A stretch of DNA of 64,000 nucleotides, from assembly GCF_021018895.1 (NCBI RefSeq), contig NC_079376.1, positions 25,718,501-25,782,500 of the forward strand, written 5' to 3'. Shown one piece after another: positions 1 to 64,000 of the stretch. Made by a program: the position numbers and the translations under genes. Every line of letters begins with the position of its first letter. Position 1 is the first letter of the stretch. The DNA comes from Seriola aureovittata. Taxonomy: Eukaryota; Chordata; Actinopteri; Carangiformes; Carangidae. The notes below the pieces were generated by a model. The model made no database searches, had not been told where the DNA came from, and was given only the letters and a program-made list of their open reading frames with translations.

Positions 1-186
1 CTATCATAAATTAAGAAAAATATTAATATTAAAAATATTAATATTAAATAATAACTTAAAAATTAATTAAAGTCCTCGGGGCACCAGCCTAAACTAACAA
101 ATTGTGGGAAAAGTAATCTGGTGAACAGGAATTGATGTGTTTTATAGTTTCAGGTTGTTAATGATAATCCTGCATTTGCTTGATGT
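1..186. other. AT-rich unique sequence
   Basis: The first 75 bases are almost pure A/T and contain a short direct repeat of an AATATTAATATT-like unit. No gene or recognisable repeat is visible. Confidence 0.5.
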
Positions 187-189
187 CAG

Positions 190-930
190 AAGTCACTGAA
201 AAGAAAGGAAGTTAAGGGCATCTTCAGTGGGTGTTGGCCTCTGCCAGGTCTCTGCCGTGTCACCAACTGTGTTTGCGATTTTTAAGAACAGAGTCTCAGG
301 TTCTCAGGTGTGGAGAGTGTCCAGTATGGTGGCCTTGGGAATGCATCTATGTCTTTTACAGATGATGTGTGTGATGTTCGGTTGGCTTCATCAGAGAGTG
401 CACACTGAGATGGTTAGCAGCAGAGTTGGAAGCAACGGGCTTCAAAGGGCATTCACAAAATCTGACAGGATGATGGTGGAAAATTGTGGATTGCACACTT
501 TCAGCTGGATTTATACCTCTGCAACCCCATACCTACAGTTGTTTGAGGTTACACCCTTGGGTACAGTGTAGCTGATGTGCAGCTCCTCAAGAATGTAACT
601 ACACCGTGGTGTTGATGGAGATACCGTACAGGGACAGGAACGTGTTTCTGTAGAGACTGTAGAGTGAGGATAACATTAAGGAAGTTAAAGGAAGACCCAG
701 AGTTGCTGAGTCTAAAGAAGAACTTCAAACACTCACCTGTGGTCAAGTGATGCAGGTAGTGACCAAAAGCACGAGATCATGGATTCGACTGTCCAAAATG
801 GGTTTTCCTGTCGGACTCACCCTTATTCTAGAAATCTGGATCAGGCCTTATGCCCCGCCCACCACCGCTGCTTTCTTCAGGTTGACAGATGAAAGACTTA
901 TTTGCAAGGTTGGTAGGAGGAGGTTCAGCT
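190..930 (+). pseudogene. Decayed non-LTR retrotransposon (LINE) reverse-transcriptase fragment
   Basis: This is a remnant of the reverse-transcriptase part of a fish LINE ORF2. Frames broken by stops and indels still show the family's landmarks in order: FTDDV near 355 (the F-A-D-D polymerase motif with A changed to T), followed by LASS, then downstream VVTKSTRSWI and KMGF near 756-805, which match the 'WVVTKRTRSRI..AEMGF' stretch of these LINE proteins. The spacing between the blocks is shorter than in a full element, so internal deletion is likely. It cannot encode a working enzyme: no frame runs the whole length, and the endonuclease domain and 3' end are absent. Family recognition is from memory of the protein motifs; the exact clade is not settled. 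Confidence 0.65.
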
Positions 931-2325
931 TAGGTTGACTTATTTGCCGTTTCTAATATATAACTCAGGAGCTGGTGGAGACCAAACACAGAGCTAAAAG
1001 AGAGGGAACACTGGACTGGACAAAAACAGGACTCCAAATGAATGTTCATTTTTATAATTCATTTTATAATGTGATAATATCCTGTTATGTTTACAGATTG
1101 TTCTGCTGCCCAGAGTAGCCAGGTCATTTGTAGCTTTAAATATTTTTAAATGTCTTCAAAGGCATCTGTTGATGTCCACATTTGATCCAAGACACTGTGA
1201 TATGTTCTGTTCTCTGTGTGTCTTTATGGTGTAAAGACAAAGAAAACCGGTTTTCACTTTTAAATATTTGAAAATGCAGGTGTTAAAAAACTCAAATGTT
1301 TATTCACAGATGGATGAAACCATGCCATTGCCAGTGTTGCAGAATTTGAAATTTAAAATCACAATATGAAGCGCGTGTGGCGTTAAATCAGAGTGGTGTC
1401 GGGGAGCTGTGCGCTGTGTCTGCGAGCACGCAGGGCCATGTCTGGTTCACAGAGGACATTACCATAAGTACCATTACTGTCAGAAAGCATGAGATCTGTA
1501 TCAGTGAAATATACTGCTGCTGCGTGGCATCTGCCTTGACTTACAACGCCTCTGCCCTAATACTGACATTTCTAGCACCCGCACCCACGATGCAGTTTGC
1601 TCCCAGAAGTAATGTGGCAATATGCTGAATACCAGAGCATGGTATCAGTCACAACCAATAGGAAAGAATGAAGAGGCTCAACACTGGGATTTGGTGCCAT
1701 CCTGTTTTACATGAAATCAAATGTATTGTCCCTATAGTTCAAATGTTTTCATATTCCAGAAGTTTTTCTTTTTATTCTTTGAGTGATTTTAGGAATTCTG
1801 GAAGCACAACCTCAAATACACCCACTGCAAACAGTGAGCAAATTTATAGTGTACATGATTTATGTTGTTTTTAAACATAGTGCCACATGAATGCAGTGCA
1901 GACTAATGGGAACCAAATGTTGGTGCATGGCCGGGTGGAGCATCCTTGTCAGGAAGAACTCCAGCTTTCTCTGCCTTCTCTCTCCTCTACTCAGCAATGA
2001 AGGAGAAAAACAGCGAGGTAGTCAGTGCAGGGAAACCCTGTGGTGTATTTAACAACTGGCAACAGCCTTTCCCCACATGGACTGAAAGACTCATGAGACC
2101 AGATTAGTTTTGTTTAGGCCTCACATAAGTTATGTGTGTTTGTGCAGTGACCTTGGAAACAGGTCATACTGAGACTGTCTGTATAATCTCCTATCATACA
2201 GTAAGAAGATGTCTTCTTTTCTTGGTGGAGATGATGAAGAGGTCCGACCAGTCTTAGCTCTGTAGATGTGAACACACTGAATTCAGTGTGGTGCGAGTAC
2301 AAGTCCATCTCTAGTCATTCTCTAT
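931..2325. other. No recognisable feature
   Basis: About 1.4 kb of unique-looking sequence. Short open frames occur (for example 1377-1628), but none shows a domain, splice context or codon pattern I would call real. Confidence 0.4.
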
Positions 2326-2412
2326 GGAACTCCAAGCACTGGACCTGGTTGTAGAAACTTGAAGACATTTCACTTTTCATCCAGGAGGTTTCTTCAGTTC
2401 TGACTGACTGGT
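2326..2412 (-). repeat. Dispersed fish repeat fragment (LINE-type 3' end wording)
   Basis: Read on the minus strand, this stretch has the 'ACTGAAGAAACCTCCTGGATG ... GAAATGTCTTCAAG' wording that I recognise as a very common short dispersed repeat in fish, usually linked to non-LTR retrotransposon tails. Only about 85 bp survive. Confidence 0.45.
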
Positions 2413-2700
2413 GAGGAGTCTGAGGCGTTTAGCCTACAGCCACACTACTACGCTTTAGTTTTAAAACACATCACTTTTGATATCTTTACTCCTGCCGTTC
2501 ACACTACTCCTAAGTTTTAGAGCACCTAAAACGGAGACTTGGAAACGATGGCGTAGACACCCATGATCGCTCCTCGATTGGGTCTCATCAAACTCGACTA
2601 CAGAAAGCAACAGAATGATGAAAGCAACATGGATAACAAAATACAAGTGTTACTTGACTTTGTAGCGAAGACAACAAGGTGAGGTTCACAGACACAGAAT
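2413..2700. repeat. Possible dispersed repeat
   Basis: It contains two near-repeats of a 'CACACTACT.C...TTTTAG..CACCTAAAAC' type phrase and resembles a medium-copy fish repeat. No second copy is present in this window, so the call rests on recognition alone. Confidence 0.25.
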
Positions 2701-3924
2701 TAAACATAACCTGGAAGAAAACAGAAAAAGCAGCAGAAGGAACCAAATGGGGTATTATTTCAAAAGTATGAAATTCTAAATTAGGAGTGCATCTTCACAA
2801 AAACTGAGACAATTCGTTTCCCAGGAAAGAATATTCATTTTCCAGGACAGTCACGCAAAAAAGCAGACAATCCCGGAAAAACTCGGACGGGTGACAATCC
2901 TAATGAATGATCATGTATGTATGTGTTTTCAGGTGTTGGATCTTTTCTGATATGGAGCTACAACACTTTACACTTTACACACACTTACAATGGAGATTAT
3001 TAAAAAAGCTTTTTTTGTCTTTACCAAACACCGTTGATGCCACCTGGTTGTTGCAACGACAGTCATTGGAGTTGTAGAAGTCCCGCCAAGTGTAAATGGC
3101 GCTTGTCGTTTTTGGGACATGAATGAATTGCTTCTGAAGTGATTGTGGATTTAGGGCAGAGGTCTTCCAGGGAGAGGATGCTGCTCAGATGTTCAGCTGA
3201 CCACGTTGTAATGTCAACAGTCATTTAACAGGATAACTAGTCAAGTGCATTTTGTCAAGTAAAGAGCAACAGCAGAGGGGTCCCTGTGGTGGGAGGGACA
3301 GAAAGACATTAGGTGTCACATGCACAGAGTAGATGAAAGTAGCAGAAGCATTCATACATGCAGACTTATAGACTGGAGAAGAGACAGGATGCTAGTCGAG
3401 CCAGCCACCGAGACTCTGACAACATGGAGACGTTTGGTTGTTAAGAAAGTTAAACTTCATGTCCTCTAATCTTAGCAACCAGGAACCAATAGGGCTCCTC
3501 ATGATTCGCAAGTGGTAGCATTTGCCATCTGTAGCCGCCGCTCCTGAACCAGCAGGTGGTACTCTACCAGTCGCAGCACTGCAACGCCAATCATTCGTAC
3601 CAACTTGTGTGTCACTGTCGTATTTCAGATTTAGCATCACATACTGCAGGGTGAATAAGGTCTGCAGAGCAAAGCTAGAAACTTAGATACAGAGAGAATC
3701 TAAAAACATTGCTCTGCAGGTTGTGGACTGCAGGACTGAGACCTTAAAGAACAAACCTGTGCAGATCTGATATTCAGGGGCCAGACATGAGGCTCAGCTG
3801 GCACTCATGCATCAGGACTGTGAGTATGTTAATGTGTGTATGACAGAGAGCATGCTATTGAAAATGAAGAACAGTCAGTGACTAAACACACATGAAGAGA
3901 CACTGTACACAGACGCTGTAAAGC
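2701..3924. other. No recognisable feature
   Basis: Unique-looking sequence. The 82-residue open frame at 3392-3640 on the minus strand has no family signature. Confidence 0.4.
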
Positions 3925-3950
3925 AGAGAGAGAGAGAGAGAGAGAGAGAG
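3925..3950. repeat. (AG)n microsatellite
   Basis: A perfect AG dinucleotide run of about 13 units, 30 bp upstream of the long GT array. Confidence 0.95.
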
Positions 3951-3978
3951 CATGTGTGTGTAAATCAGACTGAAGGAA

Positions 3979-3980
<2 letters not shown>

Positions 3981-4055
<75 letters not shown>
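3981..4055. repeat. (GT)n microsatellite, about 37 units
   Basis: An uninterrupted 75-bp GT run, the longest pure dinucleotide array in the window. Its purity suggests it is mutationally active and probably polymorphic. Confidence 0.97.
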
Positions 4056-4059
<4 letters not shown>

Positions 4060-4167
4060 AGGAAAAGAGAGATAGCAGACTATCAAAGTATGAGTAAGAA
4101 TAGAGACCAACTGATAAACATGGGGAGAATCAGCAAGGCCTGGATGAGAATATGTGGAAGTAAATTA

Positions 4168-4168
<1 letters not shown>

Positions 4169-4198
<30 letters not shown>
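4169..4198. repeat. (TG)n microsatellite
   Basis: About 14 TG units followed by a TA/TGCG-degenerate tail. Confidence 0.93.
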
Positions 4199-4199
<1 letters not shown>

Positions 4200-4202
<3 letters not shown>

Positions 4203-5429
4203 CGTGCGTGTTCGCATGCGTCTGTAACAGGTCAGTTCCTACAGTGGTCAGGCTAAGAAGTGGAACAGTCCTGTCTATATATCACTATATACCTGTGATG
4301 GTATACACCTGTGCACTGATCTAATTGACATGTTTCCCTTGTCTGTGGTCATGAAGCCAGACGGCTAGCTCAGCATTTACCTAAAGTGTCCGTTCCTCAG
4401 AAAGTCCTTTAGGGTTTGCACAATAAAACTGTTCAGGTCGTCAGTTGGCGGTTAAGGCTTAAAACTACACCGAGGGGAAGCTGAATACACACACTGCAGG
4501 CTCTGGAGTCTGCTCAGACTGACCTTCCCTCAACAGCCTGTCAGTGGTCACAGATCTGTACTGTGTGACTGGAAAAGCCACAGTCAGTTATAATGTAACA
4601 TGACACACACGTCAATGTGAACAAAGCTCTCCTCAGTGAAGATCTGCTCCTCTTCATTTTACTGACCACTCACTGTCTCAGTCCATGTAGTCCCCCCCAG
4701 CTGTAGGTGGGGGCGTTCTCTGATGACAGGGGTCGCGAACTAAATACAGTCTTGGTTTATGGTTCCCCTGGAAATCACCATCCACGTTGAGGAATCACAT
4801 TCTGACTCTGTTCAACACCAAGAATCAGCTGCACATATTGTAAATGACTGTGATGCTTGTAAAGGGCTCCGTGCTGCACAACATGACCTTACTGTTGATT
4901 TAATTGCTGCCACTGCAAGAGAGGTTTGACCAACAGATGTAATCGTACACACTGTGATGCCAGGATGGTTTATTGTCTCTCATGACCTGTTCTGTAACAG
5001 CTCCTGTTTCTGTGGATGAAGGCTGAAGACAGGCTGTGTGTTTGACCCGTATGGGTGAAGTTATTTCTGATACATACAGTAACAGTCCCTGTTGGCAAAT
5101 GTCAGAGCTGGGATATGAATGTAGATTAGTGATACTGATATCTAGCAGCCTTGGACACAAACTGCCCGTTGGTGGTTATGATTGGCAGGTTTGCCAAAGA
5201 AAAAGCCAGATAGCAGGAGAAGTTTTGTTCCATCACTGCTGTAACAGGAAGCCTGCCGGTGTTTTCTTTACGCTTCAGTGTAAGAAGAATATATGAGACC
5301 TCTGGACAGATCTGAGTGCTGTCAGTTTTAAAGTATTTAAAATCTGAGCACACACTGCAACTAAGGACCCGACCCAATGCCCACTCAGACATACGTTAAA
5401 CACACACTCGAGCATAGACACACACACAT
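4200..5429. other. No recognisable feature
   Basis: Unique-looking DNA. Overlapping 86-88 codon frames on both strands near 5.0-5.4 kb are mutual shadows with no domain signature. Confidence 0.4.
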
Positions 5430-5795
5430 TTAAGCCATGTGTTCGGCAGGTTCTCCTTCGTTGCTATGTTTGCTATAGTAACAGTCATGTCTCGGTTAGG
5501 TTTAGGAAAAGATCGCGACTTGGGTTTAATAAAGTACTGCCTCAACATTAGATGATCTTTGTTGTCATGGTTACAATAATAACAGTGTGGCTAACTTTGT
5601 TGAACGGTCATGGATAATTCATTTCACATGGGAATGGAACACCGCTCTCCTGTGTCATATTCATCCATCCACCACAACCTCCTCCTGACGTGGACTTACT
5701 CTGAGCACTAGATGTCGCCTAGCAACAAAACATAACTATGGGTCAAAGTAACCTGCTGCACAGACGACCTACGGGCTAATTTTTTTAGGACAGTC
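5430..5795 (-). repeat. Repeat family D, copy 1 (longest copy)
   Basis: The reverse complement aligns by eye with copies at 21313-21460 and 42035-42245. Shared landmarks are 'CCCRTAGGTCGTCTGTGCAG', 'GACACAGGAGAGCGGTGTT' and 'ATCCATGACYGTTCAACAAA'. No terminal inverted repeats or coding motif are seen. It contains two X-box-like palindromes, at 5561-5574 and 5714-5726. The class of element is unknown to me. Confidence 0.7.
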
Positions 5796-7789
5796 TTGAT
5801 AAACAAGATTTACAATTTTTCCTGCATTATAGATGAGGCGGTGATGTTGTGCAGTTAAAGTCAGAGCAACGTCAGAATTTGAAAATGAAGTTGAAATATG
5901 CACATACCCTTTCTTTACCTGGCAGGGGGCCATCTTCCCCAGGTCATGGTCGAAGATCTTACATTTAATAACAAAGTTGTTCTGTTATGATTTCATTACC
6001 CTCTAAATGTGCATACTTACCACCCTTTACACTAAAAGTGTGTTTTGCTGCACATTATCTGGTAGGTCCTTCCTGCTGGGTTACAAATAATCAACCTGAT
6101 AATCAGAATGGATTTTCACTTCATTCATTCAGCCAGACATTGTGTTCTTGTTCTCCATGTTCTGTTCCGTAGTGGAGGCCATCTTGTTTTGTTTTGCTGT
6201 AACCGGTCAGCAGCAGGTAAAGATACAATCAGATTTTTGGCCAGTTTTCTGTCTCTTGTGACTCACAGCCACCAAACCAAATGTGAGGGATCCTTGCCAA
6301 AAATTGGTGTGAAAAATGGGTGTGTTACGCTGAATTGAACCAAGTGGTTTAGCTGCTGAATCCTCTCACAGTGCTTCTGTCAGGTCGACTGTAAAACTTG
6401 GTCTCAGCATTAAGTCAAAACAGAGAATGTTTAGCGCTGTAGAAAAGGGACTGGTTTTCATCCAGTACTTCAGCTCTGATGGACTCGCCCATTAGCGACT
6501 ACTAAAGGTCAGCTTTTGACATTATAAAATTTAATTGTGTCCTCGAGCGTCCGAGTAATTATGGCACTTGAGTGAAAATGATCCTAGGGTGCGCGAGTCA
6601 AGACGGTGCCGTGTTATTTCGATTGTGTTGACCAATCCCTGATAAAGATGTAATGGCACCGCATAATGATCATCCCCAGTTGAGTTTTTGAGCTTTATTC
6701 ATGGAGCTCTTTGTCCTGTCATCTATGTTTTATACAAGGCTGGATTCCCACCTGCCAGCTCCCAGAGGATTAGCCACTGATTCATGGGCTTTGTGGTTTT
6801 CCTTTAGGTTTCTGCTTGATGAAGACGTTGGTCTCTTAGAAGAGAGGCGGCTGGTGTAGAGATGGAATAGACGTGGAGAGAGTGGTAGAAATCTGGTAGA
6901 TTGGAGGAGTAAAGTAGGCGCATATGAAGAACATGGACAGATGAACCAAGATGGAGGTATGGGTAACAGGATGAGTCACCTGATGAGTCAGTCAGGATCT
7001 GATTTTGTCCGTTAATCAATTGTAATTGTGGTAGACTTGCTGCTTTTTGAAAATTTGCTAAAGAGGACTTGAGACTCAACTTGGAGGAAAGATTAGGAGC
7101 AAGGGTAGGATGGGAAGATGAACATCAGTTGCATATCCGTGTGATTAGGATGGAGCTGACGTCAGGACATGGTTAGACTAGCTTAGCATGAAGAATAGAA
7201 TCAGGTGGGAACAGCTAGGTTTTGTTTAAAGTTCAAAAACATGCCAACCAACACTCACTAGTTTACAGATGTATGGTGCAGAGTAGAGTGACACATAATG
7301 CGAGAAGATTTGGTGAGGATAGTTACAGATAAAATGTAGATAGTTATAATAAATAGATGGATGGAGGAACTTGGAGGGTGGGGTTGTGGGATGGGTGAGA
7401 ACCACAGGTGATGTTAAGTGTATTTAACCTTTAAATCTGTGGATTGGGTGAGTGGGTTTGTCGGTTTGGCAGTTCTTGGAAACTTAAAATAGTGATTTTG
7501 TCAATGGAAAGAAAACCTGGGTGCAGCTACGGAGGGACGACAAAGCAGCAAGTTTGAACGTGATAGACCAAGACACTCGTCGATTAAGCTCATCCGCCAG
7601 ATCCCATATCATAATTCAAAATCTCCCTGATTGTACTGAAATCCATTCAGACAGTTACAACTCTTCTTAAAATATATCACCTTCTGAAAAGTGTCGAAGA
7701 CGGAGACTTCATTACGGTCAGAGAGTTTCTGATGCTGCCATCACCATCCCGGGGTCAGTGTAGCTGCTGCTTGATGGAGAAAAGCATCT
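5796..7789. other. No recognisable feature
   Basis: About 2 kb of unique-looking DNA. From about 6.8 kb onward the plus strand becomes purine-rich with repeated GGA/GAT words. No gene is visible. Confidence 0.4.
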
Positions 7790-8060
7790 GGACGGCAATG
7801 GTGAAGGCATTAAGGGAGGTTGAAGTAGGCTAGAGATAGGTGGAGGTAAGCAGAGGTATATAAATGGACATGACGTATGTAGGTGAAGAGAGCGGGACAG
7901 GTTGACAGGTCTTAGGTGGAGTAGGTGGGAACAGTTGATGGAGATAGGCCGAGGTAGGCAGAGATAAGAGGGGATGGGTGGAAGTATGCAGAGATAAAGT
8001 AGATGCAGATGTGGAAGGGAATTCGGTGTGATGAATGAGAGAGCGAGTATATTGAGTGTA
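7790..8060. repeat. Degenerate minisatellite-like tract
   Basis: Variants of an approximately 15-17 bp unit resembling AGGTAGGCAGAGATAAG recur irregularly (around 7805-7860, 7910-7965 and 7975-8005). Copies are diverged and irregularly spaced, as in an old, decaying tandem repeat. Confidence 0.45.
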
Positions 8061-8209
8061 AGGCGGAGTGACAGGGATGGGAGACAGAGTGAGGGACCTT
8101 CACAGGAGGAGAGAGAGAGAGAAGTCCAGTCACAGCCGAGCCCCTAATAACCCTCTCTCCATAACCCAACTCTGCCCTTCCATGTTAACATACTGTGAAC
8201 TGAGCACAA

Positions 8210-8480
8210 GTGACAAAATCAATCCATCACGGCCGCCCGCCGACCGGCACAGAAAGGGACAGAGGAGCTAACAGAAATTGATGACATCCCCGCTCGAATT
8301 TTACACCGTTTCGGCCACGGCGGCGATTGAAACAGACAGAGATTTATAGTCCAGCCGGGGACCGCGGCTATCCTTGATTGCCTCTTTTTTTCCCTTCCCT
8401 TCTTCCTCCACCACGAAGCCCCCTTTTTTGCATATTTATTCCCGAGCTCATCAAGAGTGAGTGGACGGATCAGAGTGACA
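8210..8480. promoter_or_regulatory. CpG-rich candidate regulatory stretch
   Basis: Around 15 CpG dinucleotides fall between about 8225 and 8370 (for example ACGGCCGCCCGCCGACCGG and CGGCCACGGCGGCG), while the flanks are CpG-poor. Local retention of CpG suggests an unmethylated island or constrained element. No start site or open frame supports a promoter call. Confidence 0.3.
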
Positions 8481-8496
8481 ATCTTATTTCACCTTT

Positions 8497-8571
8497 GGGG
8501 GGAGGAGGAGGAGAGGGAGGAGGAGGAGGAGGGGGAAGGGATGGTGGTGGAGGGTGGGAGGTTACATCCCA
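8497..8571 (+). repeat. (GGA)n / G-rich tract
   Basis: An imperfect GGA repeat with G4-G6 runs. The G-runs could form a quadruplex. The 100-plus codon frames through it are low-complexity artefacts. Confidence 0.85.
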
Positions 8572-8949
8572 CACTCTGGATGATAGCAGTGCTGCCCCGT
8601 CCTCCTGTCTGTCTGTTTTCAGACTCATTTTGATGTTATTTTTAAGAACTGATGGTAAAGAGGAGATAAAATGTGATTTCAGGTGCACACTGGAGGGACG
8701 CTCAGTGTCTCCTGAGGCTGAATGGTTGGAACGAGGGTCACTCTCCATCTCATTATATTGCTTATATGTACAGTGGCCCTGAGAAATCAACACACACAAC
8801 TTAATTTAAACACATGGAAATAGACAAAACAAGCAAGAAACTAATTCAGAAAACAACAACTTCCTCTCACGTGTGCTGCAAATACTCACAACACAAACAA
8901 ATAATTGAACTCACTGCAGATACACAAAACACAACTGAAGTGGACACAG

Positions 8950-9032
8950 GCACTTTGTAGAGCGCTTACCATGAAGGCGTAGTGCTAACGGCATCGCAGG
9001 TTCGAGTCCAACCATGGCTCTTTGATGCATAT

Positions 9033-9075
<43 letters not shown>

Positions 9076-9078
9076 AAA
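8950..9078 (+). mobile_element. tRNA-derived SINE nested in repeat E
   Basis: It has GTAGAGCGCTTACC (A-box region) and a perfect Pol III B box GGTTCGAGTCC at 8999-9009, followed by CTTTGATGCATATCATC, a (CT)n stretch and an A run. That order matches the common tRNA-headed SINEs of fish. The A box is diverged from consensus, so I would not call it a functional tRNA. Confidence 0.65.
9037..9070. repeat. (CT)n microsatellite in SINE tail
   Basis: About 17 CT units, a usual site of expansion in this SINE type. Confidence 0.9.
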
Positions 9079-9304
9079 AAAAAAACTTAAAAGAAAAGTG
9101 ATGAAACTGTCTGGGACACTTCTTGTTCAATGCTTTTAACTTAAAAAGTTACTTTTTACTGTCCCCTGGAAACACTTCTGTTGTGTTGTGAGTATTTGCA
9201 GCACGTGTTGTAGATTGATGACGATTCTTTCTGAATGTGTTTGCGTCTTGTCTATTTGCATGCGTTTTCTTAAGATACAGTGGGGTGAGCGCTCAGGGCC
9301 ACCG

Positions 9305-9726
9305 TACATGAGCCTTTGTAGCTGGATTGTGTCCAGAATGAGTAGGATTTATTTAAGCTTGACCACTCCCAGATCAGGCTTTAAAGGAGTGATATGAGAA
9401 GCCTTTCCTGTTACAGTAAGGTTAAGTGTAGATCTCTTCTTTGTGTCTTACAACAATGAATTTATAGAAATGTGAAAATTCATCTGATGACACAAATTGG
9501 GCAAAAATGATCAGTGTGGCTGTTCACTCTATGTTACTGTACCTGCATATGATTCAGACCTGCGCCGTGTTGTGTTACATTGCCATTGTGACGTTTATAC
9601 TTTTATCTGCCTCCTGATCTTTTTGGTGTTTGCAAACAGTTTTTGAGCCATTGCAGAGAGTTCTGTACATAATTTTGTCTGTTTGTCTGTGAGTGACTTT
9701 GTTGTCAGCAGCTGTCGTCTTGACTT
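9305..9726. other. No recognisable feature
   Basis: Unique-looking AT-leaning DNA between repeat E and the G-rich tract. Confidence 0.4.
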
Positions 9727-9775
9727 GGGTGGGGGTGGGGGTGGGGGTGGGGGGGGGGTGTCAGGGTGGGGGTGA
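9727..9775 (+). repeat. (GGGGGT)n tract with quadruplex potential
   Basis: Repeated G4-G5 runs separated by single T, then a run of ten G, then GTGTCA and two more G-runs. Runs of three or more G separated by one base meet the usual G-quadruplex pattern on the plus strand. Confidence 0.85.
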
Positions 9776-10385
9776 CTCTCCCCCGCTCAGTCACGCTTTG
9801 AAGGTTTTACGAGTACTTATGGAAAGTATAAATTTCACGGGCAGCGCCGAGCTGCAACCAAACGGTGCTTGACGACGGCGTCAGTGTAACGGCCACAGCA
9901 GTTAGCCTGACAGCAAATTGATTAGAATAATTCAAATGTGATGAATAACTTTCATCATGTAACCACATAGTCCGGTGAGTGCGCCATTCGTTAGGGCCGC
10001 TAGGGTTTATGATAGGACTGTGCACTGGAGAGAGACAACATATCAAGGAAATGCATTACACCAAACATCTTTGTCGCAAATGGAAACGGCCCCACACACT
10101 CTGTGACAATTGTCATGAAAAAGTGCAGCTGTCAGAGCCGTACTTCTCTGCTTTGAATTTGTGTCTTGACATTACAGTAAATGGGACTGATATGAAGGCT
10201 GTTTAACTGTGGTGAAGTACAGATGACTGTACAGCTGAAACAGCAGGACAATCAATTACACACACACAACTTGTCCCAGATATCCCAAGAGAAGGTCAAA
10301 GGTCAAATATATAGATTTGTTTTGCCTCCCATTGCCCTGCGTTAACCTGACATCTAAAGAAGGCAAGGTTAAATTACTTATTCAT
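9776..10385. other. Unique sequence with an isolated DR1 motif
   Basis: There is no gene. A perfect DR1 nuclear-receptor motif (AGGTCA, one spacer base, AGGTCA) lies at 10293-10305, outside any recognised copy of repeat A. A few CpGs lie near 9830-9890. Confidence 0.45.
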
Positions 10386-10892
10386 TTATTAAGATTTTAC
10401 TATATTTTCTTCTTCTTGTGTGTGTTGATCCATAAGAAGATATATATTGTGGTTTTGACAACCAAAAACCATCTCAATGTAGTTTTATATCTCCTCTCTC
10501 AGACTTCTCACTGGAGCTCTAGTAACAACAGATCGGTGAACCAATCAGAAGAGAGGAGGCTCTGAGCCTCTCTTCTGATTGGCTGACTGTTTTCTGAATG
10601 ATCTGATAAAAATAAAGCAGATTTCAGGTAAACACTCAGAGAAACCAAATCCTGCAAAGTTGGATGGTGGGTCCATGTGGTGGACTTGGGGTATGGCTAA
10701 GAGTTGTGGCTGCTTTGTTGTGACATCACAAAGTTACAGAAGTCCTGACGGCTGGTTTTAAGGCTCAGTCTCTGAATACAGGCTGTGTGGACTGAGGCTT
10801 TGATACTTTCACAGTATTAATATAGAACCTAGACCTGATCTATAATCACACTACACATGGACATCCACATTTATAATATATGGACCTTTAAT
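10386..10892 (+). mobile_element. Repeat family B (MITE-like), copy 1
   Basis: A complete-looking copy of a roughly 500-bp non-coding element also seen at 19.3, 23.1, 29.7, 43.4 and 63.0 kb. Family consensus ends are TTTAAAG(G/C)TCC(A/G)TAT inverted repeats; here the right end ATATGGACCTTTAA is intact and the left is diverged. Its centre holds a perfect 16-bp inverted repeat (CCAATCAGAAGAGAGG, 10541-10556, with its complement at 10567-10582). It has no open frame of its own, so any movement would need another element's transposase. Confidence 0.75.
10541..10582. repeat. Perfect 16-bp inverted repeat (hairpin) inside repeat B
   Basis: Arms CCAATCAGAAGAGAGG and its exact complement flank a 10-base loop. 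An alternative inner stem GAGGCTC-T-GAGCCTC is also possible. Both arm tips are CCAAT boxes facing opposite ways. Confidence 0.9.
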
Positions 10893-11466
10893 TCAGACAC
10901 TAAGCTAATCTGCTTCATCATGACTGATGATTTATGATTGTGATTAATTTGAAAGTGACCTGACAACAGGGGCAAAGAACTCCACAAACACCATCAGATT
11001 TTTATTCAAACATGACTTAACTCTGGCTGAGCCCTGTGCATGTGTCCAGACGGAAGCATAATTACATCACCCATAAAAAGAAGCCGCCTGTTACAAATAG
11101 GTTGATGAAGAGTCAATCAAAATGCTAACACTGTATATTTCAGGTAGTTAAAGGTAGTGTTGAAGTAAATAGCATTAGCATAACTTAATACCAATTGCAC
11201 ATCTTTGTAAAGCTAGTGAAATAACCATCGCTGTTGTCTGCAGAGCACGAACCAGAGATCTGATTGCATTTGAATTCTTCACTCACAGTCATTAAATACA
11301 TTATCACAGTAAAAACCTGCAACATGACTGATGTGTTCTTCATTTTCTCTCCTCAGTGCAGACACAGATAAAAGCTGCTAAACGTGCAGAAATTTTAAAG
11401 GGAAAATGGCACTTTAAACATGCAACCTGCTAATGATGAGAGTTTGGTTGCACAACAATGATGATC
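10893..11466. other. No recognisable feature
   Basis: Unique-looking AT-rich DNA. Confidence 0.4.
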
Positions 11467-11526
11467 GAGTGAGTGAGTGAGTGAGTGAGTGAGTGAGTGA
11501 GTGAGTGAGTGAGTGAGTGAGTGAGT
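11467..11526. repeat. (GAGT)15 tetranucleotide microsatellite
   Basis: Fifteen uninterrupted GAGT units; its purity suggests recent expansion. Confidence 0.97.
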
Positions 11527-11559
11527 ATCACAGCTACACAATGATGATTTACATCAGGG

Positions 11560-11678
11560 TATGAACTGATGGCCTCAGGGTTCGAGGTGCTGACCACGAG
11601 CTAAGAACGCACCCACCCCTCCCTGCCCTCGTTTCCTGTCACCTCTTTACTGTCGCTATCTACTAAAGGCAAAATGAA
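11560..11678 (+). mobile_element. Degenerate tRNA-derived SINE (3' part)
   Basis: A decayed B box (GGTTCGAGGTGC near 11579) is followed by TTTCCTGTCACCTCTTTACTGTCG and CTAAAGGCAAAA, the usual end of a fish SINE that also occurs (reverse strand) at 27367-27525. The head is mostly lost. Confidence 0.45.
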
Positions 11679-12556
11679 TATTTAGAAAATACCCCTGATA
11701 CCTGTCAGACGCTTGATAATAAACTCTTATCACGCAGCCTTCCAACTGAACCAGACCACACTCTACCTCCACAGCTGCACATTTTTATCTCCTCTCACGA
11801 CACACACAAAATCTGCGACAGGAGCGTTTCCATTCAACAGACAGAAACTTAAGCAACCAACTGGTGAGTTCTGGTGAGCAGCGGCTCAATTCAGCCGCTG
11901 GTTATTAACATTTAATCAAGTGGATCTCCTGCCAGTTGGAAAACTGTGAATCACATCAAAGGACATACAGGTGACAGTGGCAGGTGTTGCCTTGAGTTCA
12001 CCTGATAAATTGTTGAACATCGTTCCACAAGAACAGCAGAAAGTGCATAATAAAATGAATCACTCCACTGTTCCAGCACCGGCTCCACTTCTCCAAAAAG
12101 CAGGGAGATGTGGTTTATTGAAGGCCATTTTCACTCCTCTAAAGACTCCTGTTACACGTGTTTGTCTGCCAGTTGTTATCACTGTGGCTCAAGAGCTGCA
12201 TTTGCAGTAACTTTTAAAGTAATAATCAGTGACATTTTCATATGAATAAATGTCACTGTTGCTGCTTTTCTGTCACTGATTGTTAGAACGCAGCAGGGAG
12301 TCAACCTATAGCCAGTTCATGAAAGCTTTTACATCTACTGTAAATGGTGTAAAAAGCCAGAGTCTGCAAGGTCTTTCCTGGGTTTGAAAAAAAAAAAAAA
12401 AGAAAGAAAGAAAAGAAACCCTCGAGTGCATAGGAGGCGGTGATGCATTTAATGTTGTCTGTTTATTTGGAATCAGAGTAGGATGAATTGTGTTGGTTAG
12501 CAGATTGAGGTTTATGGCCAGATCAGGGTTTGGATTTGTGGACGTTTAGTTTAGGG
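11679..12556. other. No recognisable feature apart from an A-rich run
   Basis: Unique-looking DNA. An A15 run followed by AAAG units lies at about 12387-12416. The 79-codon frame at 11971-12210 has no signature. Confidence 0.4.
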
Positions 12557-12822
12557 CAGTGGTTTCCAAACTTTTTAGCTCGTGAACCCCTGTCACAGCT
12601 TGTATACATCCACCGAAGAGTGAGTTCCCCTCTGGATGTCTAATGTTTTGAGTCAAATACCTGCAAAGGGTAAAACTATCTAGTATTTTAAAGAAAAGCA
12701 ATAATGGAAGTACAGAAAATGAATTTAAATGTGTGACAGAGGAACATTTTTCTTGTTTTCCATCCCTTTAATAATCGTGTGACCCACTGGAGGGGTCCTG
12801 ACCCCCAGACTGGAAACCACTG
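12557..12822. mobile_element. 266-bp hAT-type MITE
   Basis: It starts CAGTGGTTTCCAAACTTTTT and ends GACTGGAAACCACTG, inverted repeats of the CAGTGGTT..CC form typical of hAT elements. The inner ends also pair (GTGAACCCC against GGGGTCCTGACCCCC). Flanking 8-mers GTTTAGGG (12549-12556) and CTTTAGAG (12823-12830) agree at six of eight positions, consistent with an aged 8-bp target duplication. It has no coding potential. Confidence 0.75.
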
Positions 12823-12889
12823 CTTTAGAGTAAATGTTACAGGTTAAGTTTTATGGACTGGATGTTGCTCTAAAATGCTAATGGAAAAA

Positions 12890-13135
12890 TAAGGAAGCGT
12901 CTGTGTCCTTGATCTCCACATCTCCTCGCACACATCAAGTCACACCTTCTTTCAGGATGCCACTCAAACGTCACGCGCATCTGCATCCTTTGCAATTTGT
13001 CACTGCCGCATCTCGTGCCGCCATTGGCTGTTGCCAAGCAACCTGTGTGTCTTACAGACTATTTCCCATGATAAATTAGCTGGGCTGTTACTATGCCAAC
13101 AGAATTTGTTACTTAATTAAACTGATTCGGATCGC
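12890..13135. promoter_or_regulatory. Candidate regulatory element with X-box and CCAAT
   Basis: Unique DNA with CCATTGG (inverted CCAAT box, 13021-13027) 3 bp from GTTGCCAAGCAAC (13030-13042), which fits the RFX X-box rule GTNRCC-N-RGYAAC exactly. TTAATTAAACTGATT and ACTATTTCCCATGATAAATTAG follow. No transcript start or exon is evident, so a distal enhancer is as likely as a promoter. Confidence 0.4.
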
Positions 13136-13149
13136 AATTGGCTGGACGG

Positions 13150-13207
13150 GGAGAGAGAGAGACAGAGAGAGGCAAAGAGAAAGCGAGAGAGGGAGAGACA
13201 GGCCATG

Positions 13208-13239
<32 letters not shown>

Positions 13240-13263
13240 CCACACACACACACACACACACAC
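13150..13263. repeat. (GA)n imperfect then (CA)n microsatellite
   Basis: Interrupted GA-rich run at 13150-13199, then a CA array with single-base interruptions at 13207-13263. Confidence 0.93.
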
Positions 13264-13829
13264 GTAAGTGAGATGAGGCAGAGAGAATCCACAGAGGAAT
13301 GACTGTTATTAGATCGGCTGAGATATTGAAATGGTCAGGCTTTGTAGACGAGGGCAACAAAAGAAGAAAGGTGGAAAAAGAAAATAGAAAAAAAGAATAG
13401 AGTTAAGAAAGAAAAGAAAAAAAACAAAAAGGAAAAACATCACCCATCTGAAATTAACAAGGCCTTGATGCCTTCAGAGGTGATTCATTTTTTCTTCTCT
13501 CTCTCTGCTCTTAAGAGAAATGTATTTTCCTTGACAACAAATGTGTTTTTTTTCTTCCTCTTCTATTCTACTTTTATTCAGATGAGCTGCAGGCAGGTCC
13601 GGCCGCACAGGTGGTGAGGGACTCCACCGTGGTGCAACGTTAGAAATTGAGGCCCTTTTTGCTGATGTGACTGAAGGAGAAAGGTCAAACATGACTTATA
13701 ATTCCAGTATGTGTCAAAAGTGACCACCTAATTCCACAGGTAGACCGCAACGATGTCTGCAAGCAGCAGACCATGTTTTATTTCTTAAACACCTCCCGCC
13801 TCCACCCCACCTTCCACACTGCACTGCTG
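13264..13829. other. No recognisable gene; A/purine-rich stretch
   Basis: 13370-13440 is an A-rich purine tract. The remainder is unique-looking, with TC-rich patches. Confidence 0.4.
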
Positions 13830-14215
13830 CAGCTGAAGTGGTCCGGGCAATTGCATTGTGTAGCGTAGCATACGCCGCCACCGGGCTTTGACCGCTAAGC
13901 GAAGAAAAGAAAGAATGGCAGAACAATTTGGCCATCGGAGCAAGACCAAACGGCGGGGAGCGGCGAGCATGTAATCTCCTAATTTGGAGCATCACGGCGC
14001 CAGATCCCCGCCTGCTCACCGCATTCTCGTGGCCTCACCTATAGCGGTAGGCATGCTCTTATTTCCATAACTTCCTGACAAAACCATTTTGTCCTGCCTG
14101 ATTGGGCCTATTTGCATCAGACATCTCTTCTGCATATAGATTGATGGGTTTAATCAGCGAATCAGGGAGAGCGCTCAGACATCAATCAATGTCACACCGC
14201 TCTGTCTTGCTTTCA
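13830..14215. promoter_or_regulatory. CpG-rich, octamer-containing candidate regulatory element
   Basis: About 18 CpGs fall in roughly 230 bp (13830-14060; for example GCGTAGCATACGCCGCCACCGG and ACGGCGGGGAGCGGCGAG), against CpG-poor flanks. Just downstream are the octamer ATTTGCAT (near 14110) and ATCAATCAATGTCA (near 14182), the latter resembling PBX/MEIS-type sites. Motif content suggests constraint; conservation is untested. Confidence 0.35.
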
Positions 14216-14229
14216 GTGGTAGTAGCCAT

Positions 14230-14260
14230 GTTTTTTTTTTTTTTTTTCTTTTTCTTTTTT
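14230..14260. repeat. Poly-T tract
   Basis: T17 followed by interrupted T runs. Confidence 0.9.
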
Positions 14261-14565
14261 GGTCACTCTCTGGTTCTCTTTCTCTCCTCCAGCCCTCCTG
14301 ATGTTCTGCTCACATTCATCAGGGAATGCCGGGGAGGGAGATGAGGGAGTCCTCTCTCTGTTCCACACTCTACTGTGAGAGCTGATTGTGTTTGCAGAAA
14401 AAGACAAAAGGAAGTCATGGTCACTACCACAAGCCTTGTTCTTATTTTTACACTCTGTTCATCCACATTGTTCAATTCTCTCATCAGCACTATTGACAGG
14501 TGATCTTTTCTATCTCAGAGACATTTGTGCTGCTTATCTTCCCTCTGCAGAGATTCCAGGAAGGA
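14261..14565. other. No recognisable feature
   Basis: Unique-looking DNA; overlapping open frames on both strands are shadows. Confidence 0.4.
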
Positions 14566-14645
14566 TTTTTTATTTTTTTTTGGGGGGGGGGAAATGTAAT
14601 GAAACATTTTTATTCCTGATGTGTCTTTTTTTTTTTTTTTTTTTT
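14566..14645. repeat. T- and G-homopolymer cluster
   Basis: T-rich run, then G9 at 14582-14590, and a T20 run at 14626-14645. Confidence 0.85.
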
Positions 14646-15880
14646 GACTTGTACATGTGCAGCAGAGAAAGAAAGATCACGGACATGTTGACATTAACGA
14701 GGCGACTTTACTACAGCTTTCAAACATTATCATGTAAACTTGGTGTGCTGCTCTCAGTTTCCCTTTTTGAAAGAGAAACACTGTTTCCACCTGCTAATTA
14801 CAGGGTTTCTCAAGTTCAATTTAAGACTTTTTAACACCTTTTTAAATCCACTTTGTGACATAATATCTGTTTCAGTGTCAGAGTATGACAGCATGATGGG
14901 AAACCAGTAGGGACAATATGGACAAGAATTTATTATTATATCACATTTTCAACTGCTTCACAGGAGTATATAACAATGATTTCAAATGATATCATTAAAT
15001 CCATTAATATGACCTGGACCTGGATTAGAAACTTTAAATAGACTGCTGAGTCCTCAAATCAAAAGTGAATTGAAGTTTTTGCTAAAATGATTGTTAGCCC
15101 ATGATGGTGACGGTCTTCCAGCTGCTCCGTCTTTTACTTTATTGGCAGGGAATGTCTCCTGATGCCACAGTCGTCTCACTGTTTACGACCAACATCAGGA
15201 AAGAGAGAAGACTTTAGTAAAATGAATTCCTGATTTATTTTTTTTTAATACCGTTCATGATCCAATGTTTTGCTTTGTTTTATTGAAACCTGCAGATTCT
15301 TAATTCTGGTTATTTCTACTTTGCAGGTTTATGTTCAGTGTTCAGCCATCATCTATCAAATCTCTCTGTAAATGTTTCAAAATACCAAATTACCAAATAA
15401 ATTATGAAATCGATCAACTTGAAGTGAAACAACAGGAAGTGTAATTGACAGTAGCTTAAAGTTGGATCTGCTGCATCTAAAGAGTGAGAGCAGGATTTCT
15501 GGAAAGAGAAACTCAGACAGCTCAGTCCATTGGGTGCAGAATTGGTGCTATAAACATTAAAAGACAGGTAAACATGGTGAAAACATGAGTTTGATTAAAC
15601 AGGAAACAGCATCAGACAACAGCAGATCAGATTAGAAAACAGGAAGTCAAAATAGAGAAAAGAAGGCCTATTTAAGGTCGGGGGTAAATAAAAGCAGGAC
15701 TGAGACCTCAGCATACTTCCACATATTTAAAAATAACTGAACACACCTCTGTGTACACCGCTCTGTGGTTTGAGACAAGGAAGGTGGGAAATCAATGTCT
15801 GTGCAGAGGAGGGGTGAGTCAGGTCATCAAAAGGATCCCCATTCATACATGCACATGTAGTCATGCACTTGCGAGCATCA
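14646..15880. other. No recognisable feature
   Basis: About 1.2 kb of AT-rich unique-looking DNA. Confidence 0.4.
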
Positions 15881-15898
15881 GACACACACACACACACA
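15881..15898. repeat. Short (CA)n microsatellite
   Basis: Nine CA units. Confidence 0.85.
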
Positions 15899-15983
15899 AA
15901 CGCATGGCTCAGCCTCTGCATCTCTGTTATCTATACCCCATGTATATGCAGCAGACAGGTTGTGTGAGCTGTGGGGATACTTG

Positions 15984-15985
<2 letters not shown>

Positions 15986-16019
<34 letters not shown>
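15986..16019. repeat. (GT)n microsatellite
   Basis: Seventeen uninterrupted GT units. The 150-codon minus-strand frame crossing it reads as poly-Thr-His and is an artefact. Confidence 0.95.
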
Positions 16020-16023
<4 letters not shown>

Positions 16024-16479
16024 GCAAGAATATGAAACCCAACAATGAGCTGGCTGGACGGCCCAGCCCTGGGGACAGCAGGCTGGCCTGGAGGAGCGGC
16101 CTGCACCACAACATCCACATCAATAGGATAAGGCAGCTCATTAAAAATCCCTCTGATATAGATTGATGTGCCTGCCCTGTGCATGTTGCCACAGCTACCA
16201 TAGGTGCATTCTGGGTAACTGTGACAGCGTTGGGGTCAAATATGGCGAGGGACCTCAAAGACTCTGTGGCATCCTTCTGCTTCTGCCCAATGAGATGACA
16301 GTAATCCTTCATAGGTGTTCTACAGGACACTGTGCGATGTGAGTCCGGTCTGCATTGTTGTAATGTATCGTCTCAGTGGTCGATAGCAGGGAAGACTCAT
16401 ACACTATAGTCTACCACATGATGGTGATTGTATTATTTATTGTTATGAAAAACAGGTTTCACCTCCACTGATATACAGC
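16020..16479. other. Unique sequence, candidate conserved non-coding block
   Basis: 16030-16320 is GC-balanced and non-repetitive, with motifs such as CTCATTAAAAATCC and GATATAGATTGATG. No gene is visible; it is listed because it looks less decayed than its surroundings. Confidence 0.25.
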
Positions 16480-16849
16480 GACTGCAGAGAGTGTTCAGAC
16501 CCCTTCATTATCTGCACATTTTGTGATGTAGGTTCAATCGTAAATGAATAAAATTGCAATGTTTGCCCTCAGCAGCAGGGACAGAGAGACTGGTCAGAGC
16601 TGATGAAGGATGAATGCAGAGAGAAAACCTGCTCCACAGTCCAGGAGACCTGAGACTGAGGCGATGGTTCACCTCAAAATGACCTGAACAATCAATTTGT
16701 AAAAAACTAATTCTAAAAACATGTTTTCAACTTTTCATTGTGGATTCTTGAGTGTAGACTGATGAGAAAAGGCCAGTTTTATTCATTTAAAATTAAATCC
16801 ACAACAAAGAGTGCAAAAAGTGAAGGGGTCTGAGGGTACTGTACCTCTG
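16480..16849 (+). mobile_element. Internally deleted Tc1/mariner element
   Basis: The left end has GTGTTCAGACCCCTTCATTAT and the right end AGTGAAGGGGTCTGAGGGTACTGT, an inverted pair of the 'attcagaccccttgac..' terminus known from fish Tc1 transposons. Between them is a short piece of the transposase body ('CAGGGACAGAGAGACTGGTCAGAG ... CCTGAGACTGAGGCGATGGTTCACC') and the usual 3' leader TTGAGTGTAGACTGATGAGAAAA. Most of the coding region, including the catalytic DDE segment, is gone. Repeat C begins immediately after its right end. Confidence 0.65.
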
Positions 16850-17490
16850 TGACGTCACCCACAGGTTTCTGAAGAGCAGTTCTGAAGCTCAGAGTGAGCT
16901 GCTCCACCATCGCCACCTTGGCAGCGCATGACTCCTCCCCTAACTCCCAACTAATCCAAAAATGGTCAAAGGGATGACCACGTCCTCAAATATGAATAAC
17001 AGGTGAGTTATATAAACAGTTGTCATGAAGGAAGAAATAAGCTCTAGAGACCAAAACAGTTTTTGCACCAGGCTGTAAACATGTTTATTTCTGCTGTAGT
17101 TGGACATTTTAACATGGGAGTCTATGGGGATTGACTCACTGTTGGAGCCAGACTCTAGTGGTCATTAGAGGAACTGCAGGTTTTGCTTCTTCAGTGTTGG
17201 CTTCATGTTTCAGCCTCGGAGGTTGATGTTTGGTCTGGCAGCAGTGTTGAGTAAGGTCTCACTTTACAGCTCAAAGTTCAGTTCAAGCAGATTAAAATGA
17301 ACTGGTTCATGTTCAGTCAGTCATTAGTGTATGTGTTATCTACACTCACGTTCATGTTCATTAGTTGCAAAGTCAGACAGCAAAATTAAACTTAGCCCCA
17401 TATACTTCCACATCTGGGCAGAGTGCAGCTGTTATCATCTGGTATTGACTGACAGCTGGAATATTTTCTCGCAGGAATTGGACCAAATGT
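16850..17490 (+). repeat. Repeat family C, copy 1
   Basis: About 640 bp that aligns closely with the reverse complement of 45130-46230. Long stretches are nearly identical, for example 'TGGAGCCAGACTCTAGTGGT' and 'GGCAGCAGTGTTGAGTAAGG'. It starts with a perfect CRE-like palindrome TGACGTCA (16850-16857) where the second copy reads TGACTTCA. No open frame or terminal repeat was found; the class is unknown. Confidence 0.75.
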
Positions 17491-18865
17491 GGAAATAGCA
17501 TGTTACAATCATGCTGTATTAGTGTGGAGCCGGGTGTATACTGGGCCAGAAGAAAACAAGCTTTTTACGGATTTACCAAAAAACATGAACGCGCTGTTTT
17601 ACCACATTCATGCACAACGCTGTGTCTGTATTTACATCATGTGTCACTTCAAGAGCAAGATGTTTCCAAAACTACTGGAGAACTGCCGTAATCAAATCAC
17701 ACCGTGTGAATCTGTGGATGTTCCTAGGTCTTAAGTTTGTTGGTGACCCCTGATCTTGTGTCTAGAACCATCATCAGACCACTGCTACAAAAGATGAGCT
17801 GCTCCCTCACCAGCACCCAGAGGCAACTGTTGTAAAAGCCCCTTCAATCAACTGGAACCGACCTGGACTGAACCATATCTGCCATCCTGACAACAGGGGT
17901 ACGACGAAGTTAGTGGTTTTTCAATAACTTTCCTATACAGCCCCTTTCGCTCTACCATGTTACCACCATCCATAAATAACTCCAACTAAATATTCACTAA
18001 ATAAGCACTCAGTTAATCCACTTTCCCTACTCACCCCCTCACCCATCTCAGTGTTTGGCCACTTTCTCCTTTAGTGCCTGGAGCACATGGTGGGTATAAT
18101 TAACTAAGAAAACCATTAATTTGTGGAAGTTAAAACTGCTTAACTTAACAATAGTTGTTTATGTTTTATTTTGTAAGTAATGATGTTTTCTCACGGCAAT
18201 TCTTGGTTGCTGACTGAACAATGGTGAAAACAATTAACATTCTGGCAAAATTGGGGACAATTTCCGCTTTGTTACATTGCTTCTGTAAAATCATAGACAA
18301 TAAATGATCATATTTCCCTTTGCTGGATACATCTACAACTCAGATTGCAGAACTTACAGTAAATTTGCATGTGTTGGTGTCCACTAATGTGCTCGCTCCG
18401 ACTTCAGTTGCAATCGCAGCACCTTCACTGTGAACCCATGTTGTGTGTCGTTCATGCCATACAAGTGTGCGGGCCGTGATGAACGCTGCAGCCTGTAAGC
18501 CTCAGTGTTACTGTGAGGTCATGAGGCATCATTACGTGAATCTGTGTATTTTCCTCACAGTAGCAGGTTTGGAATCTGCAGCGCACTTGTCCTCCTGAAA
18601 GCTTCACGTATATGGTTCTCTACCTGAAATAATAATAGCACTATAAATGGTCTGCTCTCAACACAGAGCCGAGGCAGGCAGTGAGAAGCATTGTGCGTGT
18701 TCTCAGAGTCTGTCCTAACGTGCGTACGGTTTGCAAGACATCAGCTTAGCACAAGCAGTGGTAAGAGATTTAACAATAGTTGCTGTGTGCCAGCTTTTTA
18801 CAGTCCACGCATTCAGCTGGCATCATGTCATTGGAGACTACCTGAGCTGAAATACTCTCCACATG

Positions 18866-18868
<3 letters not shown>
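17491..18868. other. No recognisable feature
   Basis: Unique-looking DNA. Two overlapping short frames at 17.49-17.73 kb have no signature. 18380-18600 keeps several CpGs and ATGAGGCATCATTACGTG. Confidence 0.4.

Positions 18869-18905
<37 letters not shown>
18869..18905. repeat. (AC)n microsatellite
   Basis: About 18 AC units. Confidence 0.95.
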
Positions 18906-18907
<2 letters not shown>

Positions 18908-19135
18908 GCGTTTTGAGAAACAAAACCTGGCATTTGAGCATGGAGGTCCATAAATGATAGAGATTTGCAAATGGATGCTGTTCTCTCCTCCCGGTCACCC
19001 CTGCTTACATCCTTAGGCCTGTCGCTGAATTATGGAGCGAAACACTTCGCCTTTGAAAATATATATCAATCAAACATTCATGGCTGAGGAAGTCTCCAGA
19101 CAATGGCACTGTGAAACCCACCCCACAATACACTC

Positions 19136-19136
19136 T

Positions 19137-19175
<39 letters not shown>

Positions 19176-19192
19176 TGTGTGTGTGTGTGTGC
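19136..19192. repeat. (GT)n microsatellite with CT interruptions
   Basis: Two GT arrays broken by GCTT/CT variants. Confidence 0.93.
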
Positions 19193-19334
19193 TTACAGAA
19201 ACACACTGGTTTGCCAATTAGAGCAGAAGCTGACCATCCTGTAAATATTTAAATGGTCTTCACATATTGTATACATGAAGCAGCAAAGCAGGCGAGCGTG
19301 CCAATGAACTCTGGGGAGGTCATGGACTTCATCC

Positions 19335-19863
19335 TTAAAGGTCCATATAGTATAAAGGTCTCTGTCCATGTGTTGTTTGATTATAGATCAGGTATAGGTT
19401 CTATATTAATACTGTAAAAGTATCAAGGCCTCAGTCCAAAGAGAAATGCACACAGCCTGTATTGAGGAACTGAGCCTTAAAACGAGCCGTCAGGACTTCT
19501 GGAACTTTGTGACGTCACAACAAAGCAGTCACTCAGAGACTCTGTCACTCAGTCACCCCTCAGCCATGCCCCAAGCCCCACCCACCTAGACCCACCATCC
19601 AACCTTGCAGGATTTGGTTTCTCTGGTATATTTTTATTGGATCACTCAGAAAACACTGAGCCAATAAGAAGAGAGGCTCAGAGCCTCCTCTCTTCTGATT
19701 GGCTGACCGACCTGTTGTTACTGGAGTTTCAAAGAGAAGCCTGAGAGAGGAGATGTAAAACTACAATGAGATGGTTTTTGGTTCTTAAAACCACAAATAT
19801 ATCTTCTTATGGATCAACACTTCAAATAAAACGCAGGAGTTAAAGAAAAGATAACGCTTTAAA
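19335..19863 (-). mobile_element. Repeat family B, copy 2
   Basis: Starts TTAAAGGTCCATATAG and ends with the diverged partner AACGCTTTAAA. It is inverted relative to copy 1. It keeps a perfect CRE-like TGACGTCA (19510-19517) where copies 1, 3 and 5 read TGACATCA. The central palindrome is rearranged. The 70 bp after its end (to about 19935) match the flank of copy 4, so either the element is longer than its terminal repeats suggest or both sit in an older repeat. Confidence 0.75.
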
Positions 19864-20384
19864 CACCACTGAGACCTGCACCTTTAACAGGATCACTTGA
19901 CAGCCTGAGTCTGAGGTACATTGCGATCGGCAGCCAGTCAAAAGATTACAAAGTGAACAAAGACGAAGATGTCGTGAGAAGTCGACAATCTCTTGATCAT
20001 TTCATATCAAGAACCAGAGGAGAGTTTTATAAGAAGGCAGTCAGGGCATGAAGGTGAAGAATGACAGTCCCCACGGTTGAAGGGGGCACCTGTCCCCTCC
20101 AGCTGTACCCATAATACCTTTAATCGCAGGGTCCTCCTGCAGGCTGAAGCTTCACATCGTCCAACAGAAACTGTCCCAATGGTGCCCTGGTAAATGTGTC
20201 CTAAAGCTACCAATGCATTTTTAAGATGGTGCACTATGGTGCCAACATTTCTGGTTTCTGTCTCCTCCTGACTCATTTTGACACCGACTTGAACAAACCC
20301 ACAAGGTTTTGGCTTATCACATTATGAAGATTTTTGTGCATCTGCATGTGTGATGGAATTTTGTTGTTGCGTGTATCTGCATTA
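19864..20384. other. Shared flank of repeat B, then no recognisable feature
   Basis: 19864-19935 is shared with 30095-30175 ('AGGATCASTTGACAG' and 'CTGAGTCTGAGGTACATT'). The rest is unique-looking. Confidence 0.5.
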
Positions 20385-20479
20385 ATGTGTGTGTGTGTGT
20401 GTGTGTGTGTGTCTGTGTGTGTCTGTGTGTGTCTGTGTGTGTGTGTGTCTGTGTGTGTCTGTGTGTGTCTGTGTGTGTG
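20385..20479. repeat. (GT)n array with higher-order CT interruptions
   Basis: A 95-bp GT array in which a CT unit recurs mostly every 10 bases, giving a decamer super-repeat TCTGTGTGTG. Confidence 0.95.
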
Positions 20480-20574
20480 GTTAGTGAGGCTGCAGGCTTG
20501 ATGAGTATCAATGTTGCTGTTGGCTAACGTCCTCTTTGTGGTATTAGCAGGTGAGAAAATGGTTTCAACTTGGG

Positions 20575-20630
20575 GTGTGTGTGTGTGTGTGTGTGAGACA
20601 GAAAGAGAGAGAGAGAGAGAGAGGAGAGAG
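20575..20630. repeat. (GT)n then (GA)n microsatellites
   Basis: GT run at 20575-20595 and GA run at 20603-20630. Confidence 0.93.
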
Positions 20631-21054
20631 TGTTGGGAGGGGGTAGGAGCCGAATAAGGTTTACATTGCTGAGTGGCTGAGTGGGTGGTTACATTACTGG
20701 GCCTCAAGGTGCGAAAGCAAATCTGATGATTGCGGCGAAAGCGAGCCGGTGATGATGTTTCCGAAACGTCAGTTGAGATAAAAACCAGTGTGAAAGAGTG
20801 AGGAGTCAGTTAAAGAACAGCAGCCAAAAGAAGAGAAAAAAAGGTGTCAAGCTCTGAAGTGGTTCACACTACACATGTCACTGTGCAAGAGTATGCAGAA
20901 CATCATTAGTCAGTGACCTGTTTGAGGTCACATGGACTGATAACACAGGATGTGTGCAGTGAAATCCGTTTAGATTCATTTTGAGAGGTCCTTCGACAAT
21001 GTTATGTATGTATTTTTGATCCTAAACATGGGAGTCAGTTCTGTAGCTAAAGTT
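20631..21054. other. No recognisable feature
   Basis: Unique-looking DNA. GATGTTTCCGAAACGTC near 20753 resembles wording of LINE-tail repeats but is too short to call. Confidence 0.4.
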
Positions 21055-21148
21055 GAATGACATGCAGCAAAGGGCTACGGGTCTGACTCAAGGACTAAGC
21101 CCGTGTGCTACGTTCTCTACCAGGTGAGCCACCGAGGCATCTCCCAAC
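21055..21148 (-). mobile_element. tRNA-derived SINE head
   Basis: The reverse complement reads GCCTCGGTGGCTCACCTGGT (tRNA-like 5' end with A-box region), a decayed B box, then CCCTTTGCTGCATGTCATTC, the diagnostic post-tRNA phrase of a widespread fish SINE. The tail is missing. Confidence 0.65.
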
Positions 21149-21312
21149 TCTGAGATGATTTATTTATCATACTAAATAGAACTTCTCGCCAAATGCCGTC
21201 ATATTCAATATGGACATTTATGGTAACCAGAGTCTTTGTGATTTTCTTCGTCTTTGCCTTTATTAACCTTTGCATCCCCACCTACTTAAAATTTGGACTT
21301 AAAAAAACTTAA
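21149..21312. other. No recognisable feature
   Basis: Short unique-looking spacer. Confidence 0.35.
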
Positions 21313-21460
21313 AACGACGAGCCCATAGGTCGTCTGTGCAGCAGGTTCCTATGACCCATATTTACGTTTTGTTGCTAGGCGACATCTAGTGTTGGTAGCA
21401 ATGATGACAGGGGCACTATTTCAGGAGACGCCCTATAGGTCGTATCAAAAGGGTTGAAAA
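21313..21460 (+). repeat. Repeat family D, copy 2 (partial)
   Basis: Matches the first part of copy 1: GAGCCCATAGGTCGTCTGTG and GTTTTGTTGCTAGGCGACAT. The X-box-like palindrome GTTGCTAGGCGAC is at 21371-21383. The 3' half is absent or unrecognisable. Confidence 0.65.
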
Positions 21461-22235
21461 AATGACCCGTGTGGTTGTTCAAGTTGGAGGAGTTGTTGCA
21501 CATAAAATATTGTCAGATTTAATAACGTTTGCTGGACACATTTATGCACCCCAGAGGACGAGCCCTTTCCAGGCAGGACTCTCAGATTAGGGTGTTTTAC
21601 ACCTCACTACATTGGTCTGTGATTCAAGTATATATATAAAGTCTGATGGAATGGAGATCTGAACACTCTGGAAAACTGCTACTAATTAGAAAACACTGCA
21701 TCTTCATTGGTAATCTTATGCTGCACCAGTAAGTCAACCCAAAGCCAAACAACACAAACAAAAAGGCCATCACAGATTTTTGGACGACTTCGCCCTTCAG
21801 TCCCTATGATTACATTGAGACATTTTCCTCTCCATAATTTACTGCGACATAATTTCCCATTGGACTTCACTTCAGACTGATGTCGGCCACTTCAGCTTCA
21901 AAATATATCACATTATGGAAGTAATGATAGCAATTCATTGGACCTTTACACTATCTACTGTAAGAACTCTTGTTTGAAATGTACACGGTGCGGCCCAAGC
22001 TTTTTCAGGATGCAGTGCTGCAGCTGGATCCAACAGGATTCTATAAACAACTGGGGTGATGTCCAGAGTGGGACTGACTGCGTTTCACATGAAGCACTCT
22101 CAAAAGCCATTCACACTTGCCATATGCAAAATGCTTTCCTGTATGCTGCCTTTGTTGCACAGCCTTGTCCTTGAGTGTGAATAGCTGTTTGCTTGATTAC
22201 TCCAGAAGTCATTCATTCGATGGCCTTAGCTTCTG
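21461..22235. other. No recognisable feature
   Basis: Unique-looking AT-rich DNA with no supported frame. Confidence 0.4.
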
Positions 22236-22255
22236 TTTTTTTTTTTTTTTTTTTT
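22236..22255. repeat. Poly-T tract
   Basis: An uninterrupted T run of about 18. Confidence 0.85.
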
Positions 22256-22439
22256 GTCTTCACGAGAATCTTTGCAGCGTGTGTTTGCTGTGGTTCATTA
22301 CTGCAGCGAGAAGCCAGAGAAGAGGAACTCATCAAAGAGAGTTATTTCCTTCACTCTGTTCAGCCAAGGTTCCTGGGATAAACGAGTGGTGAGGGAGGAG
22401 GGCAAGAAGAAAGAAAAAGAAAAGAAGAAGCGATAACTC
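22256..22439. other. No recognisable feature
   Basis: Ends in a GAAGAAAG-rich purine stretch (22400-22430). Confidence 0.35.
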
Positions 22440-22945
22440 AAGTCAAATTTTATTTATATAACCCAATATCATAAATCACAAATTTGCCTCAAGGGGCTTA
22501 ACAGTCTGTACAGCAATAAAACCATCTCTGTCCTCAGACCCTCAGATCACAGAAGGAAAAACTCCCCTTTAACAGGATGAAATGGAGGAAAGCTCAGGAA
22601 GAGCGACAGAGGAGGATCCCTCTTCCAGGATGGACAGACAGGAAGTAGATCTTGTGCGTACACAATAATGCAACATAGTAGATTTACATTGTGGACAATC
22701 AGTACTGCAAACATACATGATGCATACGAGCTGTGAAGATGCCGAGCAACTTCCACAGGTGCTGCCAACAGACCTGAGCCACATGACCTCCTCTCCGCCA
22801 TGAAGACCTCATTACACATCATTCACAAGTCAGGGAGGAGGAAACAAACACCCAGAGGAAGAGAGAGACTGAAGGAGAGTGCTGGGACTCCAAAACATCT
22901 GGAATGAGACACTGACAGCCAGGAGAGGGGAGAGGTCCCGGGATG
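22440..22945 (+). repeat. Widespread fish interspersed repeat
   Basis: Begins 'AAATTTTATTTATATAACCC', continues 'ACAAATTTGCCTCAAGGGGCTT', 'AAGGAAAAACTCCCCTTTAA' and 'CCTCTTCCAGGATGGACAGA'. This order is a very common dispersed repeat in percomorph genomes. Frames through it are broken. The boundary at the 3' end is approximate. Confidence 0.55.
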
Positions 22946-23104
22946 GCCGATAGTCCAGCGCAGAGAAGCTGAGTTACAAGAGAGGATTGGGAGAGAAAAT
23001 AAGGGGAGGGGGAGAAAGAGGAACACAGCCTGGATGCTCATGTGATTGAGGGAGCAAACAAACAGAGTCAGAGAGATGCAGAGGTTTTCACAAAGTTTGC
23101 AGTA
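22946..23104. other. No recognisable feature
   Basis: Short unique-looking spacer. Confidence 0.35.
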
Positions 23105-23321
23105 ATCTTGTTGGCTGAGAGCAGGGACTGCTTTGTTGTGACATCACAAAGTTCCAGAAGTCCTGACGGCTGGTTTTAAGGCTCAGTTTCTGAATACAGG
23201 CTGTGTGCATTTCTCTGTGCACTGAGGCTTTGATACTTTCACAGTATTAATATAGAACCTAGACCTGCTTTATAATCAAACAACATGGGACATCTACCTT
23301 TAGAATATAAGGAGCTTTAAA
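23105..23321 (+). mobile_element. Repeat family B, copy 3 (right half only)
   Basis: Starts abruptly in the middle of the element at the CTTTGTTGTGACATCACAAAG block and runs to the right end AAGGAGCTTTAAAG. The left half and palindrome are missing. It abuts an L2-like LINE fragment. Confidence 0.7.
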
Positions 23322-23720
23322 GCCTGATCTGACATGGACAGTGAGCCAGTGAAGGGAAACTAAAGCTGGTGTAATGTGGTCAAATTTTCTACAATTAGTG
23401 AAAACTCATGCTGCAGCATCTGAACCTATTGAAGACGTTTAATATTAGTACGAGGCCAGAAAACAAAGTGTTACAATATTCAAATCTCAGTGGCATCTGC
23501 CATGGAGAGAAAAGACTGAGGAGGTAGGTGAATAAGGAAGTCTCTGTGATGTCTTGAAGTGCAGATCGAAGGAGAGGGTGGGATCCAATATGACACCCAG
23601 ATCCTTGACTGTCAAACAATGACAAATCTCACGGTTGTTGGGCGTTACTGCCAATGACCAGAATCTCAGTTTCATCTGAATGTAGAAGCATGGAAGTTTA
23701 GAGACAGTGGACAAACCGAT
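23322..23720 (-). pseudogene. L2/CR1-like LINE reverse-transcriptase C-terminal fragment
   Basis: Minus-strand frames, broken by shifts, show the thumb/C-terminal signature of L2-type LINEs in the proper order: TVKDLGVILDPTLSFDLHFK, then FEYCNTLFSG (family form 'LDYCNSLLSG'), then HITPALVSLHWLTV (family form 'HITPVLxSLHWLPV'). The catalytic palm is not included. It is non-functional, with at least two frameshifts. It is directly followed on the plus strand by repeat B copy 3. Confidence 0.75.
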
Positions 23721-24859
23721 GTCTTGTTAATGATTTGAAAAGAGTCGTCAGCCTGTACATTCACATACTGCTGAGTATCGCCAGTGGAAATTAATTCCGA
23801 GACTGTGTGTAATATGGCCAAGAAGTAAACAAGAGGTCGCCCGTCTCTAACGTAACCACGCGTTGATAGGAATGTGATTGGAGTTTTGTCTTACCATGTT
23901 CCCACCTCTCATTTTACACATGTATTTATAGAAGAGGCTAATTTCGCCTCTTCCGCTCCATATGTCATTAGTTCTCGTAGAAGGTGTGAGGCACAGAAAC
24001 ACACAACAACAGTGTCTTATCAGGTCTGAGCCCTCATGCTCCTGCCTCCGAGACAGTGTGTGTGCTATTGTCACCGCTGCTGTGGTTTACACCCTATGGT
24101 TGATTTGAAATGGGGAGTGTTGGGTTTCACAAGGAGAGGGCAGCATGAACGTCTCATTATCAGGTACAACAGGTGAGGCGTGAGAACGTCGGGCAATGCT
24201 TAATCAGGAGACGGCTTTGCATAGTCCAAGCAGCATGGAATCCTCTCTCTGGAGCGTTTGTGAAGAAGCTGCAAATAAGAGTTGGCAGCCATTGTCAGCA
24301 CAAAGCTGCAGGTAGCTCTCACATCAACTCTCTGATTTGATTTCCTGAGAACAAACAAGCTCTAAAGTAATAAAACTGAAAACAGCAGTGACTGTCACAG
24401 TCAGTCTTTCCTGACCTCTGGACAAGAGAAAGTTCCCTCAACAACTATGGTTGATATGGATCACCTGACTTTTTCTTATAGTCGAACAGCAGGTGAAGAA
24501 ATTCTCTCGTCTTAAGCTGTGGTGAATAAAAGGTATCTCGAAAACAAAGGTAAAAATTAGCATGAAACATGTTATGGACATTTGTGATATCCAGAGCGTA
24601 AATCCTAATTATTGTAGTCACCTTCTGATCTTTCTTGTGCTTCCATCAAACCAAGGTTTCCAGAAATAAATAGATTTCAAAGGCATATTGACCTGTAAAC
24701 TTTGCCTTAGTGTAACGCTCAGGACAAAATGTCAGCTTTGCACACGTGGCCGAGTGCATTTATTGACCTACTGAACTCTTGAAGCGACTAAAGTACGGTC
24801 AGCATCCAAACTGACTTCAGCTGACTACTATTTGACATTTAGTGGACATACTGTATATT
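23721..24859. other. No gene; candidate non-coding elements only
   Basis: Unique-looking sequence. 24110-24360 is balanced in composition and includes GCTTAATCAGGAGACGG, GTTGGCAGCCATTGTCAGCA and CTGATTTGATTTCC. I cannot test conservation. Confidence 0.3.
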
Positions 24860-25065
24860 TATGGTAAATGGACTGCACTTATAAAGTGCTTTACAAGCCA
24901 CATTCACCCATTCACACTACACTTTTTTGTACATATATAGCACTTTTCTACCACACACGCACACATCAGGAGAAATTTGGGATTCGGTATCTTGCCCAAG
25001 GACACTTTGATACAGGACTGCAGGAGACGGGAAGTGAACCATTGTTTTTTTCCCTCAGCTAACAT
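24860..25065 (+). repeat. Widespread fish repeat ('TGGTAAATGGACTGCACTTA' type)
   Basis: It follows the known order TGGTAAATGGACTGCACTTA, then CATTCACCCATTCACAC, then CATCAGGAG, then CGGTATCTTGCCCAAGGACA and GGGAAGTGAACC. A second, shorter piece of the same family is at 29505-29640. Non-coding. Confidence 0.7.
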
Positions 25066-25409
25066 GCCTCTATATTCTAATAGGTAAACGGGTGAGTTAT
25101 CAGGCTAACATTAGCTAATTAGCATCACGTACAAAGTACAGCTGAGGCTGATGGGAATGTGTTTTTAAGTGATGGATGGTGACAAAGAAAAAGTCATTGG
25201 TATGCTGATTGTTCCACCTCTTTAGTGTTGTGAGGTGTGATGAAGATCGCAGCCACCAGTGGCCACTAACAGGGCTCGAGACATTTACTTCATCACATAC
25301 AGAAGCAGAGAGACTGACAGTATTTTTTACAGTCTCTTCAGCTCAGCCTCCAGTTCCCAAACATTTCACACAGTTAACCTGTTCATCCAGGCTGCTAGCA
25401 TCAGATGAG
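25066..25409. other. No recognisable feature
   Basis: Unique-looking DNA; the 71-codon frame at 25209 has no signature. Confidence 0.4.
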
Positions 25410-25940
25410 TCATTTTTATGTTGAATTCAAGGATGAACTGATTAGATTTTGGTGGTCAAAGGTCAAGATCACGTTGACCTCACAAAATATAGTTTTGACC
25501 TTGTGAACACAATATGTCATTAACGCCTTGAGGGAATTTCTTCAAATTTGGGGAAAACATTCACCTGGACTCACGGACAAACTGATGGGATTTCGGTGTC
25601 TAAAGTTCAAAGGTCAAGGTCACAGTGACCTCACAAAACATGATTTTGGCCTTGTGAACACAATATCTCCAGAATTCTTCAAGGGAATCCCTTCAAATTT
25701 TGCAGAAATGTCCACTTCGGCTCAAGGACAAACTGATAAGATTTTGGTGGTCAAAGGCCAAAGGTCAAAGTCAGCTTCACCTCACAAAATACTTTTTAGC
25801 CATAACTCTTCACACAGCAATTATGACAAAATTCACATAAATGGTTGATATTTTCTATGACTCTGGATAAACAGGGATGTAACCTGAAACTAGACTAGTC
25901 TGAGTGCAGGAGGCAGACAACCACCAGGAGGTTCTAGTTC
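25410..25940 (+). repeat. Repeat family A, copy 1 (three tandem monomers)
   Basis: Three head-to-tail units of exactly 151 bp, measured between AAAGGTCA anchors at 25458, 25609 and 25760. Each has the order 'CTGATxxGATTTxGGTG', AGGTCA repeats, 'CCTCACAAAA', 'CTTGTGAACACAATATxTC' and 'TTCAAATTT'. DR1-type half-site pairs lie at 25453-25465, 25604-25616 and 25755-25767, and a perfect palindrome AGGTCACAGTGACCT at 25617-25631. It ends with the family tail GATAAACAGGGATGTAACCTG. The 106-codon frame across it is fortuitous. Confidence 0.8.
25617..25631. promoter_or_regulatory. Perfect AGGTCA-N3-TGACCT palindrome in repeat A
   Basis: AGGTCA CAG TGACCT is the consensus oestrogen response element geometry (inverted half-sites, 3-bp spacer). 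It overlaps the end of an imperfect DR1. Presence is certain; receptor binding is inference. Confidence 0.6.
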
Positions 25941-26269
25941 AGCATTAATTATGCCTGAAATGTGCTTTTACTCCTGCACCTTTGTCTTCCGCACACTCAA
26001 ACGCTTTTAATAGAGCTAGCTGTGGAGAGGACTTGTTAACTCTTCACTGCAGTTCGGGGGAGATTTATGAGGGGTTTGGGAGTCCAAAAGGCAACTAGTT
26101 AACCCCCAAACATTAGTATCTGTTATGAGCTCATACGTTGACACAAGGTTTGAGTGGCAGAGACAGCGGTGTCTGGAGTGTTTCCCTGTAGAGAGGCCTA
26201 CATCATCATTTAAATATTTCAATCCCTGTGTTTGTGTCAGGAAGGCAACTCTCACAGACTCCCTGCCGT
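25941..26269. other. No recognisable feature
   Basis: Unique-looking DNA. Confidence 0.35.
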
Positions 26270-26470
26270 TCTCTGTTAATGAATATTAAGAGGGACATTT
26301 TCCTGAGGGTGAGGCCCCTTTTATTTATTCCCTTTATTGTTTCAAACTCACTTCTCTCGCGCGCTTGGTCTCTCTGCCTCTAATTTAATTGTGCGCTCAT
26401 CAGCTTGCGTGGCGTTTGCATCATTACACTGTGTTGACCTGGCTGAGATCAAGCAGAGGATGCAACGAAT
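26270..26470. promoter_or_regulatory. Candidate homeodomain-rich non-coding element
   Basis: Contains TTAATGAATATTAAG, TCTAATTTAATTGTGCG, CTCGCGCGC and GTTTGCATCATTACAC (octamer-like plus ATTA) within 200 bp of otherwise unique DNA. There is no coding potential. This is a motif-based guess. Confidence 0.3.
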
Positions 26471-26774
26471 GTGCTGTGCAAGACAATAATAGAGAGGATG
26501 AGCCAAAGCATGAAACCAGCTCTTTGGGTTTGGAATCAAAGTAAACAGTATACAGTTCTATGGATACTAAGAGAGGAAAGGAGCGTGAACTGTAACAATC
26601 TTAGATTTGCAGCCACTACGCTACAAGCCCACCAACTACACATGTGCTCCTCCAAGCAGACCGAAAGAAAGACTAGAAAGAACTATAACAGCAACAACAA
26701 CTACTACGCATTTCTGGTTTCTGCAGCTCTGTGTACACATCCACAAGAGAGTATAATTGAGGCCTGAGAGTGAT
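26471..26774. other. No recognisable feature
   Basis: Contains a 98-codon frame (26471-26767) without domain signature. Confidence 0.4.
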
Positions 26775-27330
26775 CAGACCCATCAGAGCAAACTCCTTCT
26801 CTGTCTTCATAGTCCTAGACCCGTCTGCATCATCCGACATAGTGAACCACCAGATCCTCCACCCTTACAGGGTGACTTTCTGTGTTCGCTACCTGTCGTG
26901 TCCGACCTGATGGCTCCTGCTATGAGGTGACATAGGAAGGACTGGTGCCTCCTACAGGAGTCCACGGGGTTCCGCCTGCTTCTCTGCTACAGAAGGAGAC
27001 TTGGTGCTGACATGGAGGCTTGTATTGCTACTTGTCCAGCTGACATTTCTGAGTGGATGGCCAGGCTCCACCTAAACTGCAACATGGACTAAGTTTCTGT
27101 TCCTCCAGGGGAAAGGCGTCCCTCATCTAGACCCGCGGGATCGCCATGACAACTTCATGACCAACTTGGATGCAAGGAACCTGGAGGTGACCCCTGATGA
27201 TGAACTGTCTTCTGGCAAAGATTGCAGCAGTAACCCGCTCCTAACAACCACTGCCTCCGGACGTTTGTACATCCAATCACACTGAGGACAGTGTGGTCAC
27301 TCATTTCTGTCAGACTCTGTCCTGGCTTCA
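26775..27330 (+). pseudogene. L2-like LINE reverse-transcriptase fragment
   Basis: Plus-strand frames, with shifts, retain FIVLDPSASSDIVNHQILH (family form 'LLDLSAAFDTVNHxILL', palm domain) near 26806 and DISEWMARLHLNCNMD (family form 'DISxWMxxHHLKLNxxKTE') near 27043. Further degraded 'ARNLGVTLDxxLS'-like sequence follows around 27170. Stops and frameshifts show it is dead. It is separated by only about 40 bp from a SINE on the opposite strand. Confidence 0.7.
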
Positions 27331-27366
27331 CAGTGGACGAACGTCACAACACGACGCACGTAACTT

Positions 27367-27525
27367 TAATGTCTTCATTGGATAGGACGGTGAAAGCAGA
27401 CAGGAAACACGGGGACGGAGAGTAGGGGAAGGACATGCCGCTAAAAGTCAAACCCGCCAGGAATCGAACCACTGCTCGGGAAATATGCAATCACAAGCGC
27501 CTTAACCACTCAGCTAGCTGGTCAC
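27367..27525 (-). mobile_element. tRNA-derived SINE with intact A and B boxes
   Basis: Minus strand: tRNA-like head with A box TAGCTGAGTGG (27506-27516) and B box GGTTCGATTCC (27460-27470), both exact consensus matches, then a tail TTTCCTGTCTGCTTTCAC..CCTATCCAATGAAGACATTAA. The internal Pol III promoter is thus sequence-intact, the best preserved SINE head in the window. The tRNA cloverleaf is probably too diverged for a true tRNA. Confidence 0.75.
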
Positions 27526-28249
27526 ATCAATCATGTCAGGAGTTTTGATTATCAGGAAACCCTGCAGCAGATGTCGGGTCTTCAATCATGTTGACTAAAT
27601 TACTACTAAAACTCAACACTTAAACATTTTCCTGTTGTGTCCGTTATGTAAGAGGTTTCATTGGATTTTGTGATAATTGACACGTTCTTAACCCTCCGGT
27701 CCACGATCTTGCCACTTTCCGTGTTTGATGGTTAACAGGCTGATAGCTAGTGAAATTTAGCTCAATCCCAGGGCAGGCTAACTGTTAGTTTCCTCCACAA
27801 TTCCTTTCAAATGTCATACTCATCATTTTTAACATAAATAGTAAAAATAACTGTAAGCTGGTGAAGCCTCGTGAGTTGGCAGTGTCGCAAATCAGCCAGT
27901 TACAGTGAATTCTAACTACACCGTAAAACAGCCAATTCCTATAAGCCTAATAATGTTTGAACTTACATGAGTTGTTTTAATATTGAAAACAACACATATA
28001 CAGTACTCTGTAGTAGGCTTTGTGCTCACTCAAAGACAGTTTGAGGAACATTCAATTTAAAACATGATATTTTAACTAATTTACTTGCGAACCACTAGGG
28101 GTCGCTTTAGAAAAGGCTGTGCAAAACTAAAATGATCAGATAAGTGAACATGGTAATTATTACCTGCTAAACATCTCTGAATATCTTAACAGCAATGATA
28201 TCTCTCAGCTGATGAATAGAATTACAGCAGTGTCTGCAAACCTCTGGCA
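27526..28249. other. No recognisable feature
   Basis: Unique-looking AT-rich DNA. Confidence 0.4.
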
Positions 28250-28415
28250 TTCACGTCCTCGTGGTTGTTTCCTCCAACGACCAGACAAGTTGCAGGAAAT
28301 TTGGCCACAGTCTCTACTTCCTGAGTTACAGTGTTGAATAATGACCATAAGTGTTTTTGCAGAACATTATGATGTCACAGTGAAGTTGACCTTTGACCTT
28401 TTGATGCCTCTGGCT
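28250..28415 (-). repeat. Repeat family A, copy 2 (tail end)
   Basis: Reverse-strand end fragment: CCTCGTGGTTGTTTCCTCCA, CAGTCTCTACTTCCTGAGTT, then a perfect DR1 (minus strand) at 28387-28399. It has the alternative tail also seen in copies 3 and 5. Confidence 0.75.
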
Positions 28416-29504
28416 CTGACTGTGCTGAGGCATAAAAATCTAGCATTAACACCAATAAAATCACATTGTCTAACTTAAAATGAGCAATAGGAGATGCTGT
28501 TTGTATCTGTTTGTTAATGAATGGTATAAATATGTAACATAATAAAAGTTACTGTATCCAATGTGACTCGCAGGGATAGCATCTTAGAATAAAGTGTGAG
28601 TGTGATTAATGGGAGGTTTTTCACTGTTTTTCCCATTGTGCCGACGCTTTGCGAATGCAGCAGGAGCACAGCCTCATAGAGACACTAACAAGTCTGTGGA
28701 CTGAGTTTCAAGCATTTTTTTAATGCACTTTTCAGCTGCTTTCCTTTGTAAATATTCCTGGCCTCAGAGTTGTTTTTTTACATCTGCACATGCTCACACA
28801 CACTCAGTGAGGCAGCTGCTGTGGGTGCAGATTATTCCATCAATGTCAAACTTCAATGACACTTGTCATCTGATAAGGTTTGGTTTTAATAAATGAGGGA
28901 CGAGCAGCCAAGCTGAGTGCAGCAGTTTAACCCCCTGTATGCACGGCACAGCACGGCGTCAGGACGACGCCTCCTACATCACCTACACAGCCTTCATGGT
29001 CAGAAACAGCTCTATCCTCACATTCATCAGCCGCAGCAGTTCAGAGCTTCACCACTGAGTTGCAGCTGCTGCAGCTGGAGAAATGGTGAACTGTGGCTCT
29101 GATGTCCCATGACAGCTAACATGTCCTAACAGGTCTGCTAAGTTATTTGTTTAAAACATTGGATGACAGATTTAGCACATATTCAAGCGCGAGTGACATA
29201 AAATGCCAAGCACATTCATGCACATTCTCGTGGCATACGTGGAGAGGCACAAAAATGAATTCTGGTGACAGTGGCTCTAGTTAGTTGTGTCTGTTTTGAC
29301 ACAGTGCATATGAAGAAAAATGCTTTGGCGCTGTTGCTGCTTCTCCCTCCATAGAAGTGTTACACAACAGTAGATTGGTGTGACGCAACTTACCTGACGG
29401 TGTCTTCCAGTTCTGACTCACCTGTTCTGTTTGGGTGTTAGTTCACTGAAGCTGACAACAGCCATGCTTATCTACCCAGCATAAATGTGGGAAACTCAGT
29501 CATA
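28416..29504. other. No gene; mostly unique sequence
   Basis: Several ATTA-containing stretches (for example AGATTATTCCATCAATGTCA near 28830 and TTTTAATAAATGAGGG near 28884) and clustered CAGCTG E-box-like motifs at 29065-29080. No supported frame. Confidence 0.35.
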
Positions 29505-29640
29505 CACTGATGGAGCAGCCATCTGAGGCAATTCAGGGTTCAGTATCTTGCCCCAAGGACGCTTCGACCACTGACCCTACAACCAATGGACGACCCGCCA
29601 CACCCCTTGAGCCACTGCTGCTCAAATGTATAAGTCTTGT
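29505..29640 (+). repeat. Widespread fish repeat, fragment (same type as 24860-25065)
   Basis: GGCAATTCAGGGTTCAGTAT, CTTGCCCCAAGGACGCTTCG and the terminal CCTTGAGCCACTGCTGC phrase identify the family's 3' part. Confidence 0.65.
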
Positions 29641-29732
29641 GTCATATCATTTATAGGGTCAAAGAGAGAAAGCTAAAGAGGTGGAAAACCATTAATGGAG
29701 ACGAATAAGGTTCAAACCCACAAAACTTTATT

Positions 29733-30235
29733 CTAAAGGTCCATATAATATAAAGGTAGATGTCCATGTCTTCTTTCATCTTAAACAGCTCTCAGCCATG
29801 CCCCAAGCCACGCCCACCTGGACCCTAAAACCAACCTTGTAGGATTTTGTTTCCCCTAGTGTTTACCTGAAATCTGCTATATTTTTACTGGATCATTCAG
29901 AAAAGGCTCAGAAAAGGCTCAGAGCCTCCTCTCTCCCGATTGGCTCACCGACCTGTTGTTACTAGAGCTCCAGAGAGAAGCCTGAGAGAGGGGATGTAAA
30001 ACTACACTGAGATGGTTTTTGGTTCTTAAAACCACAAATATATCTTCAACACTTTAAATAAAACACAGAAGAAGAGGAAAATACGGAGCTTTAAACATCA
30101 CTGAGACCTTTAACACTGAGCACCTTTAACAGGATCAGTTGACAGTCTGAGTCTGAGGTACATTAGGATCGGATGGCTCAACACTTCAAATAAAACACAT
30201 GGAAAGTGCAACATATGGACTTTAAATTTGAATGA
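29733..30235 (-). mobile_element. Repeat family B, copy 4, with a partial second end
   Basis: Starts CTAAAGGTCCATATAATA and reaches its partner end ACGGAGCTTTAAA near 30094. It lacks the CRE-containing quarter and one arm of the palindrome. The sequence to about 30175 matches the flank of copy 2, and a further fragment 'AACACTTCAAATAAAACACA..ATATGGACTTTAAA' follows at 30180-30230, as if a second partial B end were joined on. Confidence 0.7.
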
Positions 30236-30885
30236 AGATGTTTCCAGAGATCCCACATACAGGGAGATGGACTGGACTCTGGTGATCTTGTCCTCCTACT
30301 TTAATGCCGCTTAAAAGGAAATGTTTACGGGGTGATCGGGGGCTCTGGAGGTTCATCTCATCCTAACATGATGTAGTTGTTGTTTTTCAGTCTGTTTCCT
30401 GATGAACAGCTTCAGTCTGTATCTGGCAGTGACGGTGACAGCAGGAAGACACACGGCGTCATGGAGCTGCTCTCAGCGACACTCTTGTTTGAGCTCATGA
30501 TAGCCCTCAGCTCCTTTATGAACCAATATACCTCAATGCTCTGAGACTTTTTTGAACATCTGTATAATGTCTTTTGTGTTTATTAAGCCCTCGCAGATTA
30601 CCTTCTCTTTCCCCTGGTGCTTAACCTGCTTCTTTTATATATTGTGACCATGAAAACAGTTTCCCTTTTCTTTTCACTCTCTGCACTGTATAATGATTAT
30701 TGAGGCCTGCGAGCTGCTGGAATTTAATTTCTCCACATAAATCTCCACAATAGGAAAAGGAAATTAAAGTTGCCATTACTGTCGGCGGTATTATCGTATC
30801 CTCACTTAACCTGCCATTCAGGAGGAATGAAACATTTATACTGCAGCCCCTCCTTCCTCCTCAGCCCTTGTGTATCGTTGTGTGA

Positions 30886-30887
<2 letters not shown>
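30236..30887. promoter_or_regulatory. Unique sequence with candidate regulatory block
   Basis: 30690-30850 is the notable part: AATGATTATTGAGG, GGAATTTAATTTCTCC and GGAAATTAAAGTTGCCATTA, all homeodomain-type cores in a repeat-free stretch. There is no coding frame. The rest shows nothing. Confidence 0.28.

Positions 30888-30940
<53 letters not shown>
30888..30940. repeat. (GT)n then (GA)n microsatellite
   Basis: GT at 30888-30924, GA at 30925-30940. Confidence 0.95.
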
Positions 30941-31180
30941 TTGAGGGATAGGAGTAAACCAGGGATATTGATATTTAAGAAATTTATATTTTGACGAAGC
31001 CAGCCTTTAACCAAACATGTTTTGTGCAGGATCTACAGAACAGATCTGACGTTCATGTGAAAAGGTTGGAATTTTTTGGGAATTGTTTCTTGGAAGGCAG
31101 TTTTGTTTCTTCATCTATCGTTCCCACCAGCTAATCTTCTCAGTAATCCCTGGCCAGCTCATAATAACAATACCTTGAAT

Positions 31181-31181
31181 G

Positions 31182-31212
<31 letters not shown>

Positions 31213-31266
31213 ACACACACACACACACACATGGACTAAAAAAAAAAAAAAAAAAAGAAAAAAAAA
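31181..31266. repeat. (CA)n with CG interruptions, then poly-A
   Basis: CA array at 31181-31231 containing GC interruptions, then an A-rich run at 31238-31266. Confidence 0.93.
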
Positions 31267-31289
31267 TCAATTATGCTGGCCCTGACCAG

Positions 31290-31520
31290 AAGTGTCTCAT
31301 TATTTCATAGGCAATAACCTGAATGATAGAGTAATAAAGAGCAATTTATTTGGAGAGGGGGAAGTGAGGGGGAGGGATGAGCAGAAGATGGATGTGTTCA
31401 GATAGACAGATCTAATTAGCCTCATCCGAGCTGCAGCTAGCCGCTCCGCTCAGACTAATCCTGGGCTACAGCTAATGACCAGCAACCTACACCTCCTCCT
31501 CCTCCTCCTCCATCAGCCTC
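31290..31520. promoter_or_regulatory. Candidate homeodomain-rich non-coding element
   Basis: Repeat-free stretch with CATTATTTCATAGGCAATAA, GAGCAATTTATTTGG, GATCTAATTAGCCTCATCCG and GACTAATCC (bicoid/OTX-type core), ending in a (CTC)6 run at 31493-31511. Inferred from motif density only. Confidence 0.3.
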
Positions 31521-33140
31521 GGGCTGCGTCGGTCCTGCCTCTGTGATGTGGGGATGGACAGGCCTGGTACGTAAGGATGGAAAGAAAAACAGTGACCGGA
31601 ACTGTACAATATCACGTTTCTACAGGGCTTAGTTCACTGCAGTTTGTATGTTTGTATTTCTTCTGATGGTCAATTACATTTCTTTATAATTCCCATAGTA
31701 AACAGACAGGCTCTTCTTACTGTGTGTGTCAGTGACTCATTCTAACTTACTACCAGTTATTTTCTTTTTCTATGACATTCCTATAATATCCATACCCCCT
31801 GTCATGATTTACTGTTTAAGTGCAGACTTAACTTGTCATTGTAGTATTTATGTAATATTTTTATGGTGTATAATGGGACAGATTTTCCTTAGCGCACTAA
31901 CTTGCTGAGCATACTACATATTAAGAAGAAAAGAAGTGATAGAAATAGAAGCAAAACAGGAGTCAACATTGGTGTTTGTTTCCGCCTCTGGAGACATTTA
32001 CTGTCGGTGAGTAAATGAATGAAGTTTGATGCCGAACTCACAACGTTTCTTTTATTCTGGTAGGTAAAGCTGCTAATGCTAACATTGCTTATGTAGCAAT
32101 AGCTAAACATACAAATGGCTCCTTTAATTGTCAAGTCTATAAAAGCTGAAACATTTAAATGGCTTGTTTTGCTTGAAAAAAAAACATGCTCATAACACCA
32201 GCATCTGAGAAGTTGGAACCAGCAGGTTTAACTTTTTGTTTTTAAAAAAAAAGATTTACAATTGATTGGTTGTCAAGGTTACATCAACTTGATTAATTTG
32301 TCACAGCAGCAGCATCACTGCAGCCACATGGATGTGGTGTTACTTATGTTACTGATACATACATGTATCAGCAAAATATTGTTTGCTTCCAGAATATCTG
32401 ACGTTGCAGAACATGTTGCATGGTTCTGTTCGGACTCACACAGATCCTGGTTCAGATTAGGGGAACGATCTCAACCACCTCCTGCTGACTCCACTGCTGT
32501 TACTGAACATGATCTAGGCAGTGGTAAAGTTACCTACAAAAACGTATGGTTGTTGTGGTTCAGTTGTATAGACAGGCGATGGAGGATGGAGTATGACGGG
32601 ATGTATGAGTATAGGTATAGAAAAGAGATTCTTAGTAATGTAAAATACAACCCAGATAGCAAAAAGAAAATTCTGCTCCAACATATACCTCAGTCTTTGG
32701 CCCGAGTCTGGCCCAAGCGTGGGCCACATGCTTGTTTTCTTGTGTATTTTGCGATTTGGGAAATGCTTATTTTGAGGAGACATTGATAGTAAATTTATCA
32801 TAACCTTCAAATACATAATGTTTTTAATGAATTGAATGTAATATTTCTTTAATTTTCCCATAGGATTTTGAGTGGTGTTATTTATGTGGATGGCACATAG
32901 TGTGAATCCAGAGGTTGATCTGTATTTGTCCTCTGTCTCGTGCAGAGTGTGAGGCGTGGCCACAACATATTCATAAAACATACTCATTATTAACATCACT
33001 GGCTTTATTGTTTGTTTGTCACAACCCCTCTGTTCATTTACACACCGAGCATGTTTATATGTTTGCGCTGTGTATTTGACATTGCACAAACCATTCAGCA
33101 TGAGTATGCATGTAATTAATATTGCTGATTTATTCACAAC
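31521..33140. other. No supported gene; long overlapping frames
   Basis: AT-rich DNA with the longest non-repetitive open frame of the window: 207 codons on the minus strand (32514-33137), overlapped by a 174-codon plus-strand frame (32262-32786). The minus frame begins MNKSAILITCILMLNGLC, which superficially resembles a signal peptide, but no domain or codon pattern backs it. TGGCCCGAGTCTGGCCCAAG at about 32699 resembles a dispersed fish repeat. Confidence 0.35.
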
Positions 33141-33186
33141 AGAGAGAGAGAGAGAGGAGAGAGAAAGAGAGAGAGAGAGAGAGAGA
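33141..33186. repeat. (GA)n microsatellite, interrupted
   Basis: About 20 GA units with AGG/AAAG interruptions. Confidence 0.93.
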
Positions 33187-33906
33187 TAACAGGCAAATTA
33201 ATCTCAACCTTAAGGGAGAGCAAAGAAAATGAGGACAGGGGAGAGGAAAAAAATTGGCCTTTGGACGGCTGCCATCACTCAATTTACATCTGTTTACTCT
33301 CTCCCTCTGTGACCTTTCTGTCATTTCTGGGCGGCTGAGGTTCGCTGACCCATCTCCCTCTCCTTTTATCACTCCTAAACTGCCTCCATCTCTCCGTTAT
33401 TCCCCTCTCTCCAGGATTAACATCTCCCCTCCTTGATTTCCCGTCTTATTTGTAGGAGCTAACGAGTCGGTAGACGGGGTTCAGGGAACTTCTTTTACAG
33501 GGCACATGTTTTAAATTAAACATAATGCCACGTCCAGGCCCACTGTGATTGTTGTGAAGGAAGAGAATATGAAAACATGCGACCACCGCTGCCATGTCTT
33601 TTCTGGATGCAGCTGTATTTGAATAGTGTTTAGACTCCGAAGCCGTCGCCTCTCTTTCTGCCACCACACCTTCCTCTTTCTCCTCCGCTGTGAATCCGTC
33701 CTTTGATAAAAGCCACGTTAGCCTGACATCCAGAGTCATTTACTGGAGATTGCTGCATGATGGCTAATTCAGTTCCTTTCAAATGCTAATGGCCACACTC
33801 TTGCCACCACGCTGGCAACTCCTCTTTTATTGCTCAACATCCTCATTACAATGGAAGGGAGAGTGTGTGAAGAACTCTCTCTGGCTTTATGTGCTTGTGT
33901 GCGTCT

Positions 33907-33910
<4 letters not shown>
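33187..33910. other. Unique sequence, candidate regulatory block at 33720-33850
   Basis: 33720-33850 holds GATGGCTAATTCAGTTCC, CAAATGCTAATGGCC and GCCACCACGCTGGCAAC. Upstream, GGCTGCCATCACTCAATTTA also looks constrained. There is no coding frame. Confidence 0.28.

Positions 33911-33961
<51 letters not shown>
33911..33961. repeat. (GT)n microsatellite, about 25 units
   Basis: Uninterrupted GT run. Confidence 0.96.
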
Positions 33962-33962
<1 letters not shown>

Positions 33963-34009
33963 ATCGCCACAAGGGGGAGTTGAGAGTTGGTGATTTGACA
34001 CTTTTTTTG

Positions 34010-34334
34010 ACAGAGGAGGAGACAGGAAGAGAGGGAGATAAATTTGAAGGGGAGAAAGGTGGAAGTTGGAGATGAAAAGAGGTAAGAGGAGGAGGAGAAG
34101 GCTGTTCAGGTAGAGGGCGAGAGGAGAGGAAGAAGGAAAAGATAAAGAGACAGAGGAGTAAGAAAAGGTGAAGGTGAAAAAGAAGAGAAATGAAAACAAT
34201 GAAAAGGTGGAAAAGGAAAAGGTGAAGAAGTGAAGGATGAAGGTAGAAGAGGAAGAGCAGGTTAATAAATGGGGGGAGAAGAAGGTGTAGAGAGAGACAG
34301 AATGAAGTGTTGAAAGACAGAAGAGAGGGTGAAG
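34010..34334 (+). repeat. 325-bp polypurine tract
   Basis: The plus strand is overwhelmingly A/G, with only scattered T and a few C. The 190-230 codon minus-strand frames over it are Phe/Leu/Ser/Pro-rich artefacts. Such tracts can adopt triplex (H-DNA) forms. Confidence 0.85.
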
Positions 34335-34340
34335 ACATGC

Positions 34341-34368
34341 GCACACACACACAAGTGCGCACACATGC

Positions 34369-34399
<31 letters not shown>

Positions 34400-34426
34400 G
34401 AGCACACACACACACAGAGCACACAG
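34341..34426. repeat. Compound (CA)n microsatellite
   Basis: CA arrays interrupted by GCGC, TGCA and AGAG variants. Confidence 0.93.
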
Positions 34427-35574
34427 GTCTGTAGATGTGAAGCTGGGGAAGAACAGAAACTTGTCAAAGATCAAATATATGAAGACAAATTATGGCCAAA
34501 ATGTTTTCTTAATTTGATTTGAAAAACAATTTGTAAATGAAAAGCAAAAATTTGAAACTGAAAGTTTACGTATTGATCTTGAACCTTGAAAAAATAACAA
34601 CATAAGCAAAAAATACTTCAATAAAATGCAATTGAAAAGTTTTTCAATTTTAATTCAAAAATTTGTGTACACATGGAATTTTTAGTCCCAAACTATTTCA
34701 CTGCTGTTTGTATTTACTCCATGACAGTACTATTTCTATAACACTTTTCATGGTTTCACTTTTCACCTATTGTACATTAAAAAATGTAATAATTTACTTC
34801 CCTTGTCCAAAGCTTTCAATCACAACTTTTGGTCTTCCTCAGCGGAGGGAGTTTTCTTAGTTGTAATGAAGACAGCTCAGTAGTATTCAGGTATGTTATA
34901 GGTTGTAGTGTATAAATTTACACTGTCAGACTTTCATACAAAAGTTGGGGCTAAGATGCACCACATATCCTCATCATCCCTGATTTGGGATCTGTGTTGC
35001 CATTTTCTTTTTTTATTTTACATCTACTGCTACCACTTAAGAAAAAAAAACTTAATTTGAAAATTTCACCCCACCCAACCCCACTCCCACCAAATACACA
35101 AAACCGAGCTATTTTACATCATAAACCATTGATTTAGTGAATTTATTTATTATGTACAATCAAGAACAATGTAATGTCACCTGCTTTTGCGTTTTGCAGT
35201 AGATCATTTGTAGGTCTGTCCACGCTGATCAAGACATAACTGTTCAAATGTGAAACTGAAAATCACTTTCACCCATCACGTGTCACATTAAAAGGTACGC
35301 ATCTCTAGTGGTCAACAATTCCAGACTTTTAGTCCCTACTATAGGTCAAACCCCCCCAAGCAGTGGATCCTACATTTCCAATGAAGCAACTTGCTTTCAT
35401 TACAACATCCCTGCCCTCAACTACCCAGGTCTCAGTCTCTTATAAAGGCCTTCAGTTATAGATGTGTTGAAGACGTTATACACTTGGCTGAGTTGACCTC
35501 CTCATGATGAGCAAACTGACTCTGAGTTTAATATATAAACTCAAATAAATCATTGTCTCACTGGTGAATCCTTG
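34427..35574. other. AT-rich unique sequence
   Basis: No gene. It contains small AT hairpins such as AATTGAAAAG/TTTTTCAATT near 34632. Confidence 0.4.
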
Positions 35575-35800
35575 ATATATGTCAATATATATATATATCT
35601 ATATAAAATATATGATTATATTTCATTGATGGATATATATTAGAATGTTGTAATATATTATATGATGATAATATACTAATGAAATATAGGACATGACATA
35701 TAGTGTAAAAGGTTTTATATATCATTTTTACATATATATTTTATTTTATATATAGATATATTCTATATATATAGAAATTCATTATATGTACATAATACAT
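35575..35800. repeat. AT-rich, partly self-complementary region
   Basis: About 225 bp, over 80% A/T, made of TATATA runs and imperfect inverted repeats. It resembles an unstable or cruciform-prone AT tract. Confidence 0.6.
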
Positions 35801-36219
35801 TTGCCTATGGGAGAGGCCAAGCCTGATCTCTCTTAGGTTTCCTAGCTTGGATTTGGTTTTGGGTCATTATGTTGCAGGTCTTTACTGTAAACTCCACTTT
35901 GTCAAAATGTGTCTTAGTGTACAGTGGCTGTCTAGGACCAGTTCCAACACTCACTCTTCACAGATGCAGGAGGTTGTTGCTCATTCCTTTAGAAAGAAAG
36001 TCTACAAAAGAGTGCACTGAAAGGCTGGATACTGTGATGCTCCAGCCTGTGTGTTCAGGCTTTTGTGTGTCACTTTGAAAATCATGTAATCCCACCTGAA
36101 CAGTAACATCTTGGCCTTATGGTGCATTAATCATCTCTCACACCTGGAACATCCAAATTTGCTAATGTATTCTCCTTCAAATAGTCTGAGAATAACGAAT
36201 GCAGCTTTGGCACCTTGAA
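35801..36219. other. No recognisable feature
   Basis: Unique-looking DNA; the 69-codon frame at 35869 has no signature. Confidence 0.4.
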
Positions 36220-36484
36220 GTTAATTATATCTCCAGTCCACAGCTCTGGTGTTAGCACTTAGCGTTAGCACCACAGCCGGCCTCCCAGCCCACCCACCCC
36301 CCCACCCCCTTGTCACCCCCTCAGGACATTCTGTCCCTCCCCGCCACTATCACCCCCCATCACAGCGGATTAGGCGCTAACTAACCCTCCTTTAATTAAC
36401 TCATGATTAGGTATTAATATCTGGCGCGGGTTGCAGGCTTGCAGTTGTTGCCTTAATAAGTGGATTAGCGTTAGCCTCTCACAG
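36220..36484. promoter_or_regulatory. Strong candidate developmental enhancer-like element
   Basis: Dense homeodomain cores (GTTAATTATATC, GCGGATTAGGCGCTAAC, CTTTAATTAACTCATG, GATTAGGTATTAATATC, GTGGATTAGCG) within 250 bp, two of them GGATTA (bicoid/OTX class), with a C-rich run (36290-36360) between. It is repeat-free and non-coding. The motifs are seen; an enhancer role is inference. Confidence 0.4.
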
Positions 36485-36510
36485 CTCTCTCTCTCTCTCT
36501 CTCTCTCTCT
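36485..36510. repeat. (CT)n microsatellite
   Basis: Thirteen CT units. Confidence 0.93.
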
Positions 36511-37009
36511 GGCTAAGAGATATCTATCCTCCACTTCGTTTCACCCTCCTTCCACATCCATCCCTCTTGGCTTTCTCTGGCAACTGTTCAAAAGCAGAAT
36601 TTTCCTGCTAACAAGTTTGTTCTTGTGGCCAGAGTGGAGGGGCTCAGTGTTATGAACACTTTCATGCAGAGTTACATGCAATACAATATGCCTTCCACAC
36701 AGCTGATGAATAACACTGGGATTTGATTTAGATATTATCAGATACAGTGTACCCTATTGGACACATCCCACCAACCCAATAAAAGGTCACAGGTGTAAGA
36801 GGCTGTTATTTTGTCCTGCATGGCACTTTACATCCTCCTCAATACTGTGCAACTGCGAACTGCAAGAAGCAAAGAACAGAGAAGAATTAATCAATTAAGA
36901 TTTTATATATTTTTGATTCTACATTAAAATACTCAAAACTTAAATGTTTTCAATTGAATTTGAGTTAGTGGACAAACTTGGCCAGGTCAGAATTTTTATA
37001 TTGTTTTCA
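36511..37009. other. No recognisable feature
   Basis: Unique-looking DNA. Confidence 0.4.
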
Positions 37010-37465
37010 GGTTGTACGTCTGTCCATCCCATTTTCAAGGACGCACTTCTTCAGTAACACTTTCACACACAATTTCAGTAGTTCTATGTGGCAATGGGAT
37101 GTTGTCTGATACGTCCGTCTGTCCATCCGTCCAGTTCTCATGGACGTGATATCTCCGTAATGTGTTGACGGAACTGGTGGACAAAGGTCAAAGGTCACGG
37201 ATGACGTCACAAAACACGGTTTTGGCCTTGTGACCACAATATCTCTAGAACTTCAAATTTGGCACAAACATTCACTTGGACTCAAGGATTAACTGATTAG
37301 ATTTTTGAGGTCAAAGGTCAAAGTCACTGTGACATCATAACATTCTGTAAAAACACATCTAGCCATTATTCAATGCTGTAACTCAGGAAGGAGAGACTGT
37401 GACCATATTTCCTGATACTTGACTGGTTGCTGGAGGAAACAACCACGAGGAGACGATTCTAGTCT
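37010..37465 (+). repeat. Repeat family A, copy 3
   Basis: Starts with the family head CAGGTTGTACGTCTGTCCATC. Two monomers here are 123 bp apart (one carries a deletion of about 28 bp). Perfect DR1 motifs lie at 37185-37197 and 37308-37320. A perfect CRE-like TGACGTCA is at 37202-37209, where other copies have TGACCTCA. It ends with the CTCAGGAAGGAGAGACTG..GGAAACAACCACGAGGAG tail. Confidence 0.8.
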
Positions 37466-37479
37466 TGCTAAGCGTTAAA

Positions 37480-38460
37480 GCTTTTTACGATCGCTTACAC
37501 ACTAAAATTAAAAATAATACACAGATTTTGAAACTCGACACACAAAGAGCAAAAAGTCAGCCCAGACTTGCACAACTATACACACATTCTCCGCCTCACC
37601 CTTTTTGCAGAACACCAAACACACTTCTCTACATTTGACACATCATCAAAACTGAAAGCCTTTGTGTGTTAATTGCTAAACACTGCCACTGAAACACCAC
37701 ACTCAGTTAGCAATCACCTGAACTCAGGATGCACATGTGAAGACACATGAAACCAATCAGATCACACAGAAATCACAGCTTGATCACCCTAAATACGAGT
37801 CAGGTTTGCTCTTTGGTGTGATCAACAATGGAGGACAATTTTGGAAAGAATTAGAGGAAGAGGAGAAGGAGCAAGAGGAGAAAGAGGCACACCAGAAAGA
37901 GGAAGAGGTGAAGGAGGAAGAGGAGGAAGAGGAGACAGAGGACAGGGAGTGGTGAGAGGACGGGTCAGAGGAAATAGGACAATTGTTACAGCTGAGATCA
38001 GAGACAGGATAGACTGTAACCGCAATACTGTACAGGCCTACTGTGTTTTACAGTACAGTATGTTGATGTCATCTTCAGTTCACTATTGAGAATGAAGAGA
38101 TTTTTTATTCTCCATTGCATTTGTGTTCATATTTACAGCATGCTGCAAATGAGAAATATCAAAAACATTCAGTAATAGTGTTTTCATACTTAGATATAGC
38201 ACAGTGCAGCTGGTGGTCGAAAGATCTATATATTTGGTGTTTGTGTGTAAAGTGTCATTTTTAGAAGAGTTTATATAGATTTTGATGTAGTGCTTGCTTT
38301 TGTAAGAGATGTAAGATGTTCTGTATTTTGTGTATATGGTTTTGGTTTGTGTGTGTGGAGCTTTGACAAACAGGGTACTAGTTTCAGGAACTGTGTTTTT
38401 GCAATAGTGAAAAACTGTAGGAGGCAGTTGCAAGTAAATGAACAAATTCCACTGTGATTC
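37480..38460 (+). mobile_element. Internally deleted Tc1/IS630-type transposon remnant
   Basis: After a leader of CACACA- and AACACT-rich sequence, the plus strand encodes a start MEDNFG-like region, a Glu/Arg-Gly-rich low-complexity stretch (37850-37965), then RTIVTAEIRDRID, the recognisable start of the helix-turn-helix region in a fish Tc1/IS630-type transposase. The frame stops being homologous right after, at about 38020. The DNA-binding repeats and entire catalytic domain are deleted. Downstream sequence to 38460 looks like the element's 3' region. Two frames overlap here: one gives poly-Glu, the other Arg-Gly repeats. Ends are approximate; no terminal repeat was fixed. Confidence 0.5.
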
Positions 38461-39009
38461 ATCAAGATCTGCAGTAAGCTTGTGAAGTTTGAGACAGAAT
38501 ATTGTTACACAAGTAGCATGGCTCCTTTCAGGACTAGCTCAGTCCCTAGGTTGTAGTGTGTGTAGCGGGCATGATGTAAAAAAAACTTTCCTGGTTTGTA
38601 ATATGTAGTATTGCAATGAATTTGTGAAACAGGAAAATACATGCCAATACGTTTAAAGTTTAATCCCAGGCTGAGGCTCATTGTTTTACATGAGTGTGCA
38701 GGTGTCTCATGGCCAGTAGGAAGCAAGCACAGAAGATGCACAGGTTTATAGAAGAGGTGTTTTACTGCAGAGAAAAAAAGAAAAAAAAAAAAATCAGCAT
38801 CTGCTCTGCAACAATGACCTTGAGGTCAGTGTTTCTGTTGAAAAAGAACATGAAACACCCGATATAACATTTTCAACAGCACATACATTAACTAGGCTTC
38901 TTTAGACACTTTGGAGACGGAGGCTGGCACAGTTTCTTTAGGAAAAAACACTTGTAATATTTAGCATGTGTTCATAAGGATTTACAGGAGGAAGAAAAAA
39001 TACATTTTC
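38461..39009. other. No recognisable feature
   Basis: Possibly more of the preceding element; no identifying motif. A-rich run at 38775-38792. Confidence 0.35.
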
Positions 39010-39250
39010 CAGCGTATTAAAGAAAGCCACCTGCATCACTTAGCAGGTCCAAAGAGCAGCTTTCAGGGAGCACACTCCAATTTAATTAGTGTATGCTTGA
39101 GAAAGGCACTCCCAGCCAGAATCAGAGCAGACCACAACAAAGTCAGAGTGTTTATTCAAGTATTTACAGCTGGCCTGCAACAGCAAAGTGAGCTCTTTAT
39201 ACTCTATGTGGCCTTATGGCGAAGGATCAAATTAATGCAACGTGGAGGGA
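39010..39250. promoter_or_regulatory. Candidate conserved non-coding element
   Basis: Repeat-free block with CAATTTAATTAGTGTATGC, GTGTTTATTCAAGTATTTAC and ATCAAATTAATGCAACG. The 114-codon frame across it lacks domain features. Confidence 0.3.
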
Positions 39251-40199
39251 ATGAGGAGAGAGGGAGGAGCAGTCACAGCAAATTGGACTCACTCTGCCAC
39301 TCTTACACTTAAAAAAAATAAAAAGATTTTGTCATATTTATTAAGGGGAGATTTTTATCTGCTCATCTGATTATTTAATATTAAAGTACAAATAAAGCAG
39401 TCTCAAAAATTGCATCCTGCTTGTTGTTGCCCTTTGACCACTTCCCCTGAGACTGCCGTAAAAAGTCACAAAACTATATATTTGTCCACATTTTAAAGGA
39501 CATGATAATCACACTGGACCAAAGCACAGCCAGAGAGTCCTCTGTTCTCAATGTTGTGGAACAAAACACCAGCTTCTCTGATGTCTCTGGTTCATAATTG
39601 ATGTTGGCTATTTACACCTCCCAAGCACTCTTTAATTATAATCTTTTTAAGGCCGGAGAAGAGACATGCAAGCTTGTGAAGAACTGAACACTCCGGCTTC
39701 AGTGGCCAAAATATTACTTTACTTCACATTAGCTTCCAAACTTTAAGCACAAACACCAAATATAGAGCTCTTCCCGCTGCCAACTGCACACGACTGTGCT
39801 AAATCTAAAACATTTTTCACATTTCTACTTTTCTCAATGATATATGCTGAGTATCAAAACACCTCTTAGACAGACGTGCAGTCTCGGATGCTGAAATTAG
39901 ACGTTTGCAGGCTGCTGGACGGCTGGCTTTAACCTCTCAGGGCGACATGTCAGGACGTTTCCAGTCTCCAGCCAGCCAGCATGTCTACTGGTCGAAAGCT
40001 TTCAGTGATGTACTCAGCTGTTAGTGTAATGTCAGAAAAATGTTGGACGTTAGTTTCTTCAGGGATGTCCACTGTTCTGGTCCCTGGTGTAAAGGAACCA
40101 GAATGCTGGTTGCAGGGTGCAGCTTAAATAATCCATTCATTTTTTTTCATTCATTTTGTGAATGATATTATTTTTGTGGTGCTTACAACAAAAACAATA
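39251..40199. other. No recognisable feature
   Basis: Unique-looking AT-rich DNA. Confidence 0.4.
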
Positions 40200-40410
40200 A
40201 GCTAGAATCACCTCCTCGTGGGTGTCTGCCTCCGCCACTCGGACTAGTTTCAGACTACATCGCTGTCTATCTAGAGTCTTATAAAACATGAACCATTTGT
40301 GTAAAATCGTGTCATAATTGCTGCGTGAAGTCTTGAGTTATGGCTAAAAAAGTAATTTGTGAGGTCACACTGACATTGACCTTCGACCTTATATCACCAA
40401 AATCCGTTCA
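40200..40410 (-). repeat. Repeat family A, copy 4 (3' end)
   Basis: Reverse strand: family tail (CACCTCCTCGTGGGTGTCTG, CGGACTAGTTTCAG) through one monomer end, with a degenerate DR1 near 40374-40390 (TGACCTTCGACCT). The most diverged copy. Confidence 0.65.
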
Positions 40411-42034
40411 TTCTCCGTTCAATCCATTTTTCTTTGCAAAGATGATATAATATGTTTTCTGAAAAGCCCTACTTCTTCAGGGCAGCCTGGACTCTACACT
40501 GACTCAGTATCAGAAAGTGACAATACAGTGTTACAACACTGAGGCTAGCTGGTTAGCATGCTAACTTCGTAGCTTGCAGCCTAAATCATTTTTTTCTTGT
40601 CTTTGTTTCTGTAATTGTGATGTTTGGCTCAGTCAGAATTGTAACTGTAATTTACAGTCCTTTAACAAATTTGCTTTGCTAGCAAGTACCAAATTAAGCT
40701 TTCAGTGCACTTCTCCATGCCTGGACATGCATTGTGTTCATTACCATGCAAAGACAGATTTTGAGTTTTCTAAATATATAAACTTATTAGTTTCAGTCAA
40801 ACCAATTAGTTTCTCCATTACTAAAGCTCTTTAGGGAGATCGCTGGCTCAATTGTTAAGTTAGGCCAAGTTGTGAGGGTGAACAGTGTAACAAGAAAAAG
40901 AATGAAAGTGCATAAACTAGCAGCCACAGCGAGTTTTCCTCTGCAGGGTGTCTCTGCTCAACCTGTGAGACGACCAGTTTGTCTTGTTTTATTTAGTTTT
41001 GGTGAACTGACACTTTAACTGTAGTGTTTGTAGCAGCCTTTTCATTTATGTTTCCAATACATTGAATCAATCACTGAGTTGTTTTACTTCAACATGTGTG
41101 TAAATCTCAGCATGATTCTGCACAGTAGGGAAAAATTGAAAAATTCACCTTTACCCTTCTCTTTCTTTGTCTCTTCGATCATTAGGACTAGATCTACAAC
41201 ACAGTTGCACCTCTGCACGCCTCCTCATTCAAACCCTTCTTTCATTCTCTCTCTCTCTCTTTCCTTTCCCACCTCACTCTCTCTCTTGCATAAATGCCAG
41301 CTCCCCTACCTGAAAGCCTTTAGCACTGATTTACGAGGGAGTTTGTATCGTTCATATTATAAATCTCTCACCCCTGTGACACTCCTGTGCTGGTATTCAT
41401 CCGACATTTTTTATTTTGTCTGTTTTGTTACAGAGTGCTTTGGACTGGGGCCAAGGAAAGGCACTCTGGGATTATCGAGAGGTTTAACAGGAATGAAGTG
41501 TGAATTACAACCATCCGGCTTCACCGCCGCTGCCGACCTCTACAAACCCGCGTCTCTATCCTTTTGTTTTCTTTTCTGACCTGTCAGATAATTTCTCACC
41601 TCGTACAGAAATGGCAGATGAGAGAAGATTGAAAAACCACTTCTGCAGGGCCTCAAAAACAGCCAGTAAGTGCTGCAACACTCAAAGAAAAAGACATTTA
41701 GAGGAGAGATGGAGAATAGCCACTTTTTGAGCACCCAAGCTTTTTAGTTTTCTTAAATAGCTGGTTTGCGCTTTTTTGCTCTTAATGGTGCTTTAAATTT
41801 AGTCTTTTGTACAGTGCAATGTAAATTATCGTCACTATCTACAGCTGTTTGCAGCCTCTGCATTTCATCAAAACAATTATAGTTTAAAACCCTGCCACCC
41901 TGGATATAGTTACGTCACAATTTGACATTTTACACAGAAATCCTCCTCTGCAGTTTTCCACATACATGACACATTATAAAGCACATGCTAATATGTGTCA
42001 CAAATACTTGCTTTGTGCATTTACAAGTGTTAAA
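40411..42034. other. Unique sequence, candidate block at 41320-41560
   Basis: 41320-41560 is compositionally balanced and repeat-free (GAAAGCCTTTAGCACTGATT, GGGATTATCGAGAGG). A polypyrimidine-plus-CAG at about 41430-41443 resembles a splice acceptor, but the open frame behind it has no recognisable product. TC-rich run at 41245-41290. Confidence 0.3.
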
Positions 42035-42245
42035 AAAACGAGCCCATAGGTTGTCTGTGCAGCAGGTTATTATCACCCATAGGATGAATGTGACACAGGA
42101 GAGCGGTGTTTGATTCCCATGTCAAAGTAGCAATTTATGTTGCTTCTATTATCCATGACTGTTCAACAAAGTTAACCGAGCCATGAATGTTATTATAGGA
42201 ACCATGGCAACCAAAGTCCGGTACGCCTGCCACCGTAGGGTTGAA
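42035..42245 (+). repeat. Repeat family D, copy 3
   Basis: Matches copy 1 with an internal deletion that removes the GTTGCTAGGCGAC segment. It keeps GACACAGGAGAGCGGTGTT and GTTCAACAAAGTTA. X-box-like GGAACCATGGCAAC lies at 42198-42211. Confidence 0.7.
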
Positions 42246-42889
42246 AAAAACTACCTGTTCTGGTTGGAGCATGGTAGGAGGCATCACATGCAATTGTCAG
42301 TTTGTTTTGAAAGTAAAAGATGTTTTGTGTGACACAGGTAAAGGGAAAACATCTGTCTTTAGTAAGCTGCAGCAAAAGTCATATTCAACTGGATGGATGA
42401 GTGTCTAATTAACCCATTCTTCTTATATGTTAACATTTATGTTATAAAAATATGTGTGTCTATTTAAAAAATGTAGACACACATATAAAATGTCTTAGAT
42501 ATTGGTGCTGCTATCGATAATATCTAAGATATGTAAAATGTTCTAAATGAGACACTGGTATTGACATACTTGCTATATACATACAACACATGTAAAGTGT
42601 ATACATTATACAGTGATGGTCAGACTTTAGTGTGTTGTCCAGGACAAAGATGAGAAAGAAAGATGCTGAATCAGAAGCAGTAAAAGGAACATGCGGCTCA
42701 AACTAATTCCAACTGTAAGTAACTTCACCAAACTATGTGCTACAGTATGTACCAGTGCATGTACGCAGTGAACACCAGCCCAGTATCAAAGGTCTGTGTT
42801 CAGTACATCAGATGAGGAATAGTTACCTGGATGCTAGTATGTGGCGGCGGCATGCTGGAAAGCGACGGATGGAAATGATGGTGGAATCC
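42246..42889. other. No recognisable feature
   Basis: Unique-looking AT-rich DNA. Confidence 0.4.
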
Positions 42890-43110
42890 GAGCTGCAGGA
42901 GGTCGTCTCCTCTCCCTCCCCATCTGGACGCCTTTATTTCCACAATGCCGACAGTCCGCGTTGAGACTTGGCTTTAATCACTCAGCAAGGGGCTGTCTGC
43001 AAAGGTCAGCTCCATTGATTAAGTGCGGAAAGGGAGAGTTGTCGTCTTTTATGCCGGGCGTGTTGATATCTCTATAATTCTCTGTTGGAGACCGGACTGT
43101 TTCGAGGTGG
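42890..43110. promoter_or_regulatory. Candidate conserved non-coding element
   Basis: Repeat-free; includes TTGGCTTTAATCACTCAG, TCCATTGATTAAGTGCGG and GCCGGGCGTGTTGATATC with retained CpGs. Motif-based only. Confidence 0.28.
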
Positions 43111-43364
43111 TTTTTCCTGCTCACAGAGACACTGGAGGAGATGTACTCTCTGTCCTCTGTTAAATCATGTTTGAACACTGCTTGCAGAATAAATCAAATT
43201 TAATCTTTAAAGTGGTCATTCATGAGTTCTTCATTTGAATACTTCATGGCTATCTATGATGCTCATTGTGGGCATCACCTGAATCAAATAGTGACTCCAC
43301 CACTAATTTTGTTCTATTGTTTATACCAGGTTTATTCTGGACCCACATGGACACATATCTTCTT
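43111..43364. other. No recognisable feature
   Basis: Unique-looking spacer. Confidence 0.35.
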
Positions 43365-43844
43365 TAAAGCTCCATATTTTCTTCTTCTCCTGTGTTTTAT
43401 TTGAAGTGTTGATCCATAAGAAGATATATTTGTGGTTTTAAGAACCAAAAACCATCTCAGTGTAGTTTTATATCTCCTCTCTCAGGCTTCTCTCTGGAGC
43501 TCTAGTTACAGCAGGTCAGTGAGCCAATCAGAAGAGAGGAGGCTCTGAGCCTCTGTTCTGATTAGCTGACTGTTTTCTGAGTGATCCCATAAAAATAAAG
43601 CAGATTTCACGTAAACACTCACAGAAACCAAATCCTGCACCGTTGGATGGTGGGTCCAGATGGGTGGGGCTGGGGGTGCTGCTGAGAGCTGTGATTGCTT
43701 TGTTGTGACATCACAATGTTAGAGAAGTTCTGAGAGCTGGTTTTGAGGCTCCGTTTCTGAATACAGGCGGACTGAGCACTTTGATACTTCGAACCAAGAC
43801 CTGCTGTATAATCAGATCAATCTAATTATAATCATAACTAGAAT

Positions 43845-44240
43845 TATATCACGTCCTGGTTGTTTCCTCCACCAACCAGTCAAGTATCAGGAAATATGGT
43901 CACAGTCTCTCCTTCCTGAGTTATAGTGTTGAATAATGATCAGAGGTGTTTTTGCAGAACATAATGATGTCACTGTGAAGTTGACCTTTGACCTTTTGGA
44001 TATGAAATGTCATTGCCATTTTATCCTTATAGACATTTGAATTGTGTCATAGTTAGTGCATGAATTCATGAGTTATGGGCAAAAACGTTTGTGAGGTCAC
44101 CGTGACCTTGAACTTTGATCATTGACCTCCAAAATCTAAGCAGTTCATCATTGAGTCAAAGTGAACATTTGTGCCAAATTTGAAGAAGTTCTGTCAAGGC
44201 GTTACTGAGATATCACGTCCACGAGAATGGGACAGACAGA
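43845..44240 (-). repeat. Repeat family A, copy 5, nested in B
   Basis: Reverse-oriented. Perfect DR1 (minus strand) at 43982-43994 and a perfect palindrome AGGTCACCGTGACCT at 44094-44108. Ends with the head phrase CACGAGAATGGGACAGACAG. Confidence 0.8.
44094..44108. promoter_or_regulatory. Perfect AGGTCA-N3-TGACCT palindrome in repeat A
   Basis: AGGTCA CCG TGACCT, consensus oestrogen-response-element geometry with an intact spacer CpG. Confidence 0.6.
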
Positions 44241-44537
44241 GGGACAGACCACCCGAAAACAATATGTCGCCCGTGTTGGGACTCATCCAAGAAGACCACA
44301 TCCTCTTTGCTCTACAGACAATAGAACTCACTTCCCCACAGTTCCTCACTGTTCACACCTGGGGAAGACCCTCCCCCCGGACCTCACTGACCAGTGAGTG
44401 TTGGTCAGTGTGTGACATGTGACCCCCCAGGGTGTCACCAGACAAAACCTGATCTCCTTCTTTAGCTGCATTTTGACCAAAAAGTACCTGGAACTTTAAG
44501 TTCCACTGGTGCATAAAAACATAACAGACATGGAAAG

Positions 44538-45129
44538 CTACCTTTATACAATATGGACCTTTAATATCAGCACAGGAAATTAGTAAGTCTAAAGATAACC
44601 AGTTGTTCTCTATGAAAGCTAAAATGCCTACAGTATCACAGGCTCTGCCATATCAACATATGACACTGTCCAGTTTTCCCAGTTTCACTGCTCATACTTG
44701 CAACAGTTTTGTCACGTGCAGCCACCATGGCACAACAGATTTGTGTGTTGATTCCTCTGTGAGCTCCTGCAACTTACTCTTAACACCGTTATATGTATGT
44801 ATGCAGAAGTATACCTCTCATTTTAGGAGTTCGTCAGTTGAAATTCACGGTAAAATCAGAGGCCTGTGTCCTACAGTTTTTCAGAAGATTTTGAAACAAA
44901 CACTCCTGGCCATTTCATATTGTGATTAGTCTCGTGTGTGAGTGTGAAAAAAGGAGGCACGATTCAAACTTCTCTCAAGCTCCTCATTTCTACAATTCAT
45001 CAAGATACACAAAGGAAACATAATTCTAGGGAAGGGTGGCCATGTAGGACAGAAACAAACACTTTTGGTTTTTCATTTGATTTGACTTTGACATTTGACT
45101 TTGAAGGCCTAAGTACCAAAATCTGCAAT
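44538..45129. other. No recognisable feature
   Basis: The 108-codon frame at 44603-44929 has no domain signature. Confidence 0.4.
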
Positions 45130-46230
45130 TCCTCTATTGATATTCCACATCTGGTCCAATTCTGGCGAACACAAAGAAAATCTTCAAGCTGTCAGTCAAT
45201 ACCAGATGATAACAGCCGCACTCTGCCCAGATGTGGAAGTACATGGGCCAGACTCACTGAATGTGAGTGTAGATAACACATACAGTATTGAGGTAGGAGG
45301 AGGAGGAGCTGATGAAAAAAATAGAAGGACTGAACATGAACCAGTTCATTTTAATTTGCTTGAACTGAACTTTGAGCTGTAAAGTGAGACCTTACTCAAC
45401 ACTGCTGCCAGACCAAACATCGACCTCCGAGGCTGAAACATGAAGCCAACACTGAAGAAGCAAAACCTGCAGTTCCTTTAATGACCACTAGAGTCTGGCT
45501 CCAACAGTGAGTCAGTCTCCATAGACTCCCATGTTAAAATGTCCAACTTTACAGCAGAAATAAACATGTTTACAGCCTGGTCTCTATAGATAATTTCTTC
45601 CTTCATGACAATTGTTTATATAACTAACCTGTTTACATTTTATTAAGGCTTAAAGTTATGTAGACTGGCTGTTTTGAGCGACAGGAGGATGAGCATAGTC
45701 TCCACACAAGCCCCACCTCTTTTCCCATTTCTATGCATCTGTGCCAGCGACAGCCAGAGCTGAAGGCATATTGTTTACGAGTTGTCCGTCCGTCTTCGTG
45801 AACAAAAATCTCAATAACACCTTGAAGGAATTTTTCAAATTTGGTACAAACATTCAGTAGGACTGAAGGATGAACTAATTAAATTCTGGTGGGCAAAGGT
45901 CAAAGGTCAATGTCAGTGTGACCTCACAAAACACTTTTTAGCCATTACTCAAGACTTCAAACATCAATTATGACAAAATTTCACACTAATGGTTCATATT
46001 ATTATGACTCTGGATAAACAGGGATGTAACCTGAAATTAGTCCGAGTGGCGGAGGCAGACACCCACGAGGAAGTGAATCTAATTTGATTAGTGATGAGTT
46101 AGGCAGAGTCAGACACTGCCAAGATGGTGATGGTGGAGCAGCTCACTCTGAGCTTTAAAACCACTCTTCAGAAACCTGTGGGTGAAGTCACAGAGGCTAC
46201 GTCCATCTTTAATTACAGTCTATGGCCAAC
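45130..46230 (-). repeat. Repeat family C, copy 2, split by a nested repeat A
   Basis: The reverse complement matches 16850-17490 on both sides of a foreign block: 46090-46230 gives the start (CCACAGGTTTCTGAAGAG, CTGCTCCACCATC) and 45130-45660 gives the rest. The interrupting block is repeat A copy 6 with its flanks (about 45733-46085). The end 'TCCATCTTTAATTACAGTC' extends C beyond copy 1. Confidence 0.75.
45733..46085 (+). repeat. Repeat family A, copy 6, nested in C
   Basis: Begins TGTGCCAGCGACAGCCAGAG, the head seen in copy 7, holds one monomer with a perfect DR1 at 45897-45909, and ends with CTCTGGATAAACAGGGATG and CGGAGGCAGACACCCACG. Confidence 0.8.
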
Positions 46231-46911
46231 ATACGTGACAGTTAGCCAGTGATTGGCCCTGAGATCTTTTGGCTATGATCTGGACCACATGTGAGCAGTT
46301 TGACTGGATTAAGGGGATGTGGGTGATGTTGGGGGCTACCTGTGGCCCAAAAGCACTGTGGTGCCATTCATCGAAATCTGGCATGAGCTCATCAGGCATG
46401 CCTGATTCAGAACAGTGTTGGGCCGAGCCGTTTGTTTCTGGACAGTTCTGATCTGGAAGATCACATTATACAGAAAAGCAGAGCAGAAAAAAACTGGCAT
46501 GTATTCATCACAGAATATGGCTTGAGGAAGCAGTTGAAGTAGTAGTAGTAGGCTTATGCTAACAAGCTGTTTAATAAATGCAGAAGCTGCTGTTATGAAC
46601 AAGAGTAAAAAAACTCCCGTTCAGGCCCTTGACTTTGTGAATGTGAGGATCAGGCCTGACGTGGACCAGCTGATAGTTTGAGAAACATTTTACCCCATGA
46701 ATAATTTATAGCTACCAGGATTTGGTATGACAGATCATCAGACATACAGAGGAGTGGAGGACACAACACACTGAGACAGTGAGCGACATAAGGAATTAGA
46801 CAGAGTGAGAGAGACTGATAACAAGGTTGTCAACCTCAGACAGGCATCATATGCTGGGACAAAATGTTAGACCTGGAATTGACCTAACAATGACCTGCTG
46901 CTGGCAGAGGA
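46231..46911. other. Possible dispersed repeat, otherwise no feature
   Basis: 46270-46560 ('GGACCACATGTGAGCAGTTT', 'CATGAGCTCATCAGGCATGC') resembles a fish repeat from memory, but no second copy is present here. Confidence 0.25.
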
Positions 46912-46926
46912 GTGTGTGTGTGTGTG

Positions 46927-46959
<33 letters not shown>
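46912..46959. repeat. (GT)n microsatellite
   Basis: About 24 GT units with one GC interruption. Confidence 0.94.
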
Positions 46960-47289
46960 AAATGTAGTTGTGTATGTGTGTTGATATGAGTGGGTGTGGA
47001 CAGAAAAAGTGACAAAGAGATGAAGTCATTTTAAAATAATGTGTTTGCATTTGTTCTTACTGAGAAGCCCCGCCTCCAGTGTTTCCATAGCAGTAACCTT
47101 TTCACCAGCCGATGTTGTGAAGATTGATTGGGCTCCAAGAGAGCAAGGCTCTGATCAATGTATTGATAGGTTACGACACATGGACATAGTGGTAACAACT
47201 GGATGGTGTGGCCTGGCTGTTGGGTTCAGGCTGCTGTGAAGAGCATCAGTCTCACAAATGGACAGAAGACAGTTAGTTAAGAGCTGCTG
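46960..47289. other. No recognisable feature
   Basis: Unique-looking DNA; short frame at 47039 unsupported. Confidence 0.35.
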
Positions 47290-48060
47290 GGGCTCGTTGA
47301 ACCAAATACCTTAAGTTTTCTACTTAAATATCACAGTTAAGGTTTAATTTCTTCTTAGCTGAGGGAGTTACTTCGGGGGAGTTGCACAGAATTTCAATGG
47401 TTTCCTTAGTTAGGGTTATATTTTACAACGGTAAGATTCTATTGTTTCCATGGAGACTGTTGGTTTCCTGCCATTATAACTTTTGATACATGTTATCACT
47501 TTTGGGAAGCCATAACATTAAAGGAGCTGCTATCTCATCCCCCTGTTGTTCTGACAGTAACCTTGAGATAGTGTTCAGCAGAAGAACATTTAAACTCAAC
47601 ACATCACTGGTCTGTGGACATGAAACACTTCGACTATACCTGACTGGAAAAATCATGTGACATAAAATGATAGAGCAGTCATTAAGCTGTGGAAAGTAGA
47701 GGGATCCAACTCAAATCATAAACTGCCTGCCAGTCAATGTTGTAATGTAAAATCAATTACTCATCATTAAAGGTGTCTCCAGGGCACACTCTCTTTGTGA
47801 TGTGTTCATTTTAGTATTTTCTCCTCAATTTGGTCACTGAGGTCTTCTGTGCAACAGTTTGACTGACTTTAAGTGATTCCTTAAATATAGGACCAGGATA
47901 AAGCGAAAACCTTCAATATTTAAGTGAACATGTTAAGGAAACCTTAAGGAGAAGACTGAATGGTGCTTTGTGCCACTGTTTTTATTTTAAGGAAACCTTA
48001 ACTCAGACTTTAAGGAAAATCTTAACTTAAGGTGTTTTGAGCTTAGTTGAAGCTATGGAG
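47290..48060. mobile_element. Fold-back or Harbinger-like MITE
   Basis: Inverted termini: CCTTAAGTT (47309) with AACTTAAGG (48024-48032), and AGTTAAGGTTT (47335) with AAACCTTAACT (47993-48003), at matching distances. Interior phrases 'GTTTCCATGGAGACTGTTGG' and 'CATGTGACATAAAATGATAG' match a dispersed fish element I recall as Harbinger-like. It has no transposase, and the outer boundary is approximate. Confidence 0.55.
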
Positions 48061-48579
48061 TCAAATCTATTCAGTTTACGTCATTTCATCATGATAATTT
48101 ACTCAGTATTAATACGAGTAAAAAGGAGTAAAAATGTGATTCTGCACATGCCCAGTCTAAATGTTGAGCACCAAATCCAAACAGTCCAAATCCATAAACC
48201 ATCAAGTTTACGATTGGTCTCAAGTGGACTTTCTCCAGACTTCAACAGAGGCTGCTCGGGGTTCACACTTCACCAGACACTTGTTAGATTATCCCTTTGT
48301 CTTAGCAACATGGCTGTGAGGATGGATATGATGTTATCCCATCTCACACTGCAACCTTACTGACTTCATGTGATGGCAGTCAACACATTACCTTACGTAT
48401 GGCCAAAAACCTCAGGGGCTTAGTCCACAAGCCTAGAGGGATCAACAGTGTTTTTTTCTGCAGGGATTTCCACAACATGTGGTCCCCACCTTTTGTGGCC
48501 TTTCACTGTTGATGTTTTACAACCATTAATGGCCCAATACAACTAGATGATGTAAGTAATTATATTGACAGTCATATGC
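48061..48579. other. No recognisable feature
   Basis: The 108-codon frame at 48037-48363 is partly in the preceding element and has no signature. Confidence 0.4.
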
Positions 48580-48905
48580 AGGAGAGGCAAACCAGGCAAA
48601 TGTTTTGGGCCCCCAAGGGGAAAAGGGGTGTCCGATGGCCCCTCATATTGGCACATTTTGCAATGACAAATTTAAAACCCCTTAAACCTCCAATAAACAC
48701 AGACACTACATCCTGCTGCCCCAAAACCCCCGATTATATTTGATGTAGGTTGTGTCTACCCCTTGCCTACATGTGAGGTATTCATGGAGCATCTGTAAAT
48801 GGTAGCATCTGTCAATGGTCTGTATGTGGGGGGGGGTTTCTGGGCTTCGATGGGCTTGTTTACCTGGGGACCCCCAGAGTCTAAAATTGCCACCGTAACT
48901 GCTGA
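48580..48905. repeat. Probable dispersed repeat
   Basis: Phrases such as TTTTGGGCCCCCAAGGGG and GGGGACCCCCAGAGTCTAAA resemble a dispersed fish repeat; a G10 run lies near 48830. Single copy here. Confidence 0.3.
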
Positions 48906-48929
48906 CAGAGGGGCTTCTACAAGGAACTG

Positions 48930-49145
48930 AATTAAAGGTCTGAAAAAGTTTCAGTTTTTGATTTTTAATAAATTTGTAAAATACTTTTAAAAAAATGTTT
49001 GAACTCAGTAAACTATATGGACAACCCTGCTGTCCGTATAGTTTACTGAGAGTAGACTGATAGGAAAAATGTCAGGTTTATCCATTCAAAACTAAATCTA
49101 CAACACAATAAAGTAAAGGTATCTGAATAATTGTCCTTATGCCTT
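48930..49145 (+). mobile_element. 3' end of a Tc1/mariner element carrying an inserted palindrome
   Basis: TCAGTTTTTGATTTTTAATAA and AGTAGACTGATAGGAAAAAT..ACACAATAAAGTAAAGGTATCTGAATAA correspond in order to the right end of fish Tc1 elements and to the copy at 16740-16849. A 47-bp palindrome (49004-49050) sits between them and has no counterpart in the other copy. Confidence 0.6.
49004..49050. repeat. Near-perfect 20-bp inverted repeat, 7-bp loop
   Basis: Arm CTCAGTAAACTATATGGACA pairs with TGTCCGTATAGTTTACTGAG (one mismatch). The loop is ACCCTGC. Confidence 0.92.
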
Positions 49146-49489
49146 TTTCCTAATGGGGTACAATGAGATGAGGTAGTAATAGGATTCCTGACCTGGACCC
49201 ACAGTCAGATGAAGGAATGGTTTTCAGTTCTTTCTCCTGATCTTCAAGGATCAAGCTCAGGTTCAGGGTTTAGTCACAGTTCATTACTACCCCAGTGGAT
49301 GTGACCGTACCCCATTACAGGATCTTCAGGGTCAGGTCTGGCCTACATCTACAAAATCTGTATCTTTTACTTGTTTTTTTAGAAATCTGGTGAAGGGCTG
49401 TTTTTTTATCTTTTTCTGGTTTCGTATTGTCTCTCTGTTCATCGTCTAGTCCGGGACTGTGACTGCTCAGATGTCCATTGACGGTTTGG
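49146..49489. other. No recognisable feature
   Basis: Unique-looking DNA. Confidence 0.35.
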
Positions 49490-49990
49490 ATTACTTCAGT
49501 GTTAGCGGCTCCAGATATCAAACAGACCCGGTGATTCTAACACTGAATAAAGCAGTTTGACATTTAAAGTCAGTGTTTGAGCGACGCTGTACGGCGATTG
49601 ATGCTGACCTTTGTTTGGATTGTTTCTCTGATAACTTATGAACCAGACGTTCAGCAGGTTTTTACCAGCAGCTGAATTATCCACAGAGGTGTCCTCCTCT
49701 CCATAACAAACACACAGGGGATTAAAACCAGTAGAAACACCCAGAAAACAGTTTGACTTAAAAAATCAAAGATTCACCGACGCTCTCCAGAGACACAGGA
49801 CAGGACGTCTCCAGCAGCTGGGAGCTGAGCTGTCTCACATTTCCTCAGCTTGTTTCTCTGATAACTTCAGATCCAGACGTCCGACGACTAAAATCCTTCA
49901 TCTGGGTCAAATATAGAGCTGAAAACCACCAAGGTGGAAAAAGTGTATGTGGCTTAAAACTAGATAAAAGTCAATGTTGAGCTTCTGTCA
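49490..49990. repeat. Probable dispersed repeat with internal duplication
   Basis: TGTTTCTCTGATAACTT plus a 'CAGACGTYC' phrase occurs twice, at 49621 and 49851, 230 bp apart. Wording (CCACAGAGGTGTCCTCCTCT, CTCCAGCAGCTGGGAGCTGA) matches a fish repeat I recognise without a name. Confidence 0.4.
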
Positions 49991-51114
49991 GACAAACACA
50001 CTGACACATGATCACAGAGGATATGATGTCATTGACAGGTGACCAACAAAACAGAGCTTTACCATGATTAAAAATCACAGATTTTTCTGGTTTGAAAATT
50101 GATGGAAACATTTGGGAAAATGTAAGAACACAACTCAACAACATATAGAACACAGGTCTTGTTGTTTTTAAACATTTTTATGTGGAAAAGTTACATATCA
50201 TGACTTTAAATCAAACTTGAAATGGAAAATGTACCTGGACAAGTTACTTCCCTCTTTGACTCTGCTTCTGATGTTTGAGCTGAGCTCTGAGTCAAAGATG
50301 GATCTGATCAACAGATATGTTCTGATATACACAGCTCAGCTACTGCCTTTAGTTCACTCAGGTTTACAGTCAGAACAGTTTCCATATGATGTCAGTCACA
50401 TACAGTAGAAGTATATTTCATTTCCTGTTACATACTTACTGTCCTACATGACAAACATTGTTTTACACTGGTATTCAGAAGGTTGAGAGGTACTGTACAT
50501 TTCAATTAGCACTAATACAACAGACAAAAGGTTTCATGTATCATGTTAGGGCCTTTCAAAAGTAGAGTTCAGCTCTTAATTTGAAACATAAGGCTGCTTT
50601 ATGGCCACGCACTCACAATGTTTCAGCTAAAAGTCGACATCAGAGCGCATCAGTGATTGACAGTGATAAAAGCTAATGTGAAAACTTCAGAAGAGTCACT
50701 TAAATCGTCCTTTTCTGCTGCTCGGATTCATTTTTGAGACATGAGAAACACATTGTACTGATGATGAAATGAATTTTTTCTGCACCTCTCAGTAGACTTC
50801 TTGACAATAACACATCTGAGAGCTGTCGGTGTGCAGGGGCCACGAGAGGAGAGCAGAACACATGGCACCACTGACACAGCTGCTGTCTGTGAAAATGAGT
50901 GACTGAGTCATTCCCTGTTTTAACATGACAGTTTGAAAGGCCTCAGAGAACGTGGTGGTGTTAGATTTAACGTGGTATATGCTGTAAAATAAAAGAAGTG
51001 ACCTGGGTTCTTCATTGTGATGTAATAGTCCAATGCAGCTACCTGAAATACAAAGAACTTCATTAGTCCAGCTGATCCAGCCCACACAGCATGTACAGTA
51101 TCACTACCATCAGG
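49991..51114. other. No recognisable feature
   Basis: About 1.1 kb of unique-looking DNA. The 98-codon minus frame at 50789 has no signature. Confidence 0.4.
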
Positions 51115-51480
51115 AGGCGTCTGATTGGTTCCAGATTCATCCTGCAGCAGAACAACGAGTCATAAAGAACTATCTTCACAGACAGGAAGGACCAGGAGTC
51201 TTGCAGCCCTGATCTCAGCATCATGGAGTCAGTCTGGGATCACATGAAGAGACAGAGGACACCGAGAAAGACTGAATCCACAGGAGAACCATGGCAGGTT
51301 CTCCAAGATGCTGGAACAATCTACCTGACAAGAACCGGAAGAACTGTGAGCAGGTGTATGAGGAGAACTTGAGCTGTTCTAAAGACAAAGAGGGGTCACA
51401 GCAAATACTGATCTGATACGGCTTTTTTCTCTTTACTGCACTTCAGATGAAGTTCACTGAGAAATAAAACTATTCATGAC
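51115..51480 (+). pseudogene. Tc1-like transposase C-terminal fragment
   Basis: Plus-strand frames, with stops and shifts, show RLIGSRFILQQNN (family form 'FxFQQDND', around the second catalytic Asp, here changed to Asn), then SPDLSIMESVWDHMKR (family form 'SPDLNPIExVWDxLxR', leading to the third acidic residue), then GHSKY before the stop and an AATAAAACTATT polyadenylation-like end. The N-terminal two thirds is missing. Non-functional. Confidence 0.65.
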
Positions 51481-51710
51481 ACAGTTGCACAGTTCATTAT
51501 ATGCAGTATACAACAAAACTGAGTAGCGCCCTGATCAGAATTAACTTAAATTATTAATCCTGACCATTTAGTAGAATTACATTAGTTGAAGAATGAATGA
51601 AAAAAGGAATGTTTGACTCATGAAACTATAATGAAAAGTTCATATTACTGGTGTTCCCCTTTATCTTTGATTTTATATTATTATTTTGCATTATGATGTA
51701 ATGTTTTCTT
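51481..51710. other. No recognisable feature
   Basis: Short AT-rich spacer between two transposon remnants. Confidence 0.35.
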
Positions 51711-51785
51711 AAGTGGACCACAGGAAGAGTAGCGGCTAGCTTGTTAGTGGCTAATGGGGATCCAAATAATAAATAAATAAATGAA
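51711..51785 (+). mobile_element. LINE 3' tail
   Basis: GTGGACCACAGGAAGAGTAG, GCTAATGGGGATCCAAATAA and an (AAAT)n tail are the familiar 3' terminus of a fish non-LTR retrotransposon. Only the end is present, as expected from 5' truncation. Confidence 0.65.
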
Positions 51786-52482
51786 CATTAAAACCAACTC
51801 CAACTAAAGTTGGTTCACTCTTCATTAGAGAGATTTCTTTTTTTTTTTGTGAGATTTCCACCTTTATGTTTGATGACAGATTTGATGCTGGTAGACATGA
51901 AAGATACCAGTTTTGTTTCTCTATCTTCTGCTTTAAAATCTTCTAAAGGTTTTCTGTTGGATTTAAGTCATGGACCTTTTTTAGGTAATTGCTCCATTCC
52001 ACCTTTTGCTCTCATGCAGCCTCATATCAATCTGCAGTTTTGAAGTCAGTGTCCTTCTCACTGTCTGATCAGCCACTGAATCACAAGTTGCTACAGATAA
52101 TCCTGTTCAACAAACTGAGTACAACAAACAACCTGGACACCCTCCAGCACTGAAATCACACAGTGAGGAGCTACAGAACTTCATTCAGTGTCCGTGTGCA
52201 GGAAGTGAGATGAGGTTCAGGTGAACACACAGACTGACAGACAGGTGACTCTGCCATGTCTTCACCTCCTCCTCGCGCCATGCTGCTCCATTAATCCCCA
52301 CATTCCTCCACCCCTCTGACCTTCCTGTGGGACGGGTCAAAGGTTACACTCACCACAGGACCCTCCTCAGAGCGCCATATTCCCAGAGGGAGCACTCAAC
52401 TTCAGCCCTCACCTCTGACCTGAGGACAGGAGATGGAGAGACAGGAGGGTCATGGTCAAGGAGTGTCTGCTCAATGTCAGGA
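51786..52482. other. No recognisable feature
   Basis: Unique-looking DNA; T12 run at about 51838. Confidence 0.4.
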
Positions 52483-52494
52483 GCACACACACAA

Positions 52495-52546
<52 letters not shown>
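52483..52546. repeat. (CA)n microsatellite
   Basis: About 25 pure CA units after a short interrupted start. Confidence 0.96.
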
Positions 52547-52548
<2 letters not shown>

Positions 52549-52713
52549 ATGTGAGATGTCAGGACTCATTACATAATAGATTCCTTAGCCCCTTACCCTA
52601 AACCTAAACCTGATTCTGACATGAACCCCAAACCAAGTCTGAAGACCAGACAACATGTCCTCACAACAATAGCTTCAAACCAGAATATGTCCACACAACC
52701 AAAGGAAAACATG

Positions 52714-52715
<2 letters not shown>

Positions 52716-52771
<56 letters not shown>

Positions 52772-52784
52772 CACACACACACAC
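52716..52784. repeat. (CA)n microsatellite
   Basis: About 34 units with one CG interruption; 170 bp from the previous array. Confidence 0.96.
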
Positions 52785-52895
52785 TGTGGCTGTCGTCATC
52801 CATCACCCAGGCGCGTTTCAGCCCCAGACTACTTCTGGATGTCAACATAGACACTATTGATTTCCCATTCATCTGGACCAAAGACCTACAGGAGA

Positions 52896-53080
52896 GAAAG
52901 GAAAGGAAAGGAAAGGAAAAGAAAGGAAAAGAAAGGAAAGGAAAGGAAAGTGGAACAGGGGAAGTGAAAAGAAGGCAAGATAAGGAAGGTAGAAGATTAG
53001 AAGAAAGAAAAATAACTAGAAAAAGAGCTGGAAGTGTGAGAAATAAAAAAACAAGAAAAAGGAAAGGAAAGAGGACAGGT
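52896..53080 (+). repeat. (GGAAA)n pentanucleotide and flanking polypurine tract
   Basis: GGAAA/GAAAA units at 52896-52950, then 130 bp nearly pure A/G. Confidence 0.92.
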
Positions 53081-53514
53081 CAGGATATTAAAGGGACAAT
53101 AGACAAGTTTTTTGCTTTAACTTATCATTGTGAAGTGCATGTTGATTGAACAATGTAATGGCTGTAGAATAATGAAGCCATCAGTGTTTAGATTGGTTCC
53201 CTGTAATACAAAGGACGTGTGTCTGCCAATGCACAACCAAAACAGAGAGTGGATAGTGTTTTTCTTTCCCTGGTAGCTTTCGTTAGCTTTCCCCAGGTAG
53301 CAGAAATGGTGATGACGGTGTACCATTGTTGTTCAGATTGGGATTCTTACGGTTGTTTCTTGCAATGAACAGTAGCTAATGCAGTTGCTAATGCTACCGC
53401 GAGCAGCCAGAAACAAACAACTTATTGTCTGTTTGAAAATGTAAACTAATTACATGTTTCCTCAGGGGGAGCTCTCTAAAATGAGCAGTGGGGGGTTGTA
53501 TTTTGCTCCTATAA
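53081..53514. other. No recognisable feature
   Basis: Unique-looking DNA between two polypurine tracts, with CAGTAGCTAATGCAGTTGCT near 53370. Confidence 0.4.
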
Positions 53515-53895
53515 TGAAAGACAGGAGCAGAAGCAGAAATGACAGGGAGGGAAAGAAAGGAAGAAAAAAAAACAAACAACAAAAGGAAAAGATGATGATA
53601 AAGAAAAGAAGAAGGGAAAGCAGGAGAAGAAAAAAAGCAACAAGAATAGCGAAGCAAAGGAAAAGAAAGAAAGGAACAGGTGACAAAAGGAAGTAAAGAA
53701 GGAGACAAGAGGAAAAGATATAAAGGAAAGAAGTGAGAGGAAATCTATGGAAAAGAAAAAGCAAAACAAGGAGAGAAGGGAACAAAAGTTAGGAGGAGAG
53801 GAAAGAAAGGAAGGAAATGAAGGTAGGGTAAAGATACAAGGAGAGCACAGGACAGAAAATGAAATGAGGGGAGGAAAAGAAATTAAAAAAGCTAG
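53515..53895 (+). repeat. 380-bp polypurine tract
   Basis: Almost only A/G on the plus strand. The 80-107 codon frames in it (Lys/Arg-rich or Phe/Leu/Ser-rich) are compositional artefacts. Confidence 0.88.
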
Positions 53896-53923
53896 ATCTG
53901 AGGATGATAAATAAAGTATGTGG

Positions 53924-53961
53924 GTATGTATGTATGTATCTATCTATCTATCTATCTATCT
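53924..53961. repeat. (TATG)n(TATC)n tetranucleotide microsatellite
   Basis: TATG/TGTA units switch to TATC units at about 53938. Confidence 0.93.
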
Positions 53962-54099
53962 GACAGTGGTGGTTTGACTGAATAAACAAGAACAAGAACC
54001 TTAAATCAACAACGAGTTAGCACTAAAGCTGGAGGTTGTGGTGGTGGAGGACGCATCTGATGCAAGTGACGGTTATAGTGCTTCATGGGTAACTGAGTT

Positions 54100-54665
54100 T
54101 TTATGCCTCAGCACCAGCGACAGTCGGAGCCGGAGGCATTATGTTTTCAGGTTGTCCCTCCATCCGTCCCATTCTCATGGACACGATATCTCAGTAACAC
54201 CCTGATGGAACTTCTTCAAGTTCAGCACAAACATTCATGCGGACTCAAGGATGAAATGATGAAAGGTGAAAGGTCAAGCTTACGTGACCTCACAAAACAC
54301 ACCGTTCTGACCTCTTGAATGTGATATTTCAACCACCTTAAGGAAATTTCTTTAGATTTGGCACAAACATTCACTTAGACTCAAGAATGAACTGATTAGA
54401 TTCGAATTTGAAAGTCAAAGGTCAAAGGTCACTGTGACCTCACAAAACATGTTTTTGGCCATAACTCACAAATTCATACACTAATTATGACACAATTTAA
54501 CCCAAATGTGTAAAAGGATAAAATGAAGTGATGATGTTTCATATTCAAAGGGTCAAAGGTCATCTTCACTGTGACATCATAATGTTCTGTAAAAAGCACC
54601 CCTGGCTATTACTCAACACTGTAACTCAGGAAGGAGAGACTGTGAGCAACCATGAGCTGGTGATT
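54100..54665 (+). repeat. Repeat family A, copy 7 (most complete head)
   Basis: Starts ATGCCTCAGCACCAGCGACA and GGTTGTCCCTCCATCCGTCC (family head), then three monomers with AAAGGTCA anchors at 54269, 54424 and 54555 (155 and 131 bp apart). Perfect DR1 at 54419-54431, preceded by a further AAGTCA half-site, and immediately overlapping a perfect palindrome at 54426-54440. Ends in the GGAAGGAGAGACTGTGAGCA tail. Confidence 0.8.
54419..54440. promoter_or_regulatory. Composite DR1 plus palindromic half-site module
   Basis: Three AGGTCA half-sites share one 22-bp block: a direct pair spaced by 1 bp, whose second half-site also forms a 3-bp spaced palindrome with TGACCT. Both geometries are exact consensus. 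Binding is inferred. Confidence 0.6.
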
Positions 54666-55299
54666 GTAGTTTTACACTGTTGTATGTTATATGAAGGATA
54701 CAGTATATAACTCAATTGCATGCAAAGAATAGTGAGACTTCAGTGAAATGGTGGGCACTGAATATAAGGCAGTAGGTAGCAAATATGGACAGAACTGTAC
54801 AGCAAATATGTATTTTGTGAGCACATGTAGAACTGGAACAGAACCAGAGCCAGCTCTACACACAGACATAAAAGCCTATTTCAGAACATCTTTCAAAAAC
54901 CCATCAACAGACACACACACACATCTACCAAACTACAGTGTCAGTGTGACACAAATTTTGAATTATTTGAAGATCACATCACTTACGCTGTGAGCATGTC
55001 ACGGTTGCTTCATGGTTTCATTCAGTGATTCATTCATCTGTCCTGTTGTTTCAGCCCCAGCCCTGCAGTAACCCCACACCCACCCGCTCACCTTTCCTTT
55101 CTTTGGGTCATTAAACATGTATATAACTTTCAACCAGATTATGTGAACTGCAGTTATTTTATCTTTTTTATTTCACTTGGAGAAAAACAAGTAGAGGAGC
55201 GTCGTTCCGGTGGCTCCAGCAGCTCTACACCCAGGCTAATAGATCCTGCTTTTGGATAAGTGGATAACTTTAGACTCTTTCTGTAGTTCTGGACAATCT
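54666..55299. other. No recognisable feature
   Basis: Unique-looking DNA. Confidence 0.4.
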
Positions 55300-55886
55300 A
55301 TTAAGAATATGACATGTTGATTTGAAGAGCTGTGATTAAAAATAAATCCATCCGGTTATCAATACCAGGAGAGCAACATGTCTTCACCTGTGTTTTGGTT
55401 AACCTTATCAAATGCAAAACAACATGTTTGTCTTAAGCTGTCTACTTTATCGATAAAGAAGGCCTCATCATATGGCCTCATGTTGAACCAACATAAGTCA
55501 GCAGTACATCTTTTATATGACCTGTAAACAATCCTGACTCTTTCTGATGCTGCATGTGACCACAGCTCATATATGTTAGTGAGGTCCATCAATGAAAATG
55601 TTTGTCCTCCTGCTCTGATTGTCAGGGTGGTCCAGCTCAGTAAACATGTCATCCATTTCCTCCATAGAGTTCATTTTGTTTCCAGATGACTTTATCTAGT
55701 ATGTTTCAGCCTCCTTGTTTCCCCCTCTTCAGCTCTTCAGACTAAGCTGGTAATCAGCTCATGTATCTCTAATAACACCATCCAGTCTTTTCTCAGTCAT
55801 GATCAGCTGAATAAAGCATTTGAAGTTTTCTGCTGTAAACCTCTTTCTGCTGTTCCAGAGAGGACATGTTTTTGTCCAGTCTCCAG
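55300..55886 (-). other. Unidentified sequence, weak gene-like look on minus strand
   Basis: The minus strand has an ATG context starting MNSMEEMDDMFTELDHPD (acidic) near 55670 that stops after 32 codons. An overlapping frame (55359-55652, 97 codons) continues with TNIYELWSHAASERVRIVYR. Together they loosely resemble the cytoplasmic N-terminus of a type II membrane lectin gene with one frameshift. I cannot confirm this; it may be chance. Confidence 0.2.
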
Positions 55887-56559
55887 CAGTGGCGATTGCT
55901 CTAAGACTGCAAGGGAAGCTCAGCTTCCCCTAAAATGTCAACAAAATAAGTGGTCAAATATGTGCTGTTGTGTGAACATTTCATTGACTAAATATGCGCT
56001 AGAACACTTTCATCTTTTGTTCAGAATCAGCTCCTTATCACAGGTAACCGACACGACTTCTTCTCATTCATCCCGGCAGCGCCACAGAGCTTTACACAGT
56101 GCAGACGCCGAGCGTCTCCTGACTTCAATGGGGAAGCAGAGAGTGGGTTGTTCCACTGCAGCCAAACTAGACGGTCATTGGATAAATGCTGGGCTTTGTC
56201 CCGCCCATCGGACGCTCAGCATCTCTGGGGGTCTATGGGGCAGTGGGCTGGCCCGGACGCTCGGCTTCTGCATGATGATTGGATGATCTGTCTGAGGCTG
56301 AGTCCCTTTTTGATTGACAGCTAAATGAGCGAATCAGCGATCTTGAAGTATAAGCATCCACCGAAGCAGTTTTCAAGTTTTTCATTCCATTGTTCGGAGT
56401 TGATCTGGAGATGTTACTGATCCTCAGCGACTTTGTCTTTGTTAAAAATGACTAGCGACTCTCTTCTGTCTGCGAATTTACATATAAATAAACGGACACA
56501 TTTTATGATGTAGGCCGAAAATGAGCTTCCCCTCATTATAAGACCAGCAGCCGCCACTG
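55887..56559. mobile_element. 673-bp non-autonomous hAT element with exact 8-bp target duplication
   Basis: Ends CAGTGGCGATTGCT and AGCAGCCGCCACTG are inverted repeats (CAGTGGCG then R-Y-TGCT), with a second matched block GGGGAAGCTCA further in. Both sides are flanked by identical GTCTCCAG (55879-55886 and 56560-56567), the 8-bp duplication expected of hAT transposition. The interior is non-coding: the 108-codon frame at 55960 has no BED or hATC features. It would depend on a related hAT transposase. The perfect duplication and readable ends suggest it is fairly young. Confidence 0.85.
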
Positions 56560-56567
56560 GTCTCCAG

Positions 56568-56702
56568 GCCTGTGTGTCAAAGGCCCAGTTGACCCAGAAG
56601 TCTGCCGACCTGGACTACAAACTTAAACAACACTGCAATACTGTCCACAATCTTGAAAGAAAACATGGATCAAAATCAGCTATGTTCAGTGAATAGCTGT
56701 GT
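56568..56702. other. Continuation of the sequence split by the hAT element
   Basis: Removing the hAT element and one GTCTCCAG joins this to the sequence ending at 55886. A short plus frame (QLTQKSADLDYKLKQHC) is open here, but no product is recognised. Confidence 0.3.
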
Positions 56703-57740
56703 TTAAAAACAACAGATGTTGACCAGTCGGATTCTCAGACAGAGCCATGTCGGGGGGTCATTTTCTCTTTTTAGCTCCGTAGATGCTTTTGATGCCAGAC
56801 TCTGACCTCCTATCTGCCTCAGAACAAATCCACATCCATCAGACCAGGTCTTCACCTGTCCAGTGTCGGTGAGTCTGTGTCCACTGCAGCCTCTGACAGG
56901 AAGTGGAACCTGACGTGGTCTCTGCTGTTGTCGGTTGGACGTGTTGTTCACTCTGAAGCTTTCCCGCTCAACACAGTTGTAAAGAGTGGTTATCTGAGTG
57001 ACCGTAGCCTTTCTGTCAGCTCCAACCAGTCTGTCCCTTCTCCTCTGACCTCTGACCTCTCTCATCAACACAGAGCTGCTGCTCACTGGATGCTTTTGCT
57101 GTTGCTCCATTCTGAGTAAAAACTCTAGAGAGAGTTGTGAGTGAAAATCCAGGAGATCAGCAGTTTGAGAAACATTCAAATCTTCGGTGGCCCTGAGAAC
57201 TCAAAGCACTGCAAATACACCAACGTGTTGCAAATTCAGAAAACATCTTCATCAGTTTGAAGAGTTTCCAGGGGACACAATCACTTTTATTAAAAAAAAA
57301 AAAAGAAAAAAGTGATGAACCCAGCTTGGTTGCACTCTTTATTCAATGCCCTATTGTGACTTTTGATGTTAAAAGCATTGAACAACAGGTGCGTCCCAGC
57401 CGGGTTCATCACCTTTTAGTGTCCCCTGGAAACACTTCCCTTAATGTTTTGAGTATTTGCAGCACGTGTTTTCTAAAGTTGTTTGTGTTTTTTTCTGTTT
57501 GCATGTGTTTTCTTAAGCTGCAGTGCGTTGAGCTGTCTGGGCCACCGTACAAACCAGTCGTCCGACACCAGCAATCGTGAGGCTCAAAGTCACTGAGTCA
57601 CATTTTTCCATATTCTGATGTTTGATGTAACTGAAGCTCCTCACCTGTTTGCAGGATTTTATGCACTAAGCTGCTGCCATTTTATTGGCTGACTGGACAA
57701 TTGCATGAATAAGCAGGTGCACAGGTGTTCTGAATAACTT
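56703..57740 (-). pseudogene. Tc1-like transposase gene split by fold-back element E
   Basis: On the minus strand, 57740 to 57548 gives the element's 5' part: a 'CACCTGTGCACCTGCTTATTC' leader, then a start codon and about 20 residues. The frame then resumes at 57179 with NVSQTADLLDF and runs 158 codons to 56703, including RLVGADRKATVTQITTLYN (second DNA-binding helix region) and SDGCGFVLRQIGGQ (family form 'SDESRFLL', first catalytic Asp region). Between the two parts lies repeat E copy 2 (57185-57547), inserted just before the first helix-turn-helix. The family's later catalytic residues are absent, so it is 3'-truncated as well as interrupted. Unlike the other transposon genes here, the remaining part is almost free of stops. 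Confidence 0.75.
57185..57547. mobile_element. Fold-back MITE, family E copy 2, complete
   Basis: CGGTGGCCCTGAG at the left and TCTGGGCCACCG at the right. The arms can be followed inward nearly to the centre (GTGATGAACCCAGCTTGG against CCAGCCGGGTTCATCAC; ATTCAATGCC against GCATTGAAC), so the 363-bp element is essentially one imperfect hairpin. An A13 run with one G lies in the left arm. No coding frame. Confidence 0.75.
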
Positions 57741-57744
57741 CATT

Positions 57745-58092
57745 TTTCTCTCGACTGTAATGCCTTCGGACCAACATTATGATGCACCCTTGATGAGAAC
57801 TAATCGTTACTCCAAGTCCTTTATTCCTTCTGCTATTAGGCTGCTCAACACAGACAACACTCATCTTAAATGATTGTTATTAATTCATAAGATATGTTGC
57901 TCAACTTATTGCTTTTATTTATTGTTTTACTAATTGTAAGAGTCCCATGCCTTTTAATGTGTTTGCTCTGATATTTTCACTGTATCTGGTTGGTTGTGTG
58001 TGTGTGTTGAGACTGAACGTATGGACTGGGAAGCTACAACTGAATTGCCCATTGCGGATTAATAAAGTTGTCTGAACTGAACTGAACTAAAG
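57745..58092 (+). mobile_element. LINE 3' end with (CTGAA)n tail
   Basis: The frame YSKSFIPSAIRLLN near 57809 matches the C-terminus of fish LINE ORF2 proteins ('RxxRYxKSFIPxAIxLLN'), followed by a stop, a 3' untranslated stretch, and GATTAATAAAGTTGTCTGAA with three CTGAA/CTGAACTGAA repeats, the usual short-repeat tail. 5'-truncated and inactive. Confidence 0.7.
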
Positions 58093-58576
58093 TGTTAAGA
58101 GAATTTATTCCTCAATATTGTTTATTGAGCTTTGTCTTATACACATACCGTAGGTTATTCATGGTCATAAAATGTTATTTTATGTTTGTGTGGTGTTAAA
58201 TTTGACTATTATAAAGTATAGGAAGTGTAACAGTTCATCCAGCTCCTATATCAAACATAGTTTATCTCTGTGCTGCACTCCAGCCCAGTAAAAGCCTCCA
58301 CACTCTTTTTACTATATAATACAGTTGCACTTTTACAGTTGTGCTGCGTCAGAATTAGGCTCTCGCTAAAGTGGGGAACATATTTAAGACCATATTAAAG
58401 TCAAGTTTGGCTCAGTTTGTCCACTTTCACAGCTTCCCCAGAACAAGCCTCTGAACTATACTCCTTCCTTTTTTCCAGCAGGAGCCTCTGTGTGGAAGTG
58501 CACACTGTTTTTTATATCCTCTCAGGTGTGTGTGTATGCGGACGGTGTGTACATGCAGGAGGACAGTCTCCAAGTA
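58093..58576. other. No recognisable feature
   Basis: Unique-looking AT-rich DNA. Confidence 0.4.
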
Positions 58577-58605
58577 AGTGTGTGTGTGTGTGTGTGTGTG
58601 TGTGG
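58577..58605. repeat. (GT)n microsatellite
   Basis: About 14 units. Confidence 0.94.
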
Positions 58606-58699
58606 GGGAGAAAGTGTCCCCGGCCATGCTCTTGTTGCTGCAGCAGGCAGCGGGCAGCAGGGGTGGGGGCATTTATCAGCCCTCTAAGTGGCTGTAAGA

Positions 58700-59650
58700 A
58701 AAGCAATGCTCGCTGGGAGTCGAGCTGACAGCGGTTTTCCTCGGATCGATTTGCAACGCTGCTCCAGTTTATGACAAAAGAGTTCACGACACGGCAGTCA
58801 CAAAGTCAATACTGTGATAAATACTCCCTCTCCACTCGCTCCTGTCCGCCACTTTACCAGGCATTTGGCCTGACAGTTATTACTCCCGCGGTAAATCCAC
58901 TGACCAGAGGGAAGAGAGGGGAAGAAAAGGCACTCTGCTCCAGGTCTCTGCTCTGGATTTATGGACCCAGGTGGACCAAGTTTACTTAATTTAAAGAAAC
59001 CATATAAACTTGGTGAGCTGCTCCTTTTGCAGGAAAGCCACTGCTGTAATTTCACTCCTGGGGATTTGAAGGAAAATCTGTTAAATGCACATATGCCCCC
59101 GACATACTGCGCTTTGCATTGGTGCCTTCATGCCTTCATGTAAATGAAGAAATTATGAGGCACTGTTTCCAGCTTTGTCCGCGCATGTAGATGACTATTA
59201 ATACACCTAAAATAGATCTGTAATATATCCCCTTTTTTTCTCTTCTGGAATCTCATTTGAATAACGATTAGGGAATTAAAATCAGGGATTAAATCGTGCG
59301 CTGTCACACACACTTGTTTGTTGTTGCCTTGACCGACTAACACCCCCGAAACTTTCCATCACACGCTCATCACATTAATGCAAAAAGATCCCTGTGGTTC
59401 AATTTTCCACAAATGAAGAAATATTAGGAAATGTTTTGTAATTTGTCATAGATCCTTGCCTTAGCACTAATCCAACATGTTAAATCCCTTTACAGTTAAA
59501 AAGTAGCCTTATCCTCACATATGGCTGGGATCACAGTAATCAACACAGCCGATTATGTGGATGAAAATTACACCGCTACATATGAATATTTTCAATTATT
59601 CTGGTCCAAATAATACAAGTCTGGGGTGAGATTAATATTTTTTTCAATAA
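58700..59650. promoter_or_regulatory. Long candidate conserved non-coding region
   Basis: About 950 bp of repeat-free DNA with high density of homeodomain-type cores and few signs of decay: CAGTTATTACTCCCGCGGTA (58873), ACTATTAATACACCTAAAAT (59193), GAATAACGATTAGGGAATTA (59259) and TTATGTGGATGAAAATTACA (59554). The open frames (58.77-59.14 kb) have no splice-consistent or domain support. In fish genomes such texture often marks developmental enhancers; this remains inference. Confidence 0.35.
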
Positions 59651-60829
59651 TGACTTACAAACAACACATCTATTGCATGTTGAGTGGCAAGTCATCGTGT
59701 TGCAGCATGACTCCTAATCCTGTTAGAGATTGGGAAACACATAAAAAGATCTCATTAAGATTTAAGTTGTTGCAGGATCATCAATAAAACGTTTGCATAG
59801 ACACCCTGGTACTTTGCGTCCCATCATGCAAAGTGTCTCTCACAGGCTGTGACCCACATCGGTGCCAACACAGTGCGACACAGTGTCAGTTAAACTCAGT
59901 CTAAACACCGACACCGAGCCGACCGTCAGGGACTAAACAAACTAACACTTCTCCCTCCTTCTTCCTTCCGGCGGCCAGGTGGAAAGAAACTCATTATCTT
60001 TACTTAATTGCACTTCTGAAGTTCTGGGATTTGACTTGTATTTCCAAAGCCGGAGACTATATGTATTTTTACTGCATTCATCTACATAGAGTCAAACTGG
60101 ATGTTTACCTCCTTTGTATTTATGTCACAGCTGTTGTTACTATAGTTACTATGCAGATAATGGATGCAGCTTCTACAATATGACACTTTAATAAACGTTA
60201 TACCAGCCAGTGTATCACTATAAATATCCACACAGAGATGGAAACTTGGTTCATTAGTTGATTAGTAATGTATATATTCAGGGAACCTTTACATGGAGTG
60301 TACTGTGTTATCAGTTAAATGGCTGGATTATACTACAGAGGCTCCAGGTTTACTGTGTGTCAACTGGTTTGAGCTCATTTATTTGAAGAAAATGTTTTGA
60401 AGAATGCACCACTACAGCAAAAACAAACAAACAAAAAAACAGTATAAAGATCTTAAAATATAGCTTTAAAACTTATTTCAGGGTTGAAGCAAATTTGTTA
60501 TTATTGATTAATCTGCTGACCAACAATCCAAAATCTTAAAATACTCAATTAGAAACAATTTTAACATTTAAGAAACTGGTGTAATTAAATATTTAGCACG
60601 TTTGCTTGAAGAATCAATTATCTGAATAGGGATCCAGGTACAGCAGCAGTTTGCGCAATATAAAGCACCTTTATATATAAATACCTACCTATATGTCAAA
60701 TTATAGTAAATGAATAGATGTTAATAATGAGAACTCAAAATGTCAACACGCTTATAACCCAATATAACAAAAACATCAAGGATAACAAAGAATGCCTAAT
60801 ACTGATCTACAATTAGTATTAGAGTCAGG
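59651..60829. other. No recognisable feature
   Basis: AT-rich unique-looking DNA. Confidence 0.4.
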
Positions 60830-60868
60830 GAGAGAGAGAGAGAGAGGGAGAGAGAGAGAGAGACAGAG
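60830..60868. repeat. (GA)n microsatellite, interrupted
   Basis: GA units with a GGG interruption and terminal GACA. Confidence 0.92.
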
Positions 60869-61433
60869 ACTTCATCCATAGAAGGCAACCATACGTATAT
60901 TTTCTCATAGCACACAGAGCTAATACACAGGTTTAGGAGGTTACCTAGTATTTTCACTTTGTGTTATACTTTCATTATTATGGAGAGCATTATATTCACT
61001 GACATTACTATGAATTCATTATGTTTAACATTATATTATTTACTTATAGTATCTGTTGTCATGATTACTGTAGTGTTTTATCGTATCTCTTTTTCTTTTT
61101 AATTTCATATAATTATATTTCAATGAAATAATATGTATTATTATTAATATTACCATTATTATTATTATTATTAATGACAGTATACATTTTTAATTCATAA
61201 ACGTTTTCTAGATTGAGCTGAACCATGAGCCTGTAAAGAAACGTAATAATGTGATCCTACAGACAGCTGAGGATTTATCTTTCTGCTCATTGTTGTTCAG
61301 TGAAAACTGTAAACCATTAGAAACTTGTTAAATTTCCTCCAGAATATATGAAAAGTCGATGTTTCGATACATTTGTTCCTCTGACAGCAGATCTATGTAA
61401 CTTATATCTGCACATTATACAGATTTGTGGGTG

Positions 61434-61435
<2 letters not shown>
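60869..61435. other. AT-rich DNA with (ATT)n run
   Basis: A short ATT trinucleotide array is at 61154-61174; otherwise nothing recognised. Confidence 0.5.

Positions 61436-61477
<42 letters not shown>
61436..61477. repeat. (GT)n microsatellite
   Basis: About 21 units. Confidence 0.95.
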
Positions 61478-61478
<1 letters not shown>

Positions 61479-61679
61479 ATGTGTGCATTTGTTGGGCCTT
61501 GCTTTTTTGTTGGCTTCCACATAGCATTTTTACCACCTATGGATGGAGGGAGGGGCACAGACTGACGAACGGAGGTAGATAAAAACAGAATAATATAAAA
61601 TGAGAGGAGGAGCAGATGAAAGAGAGACAAGCAAAGAGCGAGAGATGAAGGAGATGAGATTTTTCTTCCAAGTTTGACT

Positions 61680-62110
61680 GCAGGGGATACAGCAAGCCGT
61701 AATTAATTATCTCAGACAGGTACGTATTAAAAACAATATTCCATCTCGCTGAAGCCTTGGAGGTCTTTGCACCAATAAAAGGAGGTATTCATCAGATGAG
61801 GCCCTGTCCAAGTAAAGCTTCATGAAAGGGGACGCTGCCTTGTGTGGTTAATTTATATCAAAATTCCTGCATAAACTGGGAGGCTGTAAAAAGTCCCAAT
61901 TAGCCATCTGCGATTGTCTGGAGGAGGTTTGATGTATGGGCCTATCAATACAGCGCAACTGCAGGCTGGGCTGTAATATCAAACTATAATCCAGGGTGCA
62001 CATGGCGAATAAGCACCCATTGACTCTGGGTGTGATTTTACAGACTGTTAGGGAAAGCCATTTCAATATAGGCACAGCCAGTAGTGGACATAAAGCAACA
62101 GATGATGTAG
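61680..62110. promoter_or_regulatory. Candidate conserved non-coding element
   Basis: Repeat-free, even composition, homeodomain and other cores: GCCGTAATTAATTATCTCAG (61698), CCAATTAGCCATCTGCG (61896), GGGCCTATCAATACAG (61938) and AATATCAAACTATAATCC (61975). No coding frame. Confidence 0.35.
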
Positions 62111-62115
62111 GCAGC

Positions 62116-62117
<2 letters not shown>

Positions 62118-62167
<50 letters not shown>
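62118..62167. repeat. (GT)n microsatellite, about 25 units
   Basis: Uninterrupted until a terminal TATG. Confidence 0.96.
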
Positions 62168-62171
<4 letters not shown>

Positions 62172-62274
62172 TTATCTGCTGTAAAGTTCAAACTTTTATT
62201 TGTGTTTGACACTGAGCAGCACTTAAAGAAAAGTGATCTCATCCTCCACTCAGAAGAAGATCTATACAATTCAT

Positions 62275-62350
62275 TTCCATTCAGTTCAGTTTTATTTATA
62301 TAGGACCAAATAATAACATTAACTCAAGGCTCTTTACAGAGGAGGGTCGG
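62275..62350 (+). repeat. Widespread fish repeat fragment
   Basis: CCATTCAGTTCAGTTTTATT, then TATATAGGACCAAATAATAA and CTCAAGGCTCTTTACA, match the start of a very common fish dispersed repeat ('..TTATTTATATAGCGCCAAATCACAA..'). Confidence 0.6.
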
Positions 62351-62995
62351 ACGTCTCGTTCCCTCTGACTCCACACTCGCTGATTTTTTTTTAACTTTTC
62401 GAACTTGTGGTCCAACCAACACTGACTCACACACTGAGCTGGGAAATCAGAGGAATTCCTCCTTAAGGCCACTATGATTTGAGATCATATTATGTTTTAT
62501 TGGTGCATTAAGTATTACTAAACAGATTTGCAATCAAATGACCCTCAGGGGCCTCTGATGATCTAGTTCTCCATTTGCCTGGATGGTAATCCAGCCTGGC
62601 ACCTCACCAGAACCTTTTCTAACCTAGCACCTGAACTCATCCAGTCCCAGTCACAGATGGTGGCTGCAGTTAGCAGCATGGCTATATTTATATAATAATA
62701 ATATTTAAATATAAGATCTGGACACTGAACTGGAGGATGGTGCCCACTCGCTTGAATGAAAATAGTTCACAGAGCACATGTCCACATTGTGCAGCCCAAT
62801 GCACATCTGCATTAGTGCTTCACCTGCTTGGCCCACACACTTTACACCTGGTTGACATCATACACTTAAAAACTGTTTTTCAAGCACCTTACTTAAAGAA
62901 AGTGTTTCATTTACCAAAATGTGAAATGTAAAAATGGTAAATGTTCTCTGAAAACAACCAGTCATGCGATAAATTTGCCGGATTACAGAATTACA
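62351..62995. other. No recognisable feature
   Basis: Unique-looking DNA. Confidence 0.4.
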
Positions 62996-63061
62996 GAACC
63001 TAGACCTGCTTCATAACCACAAAAGACGAAAAGACTCTATAACAATATGGGTCCTTTAAAG
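62996..63061 (+). mobile_element. Repeat family B, copy 6 (right-end fragment)
   Basis: GAACCTAGACCTGCTTCATAA..CAATATGGGTCCTTTAAAG matches the last 65 bp of copies 1 and 3. Confidence 0.7.
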
Positions 63062-63510
63062 TGTTTCCTGTCCCTGTTCAGCTCTCGGTTCAGGTCTCTG
63101 AAAGATCCTGGTCTGAAAAAGTTCACAACCTGTTTATTTACATGTAACCTTAACCAAAGAGCTGCTGATGCCTAAACCACTTGCAGATATGAACATGGTT
63201 GTGTGCGTTGTATGACAGACCATCCACCTCAACCAGCTCCTGGGAGGCGCCACCCCTCACCCCCCCCAGTCCGCTATATGTGTATATGTTGCCTCTGAAC
63301 ATAATCCAGCCAGTAGATTACATATTTGCTGTTGCAGTTTGGTTGTGTAGAAAGGTAATTTCAAGGGGAGAGGGTTTGGGCAGAGAGACACAAACAGTAG
63401 CCTTGAGAGCTAAATTGGAGAAATGGCAAATGGAAGAATTGGTTTACAGTCTTGAGTTTTGTTCCCATTTCTCCAATTACCAAGAAAAAAAGAGAAGGGA
63501 GAGATGGAGA
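63062..63510. other. No recognisable feature
   Basis: Unique-looking DNA. The 140-codon plus frame (63199-63621) ends in a GA microsatellite and shows no domain. Confidence 0.4.
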
Positions 63511-63511
63511 C

Positions 63512-63542
<31 letters not shown>
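63511..63542. repeat. (GA)n microsatellite
   Basis: About 15 units, interrupted once. Confidence 0.93.
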
Positions 63543-63624
63543 CAGCATTCCAGAGGTATTAACTTCAGGCGGCTCAGCCTGTGAGTCAGCAGAGGAAACA
63601 ATGGGCCAAGGAAACGCTTGACCT

Positions 63625-63717
63625 GCACACACACACACACACACACCCACACCGACACATCACACACGTACTGTAAAGCATACACTGATCTGTACACACG
63701 GCTGCAAATAGTATGTA

Positions 63718-63748
<31 letters not shown>
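63625..63748. repeat. Two (CA)n microsatellites
   Basis: CA runs at 63625-63646 and 63720-63748 with CA-rich sequence between. Confidence 0.93.
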
Positions 63749-63751
<3 letters not shown>

Positions 63752-64000
63752 GAGTCACACACATCCTGCAGCAGTTGTCCATACAGTCCCAGGTTAATTT
63801 GGTGGCAGCTCCTCCTCATCATCATAACACAGATGGCCACGAGAGAACTTAATTCTTCCTCTGTTGACTCAGTTTGCGTCGCCAGTCCCTGCTGTAATGA
63901 CTGATCCATCACCAAACCTACTGGAGGCTCAGGGCGAGCGAGGTTCACAATCTGTGAAAGAGAGAGAGAGAGACAGAGAGGCATGTAGATGTAGAGATAG
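63749..64000. other. No recognisable feature apart from a terminal GA run
   Basis: (GA)n at 63958-63977; the rest is unique-looking. Confidence 0.4.

Follow-up and report, generated by a model that had tools for sequence, protein, structure and literature searches.

The closest described systems are the HINE/DINE-1 elements, which are non-autonomous Helentrons. Cg_HINE of the Pacific oyster possesses a 5′ subTIR with a complementary inverted repeat (IR), a GTCY/GTCC microsatellite, a 3′ subTIR and a palindrome, together with arrays averaging two to five central repeats of 138–181 bp; insertion is T-rich and truncated copies occur, according to the accessible part of the report (PMC7492417). 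DINE-1/HINE elements of Drosophila, mite and Culex are described in the consulted sections of PMC4067079 as having subTIRs, a microsatellite, central repeats, a 3′ stem-loop and a T-rich target, with the IR nested in the 5′ subTIR in Drosophila. These elements have known partner Helentrons, and the same source notes Helentron proteins from many fish. Mobile repeats holding protein-binding sites are also on record: PMC9301316, in the part available, cites a rolling-circle transposon that carries such sites over a chromosome, with a reported role in dosage compensation, and Alu-borne oestrogen and progesterone response elements.

A dispersed repeat of a fish-like genome, referred to here as family A, shares the listed features of Cg_HINE and of the DINE-1/HINE elements, including the nested IR, and its build looks like that of a HINE/DINE-1 element. 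The likeness is one of structure. GGTCA is absent from the text of the oyster paper, whose figures with sequences lie outside the part covered (PMC7492417). As in Alu, the receptor sites lie within the element's own sequence; unlike Alu, which is a SINE, family A is Helentron-type with tandem heptamers. Its binding sites, in contrast to those of the dosage-compensation transposon, are putative.

The window analyzed here, a stretch of 64,000 nucleotides, contains seven family A copies that blastn relates to each other (Table 1), all with AGGTCA arrays, as a preliminary description had proposed. Whole-copy alignment was poor because the copies are rearranged, and unit-level alignments were used in its place.

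Table 1. Family A copies, receptor-type motifs and a candidate empty site in the window (a slash marks the element terminus).
Feature	Position	Strand	Remarks
Candidate empty site for the 45.7-kb copy	16844-17030	-	copy of another repeat without insertion
Family A copy, 5′ truncated	25420-25937	+	three ~150-bp central units; 3′ end TTCTAG/TT
Family A copy, internal deletion	28251-28438	-	5′ T-run and hairpin fused to site 2 and tail; 3′ limit approximate
Family A copy, rearranged	36993-37462	+	two exact DR1; 3′ end CTAG/T
Family A copy, 5′ truncated (limit approximate)	40202-40420	-	3′ subTIR and CTAG terminus, then C
Family A copy	43838-44272	-	degraded 5′ hairpin; 3′ end CTAG/TT
Family A copy, both ends present	45731-46082	+	flanked on each side by parts of another repeat
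Family A copy, nearly full	54102-54669	+	T-run and TATGCCTC hairpin 5′, GTCY stretch, two central units; site 2, 3′ palindrome, terminus GTAG/TTTT; 3′ subTIR not recognizable
Exact DR1, site 2	28387-28399	-	
Exact DR1, site 1	37185-37197	+	
Exact DR1, site 1/site 2 junction	37308-37320	+	
Exact DR1, site 2	43982-43994	-	
Exact DR1, site 1	45897-45909	+	
Exact DR1, site 1	54419-54431	+	overlaps IR3 at 54426
Exact IR3/ERE palindrome	25617-25631	no strand	AGGTCACAGTGACCT
Exact IR3/ERE palindrome	44094-44108	no strand	AGGTCACCGTGACCT
Exact IR3/ERE palindrome	54426-54440	no strand	AGGTCACTGTGACCT

Family A runs from a T-run through a 5′ subTIR with hairpin, a GTCY microsatellite, ~150-bp central repeats, an inverted 3′ subTIR and a 3′ palindrome to CTAG/T. 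A consensus of the ends, derived by visual inspection of 40 genomic copies and the 7 in the window, is TTTTTATGCCTCCGC...GGAGGCATTATGTTTTCGGGTTGTCCGTCC at the 5′ end and GGCGGAGGCATACAACCACGAGGTGGTAATTCTAG/TTT at the 3′ end. In the consensus, the 5′ subTIR has a nearby complementary IR (TATGCCTCCGC ... GGAGGCAT) within the 11–15 bp that characterizes HINEs; the hairpin is present in the 54.1- and 28.3-kb copies and degraded in the 45.7-kb copy. The microsatellite (GTTGTCCGTCCGTC and variants) follows the 5′ module and is short or degraded in many copies. The central tandem repeats, composed of site 1 and site 2 units, have a period of 151, seen at 25454-25789 inside the 25.4-kb copy, which lies in the HINE range of ~140–180 bp. 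The 3′ subTIR, GGCGGAGGCATA, is an 11-bp inverse of the 5′ subTIR in the consensus, and the palindrome ACCACGAGGTGGT lies 8 nt before the terminus (8–35 bp in HINEs). One departure is that the consensus 3′ subTIR lies closer to the terminus (23 nt from its end, 35 nt from its start) than in the HINE-Mo families of the mite (~38–60 bp; PMC4067079, as far as consulted).

Across the 47 copies, the 5′ arm was detected in 24 (≤9 mismatches in 33) and the T-run together with TATG[CT]CTC, the stringent form of the 5′ signature, in 11. The 3′ end was found in 23; 18 of these fit a loose terminus pattern, and T follows in 17 of the 18, pointing to a T-rich target. The window copies lack coding capacity, their sole stop-to-stop frame of 110 aa or more being 25507-25848 (113 aa). 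The 43.8-kb copy sits between parts of another repeat at 43363-43789 and 44526-44570. The oyster report found no target-site duplication (PMC7492417); for family A the check rests on one empty site, that of the 45.7-kb copy, whose right junction is clear and whose left junction is weak, with 13 of 18 bases matching, a score equaled in 40 of 1,000 shuffles. An automatic scan preferred another join there and ranked the T-run join 2,271 of 4,961. The Rfam search of the window and pattern scans of viral contigs gave no match.

Each of the six DR1 coordinates in the preliminary description proved exact. Its statement that nearly every copy carries a DR1 also holds: exact motifs occur in five of seven copies (28.3, 37.0 twice, 43.8, 45.7 and 54.1 kb), and the 25.4- and 40.2-kb copies hold one-mismatch versions only, so that all seven qualify at ≤1 mismatch. 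Further one-change sites were also borne out, with 16 sites at ≤1 mismatch in the window against 0.46 expected. The chance figure of 0.008 is correct under uniform base composition by our own arithmetic. The whole window has eight exact DR1s, compared with a mean of 0.04 and a maximum of 1 in dinucleotide shuffles, but they are copies by descent and hence not independent draws; two, at 10293 and 57046, lie outside family A. Family A DR1s fall at two homologous places in collinear units: site 1, adjoining the IR3 palindrome, and site 2, in the 3′ tail, which also includes a one-mismatch DR1 at 54550. The three exact AGGTCANNNTGACCT palindromes (IR3/ERE) were absent from the preliminary description.

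Each DR1 consists of adjacent units in an array of AAGGTCA heptamers whose length changes in 7-bp steps. Both DR1 and IR3 appear in the column consensus built from 40 units, and in the 21 copies with GTGACC, the distance from the anchor to that word is 28/29 in eight and 35/36 in another eight. The extra 7-bp unit is gapped in 30–45% of copies, depending on the column. DR0, IR3 and TCAAGGTCA words share the core with DR1, and TCAAGGTCA is the extended site of NR5A/FTZ-F1 or ERR. The DR1 arrangement is real, but because it arises from a heptamer array together with these other words, the RXR/PPAR/HNF4 geometry that had been proposed is not singled out.

Genome-wide, exact DR1 occurs 7,960 times versus 401 for the reversed pattern (~20-fold), and perfect IR3 2,515 times versus 82 (~30-fold). 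Family A unit matches number 3,212 (control 0) and its 3′ ends 1,368 (reversed pattern 0). Not all of the DR1 and IR3 matches belong to family A; by hand count, 35 of the 100 DR1s listed have a G spacer. Twenty 10-kb samples, one from each of 20 contigs at position 5 Mb, yielded no DR1 and no family A blast match, and the studied window is not typical of the genome in this respect.

Retention was assessed in the 40 of 100 listed places, out of 3,212 unit matches, that have an intact adjacent 28-mer. The expectation that receptor sites are better kept was not borne out: DR1 columns averaged 0.860 against 0.866 for adjacent upstream non-site columns, and DR1 plus IR3 columns 0.845 against 0.861 for adjacent downstream columns. 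The combined sites exceeded the upstream monomer taken as a whole and the more distant downstream part (other comparisons, 0.779 and 0.698). Distance-matched upstream columns averaged 0.810, with a 95% bootstrap interval of −0.015 to 0.109 for the difference from DR1. Site 2, assessed on 15 of 16 rows after L041, a site 1/site 2 junction, was left out, gave the same picture. Among the 12-mers, GGTCAAAGGTCA survives best (17 of 40 copies, rank 1 of 137); the IR3 word, AGGTCACTGTGA, survives in 6 of 40 (rank 46, where the median is 4). Of the idea that the repeat spreads receptor sites, the spreading of AGGTCA arrays is upheld by the genome-wide excess, and the functional part is not, half-site columns decaying like their neighbors.

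The 19-mer core GGTCAAAGGTCAAGGTCAC was also matched in prokaryote assemblies, seven times, against ~1.9 chance matches expected in 257 Gb on two strands by our own arithmetic. Three of the matches are in contigs (L002 and L003, from one assembly, and L007) that look like invertebrate DNA and resemble animal contamination. Of the other four, three (L001, L004 and L005) were excluded as bacterial coding contigs and one (L006) for being ambiguous. In L002/L003 as in L007, Helentron-type ends enclose repeats with GGTCAAAGGTCAAGGTCAC as core; these contigs were found by searching for the core and thus contain it by selection, whereas the ends played no part in the choice. The L003 subTIRs pair over 6 bp only, and L007 lacks a GTCY stretch and carries its core on the strand opposite to the element ends, unlike the fish element and L002/L003. 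In 15 L002/L003 monomers, positioned via the core match, core columns averaged 0.958 and the rest 0.785; three of 18 matches were left out (one overlapping register, two 3′-most AAACTC forms). The two monomer types there agree at 21 of 23 core positions, 46 of 94 upstream and 25 of 29 downstream. Between the site 1 and site 2 consensuses of family A, identity is 29/34 in the core, 54/89 upstream and 34/47 downstream (one-sided Fisher p 0.014), a modest contrast; a tandem core by itself aligns favorably. The fish profile, with AGGTCA-type words masked, yielded nothing below E 0.12 in L002, L003, L006 or L007 and so does not demonstrate common descent of the whole repeat. Better conservation of the core than of most surroundings between old monomer types hints at constraint at the level of the element, through receptors or transposition machinery.

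Taken together, family A is probably a HINE of a fish-like genome whose DR1s were spread by transposition and whose core most likely has, or once had, a function for the element itself. Copies would be made by rolling-circle transposition with the Rep/helicase of a partner, as is known for the class, and the central repeat carries an AAGGTCA array ending in the AGGTCANNNTGACCT palindrome. Since a DR1 is two neighboring heptamers, it would spread by transposition and be made or lost through 7-bp length changes. After insertion, half-sites appear to decay about as fast as adjacent DNA, which makes it probable that most copies are not retained on account of the sites they hold. The reading in which single copies are DR1 response elements for RXR, PPAR or HNF4, with sites kept by host selection, draws on the genome-wide excess over the reversed control, the top rank of GGTCAAAGGTCA, the gain of ~0.05 over distance-matched columns at both sites and the gain of DR1 plus IR3 over the upstream monomer as a whole and the more distant downstream part. 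We judge it very unlikely: the gain over distance-matched columns is inseparable from zero and vanishes against adjacent columns, the survival of GGTCAAAGGTCA can reflect the two or more chances that a tandem word has to survive, and the exact DR1 remains in only 11 of 40 copies despite the intact neighboring 28-mer. Host use of the half-sites is unsupported because their columns are kept no better than neighboring ones in the 40 copies.

A passenger heptamer microsatellite, functionless for host and element, with DR1, DR0 and IR3 as chance readings, would account for the 7-bp length ladder and the near-neutral decay following insertion, and is a real possibility, although short of probable. 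Against it, comparison of old monomer types within each of two animals shows the core better preserved than most of the sequence around it, and the identical 19-mer recurs in Helentron-type elements from other hosts. The core being among the best-kept repeat parts between old monomer types, and recurring in such elements, it is most likely the element's own site, which would be bound by the transposition machinery or by an old AGGTCA-binding receptor of the germ line or embryo. That it is a Helentron machinery signal, for Rep binding, replication or monomer recombination, and not a host-receptor signal, seems unlikely: the core is located in the central repeats that HINEs propagate, and its palindrome might fold back on itself in single-stranded form, but several oyster HINEs have unrelated central repeats (PMC7492417, part available), and the reversed core of L007, a single element, better suits an orientation-independent binding site. 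Least probable is that family A is a SINE, MITE or other non-Helentron element. The partner search with PF14214 returned no matches in the genome that carries family A, but its control gave none anywhere and absence does not follow; the lack of a target-site duplication hangs on one half-clear empty site, and many copies miss a recognizable 5′ end; yet the inverted repeats lie inside the ends rather than at them, a 3′ palindrome precedes the CTAG/T terminus, and the GTCY stretch and tandem ~150-bp units stand in HINE order.

A more specific version of the element-serving account, distinctly unlikely as it stands, is that HINEs of distant animals keep the AGGTCA array because they are opened or transcribed in the germ line or early embryo by a nuclear receptor that is old and specific to animals, such as NR5A/FTZ-F1, ERR or a DR1 binder of the RXR/COUP type. 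Selection would then act on the transposing lineage and not on its dead copies, and host genomes would, as a side effect, be repeatedly supplied with ready receptor sites. Two questions are thereby separated: retention of copies by the host, of which there is no clear sign, and retention of the core by the element lineage, of which there is some. If the core shared across animals holds, HINE central repeats offer a direct test bed for transposons living off nuclear receptors.

Going by the open-licence literature only, the AGGTCA core of HINEs is unreported: searches there returned no paper with family A's words, none combining Helentron and AGGTCA, and nothing on receptor sites in fish Helentrons. 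Papers on receptor, transposable element, teleost and AGGTCA included none, judged by their listing, about a case of this type. GGAGGCATTATG alone was matched, in papers unrelated by title. Motif counts in such genomes may be inflated by a Helentron-type repeat; in the window, family A is the source of six of eight exact DR1 words and of all three exact IR3 words.

Family A, a dispersed repeat with copies at 25.4, 28.3, 37.0, 40.2, 43.8, 45.7 and 54.1 kb, is most likely a HINE, a non-autonomous Helentron of ordinary kind but with a less ordinary core. The mutual likeness of the seven copies is borne out. The window contains eight exact DR1 motifs (AGGTCA-N-AGGTCA), against 0.04 in shuffled sequences; six are those of the preliminary description, all exact and in place, and two lie outside family A. 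The accompanying statement that nearly every copy carries a DR1 stands for exact motifs in five of the seven copies, and the 25.4- and 40.2-kb copies have the motif with one mismatch only. Exact AGGTCANNNTGACCT palindromes, previously unnamed, occur at three places (see table).

Positions of the features discussed (window positions unless a prefix is given)
Feature	Position	Remark
Exact DR1	10293	outside family A
Exact DR1	57046-57058	outside family A; example of the G-spacer type
AGGTCANNNTGACCT palindrome	25617	exact
AGGTCANNNTGACCT palindrome	44094	exact
AGGTCANNNTGACCT palindrome	54426	exact
Second dispersed repeat family, part	43363-43789	beside 43.8-kb copy
Second dispersed repeat family, part	44526-44570	beside 43.8-kb copy
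Second dispersed repeat family, further copy	10402-10896	
Second dispersed repeat family, further copy	19335-19863	
Second dispersed repeat family, further copy	29734-30226	
Second dispersed repeat family, further copy	23114-23201	
Third repeat family, part	45143-45633	beside 45.7-kb copy
Third repeat family, part	46083-46196	beside 45.7-kb copy
Third repeat family, copy	16844-17494	uninterrupted
Flanking repeat, copy	16844-17030	lacks the 45.7-kb insertion
GGTCA words	L004:1564-1589	four in succession, first three 7 bp apart
Mussel-associated element	L007:4880-5390	AGGTCA core strand opposite to element's ends

Counts in the species' own genome cover 647,093,275 bases, with the window at C13:25718501-25782500. 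Exact DR1 is found 3,983 + 3,977 times versus 205 + 196 for the reversed pattern, AGGTCAAAGGTCAAGGTCAC 253 + 232 times versus 0, and the perfect IR3, an ERE-type palindrome, at 2,515 places versus 82 for the control; being self-complementary, IR3 matches identical places on both strands. With up to 3 mismatches, the anchor, a 28-mer just 5' of the half-site tract, gives 3,212 matches versus 0, and the 3' ends 1,368 versus 0. Among the matches listed on contigs C1-C12, 44 of 99 perfect anchor units lie in the outer tenths of contigs, where 20 are expected (p 3e-8). Twenty 10-kb samples at the 5-Mb mark of C1-C20 contain neither a DR1 nor a BLAST match to family A, indicating that the window is locally rich. 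The DR1 spacer, counted by hand in the 100 matches listed, is A in 63, G in 35 and C in 2, and these G and C spacers mean that family A is not the sole source of DR1. The G-spacer DR1 (AGGTCAGAGGTCA), some of them tandem, are unexplained by family A, and another source must exist.

The ends of family A were read by eye from 40 genomic and 7 window copies. The 5' end comprises TTTTTATGCCTCCGC, the partner GGAGGCATTATGTTTTC that completes its hairpin and a GTCC/GTCY stretch; the 3' end is GGCGGAGGCATACAACCACGAGGTGGTAATTCTAG, then T. In these end strings, 11 bp of the subTIRs are inverse to each other, and the 3' palindrome is ACCACGAGGTGGT. The 5' arm is present in 24 of 47 copies (up to 9 mismatches in 33), a strict T-run plus TATG[CT]CTC in 11 and the 3' end in 23. 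A loose terminus pattern matches 18 of these 23 ends, followed by T in 17, although in L045, one of the copies read, it picks up a word immediately ahead of the true terminus. Folding of the 5' hairpin is good in the 54.1-kb (z -2.05) and 28.3-kb (z -5.16) copies and not in the 45.7-kb copy (z 0.07); for the four 3' stretches the gain over shuffles is slight (z -0.9 to -1.6). The same features, in the same order, appear in descriptions of HINE/DINE-1 elements (PMC4067079) and of oyster Cg_HINEs, whose central repeats measure 138-181 bp and whose microsatellites are of GTCY type (PMC7492417). The 3' subTIR of family A ends 23 nt from the terminus, differing from the measure given for mite HINEs. 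A PF14214 search for a partner protein gave 0 matches, and its control likewise matched nowhere.

The 45.7-kb copy sits between two parts of a third repeat family. With the limits taken from the element's termini, CCATTT, the element and then TTTGATTAG correspond to CCATTTTTGGATTAG, hinting at a T-run insertion without duplication. The right junction is clear. The left matches at 13 of 18 bases, equalled by 40 of 1,000 shuffles, and automatic scoring of all joins placed a different join first and the T-run join at rank 2,271 of 4,961; this empty site is therefore a hint, short of proof. A second dispersed repeat family flanks the 43.8-kb copy, with one part on each side, and the junction there is blurred.

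The 19-mer GGTCAAAGGTCAAGGTCAC matches seven stretches (L001-L007) in bacterial and archaeal assemblies totalling 257 Gb, where chance would give about 1.9. Three of them, L001, L004 and L005, are coding bacterial DNA, and L006 is ambiguous, since its contig is partly coding and is matched at base 11. L002 and L003 (one assembly) and L007 (a Bathymodiolus gill-symbiont assembly) have hardly any long open frames and resemble animal DNA that was binned together with symbionts. All three of these animal-like matches, two of them related, carry Helentron-type ends. Exact 19-mers number five in L002 and three in L003, arranged as tandem units some 147 bp long, surrounded by a TTTTTATGTCCACCCC hairpin, then a GTCC-type stretch. 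Their 3' sequences are GGGGTGGACAT and the equivalent TGAGGTGGATAT, with subTIR pairing over 11 and 6 bp, respectively, the palindrome GTACCTTTCAGGTAC and the terminus CTCTAG followed by T. Two core words, 158 bp apart, occur in L007, along with a TTATGTCTCCCC hairpin and GGGGAGACGTAAG inverse over 10 bp, the palindrome GTTTTAGGTATCTAAAAC and the terminus CCTAG followed by TTT; no GTCY stretch was seen in it. In L007 only, unlike family A and L002/L003, the core is oriented opposite to the ends. With AGGTCA-type words masked, the family A profile found no match better than E 0.12 in L002, L003, L006 or L007, indicating that the part common to the fish and these elements is the core. The best match of the family A profile is a run of GGTCA words in L004, a Bacteroides MAG contig that is mostly coding; this run fills a short interval separating two frames and may reflect contamination, chimera or chance.

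Alignment of family A copies reveals two homologous DR1 places. Site 1 reads GGTCAAAGGTCA followed by AGGTCACTGTGACCTCACAAAAC; site 2 reads CCAAAAGGTCAAAGGTCAACTTCACTGTGACATCATAATGTTCTG and lies within the 3' tail. The consensus units of the two can be aligned collinearly across ~150 bp and are thus taken as old duplicates of one monomer. Among 40 genomic units, the tract differs in length by whole heptamers, so that DR1 represents a pair of adjacent units in an array of the AAGGTCA heptamer. The columns of the extra heptamer are gapped in 30-45% of copies, and in the 21 copies holding GTGACC, this word starts 28/29 bases after the anchor in 8, 35/36 in 8, and 21, 24, 33, 41 and 92 in the other five.

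The preliminary description saw family A as a possible vehicle for receptor sites. Retention was measured in 40 of 100 listed places picked by the intact anchor, which leaves the adjacent tract itself unselected. Exact DR1 lies within 100 bp downstream in 11 of 40 (26 with up to one mismatch) and exact IR3 in 7; the reversed motif never came below 3 mismatches. Identity to the column consensus gives no clear host-level retention of DR1, at 0.860 versus 0.866 for the adjacent ATTTTGGT and 0.810 for distance-matched upstream columns (difference -0.015 to 0.109). DR1 and IR3 together, at 0.845, compare with 0.861 for the adjacent downstream stretch, 0.779 for the whole upstream monomer (difference 0.012 to 0.120) and 0.698 further downstream (0.108 to 0.188), and the excess over the latter two is common to non-site neighbours with equally high values. 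Site columns with A, C or G are 0.07 to 0.12 above the same bases elsewhere, and T columns are equal. No 12-mer is better kept than GGTCAAAGGTCA (17 of 40 copies, rank 1 of 137, median 4); its shifts aside, the runners-up TTGGTGGTCAAA (13) and TGACCTCACAAA (12) both overlap half-sites, and the IR3 word AGGTCACTGTGA survives in 6 copies (rank 46). Site 2 shows 0.913 versus 0.871 and 0.863, with intervals that include zero, and an exact DR1 in 5 of 15 copies. Taken together, these values show no clear retention of half-sites at host level, though a small excess may exist; a host receptor function of family A sites is unsupported.

The point worth testing is instead a possible element-level constraint on an AGGTCA core common to different animals. 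Site 1 and site 2 consensuses agree at 29 of 34 core positions versus 88 of 136 elsewhere (one-sided p 0.014), and in 15 monomers of L002/L003, identity is 0.958 over 27 core columns versus 0.785 over the other 120. Three biases favour the core, namely that the monomers were picked through it, that tandem words align readily and that arrays homogenise internally, so this apparent conservation is a lead, short of proof. The two L002/L003 monomer types agree at 21 of 23 core, 46 of 94 upstream and 25 of 29 downstream positions, indicating that conservation downstream comes close to that of the core.
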